DNA from: Candidatus Blautia intestinigallinarum
GTDB lineage: Bacteria > Bacillota > Clostridia > Lachnospirales > Lachnospiraceae
Length of the DNA: 64,000 bases
Assembly: GCA_019112635.1 (NCBI GenBank)
Contig: DXIX01000037.1
Coordinates: forward strand, 1-64,000
Reading direction: 5' to 3'
Shown: positions 1-64,000 of the stretch, piece after piece
How the letters are laid out: the number at the start of each line of letters is the position of its first letter
How positions within the stretch are numbered: position 1 is the first letter of the stretch
The notes under the pieces: model-generated
Told to the model about the DNA's origin: nothing
What the model saw: the letters and a program-made list of their open reading frames with translations, nothing else
The model's database searches: none
Made by a program: the position numbers and the translations under genes

Positions 1-76
1 GCCCTATGTAGCTTAGCATATATGGGGATGGGAGGATTGATTCCACCATCCTGCTCCCTGTAACTTATCCACCATA

Positions 77-1231
77 TCAGTTCATTATAAAAATCTTAGA
101 TTTTTGTCTTGACAACTGAGCCACTATAATCGGTTGTGCACACAAGGAGAGGGTAAATACATAGGACATTACTTTACCCATCAAGTGCTCGGGTGTGTGC
201 TCCTGTATAATAGAAATGGAATAGGTGGAAAACAAACTGCATCCAAACTGGCAAGCGAAGAACATCGTCAGTAAAACCAGATAACGGGGAAAAACACTTA
301 CCGTCAGCAGGAAAACAATGCCGCACGGGATGATGCAGATCCCAAAGGAAATGAAAAGAATGGAAAGATAGCGCACTTTCAGTCTTTCTGAAAATATCGC
401 GATGCATAGACTTCCCAAAATGGATGCTGCGCCTAGTGCACTTTCTGCAATTCCATAATGTGCAGCGGACAGTCCCAATACAGTCCGTACCAGATAGGGA
501 AAGCCTACCACAGCAATGCCCGCTACGAACAGGCTCACGAGTGCTGCCAGGAGAAGAAGTTTCAGAATACCGGGCTGTTCCAGGCGCAAAAACCGCATGC
601 TGATTGAGAAATCTTCTCTGATGATTGCGCCAATCCCCATTTTCTGTTCCGATCTTTTGTAATCCAGATGGATCAAACATTCCAGCAAGGCTGTCACAAA
701 GAAACATACAACCGCTGCGTAGAGTGTCGTCTGGATTCCCAATGCGGTATAGAAAATGCTGCCTAAAAACGGAGTAATCAAAGATGCTATGGAGGCAACC
801 TGACTGATGATGGCATTTCCCTTGATGATATAGTCGCCTGACAACATTTGCGGGATACAGGCTTGCACAGTAGGGGATTCAAAAGCACCCAAGATCGACA
901 GAATCATAAGCAGAGCGCCAACAACAAAGATATCTTGTCCATGCGATATGGCAAAGCTGGCAATCAATACAGAAAATCCCGAAAGAGTATCCAAAGCTAC
1001 CATGATATTACGGCGGTTTGCCCGGTCTGCAAGGATTCCGCCAAAGGGAGAGAGTAAAATTGTGGGAAGCAATGCCAGTGCCAACAGTCCTGCAAAAACG
1101 GAAGCTGATCCGGTTTGTTCCAGCACATACATAGACAGGGCAAATTTCAATGTGTAATTTCCAATCAGGGAACTAACCTGTCCAAAAACCAAAAAGGTAA
1201 AATTAGGGGTAAAGAGTCTTTTTTCTGTCAC
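77..1231 (-). CDS. MFS efflux transporter (MefA-like), C-terminus probably truncated
   Basis: A 384-residue membrane protein of the macrolide-efflux type of major facilitator, expected to export drugs by proton antiport. It starts at GTG 1231, 8 bases after GGAGG. The N-terminus has the TM1-TM2 pattern and the loop GGILADRANRRN typical of MFS motif A. Eleven or so hydrophobic segments follow. Normal homology runs to SLCAQPI near residue 368, where relatives continue with a glycine-rich last helix. Here an unrelated basic tail of about 15 residues follows and ends at a stop, so TM12 is probably missing. It is the last gene of a four-gene minus-strand operon (tetR, ABC ATPase, ABC permease, this gene), 3 bases after the permease. 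The call of an MFS exporter is firm; the drug is unknown and activity is doubtful. Confidence 0.8.
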   Translation of the reverse strand: MTEKRLFTPNFTFLVFGQVSSLIGNYTLKFALSMYVLEQTGSASVFAGLLALALLPTILLSPFGGILADRANRRNIMVALDTLSGFSVLIASFAISHGQDIFVVGALLMILSILGAFESPTVQACIPQMLSGDYIIKGNAIISQVASIASLITPFLGSIFYTALGIQTTLYAAVVCFFVTALLECLIHLDYKRSEQKMGIGAIIREDFSISMRFLRLEQPGILKLLLLAALVSLFVAGIAVVGFPYLVRTVLGLSAAHYGIAESALGAASILGSLCIAIFSERLKVRYLSILFISFGICIIPCGIVFLLTVSVFPRYLVLLTMFFACQFGCSLFSTYSISIIQEHTPEHLMGKVMSYVFTLSLCAQPIIVAQLSRQKSKIFIMN

Positions 1232-1234
1232 AGT

Positions 1235-1942
1235 TTATACCTCCATATTTTCTACTAGGTGAAAGAAACTTTTCACAGCCATTACTGTGAGGAGTACGGC
1301 AATTCCCAGCAGAATAAAGAGTACTGGGCGGAAAGAGAAAGTCAGCGATAATATTTGACATAGGATTGTCACGGTAAGGATCGCAGATACAATGGTTACA
1401 GGAATAGATTGTTTCAGAAAACCAATCCATGTTGATATAAGTGTCACAGTACCAGCCAAAAGAGAATGGCATAGGAGGGAAAGAAAAGCCCACCCGGCAG
1501 TCTTCCATGTAAGACTGTCAGTACAGAAAGGGAAAAATCTCTCGGTAAAAGAGAATATGCTGTCTATCACAATTCCACCTAGCAGCATGGCGACAACAGG
1601 ATAGCAAAAAATCAGCCACAGTTTTGCACCCATCATTTTTTTTCGGCGGATCGGATAGGAGAAAGATAAAATGGCTCTTGTGCCGCTATATTCTTCTATG
1701 ACAAATCTGGTTCCCATCACTGCGCCTAAAATTCCAAAGGCGCTCATGCTCAAAAGGTGATTCAAATGGAACAGAAAATGATAAGAAGAAAACATCTCAA
1801 TGTCGGTTTCTGTTGGATCGATCAGAGGAATCGCAGCCATAAAATAGTGAAAAGCCAATAGGGTAAAACTACAGATCAGAACTGCTATATGATAGGGGCG
1901 TAAATGGTTGCGTCTGATTTCCAGAGATATGAGTTTATGCAT
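1235..1942 (-). CDS. ABC-2 type transporter permease
   Basis: A 235-residue integral membrane protein with about six hydrophobic segments, the usual size and layout of ABC-2 permeases used for peptide or antibiotic export and immunity. Start ATG 1942 follows AAGGAGG by 8 bases and overlaps the end of the ATPase gene by 8 bases, so the two are translationally coupled and form one transporter. The N-terminus is cytoplasmic and charged (LEIRRNHLRPYH), then alternating helices follow. No extracellular domain is apparent. The substrate is unknown; the neighbouring TetR repressor and MFS exporter suggest a drug or antimicrobial peptide. Confidence 0.8.
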   Translation of the reverse strand: MHKLISLEIRRNHLRPYHIAVLICSFTLLAFHYFMAAIPLIDPTETDIEMFSSYHFLFHLNHLLSMSAFGILGAVMGTRFVIEEYSGTRAILSFSYPIRRKKMMGAKLWLIFCYPVVAMLLGGIVIDSIFSFTERFFPFCTDSLTWKTAGWAFLSLLCHSLLAGTVTLISTWIGFLKQSIPVTIVSAILTVTILCQILSLTFSFRPVLFILLGIAVLLTVMAVKSFFHLVENMEV

Positions 1943-2666
1943 AATGAAGGCCTCCTTCCATTACTCCGATCAAATAATCTTCCATATCTTTTGGATGTTT
2001 TTTGCGGATTTCTTCCGTATTTGCTTCCAACACCAGTCTTCCATCTGCGATTACTCCGATACGGTCGGTAATTTGCCGCACTTCGGATAAAAGATGACTG
2101 GACAGCAGAATGGTTACCCCATCCTGGTCTGCGAGCTGGCGAAACAGGATGCGCATTTCTCTGATCCCGGCAGGATCAAGACCATTTACCGGTTCGTCTA
2201 AAATTAATACCTCCGGTCTATGAATAATGGCACGGGCAATGGCTAGACGCTGACGCATTCCTAAAGAAAATTCACGGACAGGCTGTGTACCTGTGCCGGG
2301 AAGCCCTACACGTTCAAGCACCGATTCCACCTTTCTGTTTTCAATTCCCATATAGGCCAAATGTAGGAGCAGATTATCAGCAGCTGACAGGTGTTCGTAA
2401 AACACAGGTGTTTCAATCAGACTCCCGGTGTGCCTTAAGATCTTAGCATTGTCTTTGACACTGTCCATATTAAAAATTGCGGCAGTACCGGCTGTCGGTT
2501 TGAGAAAACCGAGAAGCAGCTTAAATATGGTGGTTTTCCCAGCTCCGTTCTTGCCGAGAAGGCCATAGATAGTCCCTCGTTCCACGGAAATTTGGCAGTC
2601 CCGGATCACTTCTTTTCTGGAAAAGGTTTTGGTTAACCGGTCTGTGAAAATCACGATTTCTTTCAT
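1935..2666 (-). CDS. ABC transporter ATP-binding protein
   Basis: A 243-residue nucleotide-binding subunit that powers the ABC-2 permease encoded immediately downstream. Visible motifs are Walker A GLLGKNGAGKTT (about residues 35-46), a Q-loop region, the signature SLGMRQRLAIARA (about 131-143), Walker B VLILDEPVNGLDP (about 150-162) and the switch His in LLSSHLLSEV. Start ATG 2666 follows AAAGGAGG. It resembles the BcrA/lantibiotic-immunity branch. An operator-like palindrome lies just upstream (2682-2698), so it can be controlled separately from tetR. Confidence 0.9.
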   Translation of the reverse strand: MKEIVIFTDRLTKTFSRKEVIRDCQISVERGTIYGLLGKNGAGKTTIFKLLLGFLKPTAGTAAIFNMDSVKDNAKILRHTGSLIETPVFYEHLSAADNLLLHLAYMGIENRKVESVLERVGLPGTGTQPVREFSLGMRQRLAIARAIIHRPEVLILDEPVNGLDPAGIREMRILFRQLADQDGVTILLSSHLLSEVRQITDRIGVIADGRLVLEANTEEIRKKHPKDMEDYLIGVMEGGLHYA

Positions 2667-2681
2667 TTTGTCCTCCTTTTA

Positions 2682-2698
2682 ATACCGTACGACGGTAT
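2682..2698. promoter_or_regulatory. Operator-like palindrome upstream of the ABC ATPase
   Basis: A perfect 7-base inverted repeat, ATACCGT-ACG-ACGGTAT, lies between tetR and the ABC ATPase, just upstream of its ribosome-binding site. A related ATAC...GTAT repeat sits at the tetR start. TetR-family proteins bind such short palindromes, so this is a likely site for the adjacent repressor; binding is inferred. Confidence 0.55.
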
Positions 2699-2749
2699 GT
2701 ATAACGGTAAAGAAAATGCATGGCAAAATTAAATTGTCTTGCGGCAGCT

Positions 2750-3397
2750 TTATGTTTCCTCTGGCATTTTGTCGAAGAATTCTTCCACCAAAGCATAGAT
2801 GGAATCGTCCATAAGGGGAACGCCCATCTTTTCCAGCATATCACCGAGAAAGCGGAATTTGTTCTTCATTCCTTCTTTGTCGGATGGAAACACAGAAGGC
2901 AGCAGCCACAGACTGGTGAGCAGTGGCATGAGTTCTGCGATCTCTTTGGCATACTCCGTGTGTATAGAACCATCCTTGTTTCCTTCTTCCAGCAGTTCCT
3001 GATAATATGGAGTTAAAATGCGGCGGTTTGATTCAATCATCTCCACCAAAAGCCGGGGGTTCCTTGTGAGAGGAATCGATTGTATAGTCATGTCGGTTCG
3101 GGCTTCATCCGATTGATTCAGCCGGATAGCTTCGCGCAGCTTTTCCAGACCATTTAAATCGGAACGTTTACGAACTTTCTCAAAGGGATTATTTGCAGAA
3201 AACATCCGGTCGCCCACTGCGTCCATGATTTCCTCTTTTGACTTGAAGTGGTGATAGACCGCACCTTTTGATAAACCACCCAAATGATCTACAATGTCTT
3301 GAATTGTGGTGTTGTCATATCCTTTTTCCAAAAATAACCGCTGCGCCACATCAAGAATTTTTTCTACGGTTACTTCCGGGTATTTGTTCCGTGCCAC
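2750..3397 (-). CDS. TetR/AcrR family transcriptional regulator
   Basis: A DNA-binding repressor of 215 residues. The N-terminal helix-turn-helix (TVEKILDVAQRLFLEKGYDNTTIQDIVDHLGGLSKGAVYHHFKSKEEI, written here in short as residues about 10-55) is typical TetR; the C-terminal helical domain is the ligand sensor. An in-frame ATG exists at 3421, but AAAGGAGG lies inside that extension, 5-6 bases before GTG 3397, so GTG 3397 is chosen. It heads the efflux operon, and palindromes at 3414-3430 and 2682-2698 are candidate self and target operators. The ligand is unknown. Confidence 0.88.
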   Translation of the reverse strand: MARNKYPEVTVEKILDVAQRLFLEKGYDNTTIQDIVDHLGGLSKGAVYHHFKSKEEIMDAVGDRMFSANNPFEKVRKRSDLNGLEKLREAIRLNQSDEARTDMTIQSIPLTRNPRLLVEMIESNRRILTPYYQELLEEGNKDGSIHTEYAKEIAELMPLLTSLWLLPSVFPSDKEGMKNKFRFLGDMLEKMGVPLMDDSIYALVEEFFDKMPEET

Positions 3398-3413
3398 ACA
3401 AAATCCTCCTTTT

Positions 3414-3430
3414 ACATACATTTGGTATGT
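3414..3430. promoter_or_regulatory. Operator-like inverted repeat at the tetR start
   Basis: ACATAC-ATTTG-GTATGT, a perfect 6-base inverted repeat immediately upstream of the tetR ribosome-binding site. It shares the ATAC/GTAT half-site with the palindrome before the ABC ATPase, which suggests autoregulation. This is inferred from position and symmetry. Confidence 0.5.
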
Positions 3431-3534
3431 ATTATTATATGAACCGCAGGGCTTCCTGTCAAGGTATATTCACATTTATTTTCGGATTGGAATCAAACAT
3501 CATATTTATCATTCTAACGATACCTCTTGCAATG

Positions 3535-3570
3535 AAAAAGGTCAGCACACGGCGTTCGGTGTGCTGACCT
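3535..3570 (-). terminator. Rho-independent terminator (minus strand)
   Basis: A perfect 12-bp stem (AGGTCAGCACAC with GTGTGCTGACCT) with an 8-base loop is followed on the minus strand by TTTTT. It would end transcripts coming from the araC pseudogene and shield the tetR promoter. Confidence 0.85.
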
Positions 3571-3672
3571 GCATATAAACTTCCCATAAAAGAGGGGGAA
3601 GGGAAGATTATCCCTTTATAACAGATATAAAACAATGATCATGAAAAAGTAAAGAGACACTGTCATGGAACA

Positions 3673-3732
3673 TAAGGGAAAAGATATAAGGGAGTTCAGT
3701 CATTCCGAGATGTAATTTATATCTTTCCCTTA
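3673..3732. repeat. Long inverted repeat, function unknown
   Basis: Arms TAAGGGAAAAGATATAA (3673-3689) and TTATATCTTTCCCTTA (3717-3732) pair over 16 bp with one bulged A, around a 27-base loop. There is no U-run on either side, so it is not a standard terminator. It may be a remnant of a mobile element end or a structured 3' region of araC. Confidence 0.5.
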
Positions 3733-3868
3733 GTCCTGAAGTAAAAATAACATCGATATTTTCAAGTGTCAATATAGCTATAAAAAAAACGTGATTATGC
3801 AGAAAAAAAGTTTACAGTAACAGAAATATCTGCTGATTTTTACTGAAAAGATACTGACAGGTCTGTAA

Positions 3869-4779
3869 TTATCGTGCCATGATCCGGTAACGGCTGGGGG
3901 AAGTGCCGTAATTTTGCCGGAATAATTTGCCAAAATAGCTGACATTATTGAACCCGCACTGCTTACAAATGGAAGCAAGATTCTGCGTGGTACTGGTCAG
4001 AAGATATGCAGCCACAGAAAGACGGTATCGGTTGAGATATTCCACCGGTGTCTGGGAGAGAGAGGACCTAAAACAGCGGAAACATTCCCGCTTATTTGTA
4101 TGGGCGGCCCGGGCGATGGCCTCTACGGTGAGCGGTTCCGGGTAATGTTTATGGATAAAATCAAGCATCTGCTGCATACGGCGTTCCTGAATCGAGGAGA
4201 AGGTGCAGGAGGGAGAGTCGCTTTTTTCAGGAAAAGGTCCCAGGACAGACTTCGCCAGATCCGGCAGATCAGTTCAAGACCATGAAGCTCATGGTCTGTA
4301 TCCGATGGCTCCAGATCGTGAAAACTCCGGAGAAGTTTCAGCATTTCTCCATGCTCTGTCCCAGTGTGGTCGAAGAAAAGACCGGGAATCTGGGAATGAA
4401 GGGCCGGAAGGATAATTTTCTGATAGATGTTCCCGAATACCAAAGAGGATGCAAAAAAGCTGGGAGCAATGGAAAATATAAAAATCTCAGCACCGGGCGC
4501 CAGCTGACTGTATCCGTGAAGTACCCCGGAATTGATAAAAAATCCATCTCCGGCTGTCAAAGTCCTTTGGACTTTGGAACCGTGCTTTCGGAAAAGCAGG
4601 TAGTCCAGCCTGCCTTTTAGAACCAGACCGAACTGGAATTCCGTGTGCCAGTGGAACTCTACCCTTCCGCCGGAAAAATCATTCAACATATTGCAAATCC
4701 GGGGGACAGGAAGTCCTGTTTCCGGGTAATCAAACCGCTGCTGTCTTGTCTCATCTATTTCAATTTTCCTGTCGCACAT
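3869..4779 (-). pseudogene. AraC-family regulator broken by a frameshift
   Basis: Two frames together make one AraC-type regulator. The first, from ATG 4779 (after GGGAGG), encodes the N-terminal cupin sensor with FHWHTEFQFGLVLKG. The second, ending at 3869, encodes the C-terminal double helix-turn-helix (LTVEAIARAAHTNKRECFRCF and LASICKQCGFNNVSYFGKLFR). They meet at a run of six T on the plus strand (4222-4227; six A in the gene). Adding one A gives the uninterrupted reading LFLKKSDSPSCTFSSIQERR into the second frame, so a one-base loss in the homopolymer explains the break. This may be a true mutation, phase variation or a sequencing error. The target genes are unknown; the HD-domain gene lies 48 bases upstream on the same strand. 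Confidence 0.85.
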
Positions 4780-4827
4780 AAGCAAGCCTCCCTTAACTAG
4801 CGCAATTTTATCATATTTTAATAGTCT

Positions 4828-5322
4828 TTATTCAGGCCACAGGGATTTCAGAAAACGGATCCCGCTCTCTGTGCGGAAAACAGACTTCAGCACATGGCGT
4901 ACGTTTTCTCCTGAAGCATGGTCTTCCGCCAGATTGACCAGGAAATCCGCTTCCACAAGGATCTGGTGATCCTGTTCCTGGATATGACCGTAAGTATGGT
5001 GGTGGCCGATCAGCCAGCAGATACGTTCTGTCATTTCACGATCTGTACCGGTATCTTCCAGCAGCTTGCGGGCCTGAGCGGGACCTTCCAGCTCCTGATA
5101 TTTCCCGGCGCTGCTGTGGTATTTTTCTTCGCTGATTTTGATGCCGATATCGTGGAGCAGTGCAGCAATCTCCAGAGTCTCCAGTTCCCGGGAATTTAAT
5201 CCTTCCAGCCGCCCAATAGCTGAGGCGTATCCGTGTACTTTTATAAAGTGTTCGATCCTACGGATATCTCCGCAGTCATAAATGATCATTTTTTCAGCGA
5301 TACGGGCAGTTCTTTTTGTCAA
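4828..5322 (-). CDS. HD-domain metal-dependent phosphohydrolase
   Basis: A 164-residue protein of the small HD superfamily, which usually hydrolyses phosphate mono- or diesters. The core motif HD is in ALLHDIGIKISEEKYHSS, followed by GHHHTYGH and a downstream Asp in EADFLVNLAED, the usual metal-ligand set. The frame is open further upstream, but AAGGAGG sits 9 bases before TTG 5322, giving the start MTKRTARIAEK. A GCAGAA-TTT-TTCTGC hairpin and T-rich stretch lie just upstream of the ribosome-binding site. Substrate unknown. Confidence 0.8.
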   Translation of the reverse strand: MTKRTARIAEKMIIYDCGDIRRIEHFIKVHGYASAIGRLEGLNSRELETLEIAALLHDIGIKISEEKYHSSAGKYQELEGPAQARKLLEDTGTDREMTERICWLIGHHHTYGHIQEQDHQILVEADFLVNLAEDHASGENVRHVLKSVFRTESGIRFLKSLWPE

Positions 5323-5506
5323 TAGTCTCAACCTCCTTAAAAAAGATAAAAAGACAGCAGAAAAAATTCTGCCGCCTTTGACAATTCTTATAGTAGCACT
5401 GGAGAGTGTTGTTTGCAAGAGGTGAGTGGGAAAAGGGATGCGACGGAGGCTGGAAAGCTGGCTGTCGGTGATGTGTTTTTGAAAACTATTTTGAAAAATA
5501 TTTAGA

Positions 5507-5536
5507 AAGGAGCCGGTTCTGGTATGCCGGCTCCTT
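5507..5536 (-). terminator. Terminator of the MFS gene 5578-6828
   Basis: A perfect 10-bp stem AAGGAGCCGG/CCGGCTCCTT with a 10-base loop lies 42 bases downstream of the MFS stop codon. The minus-strand sequence after it is T-rich (TTTCTAAATATTTTTC). Confidence 0.8.
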
Positions 5537-5577
5537 AGAGATTTTCCTAAAAATAAATTTATATGAGAAGAGAGTTT

Positions 5578-6828
5578 TTATTTTGCCGTTGCCGGTGCTT
5601 TCTTTTTGATGATTTTGGACAGTACAATGGCCATAACCACACACAACAGAGACATAACAACTGCGTAAGCCCAGGTCATCTTGAAACCGGCAGCGCCGTA
5701 ATTGTCCATCCAGCTTCCCAGAAGAGTGTACATGAAGATGTCCGGTGTGTAACCAAGAGCAGAAGCAATACCAGATACACGTCCGCTCATCTCCATCGGA
5801 ATACCTGCGTCATCGTGAACAGCAAAGTACTGACTTCTCACAGCATAGATGAAGATCAGCCCGAAGAAGAAATTGATGATGACGGCCATAACCAGGCTGG
5901 CATTGACAGGCAGGACGATGAACAAGCCAAAAGAAACTGCAAGAAGAACACATCCTCCGACAATGACTTTGATTCTGGAATGAAGTTTATCAGCCAGGAA
6001 TCCACCCAGGATACCGCCTACACCCTGGAGCAGGTAACGGATACCGCCGAGAGTAGAACCCATGGTCTCAGAAAGACCATAGTACTGTACGGCATAAGTA
6101 TTTACATATCCAATGATACCGTACACGCTGTATGCGGTAAATACAATTGCGATCAGAACCCACACACGGGGGATGGTCAGAGCTTTGAACATTCCTTTGG
6201 TTACTTCAAGGAAGCTTTCATTATTCTCTTCCCGTTTTGTATCTTCAATAAAGATAAAGTTCAGAATACCAATGATGATGACAGAGATTGCACATACCTT
6301 GATGGCCATGGAAGTACCGAAGACTTCACCACTTTTTGCTGCGAAAAAGCTGTATGCCGCAGTCATAGCGAATACCTGAATGGCATTGATAATGCCACGC
6401 AGACCTTCCTGAAGTCCGAAGAGACGGCCCTGTTCTTCCGGAGTTCCAAGCATACGGGTTGCTTTGATGCAGGCAGACCAATAAGTGATGATTGTCGAGA
6501 TACCCAACAGAACGAAGATCGCTCTGGAGACATTATAACTTGGGAATGTGGAGAACCAAAGTCCCAGGATACCGGTGGCCAGGAAGGAAAATGTCAGAAG
6601 CTTTCTGGCGGAGAACTTATCTGCGATAATTCCGCCGATGAAATAAGAAACCAGAGAGACTGTCGCATATCCAGATGAGAGGAGTCCCATTTGTGCGTTG
6701 GTTAAGTCCATAGCCGACTGGATCTGAGGATAGAAAGTTTCACGGATATAAGGAAGCTGGAAAATCATACCAGCACCTGCGGCCAGCAGAAGGAGCGTGC
6801 CGTATTTCTTTACAAATGCTTTGTTCAT
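5578..6828 (-). CDS. MFS transporter, probable substrate importer of the GlpP-type regulon
   Basis: A 416-residue, 12-helix major facilitator resembling the UhpC/GlpT/OFA branch of organic-anion and phosphate-ester permeases. MFS motif A appears as GGIIADKFSARK (about residues 64-75) and again in the second half as GGFLADKLHSRIK. Start ATG 6828 is preceded by GGAGGAATTTCTT; an upstream in-frame codon at 6864 lacks a ribosome site. It is transcribed alone, with its own terminator at 5507-5536. Its leader (6910-7000) carries the same promoter, hairpin and terminator cassette as the two catabolic operons at 11264 and 21553, so it very likely imports the substrate of that pathway or a related compound. 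The substrate itself cannot be named. Confidence 0.82.
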   Translation of the reverse strand: MNKAFVKKYGTLLLLAAGAGMIFQLPYIRETFYPQIQSAMDLTNAQMGLLSSGYATVSLVSYFIGGIIADKFSARKLLTFSFLATGILGLWFSTFPSYNVSRAIFVLLGISTIITYWSACIKATRMLGTPEEQGRLFGLQEGLRGIINAIQVFAMTAAYSFFAAKSGEVFGTSMAIKVCAISVIIIGILNFIFIEDTKREENNESFLEVTKGMFKALTIPRVWVLIAIVFTAYSVYGIIGYVNTYAVQYYGLSETMGSTLGGIRYLLQGVGGILGGFLADKLHSRIKVIVGGCVLLAVSFGLFIVLPVNASLVMAVIINFFFGLIFIYAVRSQYFAVHDDAGIPMEMSGRVSGIASALGYTPDIFMYTLLGSWMDNYGAAGFKMTWAYAVVMSLLCVVMAIVLSKIIKKKAPATAK

Positions 6829-6909
6829 AAGAAATTCCTCCGTTCTTTGTATTATTTTGAGCATTTGTGCCGGCCGGAAAACATCATGCCGGATCCGGCT
6901 GTTGAAATG

Positions 6910-6963
6910 AAAAAAAGAGAGAAGTAGGCCTTATGGCGTTACTTCTCTCTTCACTCTTGTAAC
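6910..6963 (-). promoter_or_regulatory. Leader A: GTTAC/GTAAC hairpin overlapping an intrinsic terminator
   Basis: On the minus strand the transcript begins with GTTAC (6963-6959), a 16-base purine loop AAGAGTGAAGAGAGAA, and GTAAC (6942-6938). The second half of this element, AGAGAGAAGTA (6950-6940), is also the 5' arm of a perfect 11-bp terminator stem closing at 6926-6916 and followed by seven U. The two structures are mutually exclusive. The design matches leaders B and C; the cognate regulator is inferred to be the GlpP-type protein at 20055-20624. Confidence 0.8.
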
Positions 6964-6971
6964 TTGGGATA

Positions 6972-7000
6972 ATCATAAAATATTTATAAAATCTTGTCAA
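6972..7000 (-). promoter_or_regulatory. Promoter of leader A
   Basis: TTGACA (7000-6995) and TATGAT (6977-6972) with a 17-base spacer, 8 bases upstream of the GTTAC element. The transcript should start at or next to the hairpin. Confidence 0.88.
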
Positions 7001-7113
7001 TTCTTTTTGAGGAAAAAGATGAATCTTATAAAATGTATACAAAAAAGATATGTAAAATTTGTGAACACTTCAATAGTATCTTCCGGGTAACTATCCCACA
7101 ATAAAGTGCTTAC

Positions 7114-7142
7114 TTTACGTTAGAAACTCCATTGTCTATAAT
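7114..7142 (+). promoter_or_regulatory. Candidate promoter before the macrodomain/sirtuin pair
   Basis: TTTACG and TATAAT (7137-7142) are separated by 17 bases. The transcript would run through the ferredoxin remnant into the macrodomain gene. The -35 is weak. Confidence 0.5.
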
Positions 7143-7263
7143 AGAGGCAAGAGCTGAGAAAAACGGTTATTTTGTGACAGATAAATGTATCGGCTGCAAG
7201 CTGTGCGATACCAAATGTCCGCAGAAGTGTACTGATCCAGTAAATGCGATAGAACGGAGGTAG
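7132..7263 (+). pseudogene. Remnant of a 4Fe-4S ferredoxin-domain protein
   Basis: The last 44 codons before the macrodomain gene read as a ferredoxin tail. They include CIGCKLCDTKCP followed by QKC, the cysteine spacing of a [4Fe-4S] cluster site, and end at TAG 7261. There is no start codon with a ribosome site; the -10 of the candidate promoter overlaps its first codons. It looks like the 3' end of a larger gene (perhaps a flavin- or pyridoxamine-oxidase/ferredoxin fusion, which is inference) left after a deletion joined it to a promoter. Confidence 0.65.
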
Positions 7264-7267
7264 TATC

Positions 7268-8041
7268 ATGACACAAGAAGAACAGTTGGATTTTCTGATC
7301 CACTATTTACTGAATGAACGCGAAGAATATAAGGACATCCAGATGCCAGACGATCTTTCAGAAAAACAGAGGCTCCTTCGGAGTCTCATGAATGTACGTC
7401 CGCCCATCCCTGCCAGGGAGGATTTTCTGAAAGTACAGGACGCATATCTGCAGGAGCGCCTGGCCCAGAGAGGCATCACAAAACCGGAGGATTTAACACC
7501 GGTGCAGCCAGGAAGGTATCTCTGGCAGGGCGACATCACCACACTGGCGGCAGATGCGATTGTGAATGCGGCAAACAGCCAGATGCTGGGCTGCTTTGTA
7601 CCTTGCCATGGCTGTATTGACAATGCCATTCATACTTATGCAGGCGTGCAGCTCCGCATGGAATGTGCCCGTATTATGGCCAGACAAAAGAAAGAAGAGC
7701 CCACTGGCAAAGCCAAGATTACGAAAGCCTATAATTTGCCCTGCCGTTATGTGCTGCATACGGTGGGCCCTGTCATTTACGGGGCTGTTACACAGACAGA
7801 CCGGGAACTGCTGATAAGCTGCTACCGTTCCTGTCTGGAACTGGCAAAAGATAACAAGCTTCGGAAGATAGCGTTTTGCTGTATTTCCACCGGTGAATTC
7901 CATTTTCCAAATGAACTGGCGGCAGAGATTGCCATACAGACAGTCAAGACATGGCAGCAGCAAAATCCAGAACAGATTGAGGTGATTTTTAATGTTTTCA
8001 AAGACAGCGACTATGAAATCTACAGACACCTGTTGCGATAA
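7268..8041 (+). CDS. Zn-dependent macrodomain protein-ADP-ribose hydrolase
   Basis: A 257-residue protein with an N-terminal helical extension (about 1-75) and a macrodomain (about 80-257) that removes ADP-ribose from proteins. The fold signature GDITTLAADAIVNAANSQMLG is followed by CFVPCHGCIDNAIH. That motif supplies the Cys/His ligands of the zinc-containing macrodomains that are typically linked to class M sirtuins. Start ATG 7268 follows CGGAGG by 7 bases. Its stop lies 50 bases inside the sirtuin gene, so the writer and eraser are tightly coupled. Confidence 0.92.
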   Translation: MTQEEQLDFLIHYLLNEREEYKDIQMPDDLSEKQRLLRSLMNVRPPIPAREDFLKVQDAYLQERLAQRGITKPEDLTPVQPGRYLWQGDITTLAADAIVNAANSQMLGCFVPCHGCIDNAIHTYAGVQLRMECARIMARQKKEEPTGKAKITKAYNLPCRYVLHTVGPVIYGAVTQTDRELLISCYRSCLELAKDNKLRKIAFCCISTGEFHFPNELAAEIAIQTVKTWQQQNPEQIEVIFNVFKDSDYEIYRHLLR

Positions 8042-8918
8042 AATTTCACGGCTGAAACATGAAATTGAGACTGCGGACGCAGTTATCATCGGCGCAGGAG
8101 CCGGACTTTCTGCTTCTGCCGGGTTCACCTATACAGGAAAACGGTTTGAACAGCATTTCAGTGATTTTATCCGAAAATACGGTTTTCATGATATGTATTC
8201 CGGCGGTTTTTATCCCTTTGAAACTTTGGAGGAACACTGGGCATATTGGAGCCGGTATATCTATATCAATCGTTATACTGCCGCGCCAAAGCCTGTTTAC
8301 GATGATCTGTTGAAACTGGTACAGGGCAAGGATTATTTTGTGCTGACCACCAATGTAGATCACTGTTTTCAGAAAGCCGGATTTGACAAGCAGCGTTTGT
8401 TCTATACCCAAGGTGACTACGGCCTGTGGCAGTGCAGCGTACCATGCCATAACAAAACCTATGATAATGAGGCTGTCGTTCGCAAAATGGTGGCGGCGCA
8501 AGGATTCGCCTTTGCGGAAAACGGCGATCTTTATGTCCCGGATGGAACAAAGCTGAAGATGGAAGTTCCCTCTGAATTGATTCCTTACTGTCCTCATTGT
8601 CATAAACCCATGAGCATGAACCTGCGCGCCGATGATACCTTTGTCGAAGATGAGGGCTGGCATCGTGCTGCTGAGCGGTACGGGGCGTTTTTGAAAAGCC
8701 ACCAGAACCAAAAAGTGCTGTTTTTGGAGCTTGCTGTTGGCTACAATACACCGACCATAGTAAAGTACAGTTTCTGGCAGATGACGTATGATTGGCCGAA
8801 TGCGACGTATGCCTGTCTGAATTATGGTGAAGCCTATGCACCTGATGAGATTAAAAGAAAATCCATCTGTGTGAACAAAGACATCGGAGATATTCTGACT
8901 GTTTTGGAAGTCCAGTAA
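7992..8918 (+). CDS. Class M sirtuin (SirTM), protein ADP-ribosyltransferase
   Basis: A 308-residue Sir2-fold protein. GAGAGLSASAGFTYTGKRF is the NAD-binding start (about residues 36-54), and TTNVDHCFQKAG carries the Asn and Asp of the active site. In TQGDYGLWQC the usual sirtuin catalytic His is replaced by Gln, the hallmark of class M enzymes that ADP-ribosylate rather than deacetylate. Paired cysteines C-x2-C (CPHCHK) are present in the zinc region. Start ATG 7992 has GAGGTGA upstream, whereas ATG 8013 has none. In known systems the target is a lipoylated GcvH-like carrier with a dedicated lipoate ligase. Neither gene is in this window, so the substrate may be encoded elsewhere or lost. 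Confidence 0.92.
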   Translation: MFSKTATMKSTDTCCDKISRLKHEIETADAVIIGAGAGLSASAGFTYTGKRFEQHFSDFIRKYGFHDMYSGGFYPFETLEEHWAYWSRYIYINRYTAAPKPVYDDLLKLVQGKDYFVLTTNVDHCFQKAGFDKQRLFYTQGDYGLWQCSVPCHNKTYDNEAVVRKMVAAQGFAFAENGDLYVPDGTKLKMEVPSELIPYCPHCHKPMSMNLRADDTFVEDEGWHRAAERYGAFLKSHQNQKVLFLELAVGYNTPTIVKYSFWQMTYDWPNATYACLNYGEAYAPDEIKRKSICVNKDIGDILTVLEVQ

Positions 8919-8942
8919 GCTCTCCATGATTCTAAAAATCTA

Positions 8943-8992
8943 TTGACTTATATACGAAATCGGATATAATGAATGATGTACGAAATCGGATA
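8943..8992 (+). promoter_or_regulatory. marR promoter with two direct-repeat operators
   Basis: TTGACT (8943-8948) and TATAAT (8965-8970) with a 16-base spacer. TACGAAATCGGATA occurs twice (8953-8966 and 8979-8992), once across the spacer and -10 and once just downstream of the start site, 26 bases apart. This is a typical layout for repression by the adjacent MarR protein. Confidence 0.78.
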
Positions 8993-9013
8993 AGCGAGAA
9001 GGAGGGGGAAAAT

Positions 9014-9445
9014 TTGCACTATTTAGAAGCGGGACAATATACCTATTTAGCAGGAGAAATCAACGCTTTATACCACAAAGCAGCTGTAAAAATGGGTATT
9101 TCGGATAGTGTTCAAAACATTTTATATGTACTCTGTGAGAAGGATGGTAAATGTCTGCAAAGTGAAATAAGTAAACTTACCGGTATCAGCCGTCAGACAA
9201 TCAATTCTGCCATTCGTAAATTGGAAAAAGAGGAAATTGTATATTTGAAACAGGGAAAAGGCAGAAATACTATTCTCTGCCTGACTGAAAAGGGAAAGAA
9301 ATTTTCATCAGAAAAAATAATGCCTTTGCACGAGATTGAAAATAAGATCTGGAATGAGTGGACAGTGGAGGAACAGCAGCAATATCTGACCCTCACGAAA
9401 AAATATCGTGACGGATTAAAAAAATATCTGGAAGCCATGTTATAA
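9014..9445 (+). CDS. MarR-family transcriptional regulator
   Basis: A 143-residue winged-helix regulator. The recognition region LQSEISKLTGISRQTINSAIRKLEKEEIVYL is clear (about residues 50-82), followed by the wing GKGRNTILCLTEKG. The frame extends upstream to 8969, but that would overlap the -10 box. AGGAGG stands 8 bases before TTG 9014, which is therefore the start. It probably represses itself through the repeats at 8953-8992 and the efflux MFS gene downstream. The effector is unknown. Confidence 0.87.
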   Translation: MHYLEAGQYTYLAGEINALYHKAAVKMGISDSVQNILYVLCEKDGKCLQSEISKLTGISRQTINSAIRKLEKEEIVYLKQGKGRNTILCLTEKGKKFSSEKIMPLHEIENKIWNEWTVEEQQQYLTLTKKYRDGLKKYLEAML

Positions 9446-9482
9446 AAGCAGGAAACAAAATCTTTTGAAGGGAGGTGGCTTG

Positions 9483-9497
9483 ATGTCGGCAGCATGA
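9483..9497 (+). other. Possible four-codon leader peptide upstream of the MFS efflux gene
   Basis: An excellent ribosome-binding site GGGAGGTGG precedes ATG-TCG-GCA-GCA-TGA by 7 bases. It encodes only Met-Ser-Ala-Ala, and a GGGGA...TCCCC hairpin follows before the weakly initiated MFS gene. Macrolide-efflux genes are often controlled by such short translated leaders. It could equally be the relic of a deleted gene. Confidence 0.35.
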
Positions 9498-9568
9498 TAA
9501 GGGGATTATCACATTCGAGATTGTCCCCTATTTGAAAAATTATTTTGAAAATGAGAGGACAATTTGAT

Positions 9569-10789
9569 ATGGAAAAAACAAAAAAATGGAAATCGCAGTT
9601 TATGACTGTTGCATTGGGACAGGCGGTTTCAATGTTAGGAAGTCACGGTGTTCAGTTTGCTCTTATTTGGTGGCTTGCTGAAAAAACATCTTCTCCGCTC
9701 ATGTTAGGAATCTCAGGGATTGTTGCCTATCTTCCAATGACCCTATTCAGTCCGCTGGCAGGAATTGCGGCTGATCGTTATAACCGAAAATTCATCTCAA
9801 TTTTTTCGGATATGGCAATGGGGACGGTTGCGTTCATATATGCAGTATTACTATTCTTTTTTGAGCTGCCTGTGTGGACGGTATTTGTCATATTATGTGT
9901 CCGGGGGATTGGAAGTACCTTCCAGCAACCAGTAATACAGTCAATTATTCCGCAGCTTGTACCAAAAGATCAGTTAGTAAAAACAAATGGGTGGATGCAG
10001 CTTCTAAATGCAGGCTCTTTTTTGCTGGGACCGGTAATTGGTGCGTCCTTATATGCGATTTTCCCGATGTCAATCGTTTTAATGAGTGATGTGGCGGGGG
10101 CAATTTTAGCAAGTATTGCGTTAGCAGTCGTTAAAATCCCAGAACTTGAAAAAGCAGGGCGGGAAGAACAACATTTTATAGCAGAATTAAAAGAAGGATT
10201 GCAGGTATTCAAAGAAGATAAAAATTTGTTTTATATTGTGGTCGCGGAAGCTCTCTGTATGTTCTTCTATGCGCCATTATCTTCCTTTTATCCGCTCATG
10301 ACAAGCGACTATTTTAAATTATCGGCAATGTATGGAAGTGCTGTGGAACTGTCTTTTGCAGTTGGCATGATGGTATCTTCCCTTTTGTTTTCCAGTGTTC
10401 TGAAGGTAAATCAGAAAATCAGAGTCTCCTTTATCGGTTTGTTCGGAATGGGGGTTATATCATTGATCTGCGGTATCATACCGCCGACTTATGCAGGCTG
10501 GTTTTTCTTCGTGGGAGGCTGTCTCTGTTTAGGCGCTTCTGGAAATGTCCATACCATCCCGCTGACAGCCTATATGCAGGAAACTATATCCCCGGAAAAA
10601 ATGGGGCGGGCATTTTCGGTACTTACTTTGATTTCTTCTATGACAATGCCGATTGGCTTGCTTTTTAGCAGCCCAATAGCAGAAGAAGTAGGTGTAGCTG
10701 GCTGGTTTTTCATCTCCGGTCTGAGTATGATTGTTCTTACTGCCGGCGTTTTAATCTTATACTCAAAAAGATGCAGGAAGAAAAGCTGA
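9569..10789 (+). CDS. MFS efflux transporter (MefA-like)
   Basis: A 406-residue 12-helix exporter of the macrolide-efflux family. MFS motif A appears as SPLAGIAADRYNRK (about residues 64-77). The second half is complete, ending in a basic KRCRKK tail, unlike the truncated relative at 77-1231. ATG 9569 follows GAGAGGA by 9 bases; an earlier in-frame start at 9545 lacks a site. It lies after marR and before a deaminase gene, in a small resistance-like group. Which drug is exported is not known. Confidence 0.85.
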   Translation: MEKTKKWKSQFMTVALGQAVSMLGSHGVQFALIWWLAEKTSSPLMLGISGIVAYLPMTLFSPLAGIAADRYNRKFISIFSDMAMGTVAFIYAVLLFFFELPVWTVFVILCVRGIGSTFQQPVIQSIIPQLVPKDQLVKTNGWMQLLNAGSFLLGPVIGASLYAIFPMSIVLMSDVAGAILASIALAVVKIPELEKAGREEQHFIAELKEGLQVFKEDKNLFYIVVAEALCMFFYAPLSSFYPLMTSDYFKLSAMYGSAVELSFAVGMMVSSLLFSSVLKVNQKIRVSFIGLFGMGVISLICGIIPPTYAGWFFFVGGCLCLGASGNVHTIPLTAYMQETISPEKMGRAFSVLTLISSMTMPIGLLFSSPIAEEVGVAGWFFISGLSMIVLTAGVLILYSKRCRKKS

Positions 10790-10813
10790 TATAAAAAAAT
10801 CAGGAGAATTTCT

Positions 10814-11230
10814 ATGGATAAAATTTGGAGTGATTTGTATAATACAGCAATGAGTGTAATCAAGCCCCGTGAGGTGTCTCGTATAGTTGAGGCAGGCAGT
10901 GTTGCCGCTGCGGTTGAATCTGTTTCGGGGAACATTTATGCGGGTGTCTGCATTGATACTGCCTGTACATTGGGTATATGTGCAGAACGCAATGCCATAT
11001 TTAACATGATCACAAATGGAGAAAATGGTATTCGTCGAGTGATAGCTGTTGAACAGAGCGGAAAAACAATCCCACCTTGTGGCGCTTGCCGAGAATTTAT
11101 GACACAGCTTATGCCGGACAGTTATCGCTCTATTGAGATTATGCTGAATTATGAAAAAGAAAAAATTGTTACATTGGGAGAAATTACTCCCGAATGGTGG
11201 ATAAATGGAGATAGACAGCAAAATGCATAA
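10814..11230 (+). CDS. Cytidine / blasticidin-S deaminase family protein
   Basis: A 138-residue zinc hydrolase of the small tetrameric cytidine deaminase fold. The catalytic motifs are CAERNAIFN (Cys zinc ligand and Glu proton shuttle) and PPCGACREF (two Cys ligands). The N-terminal half (AGSVAAAVESVSGNIYAGVCID) matches the substrate-binding sheet. Start ATG 10814 follows AGGAG. The sequence is closer to the blasticidin-S-deaminase-like group than to standard Cdd. With the efflux pump beside it, a role in nucleoside-antibiotic inactivation is possible but unproven; pyrimidine salvage is the alternative. Confidence 0.82.
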   Translation: MDKIWSDLYNTAMSVIKPREVSRIVEAGSVAAAVESVSGNIYAGVCIDTACTLGICAERNAIFNMITNGENGIRRVIAVEQSGKTIPPCGACREFMTQLMPDSYRSIEIMLNYEKEKIVTLGEITPEWWINGDRQQNA

Positions 11231-11263
11231 AAAGTAAACGATAAAACTAGACAAAATATACAA

Positions 11264-11292
11264 TTGACACAATAGAAAAAATCAGATATACT
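11264..11292 (+). promoter_or_regulatory. Promoter of leader B
   Basis: TTGACA (11264-11269), 17-base spacer, TATACT (11287-11292). The GTTAC element begins 7 bases after the -10, as at leader C. Confidence 0.9.
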
Positions 11293-11299
11293 GAACCCA

Positions 11300-11375
11300 G
11301 TTACAAAGAGCGAGAAGAGAAAAGTAACGTCATGTAGTACTATGTACTGCATGCGTTTTCTTTTCTCTTTTTTTT
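11300..11375 (+). promoter_or_regulatory. Leader B: GTTAC/GTAAC hairpin overlapping an intrinsic terminator
   Basis: GTTAC (11300-11304) and GTAAC (11324-11328) enclose a 19-base purine loop containing AAGAGCGAGAAGAGA. AGAGAAAAG (11316-11324) is also the 5' arm of a terminator whose 3' arm CTTTTCTCT (11360-11368) runs into eight U; an inner GTAGTAC/GTACTGC helix extends it. Pairing of GTTAC with GTAAC would sequester part of the terminator arm. It controls the oxidase/ETF/BCCT/glpP operon starting 117 bases downstream. Confidence 0.8.
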
Positions 11376-11492
11376 ATGTCATAGGAGAGACCTTGTCACG
11401 ATCATACGTGAAAGTCTTTTTCTGTAACGAAACGCTCTGAAAGGATGCGAATGCCGTAAATTTGAAAAAGCAAGCAGAAAGGAGTCAATAAA

Positions 11493-12950
11493 ATGGCAAT
11501 CATTGGGAGAGAAGAAATTGTAGCAGGATTGAAAAAAATCCTTGGGGAAGAGAGAGTAATCACAGATGAGCAGGTACTCAAAGAGAGCAGTGTGGACCGC
11601 TATCGTAAATACGAGCAGGCGATGGAAGTTTATACACAGCCGATTCCTGCAGCAGTAATTTACGTAGAGTCAGCGGAGGAAGTATCCAAAGTATTGCAGT
11701 TCGCAAATGACAATGAGATCAATGTGGTTCCAAGAACCGGACATTCTGCGATTGAAGGCGGTCTTGAAACTGCGTTAAAAGATTCCGTTGTGATTGACGG
11801 ATCTCATATGAATAAAATTATCAAAGTGGACAGATACAACATGCAGGTGACTGCACAGTGCGGTGTGCCGCTTCAGGCGTTGGATGATATGCTCAGAGAA
11901 CAGGGGCTGACTACCGGACATTCACCCCAGTCAAAGCCTTTGGCACAGCTTGGCGGTCTGACGGCAACCAGAAGCATCGGTCAGTTCTCTACTTTGTACG
12001 GTGGAATTGAGGATATGATTGTGGGTCTGGAAGCAGTTTTTCCAAATGGCAAAATCTGCCGTATCAAGAATGTTCCAAGACGTGCAGCAGGTCCTGATAT
12101 CCGTCAGATTGTAATTGGAAATGAGGGAGCTTTGTGCTTCATCACAGAAGTAACCATGAAGCTGTTCCCGTATCTGCCTCAGAATAACCGCTATATCGCA
12201 TATAAACTGGATGATTCCCAGATGAAACTGGGCTTTGACTGCTTAAGAGAAGTCATGGTAAATGGATATCGTCCTTCTTTTGCCCGTCTGTATGATGCGG
12301 CAGATGCACAGCAGCATTTCAGTGCATGGCTGGAGTCGGACAAAGCGATTCTGATCTGGATGGCAGAAGGCGCTGAGGGAATCACGAAGGCGACTTATGA
12401 GGGAATCAAGGAACTGATGTCAAAACATCCGGAACTGGAACCGGTAGAGACCGATTTGATTGAGAAATGGTATCTTGGATTGAACTGGGGACCGGAAAAT
12501 ATTGCTCAGGAGATGGAAGAGATCAAGGCAACCAAAAACATTGGTATTACGACAGAGGTTTCCGGATGCTGGGACTGCATTTATGAAATTTATAAGACTT
12601 CCTGCGAGAGAATTGCCAACGAAGTTCCGGATATTACAATGATCGGCGGACATTCTTCCCACAGCTATATCAACGGCACCAACATGTATTTCTGCTATTA
12701 TTATAATGTAGTGGACTGTGCGCCGGAAGAAGAAATCAACAAATACCACAATCCGATCAATCAGATTATCTGTGAGCAGGTAATCAAATATGGCGGATCA
12801 ATTGTCCATCACCATGGCCTGGGTAAAGCAAGAGCCCACTATGTAACCCAGGAATATGGCTCTTCCTATTATATGTTGAAGACTCTGAAACAGGCGTTTG
12901 ATCCAAATGGAATAATGAATATGGGAACTTTGATTCCGCTGAGGAAATAA
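11493..12950 (+). CDS. FAD-linked oxidase, AGPS/GlcD family (module 1)
   Basis: A 485-residue flavoprotein of the vanillyl-alcohol-oxidase fold. The PP-loop VVPRTGHSAIEGGLE and TGHSPQSKPLAQLGGL bind FAD, and GPDIRQIVIGNEGALCFITE closes the FAD domain. The C-terminus has HHHGLGKAR (from residue 439) and DPNGIMNMGTL. The GPDI...GNEG and triple-His motifs resemble alkyldihydroxyacetonephosphate synthase more than glycolate oxidase. The substrate is a hydroxy-acid or polyol-like compound at best guess. The next two genes encode its own ETF, so electrons probably pass from FAD to that ETF. ATG 11493 follows AAAGGAG. It is the first gene of the operon behind leader B. Confidence 0.85.
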   Translation: MAIIGREEIVAGLKKILGEERVITDEQVLKESSVDRYRKYEQAMEVYTQPIPAAVIYVESAEEVSKVLQFANDNEINVVPRTGHSAIEGGLETALKDSVVIDGSHMNKIIKVDRYNMQVTAQCGVPLQALDDMLREQGLTTGHSPQSKPLAQLGGLTATRSIGQFSTLYGGIEDMIVGLEAVFPNGKICRIKNVPRRAAGPDIRQIVIGNEGALCFITEVTMKLFPYLPQNNRYIAYKLDDSQMKLGFDCLREVMVNGYRPSFARLYDAADAQQHFSAWLESDKAILIWMAEGAEGITKATYEGIKELMSKHPELEPVETDLIEKWYLGLNWGPENIAQEMEEIKATKNIGITTEVSGCWDCIYEIYKTSCERIANEVPDITMIGGHSSHSYINGTNMYFCYYYNVVDCAPEEEINKYHNPINQIICEQVIKYGGSIVHHHGLGKARAHYVTQEYGSSYYMLKTLKQAFDPNGIMNMGTLIPLRK

Positions 12951-13766
12951 ATGAAATTATTGGCATGTTTTAAGGTTGTTCCTGACATGGAAGCTATCAA
13001 CAGCACGGACTGGGAGGTTACAGACTCCCTGTCCGTGGATTTAAGTTATGTGAGGCTGGTCTGGAACTGTTTTGATGAAAGTTCATTGGAAATGTTGCTG
13101 AAGCTTTCTGATTTATCAGAAGGCTTTCCTGCGTTGGTGAACTTGTGGGCGTTGACTGTGGGACAGAAAAATGCAGATTCTTATTTAAAAACTCTGTATG
13201 CGTTGGGTTATGAACGGGCCGTGCGCGTGGAGGAAGACCGTGATCTGCGTTTTTGCCCCGAATGGATGGCAGAAGTCATTTCTGCTTTTGTGAAAAAGGA
13301 AAATACCGTTGATGGAATTGTGATGGGAAGTGTCAGCTCTGATGGAAATAATGGAATGACACCATATCTGACGGCAGAAAAACTGGGCTGGCCATGTATT
13401 TCCCAGGTGATCGGGATGGAGCCGGTAGATGATACACATGTGAAAGTAGTCAGCCAGCAGGATCACGGAAATGTGACCCAGGTGGTGAAGCTGCCCTGTG
13501 TGTTTGCAGTGGGAAATGCACCTTGTTCCTATCTGAGAGTTCCAACCCTGAAAGATCGCATGAAAAAAGGAAAAAAACCTATTGAATATCTGGATATCAG
13601 TCAGCTTGGTTTGAAAAAAGAGATATCGGGGGAAGGATTTGTGCTGACGGGACTGGAACCTGTGAGGCAGGAGAGAGACGGTGTTATCATTGAAGGAGAG
13701 ACGGCTGCGGAGAAAGCCAGAATCTTGTACCAGGATTATTTGAGAGAAAGGTTGGATGCGTTATGA
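12951..13766 (+). CDS. etfB: Electron transfer flavoprotein beta subunit (module 1)
   Basis: A 271-residue EtfB homologue. The N-terminus MKLLACFKVVPDMEAIN and the nucleotide-binding SSDGNNGMTPYLTAEKLGWP are recognisable, but the protein is divergent (canonical starts read MKIVVCVKQVPD). ATG follows the oxidase stop directly (TAAATG). It pairs with the EtfA gene that overlaps its end by 4 bases and should accept electrons from the oxidase at 11493. Confidence 0.85.
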   Translation: MKLLACFKVVPDMEAINSTDWEVTDSLSVDLSYVRLVWNCFDESSLEMLLKLSDLSEGFPALVNLWALTVGQKNADSYLKTLYALGYERAVRVEEDRDLRFCPEWMAEVISAFVKKENTVDGIVMGSVSSDGNNGMTPYLTAEKLGWPCISQVIGMEPVDDTHVKVVSQQDHGNVTQVVKLPCVFAVGNAPCSYLRVPTLKDRMKKGKKPIEYLDISQLGLKKEISGEGFVLTGLEPVRQERDGVIIEGETAAEKARILYQDYLRERLDAL

Positions 13767-14731
13767 GAGAGCCGGTGATTGTAATCAATGGTTTTAGTGA
13801 TAAATACACACAAAAATTCTCTCAGATTCTGGCAGTACTGCCGGAGAATCTGGCAATTCGTAAAATGATTTTTCTCTGTGATGAGAAATACTCTGAGGAA
13901 GCGCTCAGACGTTTTCCGGTAGAATTGGTTCAGGTTGTCTCCTGTCCGGTCTATGATCCAGAGAAGATCCTGCCTGCTTTGGAAGAACTGACGAAAGATG
14001 AAATGTGGGTTCTCTTTGACTCCGGGTATTCCGCTGAGGAACTGGCTGTGAGACTGGCGGCGAGAAAAGGAGGAACCGGTGTCACAAAAGTCCAGGATAT
14101 TTTTGACCAGGAAGGTAAATGGTATTTCCGGAAGATGGTCTATGCCAATCATATGATGGGGACTTTTCAGATTACCAGGTGGCCCTGTTGTCTGTCTCTT
14201 GCGCCAGGAGGAAAGGAAAGAGAAATTCCATTCGAAGCAGATACAGCCAGAGTCCAGATTCTGTCCCTGGAAAGCTCGATTATGGGATATCATCTGGAGA
14301 AGACCGAGAAAGAAGAAGGCCTGGAAAACGCGTCGTTTCTCCTGGCAGCAGGGAGAGGCGCAGGTTCCAGAGAAAATGTCTGTGAGTTGGAAAAGCTTGC
14401 CCGGAAGATGGGAGCGGATTTCGGGGTGAGCCGTCCGGCGGCGATGTCAGCCTGGGCACCGATGAATTGTCTGGTCGGAGTGTCTGGAGCAATGACAAAA
14501 CCGAAAATCTGTATTGCTGCTGGAGCAAGCGGCGCGCCGGCTTTTTATGCGGGAATTGAAAAAAGTGAATTTATTGTGGGAATCAACACAGACGCCAGCG
14601 CGGAACTGGTGAAGAAGTCGGATGTATCTGTGGTGGGAGATTGTATGGAAGTGCTTCGGGAACTGGAGCAGGTGATGGAAGAAGACAGAAAAGAAACAGC
14701 AAAGTGCATCGCTGTCGAAAGGAATGAATAG
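13763..14731 (+). CDS. etfA: Electron transfer flavoprotein alpha subunit (module 1), divergent
   Basis: A 322-residue EtfA with the C-terminal FAD domain AGRGAGSRENV...PKICIAAGASGAPAFYAGIEKSEFIVGIN. The canonical GQTG and GISGAIQH signatures are altered to GVSG and GASGAPAF, so FAD contacts may differ. No ferredoxin domain is present, unlike some electron-confurcating lactate dehydrogenase ETFs. The start overlaps etfB by ATGA. It forms the heterodimer with the preceding EtfB. Confidence 0.85.
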   Translation: MREPVIVINGFSDKYTQKFSQILAVLPENLAIRKMIFLCDEKYSEEALRRFPVELVQVVSCPVYDPEKILPALEELTKDEMWVLFDSGYSAEELAVRLAARKGGTGVTKVQDIFDQEGKWYFRKMVYANHMMGTFQITRWPCCLSLAPGGKEREIPFEADTARVQILSLESSIMGYHLEKTEKEEGLENASFLLAAGRGAGSRENVCELEKLARKMGADFGVSRPAAMSAWAPMNCLVGVSGAMTKPKICIAAGASGAPAFYAGIEKSEFIVGINTDASAELVKKSDVSVVGDCMEVLRELEQVMEEDRKETAKCIAVERNE

Positions 14732-14736
14732 AAGAA

Positions 14737-16128
14737 ATGGTAAGACGATTGTCTGAGGAGATGAGCGAGAAATATCAGGAATTTTTAATTGATGAGTCAA
14801 AATATCAGGGATGGGCTGAGAGTATTTCTTTTCCGGAGACGGAGGAAGAAGTCTGTCAGATTCTCAGACAAATGAAAGAGAACAAGATTCCTGTGACAAT
14901 TCAGGGAGGTAAGACTGGCATTACGGGGGCTTGCGTTCCGGCAGGAGGACATATCTTGAATGTATCCAGGATGAATCGGGTTCTTTTCAGTGATCCTGAA
15001 AATCTGACAGTCACCGTGGAGCCGGGGATGACATTGATGGATCTGGAAAAAGAGATTCTGCGGATTTTTGGAAAGAAGAAAGTATTCTGGCCGGTGCAGC
15101 CCACAGAAAAATCGGCGACGGTGGGTGGAGTGGCGGCCACGGCGGCGCAGGGCCCGAATGAATTCTTTTATGGAGACAGCAGACAGTATTTTGTATCCGC
15201 GCGTATGGTCTGCATGGACGGGCATGTAGAAGAATGGGACAGATCGAATTTGGCTCAGATTCTTGGCCGGGAAGGGACGGCAGGAGTTTTCACTGCTTTA
15301 ACCTTGCGTCTGGTTCCAAAACCGGAGGAGATATGGGGAATCTGTTTTTTCTTCCGGGAGGAAGAAAGCGTGGCATCCTTCGCGGATGAATTGAATGAAC
15401 GGGAATGGAAGTCAAAAGGAGCAAGGCTCACGGCAAAAGAATATCTGGATTCCCAATCTATGCGGCTCATTCAGGAGCGAAAGCAGGACATGGCGAAAAT
15501 ACGGGAATTGCCGGATGTGGATGAATCCTTTGAAGGCATGGTATACCTGGAATTGGAGGGAAATCCCGATGAAGTGGAAGCACTGGCGGAAGAACTGATG
15601 GAGCTGGCTGCCCAGTGGGACAGCGATCCGGATGAGGCCTGGGCTTTGTCCGGAGAGATGGAAGTGGAAAAATTAAGAGCATTTCGCCATGCGGCCGCGG
15701 AATCGGTGAACCTGTGTGTGGAGGCAAATCGAAAGCAGGAACCGGCTCTCACAAAGCTGGGGTCAGATTACAGATATCCGGGACAGAAATTCTCAGAGGT
15801 ACTTGCCCGCAGTCGGGAAATCATGAAGGACAGTGGGTTGGAATATACCATTTTCGGACACCTTGATGAGGCGCATCTGCATATGAATCTTCTGCCTAAA
15901 AATATGGAAGAGTATCAGAAAGGCTGCGAGATTTTGAGAGTATGTGCCAGAGCCTGCCAGGAAGTTGGCGGGGTATTAATTGGAGAGCACGGCATCGGGA
16001 AGCTGAAGCGCAGAATTCTGGAAGGAATTCTTCCAAAAGAGGAATGGAAGGTTTACCGGGAGCTGAAGCAACGGTACGATCCGGATTTTCTACTGAACCC
16101 GGAAAATATTTCCTTGTGGGAGGAATAA
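14737..16128 (+). CDS. FAD-linked oxidase, GlcD type (module 2)
   Basis: A 463-residue flavoprotein related to glycolate/D-lactate dehydrogenases. The FAD PP-loop QGGKTGITGACVPAGG (about residues 54-69), SATVGGVAATAAQGPNEFFYG and GREGTAGVFTALTLRLVPKP are typical; the C-terminal GEHGIGKLKRRIL carries the catalytic-region His. It likely oxidises a 2-hydroxy acid at the cytosolic face and passes electrons to the ETF encoded next. It follows etfA of module 1 by 5 bases with a weak ribosome site, suggesting coupling. Confidence 0.87.
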   Translation: MVRRLSEEMSEKYQEFLIDESKYQGWAESISFPETEEEVCQILRQMKENKIPVTIQGGKTGITGACVPAGGHILNVSRMNRVLFSDPENLTVTVEPGMTLMDLEKEILRIFGKKKVFWPVQPTEKSATVGGVAATAAQGPNEFFYGDSRQYFVSARMVCMDGHVEEWDRSNLAQILGREGTAGVFTALTLRLVPKPEEIWGICFFFREEESVASFADELNEREWKSKGARLTAKEYLDSQSMRLIQERKQDMAKIRELPDVDESFEGMVYLELEGNPDEVEALAEELMELAAQWDSDPDEAWALSGEMEVEKLRAFRHAAAESVNLCVEANRKQEPALTKLGSDYRYPGQKFSEVLARSREIMKDSGLEYTIFGHLDEAHLHMNLLPKNMEEYQKGCEILRVCARACQEVGGVLIGEHGIGKLKRRILEGILPKEEWKVYRELKQRYDPDFLLNPENISLWEE

Positions 16129-16132
16129 AAGA

Positions 16133-16912
16133 ATGCGGATTGCAGTTTGTATGAAACAGGTACCGGCCTATTCCGAGGGAAATATGGATGAGAAGACTGG
16201 AGTACTGATAAGAAGCGGGTTGGAAAATATTGTGAATGTCTATGATCTGGCAGCGCTGGAAGTGGCCCTCCAGGTGAGGGAGGCAGCTGGAGGGACTGTG
16301 ACCGTGTTTACTATGGGTCCGGAGTCTGCACAGAGTGTTTTAAGAGAAGCTTTTGCCAGGGGAGCGGATGAGGGTTGTCTGGTCTGTGACAAAGCCTTTG
16401 CGGGAGCGGATGTACTGACAACTTCCTATACTCTGATGCAGGCGATGAATTCCCAGGGAAAATTCGACTTGATTGTATGTGGCCGTCAGACTACGGACGG
16501 AGATACGGCTCAGGTGAGCGGGGAACTGGCACAGTGGCTTGGAATCCCCCATTGCAATTGGGTATCGGAACTTCAAGAAATCCGGGAAGACGGGGTGATT
16601 TTCTGGCAGAAGACAGACGCTGTGAGAAGAGAGATTGAGGCAGCGTGGCCTTGTCTGCTTTCCGTGGAAAAGAGCAGTGTGACACCCAGAATGCCTTCCC
16701 TGAAATTGAAGATAGCGGGAAAGAAGAAAACAATTATTCGAATTGGACTGGAGGATCTGGAGGATCAGAATCCAGAACATTATGGGCTGAAAGGTTCGGC
16801 GACGAGAGTGAAGAAAATATTTCCTCCTGAGAAAGTACAGCGGCAGGCTGTTCGCAGAATGGATGGAAATGAGGCAGCCAGGTATATTGCTAAGATTCTG
16901 GAAAATGGTTGA
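16133..16912 (+). CDS. etfB: Electron transfer flavoprotein beta subunit (module 2)
   Basis: A 259-residue EtfB close to the family norm. It has MRIAVCMKQVPAYSEGNMDE at the start, DLAALEVALQVREAAGG, and the nucleotide site CGRQTTDGDTAQVSGELAQWLGIP (in two adjoining parts). It lies 4 bases after the GlcD gene and just before its EtfA partner. It is better conserved than the module 1 copy. Confidence 0.92.
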   Translation: MRIAVCMKQVPAYSEGNMDEKTGVLIRSGLENIVNVYDLAALEVALQVREAAGGTVTVFTMGPESAQSVLREAFARGADEGCLVCDKAFAGADVLTTSYTLMQAMNSQGKFDLIVCGRQTTDGDTAQVSGELAQWLGIPHCNWVSELQEIREDGVIFWQKTDAVRREIEAAWPCLLSVEKSSVTPRMPSLKLKIAGKKKTIIRIGLEDLEDQNPEHYGLKGSATRVKKIFPPEKVQRQAVRRMDGNEAARYIAKILENG

Positions 16913-16928
16913 GGAAGGGGGATTTCCG

Positions 16929-17939
16929 GTGAACGAAGAGAAAGAACTGGACAGTTGGAAGGGGATTTTAGTCTGTCTGGAATGGAAAGGAACGGATTTT
17001 CATCCGGTCAGTTATGAACTCCTTGGAGAGGCAAGACGTCTGTCCAGGATCAGTAGGGAACCGGTCTATGCGGTGGGAGTCGGCAGGAAAATCCATGAAG
17101 GGGCCGGTTTGCTGAGACATTGCGGGGCGCAGAAGGTTATTCTCTGTGAGACTTCGATGATTTGTCAGTCGGAATCCTATGCGGATCTTTACGAACACTA
17201 TATCCGGGAATTGATGCCCTCTTCTGTGCTGGTGGGGGGAACGCTGGAAGGGCGTGCCCTGGCACCGCGTCTGGCGGTGCGTTTTCGGACAGGACTCACC
17301 GCAGACTGTACCCGGCTTGAGATGACCGGGGAAGGGGGACTGGTTCAGATCCGTCCAGCCTTTGGAGGAAATCTGATGGCGAGAATTGTGACAGAGAATT
17401 CCAGGCCGCAGTTTGCCACCGTACGTTCCGGTGTGATGGAGAGGGAGGAAGATTCTCTGGAGGAATCACAGGTTTGTCTGGACACGAATCAGCAGGTGAG
17501 GGGGACTCTCAAGGTTCATACAGAAGAAATCCTGAAGCCGGAAGGAAAGATTACGGAAGCAAAAATTCTGGTAGTGGCAGGACGGGGCGTGAAGAGACGG
17601 GAAGATCTGGAACCTCTTTCTATGCTGGCCAGAAAGCTGGGAGGACAGCTGGCATCCAGCAGAGCTTTAGTCGAGAAGGGGTGGACAAAGCCTTCCCAGC
17701 AGATTGGACTGTCTGGAAATACGGTTTCGCCAGATTACATGATTACTTTTGGCGTGTCTGGCACAGTCCAGTTTATGGCTGGAATGAAATCCACCCGCCA
17801 TATTCTGGCTGTGAATACAGATCCGGAGGCAAGGATTTTTCAGATTGCCCATGATCCTATCTGTGCGGATCTCTACGAAGTGGTTCCCAGACTTATTCAG
17901 TTGATAGACCAAAAAAATAGGCAGGAGGAGATATTTTGA
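16929..17939 (+). CDS. etfA: Electron transfer flavoprotein alpha subunit (module 2)
   Basis: A 336-residue EtfA. The C-terminal FAD domain contains GRGVKRREDLEPLSMLARKL, IGLSGNTVSPDYMITFGVSG and MAGMKSTRHILAVNTDPEA; GQTG is replaced by GLSG. The frame is open to 16863, but GGAAGGGGG lies 7 bases before GTG 16929. ATG 16905, overlapping the etfB stop, is the alternative. It completes the second oxidase-EtfB-EtfA set. Confidence 0.87.
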   Translation: MNEEKELDSWKGILVCLEWKGTDFHPVSYELLGEARRLSRISREPVYAVGVGRKIHEGAGLLRHCGAQKVILCETSMICQSESYADLYEHYIRELMPSSVLVGGTLEGRALAPRLAVRFRTGLTADCTRLEMTGEGGLVQIRPAFGGNLMARIVTENSRPQFATVRSGVMEREEDSLEESQVCLDTNQQVRGTLKVHTEEILKPEGKITEAKILVVAGRGVKRREDLEPLSMLARKLGGQLASSRALVEKGWTKPSQQIGLSGNTVSPDYMITFGVSGTVQFMAGMKSTRHILAVNTDPEARIFQIAHDPICADLYEVVPRLIQLIDQKNRQEEIF

Positions 17940-18490
17940 AATTTACTTATCAGTTGACGGCCCAGGAGATTGAAGAAGCCTGGATAGCATCGCAGTGGAG
18001 AAACGTATTGTTCCAGAGGTGGAATCAGTTGATTCTCACCGCACTCGTCATTGGATTTCTGGTTTTTTATACGAAAGACCCGGAAAAGTTTTATCTGATT
18101 TTGTGCGCCGCGCTGATTGTCATTCTGCTTTTTTACAATACATATTTTATTCCCTTTTCCAGAAGAAGAAAGGCCGCAAAGCTGGCAAGGGAAAAAGGAA
18201 TTTATGGAATCAAAATAGGAGAAAGGGGGATCTGGGCAGGAAAAGATTGGAAATTCTATTCTCTGGAAGAACGAAAATGGGAATTACTGGAATCGGATAC
18301 GGTCTATGCACTGAAGGTGGACAGGGAAATTTTCTGTATTCCCAAAAGAGTTCTGTCCAGGGAGGGAACAGAGGCATTGAGGAAGCTGACAAAGCTTGGA
18401 AAATGCAGCTGTCGAAAAATTATAACGGGAGAGGAGAAGAAGTATGGGAGAAACAGGAAAACAAAAAACAGTAAAGATGCCGCTCAATAA
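17936..18490 (+). CDS. YcxB-like membrane protein
   Basis: A 184-residue protein with two adjacent transmembrane helices (about residues 32-66) and a basic cytoplasmic C-terminal domain, matching the layout of YcxB-like proteins of unknown function. The TTG start overlaps the etfA stop and follows GGAGGAG; the 3' end overlaps the BCCT gene by 47 bases. Its place between the ETF and the transporter suggests an accessory membrane role in the pathway. Confidence 0.65.
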   Translation: MKFTYQLTAQEIEEAWIASQWRNVLFQRWNQLILTALVIGFLVFYTKDPEKFYLILCAALIVILLFYNTYFIPFSRRRKAAKLAREKGIYGIKIGERGIWAGKDWKFYSLEERKWELLESDTVYALKVDREIFCIPKRVLSREGTEALRKLTKLGKCSCRKIITGEEKKYGRNRKTKNSKDAAQ

Positions 18491-20051
18491 AATTGTCTTT
18501 TTTCCGCCGTGGCTGGCATTGATTGCTATGGTAGTGGTGAGTCTGACCAATGAAGAGGCTTTCTTGAATGGGTTGAACGCCGTGACCAACTGGATTCTTG
18601 AGAACTTTACCTGGGCATTTAATCTGACGACGCTGGCTTGCCTGATCACGGTGGTTGTCATTTATTTTTCACCCTTTGCGAAGGTGAGAATTGGCGGAAG
18701 AAAGGCGCGCCCGATTATGTCCTTTATGAATCTGGTGTGGATCACCCTTTGTACAACAATTGCCGCAGGAATTTTGTTCTGGGCTTGTGCGGAACCCATG
18801 TATCATCTGTATGCTCCTGCAGCTTTTGAAGGCGTGGAGGCAGGAAGTCCGGGGGCTGCCATGTTTGCCATGAAGACGATGTTTCTGGAATGGACCTGGT
18901 CGCCTTACGCCATTTACACGACAGCGACTTTGATCTTTGCTTTTGTCTTTTATAATATGAAGCAAAAATATTCTATGGGCTCTGTGCTGGTTCCGGCATT
19001 TGGTCCGAAGGTGACAAAATTGAACAATCTGATTGATGTGATCTGTCTGTTTGCTCTGGTGGCAGGTATGGCAGCTTCTCTTGGAACGGGAACTTTGACC
19101 ATCGCCGGCGGAATTCAGAATGTTTTTGGAATTAAGAGCAATCCCACGCTCTGGGCAGCCGTTATCGCTGTGATTGTCATCACCTTTGTCACTTCCAGTG
19201 TGTCAGGAATTATGAATGGTATCCGGATTTTGTCTGACATCAATGCCAAAGCTTATATGATTCTTTTCGTCTTTCTGATTATCTTTGGACCGACAGCGTT
19301 TATGCTGAATTTCTCTGTGGAATCTTACGGAGCTTATCTGAGAGATTTCCTTCCCATGAGTCTGAGTACCGGGGAGATCTTTGGAGAAAGCTGGGCCAGA
19401 TCCTGGCCAGTCTTTTACTGGTGTAACTGGATGTCCTGGACACCAATTACCGCTATTTTTCTGGCAAAGATTTTAAGAGGCTATACCATCAAAGACGCAA
19501 TCCGCTGTAATTTTATTATTCCTTCCATTTTCAGCACTGTGTGGATGGGAATTTTCGCAAGCTCCGCGATTTATTATGAGATGAATGGGGATGGATTGTA
19601 TGAATTGATGCAGAGCAGCGGCACAGAGTCTGTTGTCTATGCAGTTTTGGAGCATATGCCGTTTGCGATGATTTTGATTGTCTTTTATCTGTTTATCGTG
19701 TTTATTTCTTTTGTCACTGCCTCAGACTCCAACACCAACGCCATGGCAGGTCTTTGCACTTACGGTATTACGGATGGGGAAGAAGAGGCACCAGCATGGC
19801 TGAAGATTGTGTGGGGATTATCCATCGCGGTGGTAACCTGGATTGTCATCAGCTTTGCCGGTATCGATGGAATCAAGGCAGCTTCCAACCTGGGTGGTTT
19901 CCCGACCATGTTCCTGATTATTTGTATGATCGTTGGTCTGGTAAAAATTTGCAAAAATCCCTCAAAGTATGATACATTTAAAGAGGATTACACAGAAGAC
20001 GGAAAACCAATTCCGTCTGAGCGTCTTCCAATAAAAAAAGAAGAAGGATAA
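18444..20051 (+). CDS. BCCT-family transporter
   Basis: A 535-residue, 12-helix transporter of the betaine/carnitine/choline family. AAGILFWACAEPM corresponds to the family's glycine-rich helix, WTWSPYAIYTTATL and FYWCNWMSWTPITAIFLAKI to the conserved aromatic signature in TM8. Known members carry compounds with a quaternary ammonium or sulfonium group, though some accept other zwitterions. ATG 18444 follows GAGAGGAGAAG. Being inside the oxidase/ETF operon, it probably imports the operon's substrate or exchanges it for a product. Confidence 0.9.
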   Translation: MGETGKQKTVKMPLNKIVFFPPWLALIAMVVVSLTNEEAFLNGLNAVTNWILENFTWAFNLTTLACLITVVVIYFSPFAKVRIGGRKARPIMSFMNLVWITLCTTIAAGILFWACAEPMYHLYAPAAFEGVEAGSPGAAMFAMKTMFLEWTWSPYAIYTTATLIFAFVFYNMKQKYSMGSVLVPAFGPKVTKLNNLIDVICLFALVAGMAASLGTGTLTIAGGIQNVFGIKSNPTLWAAVIAVIVITFVTSSVSGIMNGIRILSDINAKAYMILFVFLIIFGPTAFMLNFSVESYGAYLRDFLPMSLSTGEIFGESWARSWPVFYWCNWMSWTPITAIFLAKILRGYTIKDAIRCNFIIPSIFSTVWMGIFASSAIYYEMNGDGLYELMQSSGTESVVYAVLEHMPFAMILIVFYLFIVFISFVTASDSNTNAMAGLCTYGITDGEEEAPAWLKIVWGLSIAVVTWIVISFAGIDGIKAASNLGGFPTMFLIICMIVGLVKICKNPSKYDTFKEDYTEDGKPIPSERLPIKKEEG

Positions 20052-20054
20052 CAT

Positions 20055-20624
20055 ATGACAAAAGAATTTTTTCTAGAAGCAACGGAGGTCTCGCCGGTGA
20101 TTCCGGCGGCAAACAGTGAGGAAAGACTGGAAGAGGCGCTGAAGTCAGAGAGTCAGCTGATTTATGTTCTGTACGGGGATATCTGTAACATTGAAGATAT
20201 TGTGGCAAGAATCAAACAGGCAGGAAAAAAAGCAATTGTTCATGTAGATCTGATCACAGGACTCGCTTCCAAAGAGATTGCCTTGGACTTCATGGACAAG
20301 TATGTTCATCCGGATGGGATTATCAGTATGAAATCCAACCTGATTGCCCATGCTAACGAACTTGGCTTTTTCACTATCCAGCGTTTTTATATCATGGACG
20401 TGCTCACTTACCGGAATATTGAGAAACATATCCGGATCGCAGGGCCGGACGTGGTGGAATTCATGCCTGTGGCATTAACGAAGGCTATGGGTTATCTGAT
20501 GGAAAATATTGATAAACCGATTGTGGCCAGCGGTCTTGTCCTGGACAAACAGGATATTATGGAAGCACTGAAGATCGGGGCGGTAGCTGTGTCCACGACA
20601 AACAAAGATCTATGGGATTGTTAG
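20055..20624 (+). CDS. glpP: GlpP-family RNA-binding antiterminator
   Basis: A 189-residue TIM-barrel-like protein of the glycerol-3-phosphate-responsive antiterminator family. Family blocks are visible: VHVDLITGL (about 62-70), GIISMKSNLI (88-97), FFTIQRFYIMD (105-115), DVVEFMPVA, PIVASGLVLDKQDI and GAVAVSTTNKDLW. Length equals Bacillus GlpP, which binds leader mRNA when glycerol-3-phosphate is present and prevents termination. No glpF, glpK or glpD is in the window. Instead, three attenuator leaders of one design (6910, 11300, 21589) stand before this operon, the SDR/kinase operon and an MFS gene, so this protein is the likely regulator of all three, with some sugar or polyol phosphate as ligand. 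It lies 3 bases after the BCCT gene. Confidence 0.9.
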   Translation: MTKEFFLEATEVSPVIPAANSEERLEEALKSESQLIYVLYGDICNIEDIVARIKQAGKKAIVHVDLITGLASKEIALDFMDKYVHPDGIISMKSNLIAHANELGFFTIQRFYIMDVLTYRNIEKHIRIAGPDVVEFMPVALTKAMGYLMENIDKPIVASGLVLDKQDIMEALKIGAVAVSTTNKDLWDC

Positions 20625-20634
20625 GAGAAAGGCG

Positions 20635-21510
20635 ATGCGGGCAGATCTTTCATGTTTTTTGTGCTGTGAGAAGAAGGCCCTTTCTTTGCTGGAACAGTAT
20701 CAGGTTCCATCAGAGAAGAGACTTCTGCTGATGAAAAAAATATACGGAGGTTTTTCCAGGGCAGAGGAGGAGATTTCTGCTCCGGTGCTGATGGCCAAGA
20801 TGATGAAAATTTTGGAAGAACAGATAAAAATGTCAGATGCCTACCGGGAGCCGAAGCGAAAGTACAATCAACTGCTTATGGGAAGAATGGAACAGATAGA
20901 GAAGAGAATCTGGAGTTCTTCTGATCCCTTTTTGGCCGGGCTTTTGTATGCGCTGACAGGAAACTATATTGATTTTGGTGCCATGGATACAGTCAGTGAA
21001 GAAAAGCTTACAGAATTGCTGGACAAATGCGGAGAATTCTCTGTGGATTCTGGGACAGTGGAACACTTGCGGCGGGATCTGGAACAGGCAGGGAACTTAG
21101 TGTATATCACGGACAACGCAGGGGAGATTGTTCTGGATGGACTGTGGCTTCGGACAATCTCAAAGCTGTATCCGAATCTTCGCATTTGTGTGCTGGTGAG
21201 AGGAGAGCCGATTCTTAATGATGCCACTGTCGATGATGCCAGGGATATTGGTCTGGACCGGGAGTTTGATGTGATTCCAAATGGAACCCAAATTCCAGGG
21301 ACATCTTTGGAGCATATAAGCAGGGAAGCCAGAGCGCTTCTGGATCAGGCAGATGTGTGTATTGCCAAAGGCCAGGGGAATTTTGAGAGTCTGCATGGAA
21401 GCCGGCGGAATATATATTATCTGTTTCTGTGTAAATGTGATTTTTTTGTCAGAAAGTTTCAGGTGGAACAATTCACTCCGGTTGTTGCTCATGAGATGGA
21501 TTTTGTATAA
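20635..21510 (+). CDS. DUF89 / ARMT1-like metal-dependent phosphatase
   Basis: A 291-residue protein of the DUF89 damage-control phosphatase family. Conserved points are the N-terminal cysteines (C7, C10, C11), DNAGE (160-164), RGEPILNDATVDDA and AKGQGNFESL, which build the metal and phosphate site. Relatives hydrolyse unwanted sugar or cofactor phosphates. Start ATG 20635 follows AGGAGA. As the last gene of the operon behind leader B it may remove a toxic phosphorylated side product, complementing SurE in the next operon; this role is inferred. Confidence 0.82.
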   Translation: MRADLSCFLCCEKKALSLLEQYQVPSEKRLLLMKKIYGGFSRAEEEISAPVLMAKMMKILEEQIKMSDAYREPKRKYNQLLMGRMEQIEKRIWSSSDPFLAGLLYALTGNYIDFGAMDTVSEEKLTELLDKCGEFSVDSGTVEHLRRDLEQAGNLVYITDNAGEIVLDGLWLRTISKLYPNLRICVLVRGEPILNDATVDDARDIGLDREFDVIPNGTQIPGTSLEHISREARALLDQADVCIAKGQGNFESLHGSRRNIYYLFLCKCDFFVRKFQVEQFTPVVAHEMDFV

Positions 21511-21552
21511 TATACACAAAAAAAGAACCTTTATTTTGATTAATTATACAGA

Positions 21553-21581
21553 TTGACAAAAGCTATATAAGGAATTATACT
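21553..21581 (+). promoter_or_regulatory. Promoter of leader C
   Basis: TTGACA (21553-21558), 17-base spacer, TATACT (21576-21581), with the GTTAC element 7 bases downstream, identical in geometry to leader B. Confidence 0.9.
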
Positions 21582-21588
21582 AAACGCA

Positions 21589-21651
21589 GTTACTTAAAGA
21601 GTGTGAGAGAGAGTAACTTCTGTTTTTCATAAATGGAAGTTGCTCTTTTTT
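21589..21651 (+). promoter_or_regulatory. Leader C: GTTAC/GTAAC hairpin overlapping an intrinsic terminator
   Basis: GTTAC (21589-21593) and GTAAC (21613-21617) enclose a 19-base loop with AAAGAGTGTGAGAGAGA. AGAGTAACTTC (21610-21620) is also the terminator 5' arm, pairing with GAAGTTGCTCT (21636-21646; one G-U pair) and followed by six U. It precedes the SDR/FGGY-kinase/SurE genes by about 100 bases. Confidence 0.8.
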
Positions 21652-21749
21652 ATTTGCCAAAAATGGCCAGAAAGGTGCAGATATTTCACATGATGCGCAG
21701 ATGTGAAACCACTCTGAAATTAAAAAATGATTATATGGAGGTATCTAAA

Positions 21750-22535
21750 ATGGGCTACGATATTAATGAATTTTCCATGGATTTCTTTAGTTTGAAGGGT
21801 AAAAATGCGATCGTGACAGGTGGAAACAGCGGACTGGGACAGGCATTTGCACTGGCACTGGCAAAAGCGGGGGCAAACATTTTCGCGTTTGCTTATGTGG
21901 ATGATGATGGAACCACGAAAAAACTGATTGAAGACTGTGGTGTGAAATATACATTCATGCAGGGGGATCTGACTGAGGATGGAATGTGTGATAAAATTGC
22001 GCAGGAATGTGTAAATACTTATGGCAAGATCGATATCCTGGTAAATTGCGCTGGAATCTGTAACATTGCAGACGTTCTTGACTTTGGTAGAAAAGAATGG
22101 GATCCGATGATCGCGATTAATCTGACAGGTGCTTTTGATCTCAGCCATGCGGTGGCAAAATATATGATTCCGCAGCGCAGCGGTAAGATTATCAACATTT
22201 GTTCTCTGTTCTCCTTCCTGGGCGGACTTGGATCACCGGCTTACGCAGCCATGAAAGCTGGTCTGATGGGTCTGACAAAAGCTTATGCAGATGAGCTGGG
22301 CAAATATGGAATCTGTGTCAATGGTATTGCTCCTGGATACTTCCAGACCAAGATGACAAGCGGAACCGGAAGCGCGAATGATGAGAAATTCATCAAGATC
22401 AAAGAACACATTCCGATGGATCGCTGGGGAGAGAGACAGGATCTTATGGGAACCACTGTTTATCTGGCAAGTCATGCATCCGACTATGTGAACGGCACGG
22501 TCGTAGTCGTAGACGGCGGATATCTGGTGAGATAA
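21750..22535 (+). CDS. SDR-family NAD(P)-dependent oxidoreductase
   Basis: A 261-residue classical short-chain dehydrogenase resembling gluconate 5-dehydrogenase and 2-deoxy-D-gluconate 3-dehydrogenase. It has the cofactor motif TGGNSGLGQAF (about 25-35), NCAGICN, the catalytic Ser in ICSLFSFLGG, and the Tyr-Lys pair in AYAAMKAG. GIAPGYFQTKM and VVDGGYLVR complete the fold. ATG 21750 follows TGGAGGT by 7 bases; the long upstream extension overlaps the terminator of leader C. It probably interconverts a keto and hydroxy group of the sugar or polyol that the next gene phosphorylates. Confidence 0.9.
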   Translation: MGYDINEFSMDFFSLKGKNAIVTGGNSGLGQAFALALAKAGANIFAFAYVDDDGTTKKLIEDCGVKYTFMQGDLTEDGMCDKIAQECVNTYGKIDILVNCAGICNIADVLDFGRKEWDPMIAINLTGAFDLSHAVAKYMIPQRSGKIINICSLFSFLGGLGSPAYAAMKAGLMGLTKAYADELGKYGICVNGIAPGYFQTKMTSGTGSANDEKFIKIKEHIPMDRWGERQDLMGTTVYLASHASDYVNGTVVVVDGGYLVR

Positions 22536-22554
22536 CAAAGGAGCGGGACAAGAA

Positions 22555-23985
22555 ATGAGTGAGAAATATGTAATCGGAATCGACGAAGGTTCCCAGAGTG
22601 CGAAGATAACCATTTTCGATCTGAAAGGCAATATTGTCTGCGAGGACAAATATCCCCTTCGTCCATACAATCTTCCACGCCCAGGTTATGTGGAGCATCC
22701 GGATGATGACTGGTGGGACGCGATCTGTGAGGCCAGCCGGAAATGTATGGCAAAATTCCAGGGCGACCCCAAAGACATTCTTGCCATTGGTCTGTGTACC
22801 ATCCGTTACTGCAGGGCTTATCTGAAAGGGGACGGAAGTCTTGCACAGCCGGCGTTGAGCTGGATGGATGTCCGTGTATCTCAGCCTTACGAGCACACCA
22901 ATCCGGATGTGAAATATATTGTGGCATCTTCTGGTTATATTACTTACCGTCTGACAGGAGAGAAGAAAGATACAGTGGCGAACTATGAAGGCGGCTGGCC
23001 TGTGGATGTGGATACCTGGAACTGGTCTGAGGATCCGAAGGCTTATGAGGAGACCGGAATGCCAAGAGAGATGCTCTTTGATTTGGTGATGCCGGGGGAT
23101 GTCCTTGGGTATGTGACAGAGGAAGCTGCCAAGGCAACGGGATTTCCTCAGGGACTTCCGGTTGTGGCAACTTCCAATGACAAGGCTGTGGAAGGACTGG
23201 GAACCGGATGCATGGGCGATAAGACTGCCTGTGTATCGCTGGGAACTTACACAGCAGCGATGATGGAAGGAAGAGAATATCTGAGAGATACGAAGGCGGT
23301 GTGGCCGAAATTCTCCTGTATGCCCAACAAATATCTCTATGACAGCAACGGAATCCGCCGCGGAATGTGGACGGTAAGCTGGTTCCGTGATGTGCTGGGA
23401 GATGGATTCGCTAAAGAGGCGAAAGCACAGGGAATGTCACCGGAGGAACTGCTGAGCAAGGAAGCAGAGAATGTGCCGGTGGGCAGTGACGGGCTGATGA
23501 CAGTTCTGGACTGGCTGGCACCTGTGGATGCGCGGTATAAGAAGGGTATGATGATTGGTTTCGACGGAAGATCGGATCGGGCGCATATATATCGTTCTAT
23601 TCTGGAAGCAGTCGCCATGACTATGAAACGTCATGTGGATGATATGACAAATGAGATGGGGGTTACCCTGGATCAGGTGATTATCACCGGCGGCGGTTCC
23701 AACAGTGACCTGCTTATGCAGATTTTCGCGGATGTATTTGGAATCCGGACGGTCCGCAATGAAGTGAACGGAGCAGCAGGACTGGGCTCTGCAATCTGCG
23801 CGGCAGTGGCGGCCGGCGCTTATCCGACTTTCGAGGATGCGGTGAAAAATATGGTGAGAATCAAAGACGGTTTTGAGCCAAATGAGGAGAATCATAAATT
23901 ATACGAAAGAATTATGCCAATCTACTTTGACATCACCAATCACACCGATGCAATCCTGAAAAAAACTTATGAGATTTTTGAATAA
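22555..23985 (+). CDS. FGGY-family carbohydrate kinase
   Basis: A 476-residue two-domain ATP-dependent sugar or polyol kinase. The phosphate-1 motif GIDEGSQSAKITIFD is at the N-terminus, SLGTYTAAM marks the start of the second ATPase domain, and ITGGGSNSDLLMQIFADVFG with VNGAAGLGSAICA is the C-terminal FGGY signature. It is closest in feel to xylulokinase or LsrK-like members, but the substrate is not readable. Spacing to the SDR gene is 19 bases with AAAGGAGCGGG. Its product is a candidate ligand for the GlpP-type antiterminator. Confidence 0.9.
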   Translation: MSEKYVIGIDEGSQSAKITIFDLKGNIVCEDKYPLRPYNLPRPGYVEHPDDDWWDAICEASRKCMAKFQGDPKDILAIGLCTIRYCRAYLKGDGSLAQPALSWMDVRVSQPYEHTNPDVKYIVASSGYITYRLTGEKKDTVANYEGGWPVDVDTWNWSEDPKAYEETGMPREMLFDLVMPGDVLGYVTEEAAKATGFPQGLPVVATSNDKAVEGLGTGCMGDKTACVSLGTYTAAMMEGREYLRDTKAVWPKFSCMPNKYLYDSNGIRRGMWTVSWFRDVLGDGFAKEAKAQGMSPEELLSKEAENVPVGSDGLMTVLDWLAPVDARYKKGMMIGFDGRSDRAHIYRSILEAVAMTMKRHVDDMTNEMGVTLDQVIITGGGSNSDLLMQIFADVFGIRTVRNEVNGAAGLGSAICAAVAAGAYPTFEDAVKNMVRIKDGFEPNEENHKLYERIMPIYFDITNHTDAILKKTYEIFE

Positions 23986-24030
23986 ATCGATTACGCTGAA
24001 AGACAGATCTTGAAAGGAGGGAGCAGATAT

Positions 24031-24825
24031 ATGGAAGGAAGACCGCTGATTCTGATCACTAACGATGATGGAATTGGTTCACCGGGGCTGAAGGCAGCAG
24101 TGAGAGGAGCTTTGCAGGTGGGGGATGTTTTTGTGTCTGCTCCCCATTGCCAACAGACTGCTATGGGGAGGGCTTTTCCGAGAATTCAGGATTTGGGAAT
24201 TATAGAAGAACGCACTTACGAAGTGAATCATGTACAGGTTCCTGCTTATGCAGTACACGGATCACCAGCCTATGCGGCAGCTTATGGGATTCTGGAACTG
24301 GCTCCCAGGAAACCGGATCTTTGTATCAGCGGGATTAATTATGGAGAGAATCTTGGAATGACTCTCACAAGCAGCGGAACGCTGGGGGCTGCTTTTGAGG
24401 CCAGCAGCCAGGGCGTACCGGCGATCGCTGTGTCGGTTCAGGCAGACCTTTCCCTGCACCGAAGTGAGAAATTTCCGGATCATGACTGGACAGTCCCGGA
24501 ACAGGTGGTGGCCAGATGGGCTTTCTGGATGCTGTACCATAGGAGAGAACAAAGAATTGATGTGCTGAATATCAACATTCCGTGCAAGATTCAAAGTGCG
24601 GATGATTACCGGATCACTACACAGAGCAGACAGAATTGGATAGAGTTCTGTCCTCCTCCGGACAGAGATCATGATCGCCCTTTTTCTCTGAAGACAGAAT
24701 GCAGGGTGGATGAATGGTCTCTTGAAAAAGAGAGTGATATTTATGCGGTATACACAGATCATATGATCTCTGTCACTCCGCTGAGTACCGTGATGTCCCT
24801 CCCGTCATCTGTGATGGCGGAATGA
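24031..24825 (+). CDS. surE: SurE-family 5'/3'-nucleotidase
   Basis: A 264-residue SurE phosphatase. TNDDGIGSPGL near the N-terminus provides the paired Asp metal ligands, APHCQQTAMGRA the conserved loop, and SGINYGENLGMTLTSSGTLGAAFEA the Asn ligand region. Such enzymes dephosphorylate nucleoside monophosphates and sometimes other phosphate esters. Start ATG 24031 follows GGAGG by 10 bases. Placement as the third gene behind leader C, rather than in a stress operon, suggests a pathway-specific phosphate ester. Confidence 0.87.
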   Translation: MEGRPLILITNDDGIGSPGLKAAVRGALQVGDVFVSAPHCQQTAMGRAFPRIQDLGIIEERTYEVNHVQVPAYAVHGSPAYAAAYGILELAPRKPDLCISGINYGENLGMTLTSSGTLGAAFEASSQGVPAIAVSVQADLSLHRSEKFPDHDWTVPEQVVARWAFWMLYHRREQRIDVLNINIPCKIQSADDYRITTQSRQNWIEFCPPPDRDHDRPFSLKTECRVDEWSLEKESDIYAVYTDHMISVTPLSTVMSLPSSVMAE

Positions 24826-24834
24826 ATAAAGTAT

Positions 24835-24893
24835 AAAATCAGAGCACCAGAAGAGGTCTGGAAGATTCCGGGCAGAAGGGGCTCTGATTTTTA
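24835..24893. terminator. Bidirectional terminator between surE and tmcAL
   Basis: AAAATCAGAGC and GCTCTGATTTTT form an 11-bp stem with T-runs on both strands. It overlaps the last codons of tmcAL and ends both convergent units. Confidence 0.82.
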
Positions 24894-26092
24894 TTGCACC
24901 GGACACTCTCATACAGATCACAGACATAGGTCTGGAAGCGCAGATCTTCCTGGCAATGAGCAGGCAGGTCCTTGAGAGCTTTGGCCGGTGTGACTGCCAC
25001 AGGAAGAGAACAGCTTTTCTGAATCCGTGACAGCAGATGGCGGCTTTCCTTTCGCACCCCCAGAATCCGGACATAGGAGATGGGAGGTGCTTTTTTGATG
25101 CCCAGCAGAATGTGCAGAAGAGCACGCTGGATTCGGGTATAAGTGAGCTCTCTGGTCTTTAAAAGCTGTGTGAATTGAGAGAAACTTTGGTACTGTCTTT
25201 TCAGATTCTGAATCCGGTTGGCCAGATCCCGGGACACATCCAGATAAGAACTCAAAGATCCGGCATTCTCCTGTAAAAGGCGCATGTGCAAAAGCAAAGA
25301 AAAGTCATCGGCTTTTACGGCAAGGTCCTGACAGACGGAGCTGGTGAAGACTTCCAGACATGGTCTGGGGACATGTGCGGACAGGACGGACAGATCTTCT
25401 TTCTGAGAAAAGATTGCCTGCCGGATGGCAGAGGCGGAACTGTAACTCTGGGAAGGATCGCAGAGTTGTTCCTCGTGGTAGCCGGATCCTGACCGGGGGA
25501 TGGTATGAGGAATGATGGAGCTGGAGAGCTGATATAATGCCTTGCTGTACTCAATTCCCAGAATATTATTCGGTTTTGCCAGAAACTCCTTGAAATCAGC
25601 CAGAGTCTTGGCGGACAGACCAGAAACATTACTGTACAGATAAGACAGCAGCGCCTCCTGTCTGGCCAAGGGAAAGGACATCCCTCTTCTCAGGCAATCG
25701 GTCAGGAGGGTGCGGTAGTCTTGGGGCTCTTCCGTCAGAATTTTGGAGACTTCAAGGAAAAAGGCAAGATTTCCTGCCTCGCTGCCGAAGCACAGATCGG
25801 TGACAATGCCCAGGCAGTCCAGAATTTTGACACTGCCCAGGGCGAAAAACTCCGCACTGGCGCAGGCATACTCCACGGGCAGTTCAATCACCAGATCGGC
25901 GCCGGCCTGCAGTGCCATCTGGGTCCTTATATATTTGTCAAAGATTGCAGGCTCCCCTCTTTGGACATAGTCTCCGCTCATGACAACGATCACAGACTCG
26001 GCGCCTGTGACACGGCGGGTCTGCTGGATATGAAACTGATGTCCCCTGTGCAGGGGATTGTATTCGGCGATGATGCCGGCGGTTTTTTCCAT
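24839..26092 (-). CDS. tmcAL: tRNA(Met) cytidine acetate ligase (TmcAL/YlbM)
   Basis: A 417-residue enzyme that uses ATP and acetate to acetylate the wobble cytidine of elongator tRNA-Met. AGIIAEYNPLHRGHQFHI contains the nucleotidyltransferase HxGH signature, followed by VVMSGDYVQRGEPAIFDK and LPVEYACASAEFFALG. The frame is open to 26155, but ATG 26092 (MEKTAG) with GAGGTG upstream aligns with the family start. It is divergent from pta; ackA/pta next door make the acetyl phosphate pool, though a link is not required. Confidence 0.92.
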   Translation of the reverse strand: MEKTAGIIAEYNPLHRGHQFHIQQTRRVTGAESVIVVMSGDYVQRGEPAIFDKYIRTQMALQAGADLVIELPVEYACASAEFFALGSVKILDCLGIVTDLCFGSEAGNLAFFLEVSKILTEEPQDYRTLLTDCLRRGMSFPLARQEALLSYLYSNVSGLSAKTLADFKEFLAKPNNILGIEYSKALYQLSSSIIPHTIPRSGSGYHEEQLCDPSQSYSSASAIRQAIFSQKEDLSVLSAHVPRPCLEVFTSSVCQDLAVKADDFSLLLHMRLLQENAGSLSSYLDVSRDLANRIQNLKRQYQSFSQFTQLLKTRELTYTRIQRALLHILLGIKKAPPISYVRILGVRKESRHLLSRIQKSCSLPVAVTPAKALKDLPAHCQEDLRFQTYVCDLYESVRCNKNQSPFCPESSRPLLVL

Positions 26093-26144
26093 ATTGCACC
26101 TCAAAAAATACAGTTTGATACCCCGTATTCTACCATTGAAATGC

Positions 26145-26173
26145 TTGAAATACAAGGGAACAGGGGGTATAAT
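26145..26173 (+). promoter_or_regulatory. pta promoter
   Basis: TTGAAA, 17-base spacer, TATAAT (26168-26173), 64 bases upstream of the pta start. Confidence 0.85.
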
Positions 26174-26236
26174 AATTTACAGTAATGGCGCGTTGTCCAT
26201 GAGTAAATGAATAAATACGAAAGGGGCCAATTAATC

Positions 26237-27232
26237 ATGGGATTTATTGACGTAATTAAAGAAAAAGCAAGAGCTGACAAAAAGACAATCGTTCTTCCTG
26301 AGAGTGAAGACCGCAGAGTGTTGGAAGCAACGGAGACGATTTTAAAAGAAGGATTGGCAAATGTTGTATTGATTGGTAACGAGGAGCAGATCAAAAAAGA
26401 CGCTGCAGATCTGGACATCTCCGGCGCTACCATCGTGGATCCGGCAACCAGCGACAAGACACAGGCATATATTGATAAACTGGTAGAGCTCAGACAGAAA
26501 AAAGGAATGACTCAGGAGCAGGCCAAGGACATCATGCTGAATCAGAGAACCTACTATGGTGTTATGATGGTAAAAATGGGTGATGCAGACGGAATGGTAT
26601 CCGGAGCATGTCATTCCACAGCAGATACTTTAAGACCAAGCCTTCAGATTCTGAAGACAAAACCGGGCACCAAGCTGGTATCCGCATTCTTCCTGATGGA
26701 AGTACCGAACTGCGAGTACGGCGAGAATGGAACCTTTGTATTTGCTGACTGCGGACTGAATCAGAATCCGACTCCGGATGAGCTGGCTGCAATCGCTGTC
26801 TCCTCAGCAGAGAGCTTCAAGATGCTGGTTGGCAAAGAGCCGAAAGTTGCTATGCTGTCCCACTCCACAAAGGGAAGCGCAAAACATGCAGATGTGGACA
26901 AAGTGGTAGAGGCAGTGAAGATCGCGAAAGAGACCGCTCCGGATCTGATGCTGGACGGAGAACTTCAGTTAGACGCAGCCATCGTTCCTTCTGTGGGAGC
27001 TTCCAAGGCACCGGGAAGCCAGGTTGCAGGACAGGCGAACGTATTGATCTTCCCGGATCTGGATGCTGGAAATATCGGATACAAACTGGTTCAGAGACTG
27101 GCAAAAGCAGAAGCTTTCGGACCGATGACTCAGGGTATTGCAGCTCCTGTAAACGATCTGTCAAGAGGATGCTCTGCAAGTGATATCGTAGGTGTGGCTG
27201 CCATCACAGCAGTACAGTGCCAGAATCAGTAA
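26237..27232 (+). CDS. pta: Phosphate acetyltransferase
   Basis: A 331-residue short-form Pta that converts acetyl-CoA and phosphate to acetyl phosphate. Start ATG 26237 (MGFIDVIKEKA) follows AAAGGGG; an earlier codon at 26207 has no site. Family blocks include LPESEDRRVLEA, MVSGACHSTADTLRP and LSHSTKGSAKH with DGELQLDAA. It is followed 31 bases later by ackA, the usual acetate-forming, ATP-yielding pair of fermentative Clostridia. Confidence 0.97.
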   Translation: MGFIDVIKEKARADKKTIVLPESEDRRVLEATETILKEGLANVVLIGNEEQIKKDAADLDISGATIVDPATSDKTQAYIDKLVELRQKKGMTQEQAKDIMLNQRTYYGVMMVKMGDADGMVSGACHSTADTLRPSLQILKTKPGTKLVSAFFLMEVPNCEYGENGTFVFADCGLNQNPTPDELAAIAVSSAESFKMLVGKEPKVAMLSHSTKGSAKHADVDKVVEAVKIAKETAPDLMLDGELQLDAAIVPSVGASKAPGSQVAGQANVLIFPDLDAGNIGYKLVQRLAKAEAFGPMTQGIAAPVNDLSRGCSASDIVGVAAITAVQCQNQ

Positions 27233-27263
27233 TAGAAACGCATAAAAAGGAGATAAATAAAAA

Positions 27264-28460
27264 ATGAAAATTTTAGTATTGAACTGTGGAAGCTCATCTC
27301 TGAAATACCAGCTGATCGACATGGACAATGAGAGCGTACTGGCAAAAGGTCTGTGCGAGAGAATCGGAATCGAAGGATCCAAGCTGACACACAAACCTAC
27401 CGGAAAAGATCAGTTTGTAGTGGAGAAACCGATGAAAGATCATCAGGTAGCAGTAGAACTGGTTCTGGAAGCTCTTCAGGATCAGGAGCACGGAGTGATC
27501 TCAAGCCCCGATGAGATCTCCGCAATCGGACATCGTGTATTGCATGGCGGTACCGTGTACAGTGACTCTATCGTTGTAGACGAGGATGTGAAGAGAGTTA
27601 TCCGTGAGTGCTTCGACCTTGGACCTCTGCACAATCCGGCCAACCTGATTGGTATTGAGGCATGTGAGGCGGCAATGCCAGGCAAGAAAAACGTGGCAGT
27701 GTTTGACACCGCTTTCGGTATGGCAATGCCTGAGAAAGCATATATGTATGCAATTCCTCATGAGTATTATGAGAAATATGGAATCCGCAGATACGGTTTC
27801 CACGGAACCAGCCATATGTTCGTATCCAGAGAGGCAATCAAATTCGGCGGACTGGATCCTGAGAATGCGAAAGTGATCGTATGTCACCTCGGAAATGGCG
27901 CCAGCATCTCTGCTTCCATCGGAGGCAAATGTGTGGATACCAGTATGGGACTGACACCTCTGGAAGGTCTGATCATGGGAACCAGAAGCGGTGATGTGGA
28001 TCCGGCAGTTCTGCAGTTCATCTGTAACCATGAGAACATCGACATCAACGAGATGCTGAACATTCTGAATAAGAAATCCGGTATTCTCGGTATGAGCGGC
28101 GGCATCTCCAGTGATTTCCGTGACGTGGAGAAAGCAGGAAACGAAGGAAACCATCTGGCAGAAGTTGCGCTGGAAGCTTTCCGTTACCGTGTAATCAAAT
28201 ACATCGGCGCTTACACAGCAGCCATGAACGGTGTGGATGCAATCGCTTTCACAGCAGGTGTCGGCGAGAACGATGCTCTGGCCAGAAAACTGATCTGCGA
28301 GAATCTTGCATATCTGGGAGTTAAGATTGACGAAGAGGCAAACAATGTGAGAGGCGAGGAGAGAGTGATCTCTGCCGCAGACTCCAAAGTGAAAGTAATG
28401 CTGATTCCGACCAACGAAGAGCTGGCTATCGCAAGAGAAACTCTGGCTTTGGTAAAATAA
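27264..28460 (+). CDS. ackA: Acetate kinase
   Basis: A 398-residue acetate kinase that makes ATP and acetate from acetyl phosphate in the cytosol. It begins LVLNCGSSSLKYQL, with HRVLHGG, FDTAFG, RYGFHGTSH, HLGNGASI and MGLTPLEGLIMGTRSGDVDP, all diagnostic of the family, and FTAGVGEN near the C-terminus. Start ATG 27264 follows AAAAGGAGAT. Co-transcribed with pta. Codon use is strongly biased, consistent with high expression. Confidence 0.98.
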   Translation: MKILVLNCGSSSLKYQLIDMDNESVLAKGLCERIGIEGSKLTHKPTGKDQFVVEKPMKDHQVAVELVLEALQDQEHGVISSPDEISAIGHRVLHGGTVYSDSIVVDEDVKRVIRECFDLGPLHNPANLIGIEACEAAMPGKKNVAVFDTAFGMAMPEKAYMYAIPHEYYEKYGIRRYGFHGTSHMFVSREAIKFGGLDPENAKVIVCHLGNGASISASIGGKCVDTSMGLTPLEGLIMGTRSGDVDPAVLQFICNHENIDINEMLNILNKKSGILGMSGGISSDFRDVEKAGNEGNHLAEVALEAFRYRVIKYIGAYTAAMNGVDAIAFTAGVGENDALARKLICENLAYLGVKIDEEANNVRGEERVISAADSKVKVMLIPTNEELAIARETLALVK

Positions 28461-28464
28461 GTAG

Positions 28465-28493
28465 TTGACAAACGGGTAAGAAACCGATATAAT
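28465..28493 (+). promoter_or_regulatory. DUF177-rpmF promoter
   Basis: TTGACA, 17-base spacer, TATAAT: a perfect consensus promoter beginning 5 bases after the ackA stop. Confidence 0.9.
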
Positions 28494-28519
28494 TCTTTAG
28501 GTGTGATTAGGAGACTGTT

Positions 28520-29047
28520 ATGCTAGTTCATTTGTCAGATATCGTGACCCAAGAAAATGGCACTCTTGAGAGAGAGATTCCATTATCACTGGAATCGGTT
28601 GATTCCGGGGAAGGTTGTTATAGAGTTACAGAGCAAAGTCCGCTGCATCTGGTGATCACTAACACAGGTGATAAGGTGCTGGAGCTTCGGGGCGAGGCTG
28701 ATGTGACTGTGCAGATTCCCTGCAGCCGGTGTCTGGAGGCTGTGGACTGGGTATTCTCTCTTGAGATTGAGAGAAAGCTGGACATGAAGCAATCAGCGGA
28801 AGATCGGATAAAGAACTTAGATGAAAGTAACTATATCACAGGTATGGATCTGGATGCGGACCGTCTGGTCAGCGATGAAATCCTGATTCAATGGCCTTTG
28901 AAGGTCTTATGCAAAGAAGACTGTAAAGGGATCTGCAGCAAATGCGGTCAGAACCTGAATCACGGAACATGTGATTGTGAAAAAGACAGTCTGGACCCGC
29001 GTATGGCGGCGATCAGTGATATATTTAACAAGTTTAAGGAGGTGTAA
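28520..29047 (+). CDS. DUF177 (YceD-like) protein
   Basis: A 175-residue protein of the family invariably found before rpmF and linked to 23S rRNA or L32 metabolism. Paired cysteines IPCSRCLEAV and a C-terminal cluster CKGICSKCGQNLNHGTCDC suggest a zinc site. ATG 28520 follows AGGAGA. Only 3 bases separate it from rpmF. Confidence 0.88.
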   Translation: MLVHLSDIVTQENGTLEREIPLSLESVDSGEGCYRVTEQSPLHLVITNTGDKVLELRGEADVTVQIPCSRCLEAVDWVFSLEIERKLDMKQSAEDRIKNLDESNYITGMDLDADRLVSDEILIQWPLKVLCKEDCKGICSKCGQNLNHGTCDCEKDSLDPRMAAISDIFNKFKEV

Positions 29048-29050
29048 CCG

Positions 29051-29236
29051 ATGTCCATCTGTCCAAAGAATAAAACTTCCAGAGCGAGAAGAGATAAAAG
29101 AAGAGCAAACTGGAAAATGAGTGCTCCGAATCTGGTAAAATGCAGCAAATGTGGTGCGCTGATGATGCCTCACAGAGTCTGCAAAGCTTGTGGTTCCTAC
29201 AATAAGAGAGAAATCATTAAAGTAGACGAAGCATAA
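29051..29236 (+). CDS. rpmF: Ribosomal protein L32
   Basis: A 61-residue basic protein with the L32 start SICPKNKTSRARRDKRRA and a zinc ribbon CSKCG...CKACG. Ribosome site AAGGAGG overlaps the end of the DUF177 gene. In related genomes plsX normally follows; here a terminator and a surface-polymer island intervene. Confidence 0.96.
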   Translation: MSICPKNKTSRARRDKRRANWKMSAPNLVKCSKCGALMMPHRVCKACGSYNKREIIKVDEA

Positions 29237-29250
29237 TTGGAGTATTGAAT

Positions 29251-29284
29251 AGGCCTTGCAGAGCAGCTGCAAGGCCTGTTTTTA
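29251..29284 (+). terminator. rpmF terminator
   Basis: A perfect 11-bp stem AGGCCTTGCAG/CTGCAAGGCCT with a 5-base loop followed by GTTTTT. Confidence 0.9.
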
Positions 29285-29334
29285 TGTCATAAAAAGACCT
29301 TGCTGCGCAAATCTTAGATTAAGGGAGTATCGAG

Positions 29335-30381
29335 ATGTCAGAGTACAAAGTAAGCGTGATTGTACCCGTGTACAAAGTAGAACAATATCTGAGGCAATGC
29401 ATGGACAGCCTTGTCGGCCAGACTCTTCAGGAGATTGAGATTGTGGCGGTGAATGATGGAAGCCCGGACAATAGTCTGCAGATTTTAGAAGAATATCAGA
29501 TAAAATATCCACAGAAAGTGCGTGTCTTTTCCATCGAAAATCAAGGAGTGAGCCATGCGAGAAATTATGGTTTTTCCCTGTCCCGCGGAGAGTATATTCT
29601 CTTTGTGGACAGTGATGATTTTCTGGAAAAAGATGCCTGCCGTAAGCTTTATGAGAAGGCTGTCGCCCATGGAAATGATCTGATTCTGTTTGGAAGATAT
29701 CATCTGAGAGGGGATAAGATTTCTGAGAAACTGAATCTGCCTGAGATTGACAATTTCCGGCTGATTGACCACAAAGAGGAGATGGCAAGACTGTCTCCGT
29801 TTCCCTGGGATAAATTTATAAAGAGAGAGTTGTTTGCCCAGACGGTCGGTTTTCCGGAAGGGATGCGTTTTGAGGATCTCCCGGTGGCACATATGCTGGC
29901 AGTCAGCGCGGAAAATATCGGTGTGATTCGTGAGTGTCTGTATGATTACCGGGTGCAGGGAGGCTTTTTGAGCACGCTGACGGAGGAGACGCTGGATATT
30001 GTGACAGAACTTCGGATTCTGATTAATTTTTTGAAGAAGAAAGGACTGTACCAGGAATATCATCAGGAGATTGAGTACATCTGTGCCCGGCACTGCTGCT
30101 ACCGTTTTGTGAATCTCAGAAAATTTACGGAAAAAGGCAAACTGGATCTGCAGCTTCGCCTGGTGAATGCGGTCTATGATCTGCTGGAGACAGAGTTCCC
30201 GGACTGGAGAGAGAATATTTATGTGAAGCAGAAGATGGCGCCGGGGATGAAACGATTCCTTTTCGTGTGTGAAGATCCCAAGCTGATGGTGAAATTTGTG
30301 AAAGATACGGATGGAAAGCCGATCTTCCGGAAAAAAATCTGGGTCTGGTTCAGGTACCTCCTGAATTTGTTACGAAAATAA
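29335..30381 (+). CDS. GT2-family glycosyltransferase
   Basis: A 348-residue GT-A fold transferase. VSVIVPVYKVEQYLRQC starts the nucleotide-sugar domain, AVNDGSPDNS is the first Asp motif and LFVDSDDFLEKD the DxD metal site; the C-terminal half is helical. It is a close paralogue of the N-terminal domain of the next gene, so the two arose by tandem duplication. It begins a three-gene surface-polymer island; the sugar and acceptor are unknown. ATG 29335 follows GGGAG. Confidence 0.88.
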   Translation: MSEYKVSVIVPVYKVEQYLRQCMDSLVGQTLQEIEIVAVNDGSPDNSLQILEEYQIKYPQKVRVFSIENQGVSHARNYGFSLSRGEYILFVDSDDFLEKDACRKLYEKAVAHGNDLILFGRYHLRGDKISEKLNLPEIDNFRLIDHKEEMARLSPFPWDKFIKRELFAQTVGFPEGMRFEDLPVAHMLAVSAENIGVIRECLYDYRVQGGFLSTLTEETLDIVTELRILINFLKKKGLYQEYHQEIEYICARHCCYRFVNLRKFTEKGKLDLQLRLVNAVYDLLETEFPDWRENIYVKQKMAPGMKRFLFVCEDPKLMVKFVKDTDGKPIFRKKIWVWFRYLLNLLRK

Positions 30382-30462
30382 TACAGAAGATTGCAAAAAT
30401 TTTACATGTATGATATATTTAGAGATACAGTTTATGAAAAAGAAACAAGTAGGGGAGGCACT

Positions 30463-33390
30463 ATGGAGTCGTATAAAGTAAGTATTATTGTTCCAGTTTA
30501 TAACGTGGAACGATATCTGAGACAGTGCATGGACAGCCTGACGGGACAGACTCTGGATGAAATTGAAATTATTGCGGTGAATGACGGAAGTCCGGATAAC
30601 AGTCTTTCAATTCTGCAGGAATATGAGAAAAACTATCCGGAAAAAGTAAAAGTGTTTTCAATTGAAAATCAGGGCGTGGGACATGCCCGGAATTATGGGT
30701 TTTCAAAGGCTTCAGGAGAGTATGTCCTGTTTGTGGACAGCGATGATTACCTGGAGGAGAACACCTGCGAGATTTTATATGAGAAGGCAAAAAGAGACGG
30801 GAACGATCTGGTTTTGTTCGGAAGATACAATGAGGAGAACGGGGTCAGCAAAGAGAACATTTCTCTTCCCTGGAATGATAACTTCCGTCTGATTGATCAG
30901 AAATACGCTCTGACCAGAACGCCGCCCTTTCCCTGGGATAAATTTATCAAGCGGGAACTCTTTGATAAGGTCGGCGGATTTCCCGAGAAGATTCGTTTCG
31001 AGGATCTGCCGGTGGCCTGCATGCTGGCAGTCTGCGCGGATTCCATCGGCACTATGAGAACCTGTCTCTACCACTACCGGGTACAGGTGGGATTTTTGAG
31101 CACACTGACCGAGGAGACTATGAATATTATTACCTCTCTGGAACTTTTAATGCGTTCTCTGAAAGAGAGAGGTGTGCTGGATACCTATCGGGATGAGATG
31201 GAGTATGTGGCAGTGCGCCATTGTTACTACCGGTTTATTACACTGAAGAAATTTCATGAGAAGGGCAAACTGGATCTGCAGGTCCGTTTGGTGAATGAGG
31301 TTTTTGATTTTCTGGAACGGGAATTTCCCAACTGGAGAGAGAACCGTTACGTGAAGTATTCCACGACCGTGGAGATGGGAGAATTCCTGGATGTCTGCGA
31401 CACCCGGAAGAAGCTTCTGAAGTTTGTCAGACAGACGGACGGACAGAGTGAAGGAGCGAAGAATAAATGGCTGGAGAAGCATGAACATAAGAAAGAAATC
31501 CGGGATCTGTGGAGTGGTTTTTGGAGATCCAAAGCCAAGATTGCTTACCTGGGGGATGTGGCCCAGAAGCTGAAGAAGATGAAACCCAAGATCAAGCGGA
31601 AGCTTCACTGGTCTGTTCTGGCCGGACGTTATTACACAGTCTGTGTGTTGCGGAATCCAGTGTCGGAGAACACAATTCTCCTGGAATCCAAGCACGGAGA
31701 AGACCTGGCTGGAAATATTTTCCAGATTTTGAAGGTGCTTAAAGAGGAAAAATATAAGACTTATGCGGTCTACCTGTCTATGAAAGAGGAGTACATCCCC
31801 AAATATAAGGAACTGCTCCTGCGCTATAATATGACGCATATTATGTTTGTGAAGACAGGAAGCAAGACGTACAAGCGATTGCTTGCCACGGCAAAATATC
31901 TGGCGACAGATACCAGTTTCCCCACTTACTATATCAAAAGGGAAGCCCAGGTCTATCTGAATACCTGGCATGGAACGCCGCTGAAGGGAATGGGACGTAT
32001 CGTTCCGAACCGGGAATATGGACTGGGGAATGTGCAGAGGAACTTTTTCATCGCGGATTACCTTCTGTATCAGCAAGAATTTTCCCGGGATATTTTTCAG
32101 AGAGATTATATGTTGAAAGACATTTATCCGGGAAAAATTCTCACCTGTGGATATCCCAGAAATGTGGCCTTTTTCAATACCAAGAGATATGAGCAGATCC
32201 GAAAGGAAATGGGATTGGAAGGAAAGCAGGTAATCGTCTATATGCCTACCTGGAGGGGCCTTCTGTACAAAAAAGAAAATGCGAAACAGATTCAGATTCT
32301 GACCAAATATCTTGCGGATCTGGATAATCTGCTGAAGAAGAATCAGGTCTTCTATGTGAAGCTGCATCCTTATGTGAAGGAGGGAATCAATCTGGAAGGA
32401 TTTATTCACATCAAAGAATTTCCTTCCCAATATGAGACTTATGATTTCCTCAATGCCAGTGATGCTTTGGTTACGGATTATTCCAGTATTATGTTTGACT
32501 ATGCAGTGGCGAATAAGAAGATTGTACTCTTTGTCTATGACAAGGACGAGTATCTGAAAGACCGTGGAATGTATGTGAATCTGGATGAGCTGGGGCTGCC
32601 TCAGGCAAGGAGTGTGAAGAGACTGCAGAAGATTCTGACAGATCCTCAGTATGATATCTCCGCGTTCCGGGAGCGTTTCTGCCCTTATGACAGTCCGGAT
32701 ACCGCGAAGAAAGTATGTGAGACCTGGATCGGCGGCAAGAATACGCTGCCGGTTGAGACGGTTAAGAATAATGGAAAAGAGAAGGTTCTGGTGTTCACGC
32801 AGAGAGCTGTGGACACTGCTCTTGTGGAAGAGATGAACGAACAGGTGGCGAAAGACAGCGAGATTCGGGAGTACTATCTGACCTTCCCGGCTTCGGTTAT
32901 GAAGAAAAACAGCAGCGTGCTGTCGAAGCTGGACAAGAGAATCAATTATTTCCCCATCGATCTGCGTGCAGGCTACACGCTGGCAGAATTCATCGCCAGT
33001 CACTTTGTGTTCCGCTATGACATCCAAAACAGTGGAATGCTGGTGAGACTGACCAGGAGACTGTCTGAGAGAGAGTACCAGAGAATTTATGGAAGCTATG
33101 AATTTGACAAGCTGGTGATTCTCTCCTGCCGGTCCAGAAGATTGTACTGGATCGCGCGTTATACCTCGGAGCACAGGATTCTGTGCCTGGGAAGAGATAA
33201 GGGAATGTACGATTCGGTGAAGAATTTCCGCATGCAGGTGGATTACCTGATCAAACACCGGGCTGATTTTGAGAAGATCGTTCTTTCCAAGGAACTTGCA
33301 AAGAAGAAAAAGCTTACCAAAGACTCCAAGGTGACAGTGGCCGGGGAGAAAGCCAGCTTTGGTGATATCTGGAAGGAGGGAGAGAATTGA
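30463..33390 (+). CDS. GT2 glycosyltransferase fused to CDP-glycerol glycerophosphotransferase
   Basis: A 975-residue multidomain enzyme. Residues 1-330 are a GT2 domain (AVNDGSPDNS, FVDSDDYLEE). Residues about 400-750 are a TagF/TagB-type glycerophosphotransferase with NTWHGTPLKGMGR (about 500), YMPTWRG, KLHPYVKEG (about 634) and VTDYSSIMFDYA (about 670). A C-terminal segment from about 774 (VLVFTQRAVDTALVEEM) is not recognised. It would add both a sugar and glycerol phosphate to a cell-surface polymer. ATG 30463 follows GGGGAGG by 4 bases. It overlaps the next gene by 4 bases. No CDP-glycerol synthesis gene is nearby. Confidence 0.87.
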   Translation: MESYKVSIIVPVYNVERYLRQCMDSLTGQTLDEIEIIAVNDGSPDNSLSILQEYEKNYPEKVKVFSIENQGVGHARNYGFSKASGEYVLFVDSDDYLEENTCEILYEKAKRDGNDLVLFGRYNEENGVSKENISLPWNDNFRLIDQKYALTRTPPFPWDKFIKRELFDKVGGFPEKIRFEDLPVACMLAVCADSIGTMRTCLYHYRVQVGFLSTLTEETMNIITSLELLMRSLKERGVLDTYRDEMEYVAVRHCYYRFITLKKFHEKGKLDLQVRLVNEVFDFLEREFPNWRENRYVKYSTTVEMGEFLDVCDTRKKLLKFVRQTDGQSEGAKNKWLEKHEHKKEIRDLWSGFWRSKAKIAYLGDVAQKLKKMKPKIKRKLHWSVLAGRYYTVCVLRNPVSENTILLESKHGEDLAGNIFQILKVLKEEKYKTYAVYLSMKEEYIPKYKELLLRYNMTHIMFVKTGSKTYKRLLATAKYLATDTSFPTYYIKREAQVYLNTWHGTPLKGMGRIVPNREYGLGNVQRNFFIADYLLYQQEFSRDIFQRDYMLKDIYPGKILTCGYPRNVAFFNTKRYEQIRKEMGLEGKQVIVYMPTWRGLLYKKENAKQIQILTKYLADLDNLLKKNQVFYVKLHPYVKEGINLEGFIHIKEFPSQYETYDFLNASDALVTDYSSIMFDYAVANKKIVLFVYDKDEYLKDRGMYVNLDELGLPQARSVKRLQKILTDPQYDISAFRERFCPYDSPDTAKKVCETWIGGKNTLPVETVKNNGKEKVLVFTQRAVDTALVEEMNEQVAKDSEIREYYLTFPASVMKKNSSVLSKLDKRINYFPIDLRAGYTLAEFIASHFVFRYDIQNSGMLVRLTRRLSEREYQRIYGSYEFDKLVILSCRSRRLYWIARYTSEHRILCLGRDKGMYDSVKNFRMQVDYLIKHRADFEKIVLSKELAKKKKLTKDSKVTVAGEKASFGDIWKEGEN

Positions 33391-35624
33391 AAGTAGGAGT
33401 TGTGACTTTTCACAGTGCTTTTAATTTCGGCGCCACACTGCAGACCTGGGCGCTGCAGAAGGCTCTGAAACAGATTGGCACAGAACCCTGTGTGATCAAT
33501 TATCATCCCTGGATTATCGATGGCCTGTATGACCCGTATGGAGGCAGAAGCGGATTTGCCAGAACGAAGAGACACTGGTATCTGAAACTCATGTCTCCGG
33601 AGAAAGTGGTGCGGGTGAAGAAATATTCCGCGTTTATCCGTGACCATTTGAATCTTGTGGGGGATTACAAAACCTACGAGGAACTGAAGGCGAACCCGCC
33701 GAAGCTGGATGCTTATATCACAGGCAGTGACCAGGTCTGGAACAGCAGCCACACCGGCGGATATGATCCGGCTTATTTTCTGGAGTTTGCCCCTGCGGAT
33801 GCCATCAAAATTGCCTACGGCGCAAGTGTGGGCAAGAATATGGTTCTGCCTGCTTATCAGAAACAGATCCGCAATGCCTTGAAAGATTACCGTGGAATCT
33901 CTCTGCGGGAAGTCAGTACCACACCGGCGATTGAGAAGCTGACCAAACAAAGAGTCAATGTGGTGGCAGACCCCACCCTCCTTTTGAGAAGGGAAGATTA
34001 CGATGAGATCCGCGTGGATGAGAAACGGAAAGAGAAATATATTCTGGTATATATGATGGAGGACAGTGTGGAAGTGAAACGGCTGTCTAACCGGATTTCC
34101 AGACTTCTTGGTTATCCTGTGGTTCAAAGACGTGCGGCGAAGAAATTCAACTATGAATTGGAAAGCTGCTATACTTCCACCCCGGGAGAATTTCTGGGCC
34201 TGATCTCCAATGCGGAGTGTGTGATTACCAATTCTTTCCACGGAACTGTATTTTCACTGATTTATGAGAAGCCGTTCATCTCATTGCTCCACTCGGATAC
34301 GGGAAGCAGAACGGTGGATCTTCTGAGAAGTCTGCATATGGAGGATCACATTGTCCGGAATGCCGAGAACTTCTATGATCTTGGACGCTTTCAGATTAAG
34401 GATCCGGAACTGCTCCATCGAAGCATGGAACATGTCCGCGAGAAATCTTTCCATTTTCTGAAACAGTCTCTGGGGCTGGAGGAAGAGCTCCAGGTGAAGG
34501 TGAATTGTCCCACAGGCATTCTCAGAGAAGAGTGCTATGGGTGTTATGCCTGCAGTGAGATCTGCCCTAAGGACGCCATCACCATGGAAGAGGAGGCGGA
34601 TGGTTTCTTCTATCCCAGAACAGACCCGGAGAAATGTATTTCCTGCGGTCTGTGTGAACAGGTGTGTATCCGTCTGCAGGATCGCTTTGAAGGGGAGCAG
34701 AAGACGCCTCTGCCCTATGCGGCACTGAACAAAGATGACGCCACAAGGGCGCAGAGCACGTCCGGAGGTGTCTTCCCGGAAGTGGCCAGATATATCATCG
34801 AAGAAAAAGGCGGCTGTGTGGTGGGTGTGCGCTGGGATGAACATATGCGTGCGGTCCAGGATGTGGCGTATACCATGGAAGAGGTGCAGGCTTTCTGTGG
34901 CTCCAAATATGTGAAAAGCGATCTGGATGGGATCTGGCCCAGAGTGGAGAAACTTCTCAAGGAGGGAAGGACTGTGTTGTACAGTGGTCTCCCCTGTGAG
35001 TGCGCGGCTCTGCGTTCTTATCTTAGAAAGGATTATGATAATCTTTATGTGTGTGAGATTTTGTGCCACTCAGCGCCGTCTCCCAAAATTCTGCGGAAAT
35101 ATCTGGACCATCTGGAGAAGAAGTTCGGCTCCAGGATTGTGGATTTGAATTTCCGGGACAAAAAGCAGAACGGCTGGCAGATTCATGAGGCACAGATGGT
35201 GATGACTTTCGAGGATGGATCCGAGTTGAGAGTCAACACCAGGCGCAACAATTATTTCCGTGCCTTTTTGAACGACTATACCTGCAGGGAATCCTGTACA
35301 CGCTGTGAGTATGTCTACGATCACCGGAAAGGAGATATTACCATCGGGGATTACTGGGGAATCGAGGAATTTATCCCGGAACTGTTTGATGACAAAGGCG
35401 CAAGCTGTGTCCTGGTTCAGACCGAAAAAGGAAGAGAATTGTGGAATCAGATTGCAGACCGCTTCAGAAGCCAGGAGAGTACGATGAAGGCTGTGTTTGC
35501 CAGAAACCATGACAAACCTTCCCCGCGTCACAGCATCCGTGATGAGATTTTTGATCAGATTGACACAACTTCCTCGATTAATTCGCTGCTGGAAGAATAC
35601 AACGATCTGAAGAACCTTACATAA
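33387..35624 (+). CDS. Polysaccharide pyruvyltransferase / ferredoxin / FrhB-type fusion
   Basis: A 745-residue fusion. Residues 1-320 are a polysaccharide pyruvyltransferase (VGVVTFHSAFNFGATLQTWAL, YITGSDQVWNS, NSFHGTVFSL). Two [4Fe-4S] ferredoxin motifs follow: CYGCYACSEICPKDAI (about 383-398) and CISCGLCEQVC (about 418-428). The rest (about 440-745) is a coenzyme F420 hydrogenase beta-subunit-like domain with STSGGVFPEVARYI and GLPCECAALRSYL. Separate genes of these two types often occur side by side in capsule loci. The TTG start overlaps the previous stop and follows GGAGGGAG. It may both pyruvylate and redox-modify a surface sugar; the reaction is not established. Confidence 0.87.
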   Translation: MKVGVVTFHSAFNFGATLQTWALQKALKQIGTEPCVINYHPWIIDGLYDPYGGRSGFARTKRHWYLKLMSPEKVVRVKKYSAFIRDHLNLVGDYKTYEELKANPPKLDAYITGSDQVWNSSHTGGYDPAYFLEFAPADAIKIAYGASVGKNMVLPAYQKQIRNALKDYRGISLREVSTTPAIEKLTKQRVNVVADPTLLLRREDYDEIRVDEKRKEKYILVYMMEDSVEVKRLSNRISRLLGYPVVQRRAAKKFNYELESCYTSTPGEFLGLISNAECVITNSFHGTVFSLIYEKPFISLLHSDTGSRTVDLLRSLHMEDHIVRNAENFYDLGRFQIKDPELLHRSMEHVREKSFHFLKQSLGLEEELQVKVNCPTGILREECYGCYACSEICPKDAITMEEEADGFFYPRTDPEKCISCGLCEQVCIRLQDRFEGEQKTPLPYAALNKDDATRAQSTSGGVFPEVARYIIEEKGGCVVGVRWDEHMRAVQDVAYTMEEVQAFCGSKYVKSDLDGIWPRVEKLLKEGRTVLYSGLPCECAALRSYLRKDYDNLYVCEILCHSAPSPKILRKYLDHLEKKFGSRIVDLNFRDKKQNGWQIHEAQMVMTFEDGSELRVNTRRNNYFRAFLNDYTCRESCTRCEYVYDHRKGDITIGDYWGIEEFIPELFDDKGASCVLVQTEKGRELWNQIADRFRSQESTMKAVFARNHDKPSPRHSIRDEIFDQIDTTSSINSLLEEYNDLKNLT

Positions 35625-35631
35625 AGACAAG

Positions 35632-35668
35632 AGGCTGTTCTTTGACGGAAGTTAAGAGCAGCCTTTTC
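35632..35668 (+). terminator. Terminator of the polymer island
   Basis: AGGCTGTTCTT pairs with AAGAGCAGCCT (one G-U) and is followed by TTTTCT, 8 bases after the fusion gene's stop. Confidence 0.85.
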
Positions 35669-35735
35669 TGCTGGGAAAGAGGTTTGTCTGGGATTGAAGT
35701 ACCTTTTTCGGAACAGGCAGATTTTTACAAAGTTA

Positions 35736-35764
35736 TTGATTTTTGACCATATCTCTAGTATCAT
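35736..35764 (+). promoter_or_regulatory. plsX promoter
   Basis: TTGATT, 17-base spacer, TATCAT (35759-35764), 30 bases upstream of plsX. It restores independent transcription of the lipid genes after the island. Confidence 0.7.
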
Positions 35765-35793
35765 GTGGAATAGAGAATGACGGGAGGGATTCG

Positions 35794-36801
35794 ATGTCAG
35801 AGCCAGTTAAGATAGTGGTAGACGCCATGGGCGGAGATTTTGCGCCGGTGGAACCGGTGAAGGCCGCCGTGGAGGCAGTGAAGGAAAAAGAGAATATTCA
35901 GATTATATTGACGGGAAAGCAGGATGTGATACAGAAGGAGCTTTCCAAGTATGAGTATCCGAAGGAGAGAATCACCGTTGTGCATACTTCGGAAGTGATT
36001 GAGACAGCGGAGCCGCCGGTTCTTGCCATTCGAAAGAAGAAGGATTCTTCCATTGTGGTGGGAATGCAGATGGTCCGCAAAGGTGAGGCAGATGCTTTTG
36101 TGTCCTCTGGAAGCAGCGGAGCGATTCTGGTGGGCGGACAGGTGATTGTGGGACGGATCAAAGGGGTGGAGAGACCGCCTCTGGCGCCGCTGATTCCCAC
36201 GAAAAAGGGAGTTTCTCTGCTGATAGACTGCGGAGCAAATGTGGATGCACGTCCTTCGCATCTGGTTCAGTTTGCCAAAATGGGATCCATCTATATGGAA
36301 AATGTGGTGGGGATTAAGAACCCGCGTGTGGCCATTGTCAACAATGGCGCGGAAGAAGAGAAGGGAAACGCCCTGGTCAAAGAGACTTTTCCTCTGTTGA
36401 AAGAATGCAAGGGAATCCATTTCATTGGAAGCATCGAAGCGAGGGATATTCCGGATGGCTATGCGGATGTGATTGTCTGTGAAGCCTTTGTGGGAAATGT
36501 GATCCTGAAGTTGTACGAAGGTGTGGGAAGCACGCTGATTGCGAAGGTTAAGGAAGGAATGATGACGAACCTGCGCAGTAAGATTGGAGCTTTGCTGGTG
36601 AAGCCGGCTTTGAAGGAGACGCTTAAGACCTTTGACGCCAGTGAGCACGGAGGGGCTCCTTTGCTGGGACTGAAAGGGCTGGTTGTGAAGACACATGGAA
36701 GCGCGGTGGCTGTGGAACAGAAGAATGCGATTTTCCAGTGTCTCCAGTTTAAAGAGCAGAAGATTAACGAGAAGATTCAGGAACATATCAATGAAATGTG
36801 A
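35794..36801 (+). CDS. plsX: Phosphate acyltransferase PlsX
   Basis: A 335-residue enzyme that makes acyl-phosphate from acyl-ACP for membrane lipid synthesis with PlsY. It begins VKIVVDAMGGDFAP, then SSGSSGAILVGGQ, RPPLAPLIP and LIDCGANVDARP, the family signatures, with FVGNVILKLYEG near the end. ATG 35794 follows GGGAGGG; the frame is open to 35743 without a site. It heads plsX-acpP-rnc-smc-ftsY. Confidence 0.96.
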   Translation: MSEPVKIVVDAMGGDFAPVEPVKAAVEAVKEKENIQIILTGKQDVIQKELSKYEYPKERITVVHTSEVIETAEPPVLAIRKKKDSSIVVGMQMVRKGEADAFVSSGSSGAILVGGQVIVGRIKGVERPPLAPLIPTKKGVSLLIDCGANVDARPSHLVQFAKMGSIYMENVVGIKNPRVAIVNNGAEEEKGNALVKETFPLLKECKGIHFIGSIEARDIPDGYADVIVCEAFVGNVILKLYEGVGSTLIAKVKEGMMTNLRSKIGALLVKPALKETLKTFDASEHGGAPLLGLKGLVVKTHGSAVAVEQKNAIFQCLQFKEQKINEKIQEHINEM

Positions 36802-36818
36802 GAAGGGAGAGAAAAGGT

Positions 36819-37046
36819 TTGGAATTGGAAAAACTAAAGACGATCATTGCGGATGTTCTGAACGTGGATACTGCTGAGATCACTGAGGACACCACTTTTG
36901 TAGATGATCTGGGAGCGGATTCCCTGGATATCTTTCAGATTATCATGGGGATTGAAGAAGAGTTCGACGTGGAGATAGACAATGACACTGCGGAACAAAT
37001 TGTGACGGTAGGGGATGCAGCAGAAGCAATTAAGAATGTGATGTAG
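36819..37046 (+). CDS. acpP: Acyl carrier protein
   Basis: A 75-residue acidic carrier with the phosphopantetheine site DLGADSLDIFQ. The frame opens at 36798, but AAGGGAG lies 7 bases before TTG 36819, giving a start MELEKLK that fits the family; TTG 36825 is possible. It carries acyl chains for PlsX upstream and fatty acid synthesis. Confidence 0.93.
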   Translation: MELEKLKTIIADVLNVDTAEITEDTTFVDDLGADSLDIFQIIMGIEEEFDVEIDNDTAEQIVTVGDAAEAIKNVM

Positions 37047-37082
37047 AGATCATGATCTGCGCCGGGAATAGGAGTGAAAAAG

Positions 37083-37129
37083 AGAGGGGCTGTTGCATGT
37101 ACGGAAGATGTGTGCGACGGCCCTTGTTT
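37083..37129 (+). terminator. Probable terminator or attenuator after acpP
   Basis: AGGGGCTGTTGC (37083-37094) pairs along all 12 positions with GCGACGGCCCTT (37112-37123), including three G-U pairs, and TTGTTTT follows. It lies between acpP and rnc and may lower expression of the downstream genes. Confidence 0.6.
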
Positions 37130-37227
37130 TATCGGATGGGGAAGACTTCATCGGATAAACGCTCCGCGAGGATGCGCAGGGATTCGGAAAAATATTATGC
37201 CGGCGGATACCGGCCCGAATCCCGTAC

Positions 37228-37249
37228 CAAGACTTGCGAGCGAGTCTTG
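37228..37249 (+). promoter_or_regulatory. Hairpin just upstream of rnc
   Basis: CAAGACT and AGTCTTG form a 7-bp stem (9 bp with a U-G and G-C extension) 16 bases before the rnc start. RNase III genes in other bacteria are autoregulated by cleavage of a 5' hairpin; this one is short and such a role is only a possibility. Confidence 0.35.
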
Positions 37250-37265
37250 AAAGAGAGGGATTAAA

Positions 37266-37958
37266 ATGAAAATGGAAAAAATATTGAAAGAGTTGGAGAG
37301 AGCTTTGGGGTATCGTTTTCAAAATCTGAGTCTTTTACAGCAGGCAATCACCCACAGCTCTTATTCAAATGAGAAAAATCTGGGAAAATTGGGATGCAAT
37401 GAGAGACTGGAATTCCTGGGAGATGCGGTTCTGGAGATTGTGAGCAGCGAATTTCTGTTTCAGAAGTATCCTTCCCTTCCGGAAGGAGAATTGACGAAGA
37501 AACGTGCCAGCATGGTCTGCGAACCGACTTTGGCTATGTGCGCGAGAGTTTTTCATCTGGAAAAATTTCTTCTTCTGGGCCGGGGAGAGGAGAACACGGG
37601 AGGCAGAAAGCGGGATTCCATTGTCTCAGACGCCCTTGAGGCAGTGATCGGGGCCATTTATCTGGACGGCGGACTGGAGAGCGCGAAGAAATTTATTCTG
37701 ACGCATGTCCTCAACGATATGGAACACAAGCATCTTTTCTATGACAGCAAGACCATTCTGCAGGAGATTGTACAGGAGAACGGCAAGAATCCGGTGTCCT
37801 ACCATCTGGTCCATGAGGAAGGTCCGGATCACAACAAAGTTTTCACTGTGGAAGTGCGGATTGACCAGGAGCTCCTGGGAATCGGCCAGGGGCATACGAA
37901 GAAAGCAGCAGAGCAGGCGGCAGCCTACCAGGCCGTAATGACACTGAAAAAATCGTAG
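37266..37958 (+). CDS. rnc: Ribonuclease III
   Basis: A 230-residue double-strand RNA endonuclease that processes rRNA precursors. The catalytic signature NERLEFLGDAVLEIVSSEF is in the N-terminal domain with SDALEAVIGAIYLDGG supplying further acidic residues. A C-terminal double-strand RNA-binding domain (about 155-230; GIGQGHTKKAAEQAAAYQAV) follows. Start ATG 37266, after GAGAGGG. Confidence 0.97.
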   Translation: MKMEKILKELERALGYRFQNLSLLQQAITHSSYSNEKNLGKLGCNERLEFLGDAVLEIVSSEFLFQKYPSLPEGELTKKRASMVCEPTLAMCARVFHLEKFLLLGRGEENTGGRKRDSIVSDALEAVIGAIYLDGGLESAKKFILTHVLNDMEHKHLFYDSKTILQEIVQENGKNPVSYHLVHEEGPDHNKVFTVEVRIDQELLGIGQGHTKKAAEQAAAYQAVMTLKKS

Positions 37959-37965
37959 GTGAGAT

Positions 37966-40900
37966 ATGTATTTAAAAAATATTGAAGTATACGGATTCAA
38001 ATCTTTTGCCCAAAAGATCAATTTTGAGTTTCACAATGGAATTACGGGAATTGTAGGCCCAAATGGCAGCGGAAAGAGCAATGTGGGTGATGCGGTGCGC
38101 TGGGTTTTAGGGGAACAGAGCGCGAAGCAGTTAAGAGGAGGAAACATGCAGGACGTGATTTTCTCCGGAACAGAGAACCGGAAGCCTCTGAGCTACGCAT
38201 CGGTCTCCATCACTCTGGACAACAGCGATCATAAACTTCCGGTGGACTATCAGGAGGTGACTGTGACCAGAAGGCTGTACCGCTCCGGAGAGAGTGAATA
38301 TCTGATGAACGGAAGCCATTGCCGTCTGAAAGACATTCAGGAGCTGTTCTATGACACGGGAATCGGAAAAGAAGGATATTCCATCATCGGACAGGGGCAG
38401 ATTGACAAGATCTTAAGCGGTAAGCCGGAGGAGAGAAGAGAGCTTTTTGATGAGGCAGCCGGCATTGTGAAATTTAAGAGGCGGAAGAATACCACTCTGA
38501 AAAAACTGGAGGAAGAGAAGCAGAACCTGGTTCGGGTGACGGACATCTTAAGTGAGCTGGACCGTCAGCTCGGGCCTCTGGAGAAGCAGTCCGAGACTGC
38601 GAGGAAGTATCTGGAGCAGAAAGAGAGACTGAAGGAACGGGAAGTCAATCTGTTTCTCCAGGAAATGGAAGAGATCACCGCGTCCCTGGAAGAAAAAGAA
38701 GAAAAAAGCAGGCTGACCCGGGGACAGTTGGAAGAAACCTCCGCAGACTATGAGAAGGTAAAGGTAGAATACGAGGAGCTGGAAGGAAAGCTGGAGAATC
38801 TGAACCGGAAGATTGATCAGGCACGGGAAAGAATGCAGCAGGACGCCCTTGCAAGACAGCAGATGGAAGGCCAGATTGAGATTTTGAAAGAGCAGATTCA
38901 TAGTGCCAGACAGAATGAGGAACATTACCGGGAGCGTCAGAAAACAATCTGTGCAGATCAGAAGAGCCGTTCTGTGCAGTTGGAGCAATTCAGGCAGGAA
39001 CAGGAAGAATTGAAGGGCAGGCTTTCCGGCATTCGAAGACAGCAAAAAGAAAAAGAAGAAAGGCTTTCCCAGGTGCAGGAACAGATTGAGAGCTGTTCAC
39101 AGGCTGTGGAGGAAGGAAAGAACGAGATTATTGAAGTGCTGAACAGCCGGGTCAATACCAAAGGAAAAGTCCAGAGATTTGACACCATGATGGAGCAGAT
39201 CAATATCCGGAAAGCCCAGTTGAATCAGCAGAAGCTGTCTTTAAGAGGAGAAGAACAGCAGCAGCAAAAAGACAGAGAGGAAGCCCAGGCGCGCCATCAG
39301 AAGATTGAAGAGAAGATTCAAAAACTTAGGACAGTTCAGGAAGACAAAGGGCAGGAACTCCAAAGACTCCAGGGACAGTTAGAGGAAGAGAAAAAGCAGT
39401 TTGAGATTGGCAGCACCACCTATCACCGGGAGGAATCCAGGCTGGAATCTCTGGTGAATCTGACCGAGCGGTATGAGGGCTACGGAAACAGTATCCGGCG
39501 GGTGATGGAACAAAAGAAGAAGGTTCCGGGCATCCTGGGCGTGGTGGCAGATCTGATCCAGGTGGAGAAGGATTATGAAATTGCCATTGAGACTGCTCTT
39601 GGCGGCAGCATTCAGAACATCGTCACAGACCACGAACAGACGGCCAAGCAGATGATTGAATTTCTGAAGCGGAACCGTTATGGGCGGGCGACCTTCCTTC
39701 CGCTGACCAGCATCGAAGGGCGAGGCGAGTTTAGGACCAGGGAGGCCCTGCAGGAACCGGGCGTTCTGGGGATTGCTTCCGATCTTGTGAAAGTGGGAAA
39801 AGGTTTTGAGAACCTGTCCCGCTATCTTCTGGGGAGAACTTTGGTGGTGGATCATATGGATCATGCCATTGCCATTGGAAAAAAATACCGGCACAGCTTG
39901 CGCATGGTGACGCTGGAGGGAGAGTCTCTGAATCCGGGCGGTTCCATGACCGGCGGTGCATTTCGGAATAACAGCAATCTTCTGGGAAGAAGGCGTGAGA
40001 TCGAGGAACTCCAGGAGGCTGTGAAGAGACTGAAGACGGAGATGGCACAACTGCAGAATTCCATGGAGAAGAACCGTGGCAGGAGAAATCAGCTAAGAGA
40101 TGACCTGACGGAATTGAAAGAACTTCTGCAGGAAGAGTATCTCAGAGAGAATACCGTCCGGCTGCAGCTCCAGAAGATTGAGGAGAAGCAGCAGGAAATG
40201 CAGAAAAGTTATGAGCAGATGAAGCGGGAAGGCACCCAGATTCTGCAGCAGATCCGTGAGGTGGAAGAGAACCGTATGGCCATCTCAGCGGAACTGGAAG
40301 CGTCCAAAAAAGATGAAAAAGAGCTGGAGGCCTTCATTGAGAGCCGGCAAAAAGAGCTGGAAGAATGGCAGGAAGAGGAGTCTGCCATCAGCCATGATCT
40401 GGAACAGATCCGCATGGATGCCTCAGCCATGGCGCAGAAGACAGAATTTGCCGGCAGCAATATAGCCAGGGTGAAAAGAGAATCCCAGGCTCTGGAAGAG
40501 GAGCTGCTTGTGGTGGAACAGCATCTTCGGGAAGACGCTAAGGACGTGACAGAGAAAGAGAAGAATATCGAAGGAATCCGGCAGAAAATTCAGGAATCCA
40601 GAGAAAAAGAAGAGACACAGCGGGAGCAGACGGAAGCTTTCATGCGGGAAAAGGAACAGACCCAGGAAGTCCATAAGTCCTTTTTTGATAAGAGGGATGA
40701 GCTATCAGGACAGATCAGCCTTCTCGACAAGGAACTCTTCCGTCTGAATCAGCAGGTGGAGAAGCTCACAGAATCCCAGGAACAGAAGATCTCTTATATG
40801 TGGGAGGAGTATGAGATCACTCCCAACAGCGCGAAATCTTATCGCAAAGAGGAGATGCAGGATGGACTGCAGCTCAAAAAAGAGATCGGTGAGATCAAAG

Positions 40901-41526
40901 AAGCGATCCGGAAACTGGGAAATGTGAATGTGAACGCCATTGAAGATTACAAGGAACTGAAGGAGAGGCATACCTTTTTATCGGGACAGTACCAGGATCT
41001 GGTGGAGGCTGAGGCAAGTCTTCAGAGCATTATCCAGGAACTGGACGAGGGAATGCGTAAGCAGTTCACAGAGAAGTTCAAGGAGATTCAAAAGGAGTTT
41101 GACAAAGCGTTCAAGGAACTCTTCGGCGGCGGAAAGGGAACTCTGGAGCTGATTGAAGATGAGGATATTCTGGAGGCGGGAATACGGATCATCTCTCAGC
41201 CTCCCGGCAAGAAGCTGCAGAATATGATGCAGCTCTCCGGAGGGGAGAAGGCACTCACAGCGATCGCGCTTCTGTTTGCCATTCAGAATCTGAAGCCGTC
41301 TCCCTTCTGTCTCCTGGATGAGATTGAGGCAGCTCTGGATGATTCCAATGTGGGCAGATTCGCCGGATATCTGAAAAAGTTGACGAAAAACACGCAGTTT
41401 ATTATAATAACACATAGACGCGGTACGATGGGAGCAGCTGACCGCCTGTATGGAATCACCATGCAGGAGAAAGGTGTCTCCACACTGGTATCCGTGGATC
41501 TGGTCGAAAAGGATCTGGACAAATAG
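37966..41526 (+). CDS. smc: Chromosome segregation ATPase SMC
   Basis: A 1186-residue SMC protein. Walker A GPNGSGKSNVGDAVRWVLGE is at about 32-51. Long coiled coils of about 170-500 and 670-1010 flank the hinge (LGVVADLIQVEKDYEIAIET, MVTLEGESLNPGGSMTGGA). The C-terminal head has LSGGEKALTAIALLFA and Walker B PFCLLDEIEAALDDSN. It forms the condensin ring with ScpA/B that organises the chromosome. It lies 8 bases after rnc and 10 before ftsY in the usual Firmicute order. Confidence 0.98.
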   Translation: MYLKNIEVYGFKSFAQKINFEFHNGITGIVGPNGSGKSNVGDAVRWVLGEQSAKQLRGGNMQDVIFSGTENRKPLSYASVSITLDNSDHKLPVDYQEVTVTRRLYRSGESEYLMNGSHCRLKDIQELFYDTGIGKEGYSIIGQGQIDKILSGKPEERRELFDEAAGIVKFKRRKNTTLKKLEEEKQNLVRVTDILSELDRQLGPLEKQSETARKYLEQKERLKEREVNLFLQEMEEITASLEEKEEKSRLTRGQLEETSADYEKVKVEYEELEGKLENLNRKIDQARERMQQDALARQQMEGQIEILKEQIHSARQNEEHYRERQKTICADQKSRSVQLEQFRQEQEELKGRLSGIRRQQKEKEERLSQVQEQIESCSQAVEEGKNEIIEVLNSRVNTKGKVQRFDTMMEQINIRKAQLNQQKLSLRGEEQQQQKDREEAQARHQKIEEKIQKLRTVQEDKGQELQRLQGQLEEEKKQFEIGSTTYHREESRLESLVNLTERYEGYGNSIRRVMEQKKKVPGILGVVADLIQVEKDYEIAIETALGGSIQNIVTDHEQTAKQMIEFLKRNRYGRATFLPLTSIEGRGEFRTREALQEPGVLGIASDLVKVGKGFENLSRYLLGRTLVVDHMDHAIAIGKKYRHSLRMVTLEGESLNPGGSMTGGAFRNNSNLLGRRREIEELQEAVKRLKTEMAQLQNSMEKNRGRRNQLRDDLTELKELLQEEYLRENTVRLQLQKIEEKQQEMQKSYEQMKREGTQILQQIREVEENRMAISAELEASKKDEKELEAFIESRQKELEEWQEEESAISHDLEQIRMDASAMAQKTEFAGSNIARVKRESQALEEELLVVEQHLREDAKDVTEKEKNIEGIRQKIQESREKEETQREQTEAFMREKEQTQEVHKSFFDKRDELSGQISLLDKELFRLNQQVEKLTESQEQKISYMWEEYEITPNSAKSYRKEEMQDGLQLKKEIGEIKEAIRKLGNVNVNAIEDYKELKERHTFLSGQYQDLVEAEASLQSIIQELDEGMRKQFTEKFKEIQKEFDKAFKELFGGGKGTLELIEDEDILEAGIRIISQPPGKKLQNMMQLSGGEKALTAIALLFAIQNLKPSPFCLLDEIEAALDDSNVGRFAGYLKKLTKNTQFIIITHRRGTMGAADRLYGITMQEKGVSTLVSVDLVEKDLDK

Positions 41527-41536
41527 GAGGAAAAGA

Positions 41537-42481
41537 ATGGGAGAAGAGAAGAAAGGGTTTTTTAAAAGACTGGTAGCAGGCCTGACGAAGACGAGAGACA
41601 ATATTGTCTCCGGGATTGATTCCATTTTCAGTGGTTTTTCCAGTATAGATGAGGATTTTTATGAAGAGATTGAAGAAATTCTGATCATGGGAGACATCGG
41701 TATCAATGCGACTACTTCCATCATTGAAAACCTGAAAAAACAGGTGGAAGAGAAGAAGATCAAAGACCCGGCAGAGTGTAAGAAGCTTCTCATTGACAGT
41801 ATCAAGCAGGAGATGGAGGTCTCCAATACGGAATACGAGTTTGAAAACCGCAAATCCGTGATTCTGGTGATCGGTGTCAATGGTGTGGGCAAGACCACAT
41901 CAGTGGGTAAGCTGGCAGGCAAATTAAAAGATCAGGGAAAGAAAGTGATCATTGCGGCGGCAGATACTTTCCGCGCGGCGGCGGGCGAGCAGCTGGCCCA
42001 GTGGGCGAACCGGGCAGGTGTGGAGCTCATCGGAGGACAGCCGGGGGCAGATCCGGCATCGGTTGTCTACGATGCGGTGGCTGCGGCCAAAGCCAGAAAC
42101 GCAGATGTTCTGCTGTGTGACACAGCGGGAAGACTTCACAATAAGAAGAATCTGATGGAAGAACTGAGAAAAATTTACCGGATTTTGGAGAGAGAATACC
42201 CGGAGGCATATCTGGAGACATTGGTTGTTCTGGATGGAACAACTGGCCAGAATGCACTTGCCCAGGCGAAACAGTTTGCTGAGGTGGCCAATGTCACAGG
42301 GATTATCCTGACCAAGCTGGATGGTACGGCCAAGGGAGGAATCGCAGTGGCCATTCACTCAGAACTGGATATACCGGTGAAATACATTGGTGTGGGTGAG
42401 AGCATTGATGATCTGGAGAAGTTTAATGCAGAATCCTTTGTCAATGCGTTGTTCGATGTGAAAGAGGAAGATGAACAGTAG
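41537..42481 (+). CDS. ftsY: SRP receptor GTPase FtsY
   Basis: A 314-residue GTPase with a short N domain and no acidic A domain, as in many Firmicutes. G1 [33 protein letters not shown]3 DTAGRLHNK and G4 [10 protein letters not shown] are clear. It docks Ffh-bound ribosomes at the membrane. ATG 41537 follows AGGAGGAAAAG; the frame opens earlier inside smc but lacks a site. Confidence 0.97.
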
Positions 42482-42499
42482 AAAGAGGAGAGAAGACAA

Positions 42500-43711
42500 A
42501 TGCTTACATTAGAGAAATTTGAAGAAGCGTCAGAGATCGTACAGAGAGTCATTCAGAAGACAAAGCTGGTATACAGTGATTATTTCAGCAACCAGACTGG
42601 AAATAAGATTTACTTCAAGCCGGAGAATATGCAGCTGACCGGAGCTTATAAACTCCGGGGTGCCTACTATAAGATCAGTACACTTAGTGAAGAAGAGAGA
42701 GAAAAAGGACTGATCACTGCGTCTGCCGGAAATCATGCACAGGGAGTGGCTTATGCGGCGAAATGTTACGGCGCGAAGGCAGTCATTGTGATGCCGACCA
42801 CCACTCCGCTGATTAAGGTGGAGCGCACAAAGAATTATGGCGCAGAGGTGGTTCTTTACGGAGATGTCTACGATGAGGCCTGTGCCCGTGCGCTGGAACT
42901 GGCAGAGGAGAACGGATATACCTTTATTCATCCTTTTGATGATCTGGCTGTGGCCACAGGACAGGGAACTATTGCCATGGAGATTGTACAGGAACTGCCT
43001 CTGGTTGATTATATTTTAGTACCCATTGGCGGCGGCGGACTGGCCACGGGAGTCTCTACTTTGGCGAAACTTTTGAATCCCCATATCAAGGTGATCGGTG
43101 TGGAACCGGCTGGCGCGAACTGTATGCAGGTTTCTCTCAGAGAGGGAAAAGTGACCACGCTGCCTCATGTGAACACCATTGCAGACGGAACCGCAGTTCA
43201 GACACCGGGGGAGAAGATCTTCCCGTACATTCAGGAGAACATCGATGACATCATCACTGTGGAGGATGATGAACTGATCGCGGCATTTCTGGATATGGTG
43301 GAGAATCACAAGATGATCGTGGAGAATTCCGGTCTTCTGACAGTGGCAGCTCTGAAACATCTGGATGTGAAGAATAAAAAGATTGTATCGATCTTAAGCG
43401 GCGGAAATATGGATGTGATTACGATGTCCTCTGTGGTACAGCACGGACTGATTCAGAGAGACCGGATCTTCACCGTATCCGTATTGCTTCCTGACCGTGC
43501 CGGAGAGCTGGTGCGCGTGGCTACCATTATCGCGAACCATCAGGGAAATATCATCAAACTGGATCACAATCAGTTTGTCAGCACCAACCGCAATGCGGCA
43601 GTGGAGCTTAAAATCACTATGGAAGCATTTGGAACCGAGCATAAGATGCAGATTGTCAATGCGATCCGGGAAGCCGGGTATAAAATGAAGATTGTAGTGC
43701 CTAACTTATAA
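42500..43711 (+). CDS. ilvA: Threonine ammonia-lyase with C-terminal ACT-like domain
   Basis: A 403-residue PLP enzyme that converts threonine to 2-oxobutanoate and ammonia. The PLP lysine is in MQLTGAYKLRGAYYKI, with ASAGNHAQG and the phosphate loop GGGGLATG. The C-terminal about 75 residues (FTVSVLLPDRAGELVRVATIIANHQGNI, in part) form a regulatory ACT-like domain, as in the short biosynthetic/catabolic forms. It follows ftsY by 18 bases and may share its transcript. Confidence 0.92.
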   Translation: MLTLEKFEEASEIVQRVIQKTKLVYSDYFSNQTGNKIYFKPENMQLTGAYKLRGAYYKISTLSEEEREKGLITASAGNHAQGVAYAAKCYGAKAVIVMPTTTPLIKVERTKNYGAEVVLYGDVYDEACARALELAEENGYTFIHPFDDLAVATGQGTIAMEIVQELPLVDYILVPIGGGGLATGVSTLAKLLNPHIKVIGVEPAGANCMQVSLREGKVTTLPHVNTIADGTAVQTPGEKIFPYIQENIDDIITVEDDELIAAFLDMVENHKMIVENSGLLTVAALKHLDVKNKKIVSILSGGNMDVITMSSVVQHGLIQRDRIFTVSVLLPDRAGELVRVATIIANHQGNIIKLDHNQFVSTNRNAAVELKITMEAFGTEHKMQIVNAIREAGYKMKIVVPNL

Positions 43712-43744
43712 TGGATCTGCAAGGATCCAAAGAGGAGTGGTGTG

Positions 43745-44734
43745 ATGAGAAAAAAAGTGCGAAACCTCTTTCTCTTTTTCACTGTTTTGGCGGTTCTGCT
43801 GCCGGGATGCGGCGGGCAGGCAGATGCCGGGGACACCGGCGCCGATGAGGAAAAGAATGACACACAGACCGTCCAGGAAGACACAGATGAGTATTCCTGC
43901 GGTTTTATTGTGGGGTCTTTTGAACAGGTGTTTTATCAGAAGCTGGGAGATGCCATTGAGAGCGAGGCAGCTCAGATTGGGATGCATGCCATTGTCACAG
44001 ACTCAGAGCTGGATTCCCAGGTGGCTTCCAATAAGATTCAGAGTCTTGCGGATCAGGGCTGTCAGGCCATTGCCCTTTCCTGCAATGATCCGGAGGGAGT
44101 TCGGGAGGCCATTGACCAGGCTGCCTCGCAGGGAGTGGCAATGTTCACCTTTGACTGTACGGCAGACTCGGATTCGATTCAGTGTTTTGTGGGAACAGAC
44201 AACTATAAGGGCGGCCAATTGGGCGGCCAGGAGATCTTGAAATACAGCCAGGATGGGGACACGGTGGGAATCATTGGTGACTCCACGGATGCTGCTGGTG
44301 CCGACAAGGAACAGGGAGCTTTGCATGTTCTGGACGGTCAGAACCGGACCGTGATCTCGGGCAATGACTTTGAGGGAGATCCCAACAAAGCCCAGGAAAT
44401 CATGGGAAATCTTCTGGTGGAACACCCGGAGATATCGGTGGTGTTCTGTGTGGACGACACGGCTGCTACCGGAGCTCTTGCAGCCATCAAGGAGGCAGGG
44501 AGCGAATGCAAACTGATTGGATATGATGGCAATCCGGAGGCTTTGGAGGCGATTGCGGACACAGAAGGCAACGGCCATTGGTGGGTGTCTGAGATTGCGC
44601 AGGATCCTCAGGCTATCGGGGAGACTTTGGTGGAGCAGATGCAGATCTATCTGGAGGAAGGAGCTTTAAGCTCCAAGGAGATTCCCATTGATCCCTATGT
44701 GGTCGACATAGACAATGTGGAAGAAGAAATGTAA
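43745..44734 (+). CDS. Sugar-type ABC substrate-binding lipoprotein, orphan
   Basis: A 329-residue periplasmic-binding-protein type 1 of the RbsB family. The signal peptide ends in the lipobox LLPGC (Cys about residue 22), followed by an acidic linker. CGFIVGSFEQVFYQKLGDAIESEA begins the mature fold, and GYDGNPEALEAI is the hinge-side motif of sugar-binding members. No permease or ATPase gene is adjacent, so it is an orphan that may serve a transporter encoded elsewhere or act as a sensor. ATG 43745 follows AGGAG. Confidence 0.85.
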   Translation: MRKKVRNLFLFFTVLAVLLPGCGGQADAGDTGADEEKNDTQTVQEDTDEYSCGFIVGSFEQVFYQKLGDAIESEAAQIGMHAIVTDSELDSQVASNKIQSLADQGCQAIALSCNDPEGVREAIDQAASQGVAMFTFDCTADSDSIQCFVGTDNYKGGQLGGQEILKYSQDGDTVGIIGDSTDAAGADKEQGALHVLDGQNRTVISGNDFEGDPNKAQEIMGNLLVEHPEISVVFCVDDTAATGALAAIKEAGSECKLIGYDGNPEALEAIADTEGNGHWWVSEIAQDPQAIGETLVEQMQIYLEEGALSSKEIPIDPYVVDIDNVEEEM

Positions 44735-44792
44735 GGATACCGTTTCCTCCTCTTGGGATATGGTCTGTGAACAGACAAAAGAACGAACTAAG

Positions 44793-44848
44793 AAAACCCT
44801 GCGGGTGGACGGAAGTGTTTGGAGCTTCCGGCTGTCCGCAGGGTTTTT
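44793..44848. terminator. Strong terminator after the binding-protein gene
   Basis: AAAACCCTGCGG and CCGCAGGGTTTTT pair over 12 bp, with an inner GGACGGAAG/CTTCCGGCTGTCC helix. A-rich and T-rich flanks make it usable for the convergent DUF362 gene as well. Confidence 0.9.
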
Positions 44849-44865
44849 GTGATGAAAAACAGATT

Positions 44866-45972
44866 TTATTTTACTTCAATCAATTCATATTCCATGGTAC
44901 CAATGCCGATCTTCTCAGCGTGCTCCACACAGCTCTTCCAGTTTGTGGTGGGAGACACGGCGTGGAAATGATCGTCATCCTGCTCTGCTTCTCCAAGAAG
45001 TGAGTTGGAGATGGCTGGCTGGGCGTTCACTGCATCTGCACAGGCCACATCCAAGGCTACCGGGTCGAAGGAAGCGAAAAATCCCACGTCCGGGACGATG
45101 GCAGCATCGTTTTCCGCATGACAGTCGCAGAAGGGACTCACATCGATGACCAGATTGATATGGAAGCTTGGGCGTCCGTCGATGACAGCCTTTGTGTACT
45201 CAGCGATTTTGTAGTTCAGGATGTCATTGGATTCATCGGAGGCCGGGCAGACCGCGTCTTTTGGACAGACACCGAGGCAGCGGCCGCAACCCACACATTT
45301 GTCATGATTGATGGTGGCTTTGTTGTCCTTGAATTCCGGTGCACCGTGGGCACAGATCTGAGCACATTTACGGCATCCGATACACAGATCCTGATCGACA
45401 TGAGGTTTTCCGGAACTGTGCATTTCCATTTTGCCGGCACGGGAGCCGCAGCCCATACCGATATTTTTCAGAGCACCGCCGAAACCGGTGCATTCATGGC
45501 CCTTGAAATGGGAGAGTGTGATGAACACGTCTGCGTCCATAACAGCCCGGCCGATTTTGGCTTCTTTTACATATTCGCCGCCTTCCACCGGTACGTAGAC
45601 TTCATCGGTGCCTTTCAGGCCGTCCGCGATGATCACATGGCATCCGGTGGAGAAAGGAGAGAAGCCGTTGGTGTAAGCACTGTCCATATGTTCCAGGGCA
45701 TCTTTTCTGGCTCCCACATACAGTGTGTTGCAGTCTGTGAGGAAGGGCTTTCCTCCCAGGGATTTAACCACATCTGCCACAGCTTTCGCATAGTTGGGGC
45801 GCAGATAAGCCAGATTGCCCGGCTCGCCGAAATGGATTTTGATGGCTGTGAATTTGCCGTCGAAATCAATGGTGTCTATACCTGCTTTTCGGATCAGACG
45901 CTCCAGTTTTTTCAGCAGGTTGTCTCCGTTTTTTACACGGAGGTTGGTGTAATATACTTTAGACGGTTTCAT
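44866..45972 (-). CDS. DUF362 protein with two [4Fe-4S] ferredoxin motifs
   Basis: A 368-residue iron-sulfur protein. A DUF362 domain (about 1-185; KIHFGEPGNLAYLRP, LSHFKGHECTGFGGALKN) is followed by CIGCRKCAQICAHGA and CVGCGRCLGVCPKDAV. The C-terminal part returns to the DUF362 fold. The family is widespread in anaerobes and its reaction is unknown. ATG 45972 follows AAAGGAGG by 5 bases; the frame is open to 46068. Confidence 0.87.
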   Translation of the reverse strand: MKPSKVYYTNLRVKNGDNLLKKLERLIRKAGIDTIDFDGKFTAIKIHFGEPGNLAYLRPNYAKAVADVVKSLGGKPFLTDCNTLYVGARKDALEHMDSAYTNGFSPFSTGCHVIIADGLKGTDEVYVPVEGGEYVKEAKIGRAVMDADVFITLSHFKGHECTGFGGALKNIGMGCGSRAGKMEMHSSGKPHVDQDLCIGCRKCAQICAHGAPEFKDNKATINHDKCVGCGRCLGVCPKDAVCPASDESNDILNYKIAEYTKAVIDGRPSFHINLVIDVSPFCDCHAENDAAIVPDVGFFASFDPVALDVACADAVNAQPAISNSLLGEAEQDDDHFHAVSPTTNWKSCVEHAEKIGIGTMEYELIEVK

Positions 45973-46089
45973 AGAATCCTCCTTTGCAGAAATTATTGAC
46001 CTAAACCTGGGATGTATTTTACCATAGAATGGAAGGGAAGTAAACACGTATCCGGGGGAAACGAACATAAGTTTGTAAAGAAAAAATGC

Positions 46090-46118
46090 TTGACAACAAA
46101 AATGTTATGCGATATGAT
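46090..46118 (+). promoter_or_regulatory. ylxM-ffh promoter
   Basis: TTGACA, 17-base spacer, TATGAT (46113-46118), 18 bases upstream of ylxM. Confidence 0.88.
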
Positions 46119-46135
46119 ACTCAAGGTGATGACTG

Positions 46136-46459
46136 ATGGAAAAATTTGTGGAACAGGCTCTGCTGTATGATTTCTACGGGGAACTGCTCACGAAACGGCA
46201 GCAGCAGGTGTATGAGGCAGTTGTACTGGACGACTGCTCCCTCAGCGAAGTAGCGGAGGAACTGGATATCTCCCGGCAGGGAGTTTACGATATGATCCGC
46301 CGGTGCAACAAATCGCTGGAAGAATATGAGAACAAACTGCATCTGGTGGAGAAATTTGTCCACATCCGCGAGAAGGTACATCAGATTCACTGTCTGACAG
46401 AGAAGTACGGTGCCAAAGACATTGCGGCAATTTCAAACGAGATATTAGAGGAGTTATAG
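46136..46459 (+). CDS. ylxM: YlxM/p13-like SRP-associated DNA-binding protein
   Basis: A 107-residue helical protein of the UPF0122 family, always next to ffh or ftsY. A sigma-70 region-4-like helix-turn-helix is visible (LSEVAEELDISRQGVYDMIRRC). In streptococci it stimulates SRP GTPase activity. It lies 3 bases before ffh. Confidence 0.92.
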   Translation: MEKFVEQALLYDFYGELLTKRQQQVYEAVVLDDCSLSEVAEELDISRQGVYDMIRRCNKSLEEYENKLHLVEKFVHIREKVHQIHCLTEKYGAKDIAAISNEILEEL

Positions 46460-46462
46460 TAG

Positions 46463-47812
46463 ATGGCATTTGAAAGTTTAACAGAGAAACTGCAGAATGT
46501 GTTTAAGAATTTAAGAAGCAAGGGCAGACTGACGGAGGCAGATGTGAAGACCGCTCTCCGGGAGGTGAAGATGGCCCTGCTGGAGGCAGATGTCAATTTC
46601 AAGGTTGTCAAACAATTCATTAAATCCGTTCAGGAGAGAGCTGTTGGACAGGATGTTATGAATGGCCTGAATCCCGGGCAGATGGTGATCAAAATTGTGA
46701 ACGAAGAGATGGTCAGCCTGATGGGAAGCGAGACTACAGAGATTCCCATGAAGCAGGGACGTGAGATCACAGTCTGGATGATGGCAGGTCTTCAGGGTGC
46801 CGGTAAGACGACTACCGCGGCAAAGCTGGCGGGAAAGATGAAGTCAAAAGGAAAGAAGCCTTTGCTGGTGGCCTGCGATGTGTACCGGCCGGCTGCGATT
46901 AAGCAGCTTCAGGTAAACGGAGAGAAGCAGGGCGTGGAAGTGTTCACCATGGGTGACAAGAATAATCCGGTGGATATTGCCAAGGCAGCTTTGGAGCATG
47001 CGAAGAACAACCAGCAGAATCTGGTGATTATTGATACCGCAGGACGTCTTCACATCGATGAGGACATGATGCGGGAACTGGCTCAGATCAAGGAGCAGGT
47101 GACGGTGGATGCCACGATCTTGGTGGTAGATGCCATGACCGGACAGGATGCGGTGAATGTGGCTTCCACTTTCGCCGATAAGGTGGGAATCGACGGCGTC
47201 ATTCTCACGAAGATGGACGGTGACACCCGTGGCGGTGCGGCTCTTTCGATCAAAGCAGTCAGCGGAAAGCCGATCTATTACGTAGGTATGGGCGAGAAGC
47301 TTTCCGATCTGGAACAGTTTTATCCGGATCGAATGGCCTCCAGAATTCTGGGCATGGGAGATGTGATGAGCCTGATTGAGAAAGTGGAGGCATCCATCGA
47401 CCAGGATAAGGCCAGAGAGATGGAACAAAGATTTAAGAAAGCGGAGTTTGGCTTTGACGATTACCTGGAGAGTATGAATCAGATGAAGAATATGGGTGGA
47501 ATCTCCAGTGTATTGAACATGCTTCCCGGTTTCGGAGGCGGTAAGCTCAAGGATATTGAGGGCATGATCGATGAGAAGGATCTGGCCAGAAAAGAGGCAA
47601 TGATTCTTTCCATGACACCGCAGGAGAGAGCAAATCCTTCTATATTAAATGTATCCAGAAAGCAGAGAATCGCCAAAGGATCAGGTGTGGATATCAGCGA
47701 GGTGAACCGGCTGGTGAAGCAATTCGAACAGACAAAGAAGATGATGAAACAGATGCCTGGTATGATGGGCAGAAAAGGTGGTAAAAGAGGCGGCTTTCGG
47801 CTTCCCTTTTAA
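46463..47812 (+). CDS. ffh: Signal recognition particle protein Ffh
   Basis: A 449-residue SRP GTPase. The N and G domains contain GLQGAGKTTTAAKLAG, DTAGRLHID and TKMDGDTRGGAALS. The methionine-rich M domain (about 300-449), ending MMKQMPGMMGRKGGKRGG, binds SRP RNA and signal sequences. Together with FtsY in this window it makes up the protein part of the targeting pathway. No SRP RNA gene was seen. Confidence 0.98.
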   Translation: MAFESLTEKLQNVFKNLRSKGRLTEADVKTALREVKMALLEADVNFKVVKQFIKSVQERAVGQDVMNGLNPGQMVIKIVNEEMVSLMGSETTEIPMKQGREITVWMMAGLQGAGKTTTAAKLAGKMKSKGKKPLLVACDVYRPAAIKQLQVNGEKQGVEVFTMGDKNNPVDIAKAALEHAKNNQQNLVIIDTAGRLHIDEDMMRELAQIKEQVTVDATILVVDAMTGQDAVNVASTFADKVGIDGVILTKMDGDTRGGAALSIKAVSGKPIYYVGMGEKLSDLEQFYPDRMASRILGMGDVMSLIEKVEASIDQDKAREMEQRFKKAEFGFDDYLESMNQMKNMGGISSVLNMLPGFGGGKLKDIEGMIDEKDLARKEAMILSMTPQERANPSILNVSRKQRIAKGSGVDISEVNRLVKQFEQTKKMMKQMPGMMGRKGGKRGGFRLPF

Positions 47813-47873
47813 CATAAATGAAAAGTAAAAAATATCAAATGGAAGAAAATGAAATTAACGGAGGTAAAGAAAA

Positions 47874-48119
47874 ATGGCAGTAAAAATCAGATTGAGAAGA
47901 ATGGGACAGAAGAAGGCTCCTTTTTATAGAATCGTTGTAGCAGATTCCCGTTCTAAGAGAGACGGAAGATGTATCGAGGAGATCGGAACTTATGATCCGA
48001 ACGTAGATCCAAGCGTATACAAAGTAGATGAAGAGGCAGCAAAGAAATGGCTTGCAGCAGGTGCTCAGCCGACAGAAGTTGTGAGCAAAATCTTCAAACT
48101 GGCTGGTATCGAAAAATAA
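47874..48119 (+). CDS. rpsP: Ribosomal protein S16
   Basis: An 81-residue S16, starting [20 protein letters not shown] and containing the family's [12 protein letters not shown] 47874 follows CGGAGG. First ribosomal gene of the rpsP-khpA-rimM-trmD group. Confidence 0.97.
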
Positions 48120-48176
48120 TCACAACGAAACAAGGAAAGTTTTCTTGGCGAAACGTCGGGAAGTTGGAGGTGTGTG

Positions 48177-48407
48177 ATGAAAGAACTCGTTGAAGTAATT
48201 GCGAAATCTCTCGTAGAAAATCCTGAGGAAGTCGTTGTGACGGAAACTGAGAAAGAAGATGCGATTATCGTGGAATTGAAAGTCGGCGCTTCTGATATGG
48301 GCAAAGTAATCGGAAGACAGGGAAGAATTGCCAAAGCAATTCGTACTGTGGTGAAAGCAGCCTCTTCCAAGAGTCCAAAGAAAGTCATTGTGGATATTCT
48401 GCAGTAA
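48177..48407 (+). CDS. khpA: KH-domain RNA-binding protein KhpA
   Basis: A 76-residue KH-domain protein with the GXXG loop in VIGRQGRIAKAI. In Firmicutes KhpA pairs with KhpB/Jag and influences division and envelope mRNAs. ATG 48177 follows GGAGG; GTG 48174 is an alternative one codon earlier. It lies between rpsP and rimM, the standard position. Confidence 0.93.
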   Translation: MKELVEVIAKSLVENPEEVVVTETEKEDAIIVELKVGASDMGKVIGRQGRIAKAIRTVVKAASSKSPKKVIVDILQ

Positions 48408-48429
48408 GGAATCGCAGATTGGTGAAGTT

Positions 48430-48466
48430 AAGGAGCAGTGCCTATGTGCAAGGCTCCTTCTTTTTT
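48430..48466 (+). terminator. Terminator between khpA and rimM
   Basis: AAGGAGC/GCTCCTT stem with a 16-base loop, followed by CTTTTTT. rimM starts 22 bases later, so read-through or a cryptic promoter must supply rimM-trmD. Confidence 0.75.
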
Positions 48467-48488
48467 AGAATGAAGACAGGAGTGAAGA

Positions 48489-48995
48489 ATGGAAGATTTT
48501 TTGAAAGTAGGTGTCATCTCATCTACTCATGGAATCCGCGGTGAGGTGAAAGTGTTTCCCACGACCGATGACAAAGAACGGTTTCTGGAGCTGGATTCCG
48601 TGATCCTGGATGCTGGAAAGGAGCGAATAGCTCTGGAAATTGAAGGTGTGAAGTTTTTTAAACAATTTGCCATACTAAAATTTAAGGGAATTGACAATAT
48701 TAATGATATTGAGAAATATAAGGGCAGAAGTCTCTGGATTTCCAGGGAACAGGCAGTTCCCCTGGAGGAAGATGAGTATTACATCGCAGATCTGATCGGA
48801 ATGGAGGTCTGCCTGGAGGACGGTACGCATTTTGGCCAGCTCAAAGACGTCATTGAGACAGGTGCCAATGATGTCTATGTGGTGGAGGATACCAAAGGGC
48901 AGGAGGTCCTTCTGCCGGCAATTCACGAATGTATCCTGGATGTGGATGTGGAGAATGACCGGATGACGATTCATCTGATGAAAGGTTTACTTTAG
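48489..48995 (+). CDS. rimM: 16S rRNA processing protein RimM
   Basis: A 168-residue 30S maturation factor. The N-terminal domain begins [19 protein letters not shown]; the PRC-barrel C-terminal domain includes [25 protein letters not shown] and a final MKGLL. It binds S19 and helps assemble the 30S head. ATG 48489 follows AGGAG. Confidence 0.96.
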
Positions 48996-49014
48996 AGCGA
49001 AAGAGGAGGATGGA

Positions 49015-49758
49015 ATGAATTATCATGTATTGACATTGTTTCCGGATATGATCCAGGATGGGCTGAACACCAGCATCATCGGACGGGCGATGGCAAAGGG
49101 AATTCTCTCCTTGGAAGCTGTGAATATCCGGGATTATGCTTTTAATAAACATCAGAAGGTGGATGACTATCCCTATGGAGGCGGGGCAGGTATGGTGATG
49201 CAGGCAGAACCTGTGTATCTTGCTTACGAGGCGGTATGCCAGAAGATCCAGGGAAAGCCAAGAGTGATCTATCTGACTCCCCAGGGACGTGTGTTCAACC
49301 AGGATATGGCCAGAGAATTTGCCATGGAAGAGGATCTGATTTTTCTGTGCGGCCACTATGAAGGGATTGATGAGAGAGTCCTGGAGGAGATTGTCACAGA
49401 CCAGGTATCGATCGGTGATTATGTGCTGACAGGGGGCGAACTTCCTTCCATGGTTATGATTGATGCCATTTCCCGTATGGTGCCGGGGGTGCTGAGCAAC
49501 GAAGAATCCGGCCAGACAGAGTCCTTTGCCGGAAATCTGCTGGAATATCCCCAGTACAGCCGGCCGGAAGAATGGCATGGAAAAAAGGTGCCGCCGGTGC
49601 TCTTGTCAGGCCACCATGCGAATGTGGAGAAATGGCGCAGAGAACAGTCAATCTTACGGACAGCCATGTACCGGCCGGATTTGCTCGAAGAAGCTGATAT
49701 TTCAGAGAAGGAGAAAGCCTGGTTAAGTCAGAATCTGAAGTTAGAAGGAGACAGCTAA
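49015..49758 (+). CDS. trmD: tRNA (guanine37-N1)-methyltransferase
   Basis: A 247-residue SPOUT methyltransferase that methylates G37 to prevent frameshifting. Visible motifs are YGGGAGMVMQAEP, LCGHYEGIDERV and IGDYVLTGGELPSMVMID, which build the trefoil knot and SAM site. The normal next gene rplS is displaced by an inserted ZIP transporter gene. Confidence 0.97.
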   Translation: MNYHVLTLFPDMIQDGLNTSIIGRAMAKGILSLEAVNIRDYAFNKHQKVDDYPYGGGAGMVMQAEPVYLAYEAVCQKIQGKPRVIYLTPQGRVFNQDMAREFAMEEDLIFLCGHYEGIDERVLEEIVTDQVSIGDYVLTGGELPSMVMIDAISRMVPGVLSNEESGQTESFAGNLLEYPQYSRPEEWHGKKVPPVLLSGHHANVEKWRREQSILRTAMYRPDLLEEADISEKEKAWLSQNLKLEGDS

Positions 49759-50538
49759 ATGAATATTTTGGTGGGTTTATTACTTCCCTTTTTGGGAACT
49801 GCCGCAGGAGCGGGATGTGTATTTTTTCTGAGACATGAACTGGGATCCCTGGTGAAAAAAGCACTCTTAGGATTCGCCTCGGGCGTCATGGTGGCGGCAT
49901 CGGTCTGGTCTTTGTTGATCCCGTCCATGGATATGGTTTCTTCTATGGAGAAATTTGCTTTTATTCCGGCGGCTGTGGGATTTTTGCTGGGAATTGCCTT
50001 TTTGTTTATGATGGATAAGATTGTGCCTCACCTCCATATGGGGAGTGACTGTGCGGAGGGAATTCACTGTAATATCCGAAAGACAACCATGCTGGTTCTG
50101 GCCGTCACTTTGCACAACATTCCGGAAGGGATGGCAGTGGGAGTGGTGTTTGCGGGAATGTTGTCCTCGGAACCGCAGATCACATTGATGGGAGCTTTTG
50201 CGCTGTCCATCGGAATTGCTATCCAGAATTTTCCGGAGGGCGCGATCATCTCCATGCCGCTGAAGAGTGAGGAGGGAATGGGCAGAGGGAGAGCATTTCT
50301 CTATGGGGCTCTCTCAGGGATTGTGGAGCCGATATTCGGCGGAATCACCATTTTGCTGGCGGCCTATATCACGCCGGTCCTCCCCTATCTGCTGTCGTTT
50401 GCGGCAGGGGCAATGATTTATGTGGTGGTGGAAGAGCTGATCCCGGAGGCGAATGTGGGAGAACACAGCAATGTGGGGACTCTGAGTTTTGCCGTGGGAT
50501 TCGTATTGATGATGATCCTGGATGTGGCACTTGGCTGA
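49759..50538 (+). CDS. ZIP-family metal transporter
   Basis: A 259-residue, eight-helix divalent metal importer of the GufA-like ZIP branch. The metal-binding helices contain HNIPEGMAVG and AIQNFPEGAII. The ATG follows the trmD stop immediately. Zinc or another divalent cation is the likely substrate. It is not part of the usual trmD-rplS order, so it was probably inserted here. Confidence 0.9.
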   Translation: MNILVGLLLPFLGTAAGAGCVFFLRHELGSLVKKALLGFASGVMVAASVWSLLIPSMDMVSSMEKFAFIPAAVGFLLGIAFLFMMDKIVPHLHMGSDCAEGIHCNIRKTTMLVLAVTLHNIPEGMAVGVVFAGMLSSEPQITLMGAFALSIGIAIQNFPEGAIISMPLKSEEGMGRGRAFLYGALSGIVEPIFGGITILLAAYITPVLPYLLSFAAGAMIYVVVEELIPEANVGEHSNVGTLSFAVGFVLMMILDVALG

Positions 50539-50559
50539 GTAAAAAAGTAAAGAAAGATC

Positions 50560-50588
50560 TTGTCAAGGCTGAGAAAATATTGTATAAT
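50560..50588 (+). promoter_or_regulatory. rplS promoter
   Basis: TTGTCA, 17-base spacer, TATAAT (50583-50588), leaving an 80-base leader before rplS. Confidence 0.85.
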
Positions 50589-50667
50589 AACCTACGTTGT
50601 GAAAAAAAGATGGTCCTCTGTTACGAAAAATGTATTAAGAACATCCATAGAATAAGGAGAGAAAAAA

Positions 50668-51015
50668 ATGAACGACATTATTAAAAACATCGAAGCAGAA
50701 CAGCTGAAAGCAGACGTACCTCAGTTCAATGTGGGAGATACCGTAAGAGTACACGCACTGATCAAAGAGGGTAACCGCGAGAGAATTCAGGTTTTCGAGG
50801 GAACTGTTCTGAAGAAACAGGGCGGAAGCAACCGTGCTACTTTTACCGTAAGAAAGACATCCAACGGAATTGGTGTTGAGAAGACCTGGCCGCTGCATTC
50901 TCCACATGTGGTAAAAGTGGAAGTGGTAAGACATGGTAAAGTAAGACGTGCAAAACTGTATTACTTGAGAGACCGTGCAGGAAAAGCAGCAAAGGTAAAA
51001 GAACTGGTAAAATAA
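50668..51015 (+). CDS. rplS: Ribosomal protein L19
   Basis: A 115-residue L19. It has [26 protein letters not shown] (in adjoining parts), [15 protein letters not shown] and [19 protein letters not shown], all typical. ATG 50668 follows AAGGAGAG. It has its own promoter and terminator. Confidence 0.97.
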
Positions 51016-51028
51016 GTGTTGCATGGTT

Positions 51029-51058
51029 CGGGGGACTGTTGATCAGTCCCCCGTTTTG
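51029..51058 (+). terminator. rplS terminator
   Basis: A perfect 10-bp stem CGGGGGACTG/CAGTCCCCCG followed by TTTT. The next gene starts only 19 bases later, so read-through is needed unless another promoter exists. Confidence 0.88.
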
Positions 51059-51076
51059 TATCATGAAGAGGACAAA

Positions 51077-51688
51077 ATGAAAAATAAATTTAAGTTAAAG
51101 GAGATACCGGCAAGACTGAAAAATCGCTTTGGTATTCTCAGAAAGAAGATTGATGAGTCGAAATACCGCAGTGTGCTGGTGTGGATCTTTCAGATTGCGG
51201 TGGTTCTTGTGTTCGCGGCTATGACATCTCTCTTCTTCTTTCGGACTGTCACGATGCAGGAGAGCGCTATGGAACCGACCTATCAGGTGGGACAGAATTT
51301 CTTTCTCAACCGGGTAGCTTACACCTTCGGAAGTCCGAAGAGAGGAGATCTGATTGTCTTTAAGACCAACGCCAGCGATGAGGCGGCTCTACATATCCGC
51401 AGAGTGATCGGGCTCCCGGGTGAGACCATACAGATCAAAGACGGACAGATTTACATTGACGGTGAGCTCTATAAGGAGAGCCGGGATCTGGACCTGATTG
51501 AAAATGCCGGCCTGGCGCAGGACGGTGTGACACTGCAGTCCGGGGAATATTTTGTTCTGGGAGATAATCGGAATAACAGCGAGGACAGCCGGTACGCGGA
51601 TATCGGAAATGTGAAGAAGAGGTATATTGTGGGAAAACTGTGGTTTGTCAGTTCCCCATTGAGAGAAATAGGATTTGTAAAGGATTAA
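51077..51688 (+). CDS. Signal peptidase I homologue lacking both catalytic residues
   Basis: A 203-residue type I signal peptidase-like protein. It has a cytoplasmic basic N-terminus, one membrane helix (about 31-55) and an extracellular peptidase domain with RGDLIVFKT, RRVIGLPGE, IYIDGELY and the conserved GDNRNNSEDSR. In active enzymes a Ser stands directly before Met-x-Pro-Thr; here it is Ala64 in ESAMEPT. The general-base Lys before R-x-x-GLPG is Arg108 in HIRRVIGLPG. The nucleotide sequence supports both. It is therefore probably an inactive paralogue, unless Ser63 is used. ATG 51077 follows AAGAGGA. Confidence 0.87.
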   Translation: MKNKFKLKEIPARLKNRFGILRKKIDESKYRSVLVWIFQIAVVLVFAAMTSLFFFRTVTMQESAMEPTYQVGQNFFLNRVAYTFGSPKRGDLIVFKTNASDEAALHIRRVIGLPGETIQIKDGQIYIDGELYKESRDLDLIENAGLAQDGVTLQSGEYFVLGDNRNNSEDSRYADIGNVKKRYIVGKLWFVSSPLREIGFVKD

Positions 51689-51693
51689 GAGTT

Positions 51694-52569
51694 ATGAATG
51701 TACAGTGGTATCCGGGTCATATGACCAAGGCAAAGCGGATGATGCAAGAGGACATCAAACTGATTGATTTGATTGTGGAACTTGTGGATGCGAGAGTTCC
51801 TCTCAGCAGCAGAAATCCGGATATTGATGAGCTGGGAAGAAATAAATCCCGTCTGATTCTTCTGAATAAATCGGATTTGTCTGATGAGCGGCGAAATCGC
51901 GAGTGGGAGAATTATTTTAAGGAAAAAGGATTTTATGTCTATCCGGTCAACGCACGTTCCGGTGCAGGGCTGAAGGCGGTTAATGGGCTGATTCAGGAGG
52001 CCTGTAAGGAGAAAATAGAGAGGGATCGGAAACGAGGCATCAAAAACCGCCCGATCCGGGCAATGATTGTGGGAATCCCCAATGTGGGCAAATCCACATT
52101 TATCAATTCTTTCGCAGGGAAGGCCTGCACGAAGACCGGGAATAAGCCTGGTGTGACAAAGGGGAAGCAGTGGATCCGCCTGAACAAGGGAGTGGAACTT
52201 CTGGACACTCCGGGAATTCTGTGGCCCAAGTTTGAAGATCAGGAAGTGGGAATCCGGCTGGCCATGATTGGTTCCATCAAGGACGATATTCTGAATCTGG
52301 ATGAGCTTTCTCTGAGACTGATTGGATATCTGAGGGAGGAATATCCCGGGATTTTGTCTGAGCGTTATCAGATTGAAGAGGAGGGCAGTGATCTGGAAAT
52401 CCTTGAGTCAATCGCCAGAAGCAGACACTGTCTTCTCAAGGGACAGGAGCTGGATTACAGCAAGGCAGCAGGAATTCTGCTGGATGAATTCCGAAATGGA
52501 AAGATAGGACGGATTACTCTGGAGTGTCCGCCTGATCCGAAGAAGAGCCTGGATCAGGAGAAGGGATAG
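51694..52569 (+). CDS. rbgA: Ribosome biogenesis GTPase RbgA (YlqF)
   Basis: A 291-residue circularly permuted GTPase needed for late 50S assembly. WYPGHMTKAKRMM starts the family; G4 LLNKSDL precedes G1 GIPNVGKSTFINSFAG and G3 DTPGILWPK. The C-terminal helical domain follows. The order rplS-lepB-rbgA-rnhB-yraN is common in Firmicutes; here nhaC and an FHA gene intervene before rnhB. Confidence 0.95.
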   Translation: MNVQWYPGHMTKAKRMMQEDIKLIDLIVELVDARVPLSSRNPDIDELGRNKSRLILLNKSDLSDERRNREWENYFKEKGFYVYPVNARSGAGLKAVNGLIQEACKEKIERDRKRGIKNRPIRAMIVGIPNVGKSTFINSFAGKACTKTGNKPGVTKGKQWIRLNKGVELLDTPGILWPKFEDQEVGIRLAMIGSIKDDILNLDELSLRLIGYLREEYPGILSERYQIEEEGSDLEILESIARSRHCLLKGQELDYSKAAGILLDEFRNGKIGRITLECPPDPKKSLDQEKG

Positions 52570-52597
52570 AAAAAATAGCGGAGAATGGAGAAGAGAA

Positions 52598-53758
52598 ATG
52601 AAAAGGACGACAAGAAGGATGGCGGCATTGTCAGCAGTGATTTTCCTTGTGCTGATGAATGGCGTGAATGTCTTTGCGGCAGGTGAGACGGTGGAATATC
52701 AGCCTGCGGTGTATGCTACATTCTGGGCGCTGGTACCGCTTTCTTCCTGGGCTGCGGCAGTAACTGGTTTTGTGGAGGGTGAAGATGGTTTTTCCATTTT
52801 CATCCGAGCGATTCCCTTTAACTTCTATGCGCTTTTGACTATCGCCATGATGATCACACTGGTTCTGATGAAGGTGGAGTACGGGCCTATGGCAGTCCAT
52901 GAGGCGAATGCCAAAAAAGGTGACATCTACACCACGCCGGACCGCCCTTATGAAAAAGACGATGAGAAGCCGGAGAATGAGAACGGAAAGGTGATTGATC
53001 TTCTGATTCCGATTCTCGCACTGATTGTCTGCTGCATTATCGGGATGATTTACACCGGAGGATTTTTCTCCGGAACGGGATTTGTCGAAGCTTTCTCCAA
53101 CTGCGATGCCTCTGTCGGACTGACTTTTGGAAGTTTCTTTGGCATTGTGATTACAATTATTCTGTATAAAGTCCGCCGGGTGCTCACTTTCAAGGAATGT
53201 ATGGAGTGTCTTCCGGAAGGATTTAAGGCCATGGTTCCGGCCATTTTAATTCTGACTTTTGCCTGGTCCTTGAAGTCTATGACAGACAGCCTGGGGGCGG
53301 CTGAGTTTGTGGCGGGCATTATGGAAAACTGTGCAGCCGGATTTACCAATTTTCTTCCGGCAGTGATTTTCCTCGTGGGCTGTGGATTGGCTTTTGCCAC
53401 CGGAACATCCTGGGGAACCTTTGGAATTCTGATTCCGATTGTAGTGGCAGTTTTTGAGAACACAGATCCGCAGATGATGATCATCTCAATCTCAGCCTGC
53501 ATGGCGGGCGCTGTCTGCGGAGACCACTGTTCACCGATTTCAGATACGACGATTATGTCCTCGGCAGGGGCACAGTGTAACCATGTGAACCATGTGTCAA
53601 CACAGCTTCCCTATGCTATGACCGTGGCAGCCATCTCGTTTTTGACTTATATCATTGCGGGATTTGTGAAGACAGCCTGGATTGCTCTTCCGGCAGGACT
53701 TCTGATGCTGATTGTGACGCTGTATTTGATCAGACGGGTGAAGGTTTGTAAAAAATAA
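52598..53758 (+). CDS. NhaC-type Na+/H+ antiporter with an internal in-frame deletion
   Basis: A 386-residue membrane protein whose second two-thirds match NhaC antiporters: SSWAAAVTGFVEGEDGFSIF, AIPFNFYALLTIAMMI, GCGLAFATGTSWGTFGILIP and GDHCSPISDTTIMSSAGAQCNHVNH (two adjoining parts). Relatives are about 500 residues and place some 120 residues of membrane helices between YATFWALVP and ISSWAAAV. Here they are joined directly at residues about 43-52, without a frameshift. Several core helices are thus missing and ion transport is unlikely. The start ATG 52598 follows GGAGAATGGAGAAGAG. Confidence 0.85.
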   Translation: MKRTTRRMAALSAVIFLVLMNGVNVFAAGETVEYQPAVYATFWALVPLSSWAAAVTGFVEGEDGFSIFIRAIPFNFYALLTIAMMITLVLMKVEYGPMAVHEANAKKGDIYTTPDRPYEKDDEKPENENGKVIDLLIPILALIVCCIIGMIYTGGFFSGTGFVEAFSNCDASVGLTFGSFFGIVITIILYKVRRVLTFKECMECLPEGFKAMVPAILILTFAWSLKSMTDSLGAAEFVAGIMENCAAGFTNFLPAVIFLVGCGLAFATGTSWGTFGILIPIVVAVFENTDPQMMIISISACMAGAVCGDHCSPISDTTIMSSAGAQCNHVNHVSTQLPYAMTVAAISFLTYIIAGFVKTAWIALPAGLLMLIVTLYLIRRVKVCKK

Positions 53759-53772
53759 GTTTGAGATAAAAG

Positions 53773-53815
53773 AGGGCTTGTGAAAAACAAAGTTGCGTTT
53801 TTCACAAGCCCTTTG
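53773..53815. terminator. Bidirectional terminator between nhaC and the FHA gene
   Basis: A perfect 16-bp stem, AGGGCTTGTGAAAAAC with GTTTTTCACAAGCCCT, and an 8-base loop between convergent genes. Confidence 0.85.
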
Positions 53816-53822
53816 AAATTGG

Positions 53823-54419
53823 TCAGACTAACACGGGAAATCCTTGGTCAATCTGAAAGGTAAACTGTGTGTCAGCGAAGGCAAGCTGATCGCCAGGATA
53901 GAGTTGTGTGGGGCCATTGAGCGGCATCCCGTTGAGGAAGGTTCCGTTGGTGGAACCCAGATCTTCGATGACGAAGATTCCGTCCGGCGTGCGCGTGATC
54001 AGACAGTGCCGACGGGAAACCCGGTTGGAGTGAACGATGATGTCGCAGGTTTTGCTGCGGCCGATCACCCACTGATTCTGCGGTCCGCGGTCATAGGGAT
54101 TGGGTGAGCCGACGGTATTCTGAGGACGGCTGTAAAAGTTATCTCCCGCCTCGTTATAAGATTCCGGAACCGGTGAGCCATAAGCGTTCTCGTCTGGCTG
54201 ATCGTAGAGATTCGGATCTGCTTCATGATAAGATTCCGGTTCAGGTGTATGGCTGGGCGGCATATTTTCCGGGGCACCGTAGGAAAAACTGTCAGGATTT
54301 TCGTAGGAATTTTCTTCCGGAGCCTGGAAAAACTCCTCTTCCTCGCGGAGAGAGCCACCGCAGAAAGGACAGAAATTTCCATCTTCTTCCAATCTTGTTC
54401 CGCAATGAGGACAAAACAT
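53823..54419 (-). CDS. Zinc-ribbon and FHA-domain protein
   Basis: A 198-residue cytoplasmic protein. An N-terminal zinc ribbon (CPHCGTRLEEDGNFCPFCGG) is followed by a Pro/Glu/Tyr/Asn-rich low-complexity linker (about 30-105). The C-terminal FHA domain has WVIGRSKTCDIIVHSNRVSRRHC and LGSTNGTFLNG, which bind phosphothreonine. It is probably a reader in Ser/Thr kinase signalling; no kinase or phosphatase gene is near. Confidence 0.88.
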   Translation of the reverse strand: MFCPHCGTRLEEDGNFCPFCGGSLREEEEFFQAPEENSYENPDSFSYGAPENMPPSHTPEPESYHEADPNLYDQPDENAYGSPVPESYNEAGDNFYSRPQNTVGSPNPYDRGPQNQWVIGRSKTCDIIVHSNRVSRRHCLITRTPDGIFVIEDLGSTNGTFLNGMPLNGPTQLYPGDQLAFADTQFTFQIDQGFPVLV

Positions 54420-54489
54420 ATCAAAACCTTCTTTCTGTAAGAGTGTATACTCATCATTTTAAACAATAGCATAAAACGAAAGTCCGTTC

Positions 54490-54518
54490 TTGTCAACAGG
54501 CAGGGGCTGGTTTATAAT
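54490..54518 (+). promoter_or_regulatory. rnhB promoter
   Basis: TTGTCA, 17-base spacer, TATAAT (54513-54518), 51 bases before rnhB. Confidence 0.82.
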
Positions 54519-54569
54519 AAAAGCTCAGAGAAAACATGGAAAAGAACCGTTATGCGAGGTGACTGACGA

Positions 54570-55325
54570 ATGAAAAGCGTTCATGAGATACAGGAAGAAT
54601 TTAAGCGAAGCGAAGTCCGGGATTGGAAGACACTCTGTGAACAGTATCGCCAGGATAAGAGAAAGGGAGTGGCGTCTCTGGTGGCAAGATATGAGAAGAA
54701 ACTTCTGGCCATCGAGGAAGAGAAGAAGCGTATGGAGCAGATGTTTGCCTACGAGAGGGAGTATGATCATCTGGGATATGTCTGTGGGATCGATGAGGCT
54801 GGAAGGGGGCCGCTGGCGGGGCCTGTGGTGGCAGGTGCAGTGATTCTGCCCGGGAACTGCGATATTTTATATCTGAATGATTCCAAGAAGCTGTCTGCCA
54901 AGAAGAGGGAAGAACTGTATGAAGTGATTCAAAGAGAGGCGGTTGCTGTCGGGGTGGGATATGCCAGTCCGCAGCGGATTGATGAGATTAATATTCTTCA
55001 GGCGACCTATGAAGCCATGAGGGAGGCGGTGGGGAAATTGGGTGTGAAACCACAGATTCTCCTCAATGACGCAGTCACCATCCCGGATCTTCCTTATCCG
55101 CAGGTTCCGATTATCAAAGGAGACGGGAAAAGTGCGAGTATCGCGGCGGCGAGTATCGTGGCGAAGGTGACTCGAGACAGACTGATGATGGAGTATGATA
55201 AGCTGATGCCGGAATATGGATTTGCCTCTCACAAAGGGTATGGAGCCCCGGAACATATTGCGGCGTTGAAAAAATACGGTCCGTCTCCGATTCACAGGAA
55301 GACCTTCATCACCCATTTCGTGTGA
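54570..55325 (+). CDS. rnhB: Ribonuclease HII
   Basis: A 251-residue enzyme that cuts RNA-DNA hybrids and misincorporated ribonucleotides. An N-terminal extension of about 70 residues precedes the catalytic GIDEAGRGPLAGPVVAGAV; later motifs are NDSKKLSAKKREEL and KGDGKSASIAAASIVAKVTRD. The extension is usual in Firmicute RnhB. ATG 54570 follows GAGGTGA. Confidence 0.97.
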   Translation: MKSVHEIQEEFKRSEVRDWKTLCEQYRQDKRKGVASLVARYEKKLLAIEEEKKRMEQMFAYEREYDHLGYVCGIDEAGRGPLAGPVVAGAVILPGNCDILYLNDSKKLSAKKREELYEVIQREAVAVGVGYASPQRIDEINILQATYEAMREAVGKLGVKPQILLNDAVTIPDLPYPQVPIIKGDGKSASIAAASIVAKVTRDRLMMEYDKLMPEYGFASHKGYGAPEHIAALKKYGPSPIHRKTFITHFV

Positions 55326-55332
55326 GTGCAGT

Positions 55333-55686
55333 ATGAACCGAAGACAGGTCGGCACGGAATACGAAAGGCAGGCGGCGGCTTTTCTGGAGGAGAGAGGATG
55401 CGAAGTCATAGAGAGAAATTACCGCTGCCGCTTAGGCGAGGTGGATCTGATTGTGCGTGATGGGAACTACCTGGTCTTTGTGGAGGTGAAGTACCGTCAG
55501 AGTGAGAGGACAGGACACCCGCTGGAGGCAGTGAATCCGGCAAAACAGAGAAGAATCAGCAGGACAGCAGTCTGGTATCTGCAAAGCCATGGCCTTGGCA
55601 TGGATCAGCCCAGTCGTTTCGATGTGGTGGGAATTTGCGGCGGTCAGGTTCTCTGGCTGAAGGATGCCTTTCCTTTCTCGGGGTGA
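55333..55686 (+). CDS. yraN: UPF0102 (YraN) endonuclease-like protein
   Basis: A 117-residue protein with the restriction-endonuclease-like fold: GTEYERQAAAFLEERGCEVIERNYR, GEVDLIVRDGNYLVFVEVKYRQ (two parts). The D...E-x-K residues resemble a nuclease site. Always next to rnhB; its function is not established. It lies 7 bases after rnhB. Confidence 0.92.
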   Translation: MNRRQVGTEYERQAAAFLEERGCEVIERNYRCRLGEVDLIVRDGNYLVFVEVKYRQSERTGHPLEAVNPAKQRRISRTAVWYLQSHGLGMDQPSRFDVVGICGGQVLWLKDAFPFSG

Positions 55687-55732
55687 CAGCTTGCCGGTAT
55701 CAGGATTAAAATCAGAGAGGAGTCAGGAAATT

Positions 55733-56590
55733 GTGACAGAGATCAGATGGAAAACAGGAAAACCAGAAAATACGAAAGTGCACAAAGAGGGCGGGGTGAT
55801 TTATCTGAGTTATCCGGCCCTGGATCGGACAGGGATGGTATGTCATGGATTTTCCACAAGGCTTGGAGGAGTCAGCCAGGGAGTGTTTCGCTCCATGAAT
55901 CTGGGATTTGGAAGAGGAGATGACAAGGAGAATGTGTTGGAGAATTTTGGAAGAATTGCAGGAGCCATCGGATTTTCCCGTGAAGACATTGTGACGGCAG
56001 ACCAGACACACACCACGAATGTCCGGGAGATCACAAAGGAGGATCGGGGAAACGGCGTGACAAAGGAGAGAGCATTTCACAATGTAGATGGGATGATCAC
56101 CGATGTGCCCGGTCTGATTCTCACAACTTTTTACGCGGACTGTGTTCCTTTGTATTTTGTGGACCCGGTTCACAAGGCCATCGGTCTGTCCCATTCCGGC
56201 TGGAGAGGGACGGCGGGAAAAATTGGGAAAGTTACACTTGAGAAGATGAGGAAGAGATATGGGACCGATCCGTCGGAGGTGGTGGCCGCCATCGGCCCGT
56301 CCATCTGCCGTGACTGCTATGAGGTCAGCGAGGATGTGATCCAGCAGTTTCAGCAGGCTTTTCCCAGGGAGGATTGGGAATCTCTCTACGATGAGAAAGC
56401 AGACGGAAAGTATCAGTTGGACCTGTGGCAGGCGAACAGGCTCATCCTGCTGGAAGCAGGGGTTTTGCCAGACCGGATTATTATGCCGGAGATCTGTACC
56501 TGCTGTAATCCGGAATTTTTATTCTCTCACCGGGCATCCGGCGGAAAGAGGGGAAATCTGGCAGCTTTCCTTGGACTGCGAGAGTTCTGA
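55733..56590 (+). CDS. pgeF: PgeF/YfiH laccase-domain protein
   Basis: A 285-residue multicopper-like protein of the family that hydrolyses misformed peptidoglycan precursors and acts as a purine nucleoside enzyme. ADQTHTTNV, YADCVPLYF, LSHSGWRGTAGKI, IGPSICRDCYEV and CCNPEFLFSHRASGGKRGN give the His/Cys metal ligands. The frame opens at 55664 within yraN, but GAGAGGAGT precedes GTG 55733, the chosen start. Confidence 0.9.
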   Translation: MTEIRWKTGKPENTKVHKEGGVIYLSYPALDRTGMVCHGFSTRLGGVSQGVFRSMNLGFGRGDDKENVLENFGRIAGAIGFSREDIVTADQTHTTNVREITKEDRGNGVTKERAFHNVDGMITDVPGLILTTFYADCVPLYFVDPVHKAIGLSHSGWRGTAGKIGKVTLEKMRKRYGTDPSEVVAAIGPSICRDCYEVSEDVIQQFQQAFPREDWESLYDEKADGKYQLDLWQANRLILLEAGVLPDRIIMPEICTCCNPEFLFSHRASGGKRGNLAAFLGLREF

Positions 56591-56612
56591 AAAATAACAA
56601 AAAGTATATATG

Positions 56613-56643
56613 AAAAAAGAATCCGCTTCCGGATTCTTTTTTT
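56613..56643. terminator. Bidirectional terminator between pgeF and prs
   Basis: AAAAAAGAATCCG-CTTC-CGGATTCTTTTTTT, a tetraloop hairpin with A and T tracts on both sides, between convergent genes. Confidence 0.9.
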
Positions 56644-56651
56644 CATGGTGT

Positions 56652-57830
56652 TTATTTTCTCATCTTTTTTGCTTTTTCCATCAATTTGATGATCTTGTCA
56701 TTGCTGGATCTGACTTTCTCCACGGACACATCATGATTGATAATGTCGATGATACTTGCCAGATATTTGCTCATATTCGCCTCAATATAGTAAGGTTTTG
56801 TCAGAAGTTCAGGGTCACGGTAGTTCAGGTTCGTGGTGATTACCTTGTCGATGTATCCCTTCTCATAATACTCATCAAACTTATCCAGACCGTCAGTGAA
56901 CAGACCGTAAGTGGTGCAGACAAATACACGTTTTGCGTTGCGCTCTTTTAACTGCTTTGCCACATCCAGCATACTTCCGCCGGAGGAGATCATATCGTCG
57001 ATGACCAGCACATCCTTGCCTTCCACAGAGTCGCCGAGAAATTCATGAGCTACAATGGGGTTCTTGCCGTTGATGATGGTTGAGTAATCACGGCGCTTGT
57101 AGAACATACCCATGTCTACACCCAGGATACTGGAGAAGTAGACAGCTCTTGACATGGCGCCCTCGTCCGGACTGATGATCATCAGATGCTCATTGTCCGC
57201 TACGAAGTCCGGAACATGTTTGAGAAGGGCTTTCAGAAACTGGTAGGTTGCGAAGAAGTTATCGAATCCCTTCAGCGGAATGGAGTTCTGTACCCGCGGG
57301 TCGTGTGCATCGAATGTGATGAGGTTGGATACTCCCATACTGCTCAGCTCTTTCAAAGCCAGGGCACAGTCCAAAGACTCTCTCTTAGCCCGTTTGTGCT
57401 GGCGCCCCTCATAGAGGAACGGCATGATGACATTGATCCGGTGTGCCTTACCTGTGGCAGCGGATATGATACGTTTCAGATCCTGGTAGTGATTGTCCGG
57501 AGACATGTGATTCTCGTGTCCGCATACGGTATAGGTGAGACTATAGTTGGTGATATCCACCATGATAAACAAGTCCACTCCACGGACAGACTCCTTGATA
57601 AAACCTTTTCCCTCACCGGTTCCGAAACGGGGACATTCACATTCAATCAGAAAAGAGTCCGCACTGTATCCCTCAAGATTCACTCCGGACTGATTGTGAC
57701 TTATCAGCTCTTTTCGGAAACGCACCAGTTTGGAATCCACTTCCCTTGCAAGGTCCTGACAGCCGGCCAGGGCTGCGATTTTGATCGGTGCTACCGGAAG
57801 GCTTTTTTCCAGCAATTCAATATTCGGCAT
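56652..57830 (-). CDS. prs: Ribose-phosphate pyrophosphokinase, long form
   Basis: A 392-residue PRPP synthase, longer than the usual about 315. Core motifs are MPFLYEGRQHKRAKRESLDC, ITFDAHDPRVQNS (the divalent-cation loop), and VLVIDDMISSGGSMLDVA, the PRPP-binding loop. The N-terminus and a C-terminal extension differ from the classical enzyme. It supplies PRPP for nucleotides, His and Trp. It has a consensus minus-strand promoter (57913-57941). A second, standard prs elsewhere in the genome would not be surprising. Confidence 0.92.
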   Translation of the reverse strand: MPNIELLEKSLPVAPIKIAALAGCQDLAREVDSKLVRFRKELISHNQSGVNLEGYSADSFLIECECPRFGTGEGKGFIKESVRGVDLFIMVDITNYSLTYTVCGHENHMSPDNHYQDLKRIISAATGKAHRINVIMPFLYEGRQHKRAKRESLDCALALKELSSMGVSNLITFDAHDPRVQNSIPLKGFDNFFATYQFLKALLKHVPDFVADNEHLMIISPDEGAMSRAVYFSSILGVDMGMFYKRRDYSTIINGKNPIVAHEFLGDSVEGKDVLVIDDMISSGGSMLDVAKQLKERNAKRVFVCTTYGLFTDGLDKFDEYYEKGYIDKVITTNLNYRDPELLTKPYYIEANMSKYLASIIDIINHDVSVEKVRSSNDKIIKLMEKAKKMRK

Positions 57831-57912
57831 AATTTACCTCCAATTTATCTTGATCCCACTTATTATGTAAAAAGAATGTGTTCTCTCGTCTTTACATCGT
57901 CTTTACACTATA

Positions 57913-57941
57913 TTTATAACATTCGTTTTTGCGACCGTCAA
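57913..57941 (-). promoter_or_regulatory. prs promoter
   Basis: On the minus strand TTGACG (57941-57936), 17-base spacer, TATAAA (57918-57913). Two TAAAGACG/TGTAAAGACG direct repeats follow in the leader. Confidence 0.78.
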
Positions 57942-57949
57942 GGAATTTA

Positions 57950-57978
57950 TTGCTTTTTAGATTCAAAATTGGTATGAT
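57950..57978 (+). promoter_or_regulatory. Promoter of the DUF512-der unit
   Basis: TTGCTT, 17-base spacer, TATGAT (57973-57978), 29 bases before the DUF512 gene, back to back with the prs promoter. Confidence 0.7.
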
Positions 57979-58007
57979 AAAGTAGGATTTAAAGGAGTAA
58001 ATAGAAG

Positions 58008-59390
58008 ATGAAAAAAAAGGAACATGTGATATCCAGGGTGAATCCTGGGAGTATTGCACAGGAATTGGGAATTGAAAAAGGAGATGTCCTGCTGGAGATC
58101 AATCAGACTCCCATTGAAGATGTGCTGGATTATCACTATCTTATGAATGAAGAATATGTGGAACTTCTGATTCGCAAACCGGATGGAGAGGAATGGATTC
58201 TGGAAGTGGAGAAGGAATACGAGGAAGATCTGGGGGTGGAATTTGAGAACGGGCTGATGGATGAGTATCGTTCCTGTTCCAATCACTGTATCTTCTGCTT
58301 TATTGATCAGATGCCCAAGGGGATGAGAGAAACTCTGTACTTTAAGGACGATGATTCCAGACTGTCCTTTCTTCAGGGAAATTATGTGACGCTGACCAAT
58401 ATGTCGGATCATGATATTGACCGGATCATCAAGTATCACCTGGAACCCATCAATATCTCCTTTCAGACGACGAATCCCACCCTTCGCTGCCAGATGCTCC
58501 ACAACCGCTTTGCGGGGAAGGCGCTGGAGAAGGTACAAAGACTGTGTGACGCGGGAATTCATATGAATGGACAGATTGTTCTGTGCAAAGGGATCAATGA
58601 TGGGGCGGAGCTGGAACGGAGTCTGGAAGATCTGTGTAACTATTATCCGGCACTCCAGAGTGTCTCGGTGGTTCCGGTGGGCTTGACAAAATACCGGGAT
58701 GAATTGTATCCTTTACAGGCGTTTGACTGTCAGGATGCCGGGAAAGTGCTGGAGATCATTGAAAGATACCGCGACAGAATGTGGCAGGAACATCAGACCC
58801 ACTTTGTCCATGCCTCAGATGAGTGGTATATCCTGGCTGAAAGTTCTCTTCCCGGCGAGGAAGCTTATGACGGTTATCCCCAGCTGGAAAACGGAGTGGG
58901 AATGATCCGTCTTCTCACAGAAGAGATCACTGCAGGCCTGAAGGAGAGAAAAGGCGATGAGAGAGAAGAAAAAGTTTCCATAGCCACAGGACTTCTTGCA
59001 GCGCCTTATATCCGGGAATATGTCCGTTGGATCGAGAAAAAATATCCCAATGTACATGTTCAGGTCCATGAAGTGCGAAATCAGTTCTTCGGTGAGAAAA
59101 TAACGGTGGCCGGTCTTCTGACCGGACAGGATCTGAGAGAACAGCTGAGGGGAAAAGATCTGGGAGAACGGCTGCTGCTCTCCTGCAGCATGTTTCGCAG
59201 CGGGGAGGAGATTTTCCTGGACGATGTGAATGTGCACGATCTGGAGCGTGAGCTTCAGGTATCGATCACGGTGGTTGACAGCAGCGGAGAAGATTTTCTG
59301 GATGCAGTCCTGGGAGATCTTCAGAACAAGGAACATAGAAGGAGACAGATATATGAGCAAACCAGTTGTAGCAATTGTAGGACGTCCTAA
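58008..59390 (+). CDS. DUF512 family protein (PDZ plus radical-SAM-like)
   Basis: A 460-residue protein. An N-terminal PDZ-like domain ([22 protein letters not shown] in part, about 1-65) precedes a cysteine motif C-S-N-H-C-I-F-C (about 90-97), the CxxxCxxC of radical SAM enzymes. The rest is DUF512, with [15 protein letters not shown] near the end. It is regularly found next to der in Clostridia. Its reaction is unknown. It overlaps der by 38 bases. ATG 58008 follows AAAGGAG. Confidence 0.88.
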
Positions 59391-60678
59391 TGTGGGAAAA
59401 TCTACATTGTTTAATGTCCTGGCAGGAGAGAATATCTCCATCGTCAAGGATACGCCCGGTGTGACCCGGGACCGGATTTATGCGGATGTGACATGGCTGG
59501 ACAAGACATTTACCATGATAGATACCGGTGGAATTGAGCCGGACAGCAAGGACATCATACTCTCACAGATGCGGGAGCAGGCTCAGATCGCCATTGACAC
59601 AGCGGATGTGATTATTTTTCTGGTAGATGTGCGTCAGGGTATGGTGGACGCAGACGCGAAAGTGGCTGACATGCTGCGCAGAAGCACCAAGCCGGTGGTT
59701 CTGGTGGTGAATAAGGTGGACAGTTTCGAGAAATATATGATGGATGTCTACGAGTTTTATAATCTGGGAATCGGAGAACCTATTCCGATTTCTTCCTCTT
59801 CCCGTCTGGGACTGGGGGATATGCTGGATGAAGTGGTGAAACATTTTCCAGAGCAGAAGAGCCAGGATGAAGAGGATGAGATTCCGAGAATCGCAGTGGT
59901 GGGAAAACCCAATGTGGGAAAATCTTCCTTGGTTAACAAACTGGTGGGTGAAGACAGGGTGATTGTCTCAGACATTGCCGGCACCACCAGAGATGCCATT
60001 GACACGAAAGTGGCTTGGAATGGAAAAGAGTATATTTTTATCGACACGGCCGGCCTTCGAAGAAAAGGCAAGGTAAAGGAAGAGATTGAGCGGTACAGTG
60101 TGATCCGCACAGTGACGGCGGTGGAACGCGCGAACATTGTGATTCTTATGATTGACGCAGTGGAAGGTATCACGGAGCAGGATGCCAAGATCGCCGGAAT
60201 TGCCCATGAAAAAGGAAAAGGCGTTATCATCGCGGTGAATAAATGGGATGCCATCGAGAAGAATGACAAGACCATCTATAAGTACCGGGAAAAGATCCGC
60301 AATACTCTTTCCTATATGCCTTACGCGGAGCTGGTTTTTATCTCAGCGAAGACAGGGCTTCGGCTTCAGCGGTTGTTTGAGACCATCGATGCGGTGGTGG
60401 AGAATCAGACACTCCGGATTCAGACAGGAGTTTTGAATGAGATTCTCACAGAAGCCATGGCCATGCAGCAGCCTCCTTCCGACAGAGGAAAGCGGCTTAA
60501 GATCTTCTACATGACACAGGTAGCTGTCCGTCCTCCGACGTTTGTGATTTTTGTAAATGACAAAGAGTTGATGCATTTTTCATATACAAGATATTTGGAG
60601 AACCGGATTCGGGATGCTTTTGGTTTCGGGGGAACTCCACTGAAATTTATTGTGAGGGAAAGAGGAGAGAAAAAGTGA
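59353..60678 (+). CDS. der: Ribosome-associated GTPase Der (EngA)
   Basis: A 441-residue protein with two tandem GTPase domains: [17 protein letters not shown] with DTGG, and [17 protein letters not shown] with [12 protein letters not shown]-terminal KH-like domain follows. Essential for 50S assembly. ATG 59353 follows AGGAGA; the longer frame from 59230 lies inside the DUF512 gene without a ribosome site. Confidence 0.97.
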
Positions 60679-61328
60679 TTTTGGTAAGAGTGATCTGTGT
60701 GGCGATTGGATATCTGTTTGGATTATTTCAGACTTCCTATCTGTATGGAAGAGCAAATCATATGGATATCCGGGAACATGGGAGTGGAAATGCAGGTACA
60801 ACGAATGCGCTGCGCACAATGGGAAAGAAAGCAGGGGCTCTGACTTTGCTGGGAGACTGTCTGAAATGTGTTCTGGCAGTGGTGGCAGTCCGGCTGATCT
60901 TCGGGGGAAACTACAAAGACATCCTGCCGCTTTTGAGTCTGTACGCGGCAGCTGGATGTATTCTGGGACATAATTTTCCTTTTTATCTCGGCTTTCGCGG
61001 CGGAAAGGGAGTTGCTGCTTCCGTGGGAATGGTGATTGTGATGGATTGGAGGATCTTTCTGATCTGTGCGGTGGTTTTTTTCACCATTTATTTTACCACG
61101 CATTACGTTTCTCTTTGCTCCATCAGTGCCTATCTGGTGGCATTGGTGATGTTGATTGTTTTTGGGCAGATGGGACATTACCATATGGCGCAGGCAAGGG
61201 TCTGGGAGATGGATCTTGTGATGACTTTTCTGACAATTCTGGCCGTATACCGGCACAGAGCGAATATTAAGCGCTTGTTGAGTGGTGAGGAAAGCAAAAT
61301 ATATCTCAGCACGAAAAATAAGAAATAG
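60675..61328 (+). CDS. plsY: Acyl-phosphate:glycerol-3-phosphate acyltransferase PlsY
   Basis: A 217-residue membrane enzyme with about five helices that acylates glycerol-3-phosphate using PlsX-made acyl phosphate. Conserved loops are [40 protein letters not shown] and a C-terminal [13 protein letters not shown]. The GTG start overlaps the der stop (GTGA). Confidence 0.95.
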
Positions 61329-61339
61329 AGGTGATAAAA

Positions 61340-62356
61340 TTGGCAAAAATTAGTGTATTAGGAGCGGGAAGCTGGGGGACGGCCTTGTCATTGCTTTTGC
61401 ATAACAATGGTCATGAAGTGATTCTCTGGTCGGTAATCGAAGAGGAAGTCAAGATGCTTCGTGAGAAGCGTCAGCATGAGAGTAAGCTGCCGGGGGTGAA
61501 ACTTCCGAAGGAGATTGATATCACAGCAGATCTGGAGTATTCCTGCAAGGACAGAGATCTTCTGGTTTTGGCGGTTCCCTCGCCTTACACCAGAAGTACT
61601 GCGCACAGCATGAAGGAGCTGGTTCGATACGGACAGATTATTGTGAATGTTGCAAAGGGAATCGAGGAGACGACTCTGATGACGCTCAATGAGATCATCG
61701 AGGAGGAGATTCCCCAGGCGGATGTGGCGGTTCTGTCGGGACCAAGCCATGCGGAGGAAGTTGGAAGAGGGCTTCCGACTACCTGCGTTGCCAGTGCGCG
61801 TACAAAAAAGACAGCGGAATATGTACAGGAAGTGTTCATGAGTCCGGTGTTCCGTGTCTACACATCTCCGGATATTCTGGGTGTGGAACTGGGCGGTTCT
61901 CTGAAAAATGTGATAGCCCTTGCGGCAGGAACAGCAGACGGACTGGGTTATGGAGACAACACGAAAGCAGCCCTGATTACCAGAGGTATCGCAGAGATTG
62001 CAAGGCTTGGGATTGAGATGGGCGCGAAATCACAGACTCTGTATGGTCTGTCTGGTATGGGGGATCTGATTGTCACCTGTGCCAGTGTACACAGCAGAAA
62101 CCGGAAAGCCGGATATCTGATGGGAAAAGGATATACAATGGAAGAAGCCATGAAAGAAGTGAAGATGGTGGTGGAAGGCGTGTATTCTGCCAAGGCGGCG
62201 AAGCAGCTGTCTGAGAAGTACCATGTGGAGATGCCCATTGTGGATGAGGTCAACAAGGTGCTGTTTGAAGGAAAATCAGCCAAGGATGCGGTGATGGATC
62301 TGATGCTTCGTGATAAGAAGATGGAGGCGCCGGTTATTTCCTGGGATATGAAATAA
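61340..62356 (+). CDS. gpsA: Glycerol-3-phosphate dehydrogenase GpsA
   Basis: A 338-residue NAD(P)-dependent enzyme that makes glycerol-3-phosphate from dihydroxyacetone phosphate, feeding PlsY. The Rossmann motif GAGSWGTALS starts the protein; VNVAKGIE, LSGPSHAEEV and LGGSLKNVIALAAG carry the catalytic Lys region. AGAGGTGA precedes TTG 61340, preferred over GTG 61331. It shares a transcript with der-plsY. Confidence 0.96.
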   Translation: MAKISVLGAGSWGTALSLLLHNNGHEVILWSVIEEEVKMLREKRQHESKLPGVKLPKEIDITADLEYSCKDRDLLVLAVPSPYTRSTAHSMKELVRYGQIIVNVAKGIEETTLMTLNEIIEEEIPQADVAVLSGPSHAEEVGRGLPTTCVASARTKKTAEYVQEVFMSPVFRVYTSPDILGVELGGSLKNVIALAAGTADGLGYGDNTKAALITRGIAEIARLGIEMGAKSQTLYGLSGMGDLIVTCASVHSRNRKAGYLMGKGYTMEEAMKEVKMVVEGVYSAKAAKQLSEKYHVEMPIVDEVNKVLFEGKSAKDAVMDLMLRDKKMEAPVISWDMK

Positions 62357-62392
62357 AGATTTTGCTACCTATTTAAATAGTGGCAGTATGAT

Positions 62393-62436
62393 AAAAGCCA
62401 TTTTGCGGGGAATGAAATTCCTGCAAAATGGCTTTT
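62393..62436. terminator. Bidirectional terminator between gpsA and the aldo/keto reductase
   Basis: AAAAGCCATTTTGC and GCAAAATGGCTTTT, a perfect 14-bp stem with an inner GGAAT/ATTCC helix, between convergent genes. Confidence 0.9.
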
Positions 62437-62449
62437 CGGCTGTTTTAGA

Positions 62450-63277
62450 TTAGAAAGGAACATCTCTTAAATCTTCCGGGACGTGGGATACGTGGAGATT
62501 CTGGTTAAGGCTGTCGATAATCTCCATGTCCTCCTCTTCAATCTCAAAATCAAAAATATCTCCGTTTATCCGGATGCGTTCCGGATCACTGGACTTGGGG
62601 ATGACGGCAACCCCTTTCTGGAGAGCCCAGCGCAGTCCGATCTGTGCGGGAGTTTTCACATATTTTGTGGCAAGGACACACATGACGTCGTTGTCGAAAT
62701 AAGCGCCTCTGGCAAGCGGCGCGTAAGCCTGTACCTGAATACCACGGTCCTGACAGTATTCCAATAAGTCCTTCTGATAGCAGTAAGGGTGAAATTCGAT
62801 TTGATTGACGGCGGGTACGATGTCGGAATACTTTTTCAGCTCTTCCAGATGACGGATCTCGAAGTTGCTGACGCCGATTGACTGTGCCTGACCGGATTCC
62901 AGAAGTTTTTCCATCTCTTTCCAGGTATTGAGAAAACAGCCGGGAACCGGCCAATGTATGAGGTATAGGTCTACGTAGTCCAGCTGAAGGCGCTCAAGAC
63001 TTCTGCGGAACGAATCCTCAATATCTCCAAGACGCTGAGCGTTGTTCCAGATTTTGGTGGTGACAAATAAGTCCTTACGGGGAATGCCGCACTGAGCGAT
63101 TCCTCTCCCCACGGCATCTTCGTTGGCATAGGCAGATGCTGTGTCAATCAGCCGGTAACCTGCCTGGGTGGCATGGTAGATGGCCTGTTCTGCTTCGTTG
63201 TCTCCTGTCAATTTATATACACCTAAACCCAATAAAGGCATTTCTCTGTCGGTATTCAAGAATACGGTTTTTCGCAT
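62450..63277 (-). CDS. Aldo/keto reductase
   Basis: A 275-residue NADPH-dependent TIM-barrel reductase of the AKR5-like group. The catalytic tetrad is visible: Asp in LIDTASAYANE with its Tyr, Lys in VTTKIWN, His in YLIHWP. IPKSSDPERI binds NADPH. ATG 63277 follows GGAAGGAGG. Substrate unknown; small aldehydes or keto acids are typical. Confidence 0.92.
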   Translation of the reverse strand: MRKTVFLNTDREMPLLGLGVYKLTGDNEAEQAIYHATQAGYRLIDTASAYANEDAVGRGIAQCGIPRKDLFVTTKIWNNAQRLGDIEDSFRRSLERLQLDYVDLYLIHWPVPGCFLNTWKEMEKLLESGQAQSIGVSNFEIRHLEELKKYSDIVPAVNQIEFHPYCYQKDLLEYCQDRGIQVQAYAPLARGAYFDNDVMCVLATKYVKTPAQIGLRWALQKGVAVIPKSSDPERIRINGDIFDFEIEEEDMEIIDSLNQNLHVSHVPEDLRDVPF

Positions 63278-63445
63278 GAAAAAAATCAGCCTCCTTCCAA
63301 TGTTATCTGCACCAGTATAACATAAAACTGTAAAATATGTACATAAAAACTATTAAAAAATATTGAACAGGAAGAAAAATGCTTAAGAAAAAAGTTAAAG
63401 AAGACTAAAATAGTATAAAAACCACCAAGCTTATCGTTAATAAAG

Positions 63446-63459
63446 TAACAAGTTTGTTA
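63446..63459. promoter_or_regulatory. Operator-like palindrome
   Basis: TAACAA-GT-TTGTTA is a perfect palindrome, preceded by GTTA-ATAAAG-TAAC. The binding protein is unknown. Confidence 0.4.
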
Positions 63460-63540
63460 AACTAAGATACAAACACTGTCAAAATGTATAAAATTTACCT
63501 TAATTTTCATGGATTTATAGAAAAATCTAAGAAGATATTC

Positions 63541-63569
63541 TTGCTAAACGTAGGGAATCGTTGTATAAT
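63541..63569 (+). promoter_or_regulatory. Promoter of the His-rich/cooT unit
   Basis: TTGCTA, 17-base spacer, TATAAT (63564-63569), 72 bases upstream of the first gene. Confidence 0.75.
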
Positions 63570-63640
63570 GAAGGAAATTGATAATTTCTTATCATGTAAG
63601 AGACTGCGCATTGCGCAGCAACTGAAGAAAGGAGTAGCAC

Positions 63641-63949
63641 ATGCATTTGGTTAAAGACGAAAATGGCAATATGGTTCCCCATGGACATGAACATAATCAT
63701 GAGGAACATGCGCATTGTGGAAATTGCCAGGGTGGCGATTGCAAAAATGAGACACTGGCTCTTTTGACCTATATGCGTCAGCATAATGAACAGCATGCAG
63801 CTGAGTTGGACCAGATGGCAGATAATCTTCTGAAATTGGGAATGGATGCTGCTGCGAAGACAATCAAGGAAGCTGTGGCAGATTTCCAGAAAGGAAATAT
63901 GCGTTTGGGACTGGCGCTTACACTGGTGAAAAGTGAACTTGAGAAGTAG
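63641..63949 (+). CDS. His-rich, probably metal-binding protein
   Basis: A 102-residue protein of unknown family. The N-terminus is a likely metal ligand region: seven His within the first 25 residues (HGHEHNHEEHAH) and three Cys (CGNCQGGDC). The remainder (about 36-102) is predicted helical. ATG 63641 follows AAAGGAG. It is followed 11 bases later by a CooT-type nickel protein, so nickel storage or delivery is a reasonable guess, comparable in role to the His-rich CooJ, though no homology is shown. Confidence 0.75.
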   Translation: MHLVKDENGNMVPHGHEHNHEEHAHCGNCQGGDCKNETLALLTYMRQHNEQHAAELDQMADNLLKLGMDAAAKTIKEAVADFQKGNMRLGLALTLVKSELEK

Positions 63950-63960
63950 GAGGCATAGAT

Positions 63961-64000
63961 ATGTGTTTGGCAACAGTTTACAAAGAAAGTGACAATACCG
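63961..64000 (+). CDS. CooT-family nickel-binding protein (5' part only)
   Basis: The first 13 codons, MCLATVYKESDNT, match the characteristic start of the small CooT nickel-binding proteins, in which Cys2 is a metal ligand. AGGAGG precedes ATG by 7 bases. The gene runs off the window. Such proteins assist nickel insertion into carbon monoxide dehydrogenase. Confidence 0.75.
   Translation, partial: MCLATVYKESDNT

Follow-up and report, generated by a model that had tools for sequence, protein, structure and literature searches.

The window, by which we mean the whole 64,000-nt stretch of DNA analysed, contains three leaders of common layout and the genes that follow them (Table 1). The GlpP-family protein encoded behind leader B matched PF04309 with 202.7 bits (cut-off 27) and PDB 3kts with an E value of 4e-27 and was 42% identical to E. 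coli YgcP; the source genome, 75.5% complete, gave no second PF04309 match. The nearest solved structures of the YgcU-type dehydrogenase were alkyl-DHAP synthases, and the second electron-transfer flavoprotein (ETF) pair best matched annotated Enterococcus ETF subunits. The MFS transporter was 77% identical to its homologue in the related genome G085 and 30% identical to E. coli YqcE; its frame is listed from the first ATG at 6864, and the G085 homologue starts at an inner MNKAFVK. The true start of the SDR gene is probably further in, because the listed ATG falls inside leader C.

Table 1. Leaders and genes of the locus, with positions in the window.
Feature	Position	Strand	Remarks
Leader A: promoter, hairpin, overlapping terminator	6910..7000	minus	Upstream of the MFS transporter gene; TTGACA 7000-6995, 17 nt, TATGAT 6977-6972, 8 nt; hairpin 6963-6938 (GTTAC from 6963, 16-nt loop, GTAAC to 6938); terminator ~6952-6910 (7 U, last at 6910)
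Leader B: promoter, hairpin, overlapping terminator	11264..11375	plus	Upstream of the FAD dehydrogenase/ETF/BCCT/GlpP operon; TTGACA 11264-11269, 17 nt, TATACT 11287-11292, 7 nt; hairpin 11300-11328 (19-nt loop); terminator 11312-11375 (8 U, last at 11375)
Leader C: promoter, hairpin, overlapping terminator	21553..21651	plus	Upstream of the SDR and FGGY kinase genes; TTGACA 21553-21558, 17 nt, TATACT 21576-21581, 7 nt; hairpin 21589-21617 (19-nt loop); terminator 21605-21651 (6 U, last at 21651)
MFS transporter	5578..6864	minus	PF07690; behind leader A
FAD-linked dehydrogenase, YgcU homologue	11493..12950	plus	62% identical
ETF pair 1 (beta, alpha)	12951..14731	plus	PF01012, PF00766
Second FAD-linked dehydrogenase	14737..16128	plus	PF01565, PF02913
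Second ETF pair	16133..17939	plus	Named by sequence likeness alone
BCCT-family transporter	18444..20051	plus	PF02028
GlpP-family (YgcP-type) protein	20055..20624	plus	Proposed antiterminator; in the operon behind leader B
ARMT1-like damage-control phosphatase	20635..21510	plus	PF01937; final gene of the leader B run
SDR oxidoreductase, YgcW homologue	21633..22535	plus	60% identical; behind leader C
FGGY-family kinase, YgcE homologue	22555..23985	plus	56% identical; proposed source of the sensed phosphorylated ligand

The genes behind the leaders (MFS, FAD dehydrogenase/ETF, BCCT, SDR and FGGY kinase) are not those of a glycerol regulon, and the kinase, with 113.9 bits, is far below the GlpK cut-off of 590.35. 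The locus combines the GlpP-family protein with an SDR, an FGGY kinase and a YgcU-type dehydrogenase, as in a ygc-type cluster. Judged by this gene content, the predicted regulon is a Gram-positive form of the uncharacterised ygc cluster of E. coli K-12, not a glycerol regulon. Alkylglycerol and quaternary amines were considered as substrates, owing to the likeness to alkyl-DHAP synthases and to the BCCT/osmoprotectant transporters, and nothing decides between them.

A preliminary description of this DNA had claimed that one cassette of promoter, GTTAC/purine loop/GTAAC hairpin and overlapping intrinsic terminator recurs at the three leader sites, and direct reading of the letters (on the minus strand for leader A) confirmed it in all three. 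The motifs AAGAGYG and AGAGA are present in every loop, the terminators and spacers differ between the leaders, and the G-U change claimed for the terminator of leader C is there as a U-G pair. The same description regarded the terminators as compensated; three paralogous copies alone cannot judge this, and such support as exists comes from the comparative data given below.

The predicted terminator fold was more stable than all 200 shuffles for each leader (z = -5.7, -6.9 and -5.1 for A, B and C), with free minima of -22 to -32 kcal/mol, and constraining the RNA to the GTTAC/GTAAC hairpin cost 15.4, 16.8 and 15.6 kcal/mol, respectively. The free terminator fold takes up three, four and five of the five nucleotides of the hairpin 3' strand in its own pairs, and the two folds are therefore mutually exclusive in all three leaders, as had been proposed. 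The overlap extends to a set of 47 leaders: at least two of the five nucleotides are paired in the terminator fold in all of them and at least four in 40, and the stem lies 7 or 8 nt from the -10 box in 43. This set comprises 49 unique candidates, minus three set aside as spurious (L098:1349-1406 minus, L102:8495-8571 and L102:17431-17555), plus one G085 leader (L056:7626-7714), and includes L102:618-686, for which the script chose a doubtful 3' strand.

The outer stem pair of 61 ygc-type hairpins, counted by fixed position and not by alignment, was GC in 57, AU in three, GU in one and A-C in none, although the search pattern would have admitted A-C. Two of these rows are doubtful, namely L098 minus 1396 (one AU case) and L102 plus 628 (the GU case); the solid AU pairs are those of E. 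coli yqcE and L126. Stem covariation within the 38 leaders used for the model described below was nil (0/5 pairs changed on both sides), and the apparently compensated stem pairs rest on E. coli yqcE and L126. The spelling of the repeats and the loop spacing vary, and even some ygc leaders lack AGAGYG.

The preliminary description had also held that the recurrence is not due to chance. Indeed, the strict pattern GTTACN{0,6}AGAGYGN{4,14}GTAAC matched only the three leaders in the 2.1-Mb draft genome, and GTTACN{12,24}GTAAC occurred there at six places, with a purine loop only at leaders A, B and C. An initial narrower pattern, with spacing limits that were too tight, matched one of the three window leaders and nothing in 100 shuffles. 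With a loose pattern, 21 places were found in 200 family genomes: three in the window, two in G085 and the remaining 16 spread over 15 other genomes. These 16, fewer than in the reversed-pattern controls, were rejected as chance matches, their loops mostly not being purine runs; in G056 and G126 the loose-pattern match and GlpP were on different contigs. This pattern missed the third leader of G085 and all leaders of G077. In a "genus" sample, GTTACN{12,24}GTAAC was uninformative, with matches in 60/60 genomes, mostly fewer than in the control.

For more distant comparisons, a model (R1) was built from 38 of the 47 leaders, from Lachnospiraceae and near kin, excluding those of E. coli and Enterococcus, near-duplicates and L102:618. 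Leaders A, B and C, whose own sequences are in this training set, scored 52.9, 61.8 and 57.2 bits. At E<=0.01, R1 matched three of the 200 family genomes, nine times in all, and every match shared its contig with a PF04309 gene lying within 14 kb; one of these genomes, G077, was outside the training set, and the stricter filters of this search meant that weak matches were lost. At E<=1, eight whole genomes gave exactly three matches each, 24/24 beside glpP; as seven of them had supplied training leaders and the eighth (that of L094) is a near twin of one such, only the absence of further matches is informative. Occurrence of the motif independently of GlpP homologues, named in the preliminary description as the refuting case, was thus not seen in the R1 searches (nine of nine and 24/24 linked), and one or more such leaders were present at all 19 loci found via the GlpP protein. 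This co-occurrence with, and proximity to, the regulator gene across genomes gives good support to a GlpP-type reading of the leaders. PF04309 was above cut-off in 52 of the 200 family genomes, whereas R1 matched in three, so most genomes with GlpP lack the ygc form of the motif.

The tie to GlpP held, but the motif is not confined to Lachnospiraceae. R1 recognised held-out leaders of Streptomyces clavuligerus (32.9 bits; E 0.002), Enterococcus raffinosus (31.0 bits; E 0.004) and Enterococcus gilvus (30.0 bits; E 0.007), and both leaders of E. coli (one with 40.7 bits, E 5e-5, the other with 30.7 bits, E 0.005); in Enterococcus the carriers include megaplasmids. The stem pairing is kept in these distant relatives. 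The best match among 59 further GlpP loci was L126 (E 0.044), with the ygc-type gene order GlpP-leader-SDR-FGGY.

E. coli K-12 has a homologous set of genes in its ygcP cluster. Two leaders built in the same way, from the hairpin and a terminator that overlaps it, stand back to back in the ygcW/yqcE intergenic region; one of them, that of yqcE, carries the compensated stem pair. The cluster differs in the divergent arrangement of ygcW and yqcE around a palindrome that we take, from the CRP consensus, to be of the CRP type, in the absence of a BCCT gene, in the additional ygcN/ygcO and in lacking the strong promoter at a set distance from the stem (the highest -35/-10 scores were 7 and 8 out of 12). 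The ygcW<>yqcE region is listed among CRP genomic SELEX targets in a passage of PMC3105977. From RNA-seq and Northern blot, PMC4681348 reports a small RNA that precedes yqcE and is encoded on its strand; this RNA would fit an attenuated leader. A riboswitch screen naming ygcW gives, in the relevant passage of PMC4448311, windows 3.5-4.2 kb from ygcW, not the leader region, and among the matches listed from the open-licence PMC literature (titles, abstract starts and passages) no description of the E. coli element was found.

A related element is present at part of the other GlpP loci. R1 does not find canonical GlpP leaders (six matches at E<=5 among the 59 loci), and therefore the family-wide motif rests on a separate scan for the loop core and a terminator. 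In 20 of 58 non-ygc GlpP loci, two RGAG repeats lie in the loop of a hairpin that has complementary, locus-specific flanks and overlaps a terminator, against a mean of 1.4 (maximum 6) in 20 shuffled sets; the other 38, read for about 1.5 kb on each side, showed no core next to a terminator. Control loci, picked for other reasons, unscreened for GlpP and totalling 136,580 bases with L012 (200,462 in the GlpP set), had the core in 1/48; this was L012, the ygc locus of G085 itself, leaving 0/47. At 27 core-plus-terminator sites from 67 loci (the 58 and nine from a plasmid collection), some of them chance-looking (e.g., L041, L159 and L162), flanking stems averaged 4.5, versus 3.2 with swapped flanks, and none of 2000 swaps was as high. 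In a Cytobacillus glpF/glpK/glpD-type locus, RGAG-repeat cores overlap the terminators before glpF and glpD. The ygc leader motif has the look of one variant of the hairpin present at some of these other GlpP-family loci.

Based on these results, we consider it very probable that the leaders are conditional terminators antiterminated by the ligand-bound GlpP-family (YgcP-type) protein. Transcription would start next to GTTAC, 7-8 nt past the -10 box, which would make the hairpin the first or nearly the first element of the RNA. In the uninduced state, the terminator hairpin, being the stronger, would form and transcription would stop. In the presence of the catabolic substrate, a phosphorylated intermediate, most likely the FGGY kinase product, would bind the GlpP-family protein, which would then bind the purine loop, where the two RAGAG-like repeats lie, and hold the weak GTTAC/GTAAC stem together. 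The stabilised stem would remove the 5' arm of the terminator and permit read-through into the MFS unit, the dehydrogenase/ETF/BCCT/glpP operon and the SDR-kinase unit. We infer induction as the direction of control; with glpP itself downstream of leader B, self-amplification by autoactivation would be expected.

Binding by the GlpP-family protein is a prediction, and riboswitches can have the same layout; the conditional terminators might instead answer to another factor, be it a riboswitch ligand, stalled ribosomes or some other RNA-binding protein, with the glpP linkage as a by-product of operon structure. This seems quite improbable to us, given that the loop core occurs at the 20 other GlpP loci despite their differing downstream genes. 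Neither the window nor the leaders of six related loci gave an Rfam match at gathering score, and the lone match at those loci, sok, lies elsewhere in E. coli; the best sub-threshold matches had 24.8 bits against a cut-off of 72 and 25.9 against 100 (SurA sRNA, E 2.9e-5). No ANTAR, PRD or CAT-RBD domain was detected among the 10 window proteins scanned, and the leaders consist of one hairpin and a terminator, not of tandem hairpins. It is also unlikely that the protein mainly shields the mRNA from decay at its 5' hairpin, antitermination being secondary: the position of the stem after the -10 box would suit such a role, and glpD mRNA is, according to a passage in PMC7430163, also stabilised by GlpP, but the overlap of hairpin and terminator in 47/47 leaders would be needless for protection alone.

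That the cassettes are promoter-terminator units making small regulatory RNAs, as the listing of the RNA upstream of yqcE as a small RNA might suggest, is very improbable, since the genes that follow the leaders at the loci inspected belong to the same pathway and share the orientation of the leader, and since the overlap of hairpin and terminator is retained in three phyla. Three copies within 15 kb could reflect chance likeness or duplication of a single promoter region inside the window; with terminators and spacers that differ, and with leaders at the same three places in G085 (the counterpart of leader A in locus L056) and other relatives, we regard this as next to negligible.

Competition between a protein-stabilised hairpin and a terminator is the general mechanism of BglG-family antitermination, in which the RAT is a bulged stem. 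LicT and SacY (LicT in a passage of PMC7430163) resemble the proposed system in this respect and differ in the protein family and in having a bulged RAT stem in place of the purine-repeat loop. The same source describes how HutP reads repeated purine-rich NAG triplets in nascent RNA, and TRAP likewise reads repeated G/UAG triplets; the window leaders hold only two repeats, in a hairpin loop, and the protein family is different. Closest is B. subtilis GlpP, which, according to a passage of PMC9604022, acts on three promoters whose 5' UTRs all contain both a terminator and a GlpP site; as described, the leaders of glpD, glpFK and glpTQ share the PF04309 regulator and the promoter/site/terminator layout. 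In contrast to that system, the window has ygc instead of glycerol genes, a stem nearly fixed as GTTAC/GTAAC, a regulator encoded within its own presumed target operon and a ligand presumably other than glycerol-3-phosphate.

GlpP antitermination is known for glycerol genes of Bacillus, and we predict that the same logic governs another pathway in members of three phyla, E. coli among them. We further think it reasonably likely that a single RNA code serves the GlpP family in Bacillota, E. coli and Streptomyces: two RGAG(A) loop repeats in a short hairpin that shares its 3' strand with a terminator, as the 5' arm of the latter, read in response to an FGGY-kinase product (glycerol-3-phosphate in glp, another phosphate in ygc) and controlling the E. 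coli K-12 ygc operons through YgcP and two back-to-back conditional terminators. The proposed family rule would thus be to sense the product of an FGGY kinase and recognise paired GAG repeats. YgcP, annotated only as a putative anti-terminator, gains a defined predicted RNA target, and the small RNA upstream of yqcE, so far unexplained, a possible role. As the same switch precedes the E. coli ygc genes, the proposal is testable there, and leader-reporter fusions would provide an assay to screen for the ygc substrate.

In a GlpP tree of 93 rows, 57 rows formed a supported set, inside which the ygc-type proteins were split into a group of 21 and a group of five that includes L126; the p-AU for a single ygc-type clade was 0.09, a value that neither establishes nor rejects it. 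A single clade-specific column, S159, passed the thresholds, with S in 23 of 26 ygc-type proteins and G in 64 of 67 others, which is no more than suggestive as regards the ligand.

Direct reading of the sequence bore out the three cassettes of the preliminary description: each leader carries TTGACA, a 17-nt spacer, TATGAT or TATACT and, 7–8 nt further on, GTTAC, followed by a purine-rich loop of 16 or 19 nt, GTAAC and an intrinsic terminator ending in 6–8 U. Folded alone, leaders A–C adopted the terminator form at −21.9 to −32.1 kcal/mol, which was better than 200 of 200 shuffles. Forcing the GTTAC/GTAAC hairpin, as had been proposed as a check, was penalized by 15.4–16.8 kcal/mol, so that the hairpin needs outside help to win over the terminator. 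The general hairpin pattern was found at six places in the same draft genome (G000; 2.1 Mb, 75.5% complete), the purine loop only in leaders A–C; this draft contained one PF04309 gene, the GlpP-family gene of the window.

Features of the window associated with the three leaders or lying beside them
Feature	Coordinates	Strand	Remarks
Leader A	6910–7000	minus	
MFS transporter gene			behind leader A
Two adjacent ORFs	7268–8918		presumably a macrodomain protein and a sirtuin-type protein (recognized by sequence)
Leader B	11264–11375	plus	
Close-packed gene run	11493–21510		behind leader B
YgcU-type FAD dehydrogenase	11493–12950		
Small protein	17936–18490		working label YcxB, a guess
GlpP-family gene	20055–20624		PF04309; proposed antiterminator
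Leader C	21553–21651	plus	

The leader B run comprises, in order, the YgcU-type FAD dehydrogenase, an ETF pair, a second FAD dehydrogenase, a second ETF pair, the small protein, a BCCT transporter, the GlpP-family protein and an ARMT1-like phosphatase; the gene for the proposed regulator thus stands downstream of a leader that is itself a presumed target. Leader C precedes genes for an SDR, an FGGY kinase and a protein that we take to be SurE-like, this name and that of the second ETF pair being assigned by sequence likeness. Structures of alkyl-DHAP synthase are closer to the YgcU-type dehydrogenase than glycolate oxidase, which may be a hint towards the pathway substrate. The small protein is poorly conserved (29–38% identity in the 16 related loci that have it) and mostly adjoins the BCCT gene.

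Scanning of genome contigs with the GlpP proteins of the window and of G085, a relative with a ygc-type locus, yielded 19 related loci in Dorea, Extibacter, Faecalicatena, Tyzzerella, Claveliimonas, Epulonipiscium and several MAGs. All 19 possess at least one such leader together with SDR and FGGY kinase homologues, while the remaining gene set is somewhat variable. Pooling these loci with G000, G085, E. coli and E. raffinosus gave 47 leaders, in which the promoter spacer is 17 nt long in 42 and the −10 element is separated from the stem by 7 nt (31 leaders) or 8 nt (12 leaders). Their median energy was −27.7 kcal/mol for the free minimum versus −12.0 kcal/mol with the hairpin forced. The suggestion that the two folds exclude each other held throughout: the 3′ stem strand is partly paired in the free terminator fold of 47/47 leaders, with at least four of its five nucleotides paired in 40.

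A set of 38 of the 47 leaders, all from Lachnospiraceae and near kin, served to train a covariance model, R1; E. coli, Enterococcus and the genome G077 were outside the training set. Its search of 200 family genomes (E ≤ 0.01) matched three of them, G000, G085 and G077, three times each, and the anticipated co-occurrence with glpP-like genes was seen for all nine matches, which lie on the GlpP contig at a distance of about 1–13 kb. PF04309 scored above the cut-off in 52/200 of these genomes, and an R1 match was absent from all the other GlpP-bearing ones; therefore, this form of leader marks the ygc-type regulator and not GlpP generally. At E ≤ 1, exactly three matches per genome were obtained in eight whole genomes (six of the 19, G000 and G085), and 24/24 were situated no more than about 13 kb away from the GlpP gene.

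A search of a plasmid collection revealed PF04309 relatives in E. coli. The K-12 ygc cluster contains ygcP, ygcQ/R (putative ETF-like flavoproteins), ygcS, ygcU, ygcW and the divergent yqcE-ygcE, and the window proteins are identical by 62% to YgcU, 60% to YgcW, 56% to YgcE, 42% to YgcP and 30% to YqcE. The 318-bp ygcW/yqcE gap holds two leaders on opposite strands, both running into a terminator: GTTAC-CAGAGATAATGAGAAAG-GTAAC ahead of ygcW (−31.2 kcal/mol, z −6.2) and ATTAC-TAGAGACCTGAGAAAA-GTAAT ahead of yqcE (−20.7 kcal/mol, z −4.3). R1 recovered these held-out leaders in a search of 148,560 bases, scoring 40.7 bits (E 5e-5) and 30.7 bits (E 0.005). Of 5426 complete E. coli genomes, 5018 had a match to the gap, and in 4998 the match spanned 80% or more of it. 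Among five strains, all 14 substitution columns fell outside the hairpins and terminators, and the sole change inside them was the length of one U-run. The intergenic region is listed by a CRP genomic SELEX (PMC3105977), ygcW and yqcE are ranked in a phylogenetic CRP-site scan (PMC1794230), and RpoD promoters and H-NS are also listed for this region (PMC3946193). RNA-seq and a Northern blot have shown an E. coli small RNA on the same strand as yqcE and upstream of it (PMC4681348). This RNA is consistent with the predicted attenuated leader at 16497–16568 of the K-12 locus (L135; NC_000913.3, about 2900496–2900567), with which it may be identical.

Similar leaders were found more widely. On megaplasmids of Enterococcus raffinosus and E. 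gilvus one precedes the MFS gene (R1 31.0 and 30.0 bits), and in Streptomyces clavuligerus GTTAC-TAGAGACCAGAGAACA-GTAAC precedes the SDR gene (32.9 bits, E 0.002). The best R1 match among 59 further GlpP loci was L126 of genome G300, with the order GlpP-leader-SDR-FGGY. In 61 ygc-type hairpins, the outer stem pair is GC in 57, AU in three and GU in one, the second is UA in 57 and UG in four, and the other pairs are invariant. The solid cases of an AU outer pair, E. coli yqcE and L126, belong to different phyla; within the 38-leader set no double change in the stem was found. The E. raffinosus record carries an IS110 element (L136, 15837–17066) between the GlpP-type and SDR genes, absent from that of E. 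gilvus (L163).

An FGGY kinase lies inside 26/26 ygc loci versus 22/58 other GlpP loci (1.5-kb flanks), and in 0/47 control loci. The solved structures nearest to the kinase of this pathway are AI-2 kinases and glycerol kinases, and the nearby uptake genes are of BCCT, osmoprotectant-type ABC or MFS type, depending on the host. GlpK is itself an FGGY kinase. GlpP in Bacillus is described as activated by the GlpK product (PMC9604022); we infer that ygc-type GlpP proteins may sense the product of their own FGGY kinase.

No Rfam 15 family reached its gathering score on the leaders, and sub-threshold matches lay far below the cut-offs. The mechanism class is already known from B. subtilis GlpP. 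New, as far as searched, are the gene set, the near-fixed 5′-terminal stem and the occurrence in E. coli and Streptomyces. The loop code may in part have been described already in work of the 1990s on the B. subtilis leaders.

We also sought, at other GlpP loci, an RGAG..GAG core that adjoins an intrinsic terminator on the side of its 5′ arm. Such a core was present in 26/26 ygc loci and in 20/58 other GlpP loci, whereas 20 shuffled sets gave 1.4 on average and 6 at most; it occurred in 0/47 control loci fetched for other reasons, a match in L012 being excluded as the ygc locus of G085. Typical examples read stem-GGAGAAACGGAGA-stem or stem-AGAGATGAGAG-stem. The flanking sequences vary by locus but can still pair: over 27 sites the best stem averaged 4.52, versus 3.22 with swapped flanks, and 0/2000 swaps were as high. 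The window motif thus seems to be one variant of a broader GlpP-family element in which a closed loop presents two RGAG repeats.

Fifteen downstream open frames were located at core sites. The ten that were family-scanned comprise five DAO-type (G3P-dehydrogenase-like), three aquaporin (GlpF-type), one RuBisCO-like and one PhoU-like. Of the five remaining frames, four (L038, L050, L053 and L055) coincide by coordinates with glpP itself; on the minus strand, about 1.1–1.4 kb in, the core and terminator stand directly before this gene. The window is thus not alone in having a leader ahead of glpP, and this arrangement suggests that self-control may be common among GlpP loci.

From 2274 on, L134 shows a hairpin with a AGAGACGAGAG loop and a terminator, located after a GlpP-family gene and ahead of the gene for a RuBisCO-like protein, possibly another non-glycerol GlpP regulon. 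On a Planococcus plasmid (L159, 7565–7760), ACAGAGAGACC is followed by a terminator and an ABC transporter operon, adjoined by a GlpP-family gene. A Klebsiella record (L162, 7007–12253) combines a very divergent PF04309 protein with an FGGY kinase, an SDR, a 2-hydroxyacid dehydrogenase, a DAHP-type aldolase and a PTS subunit, and perhaps represents a third kind of GlpP-linked cluster.
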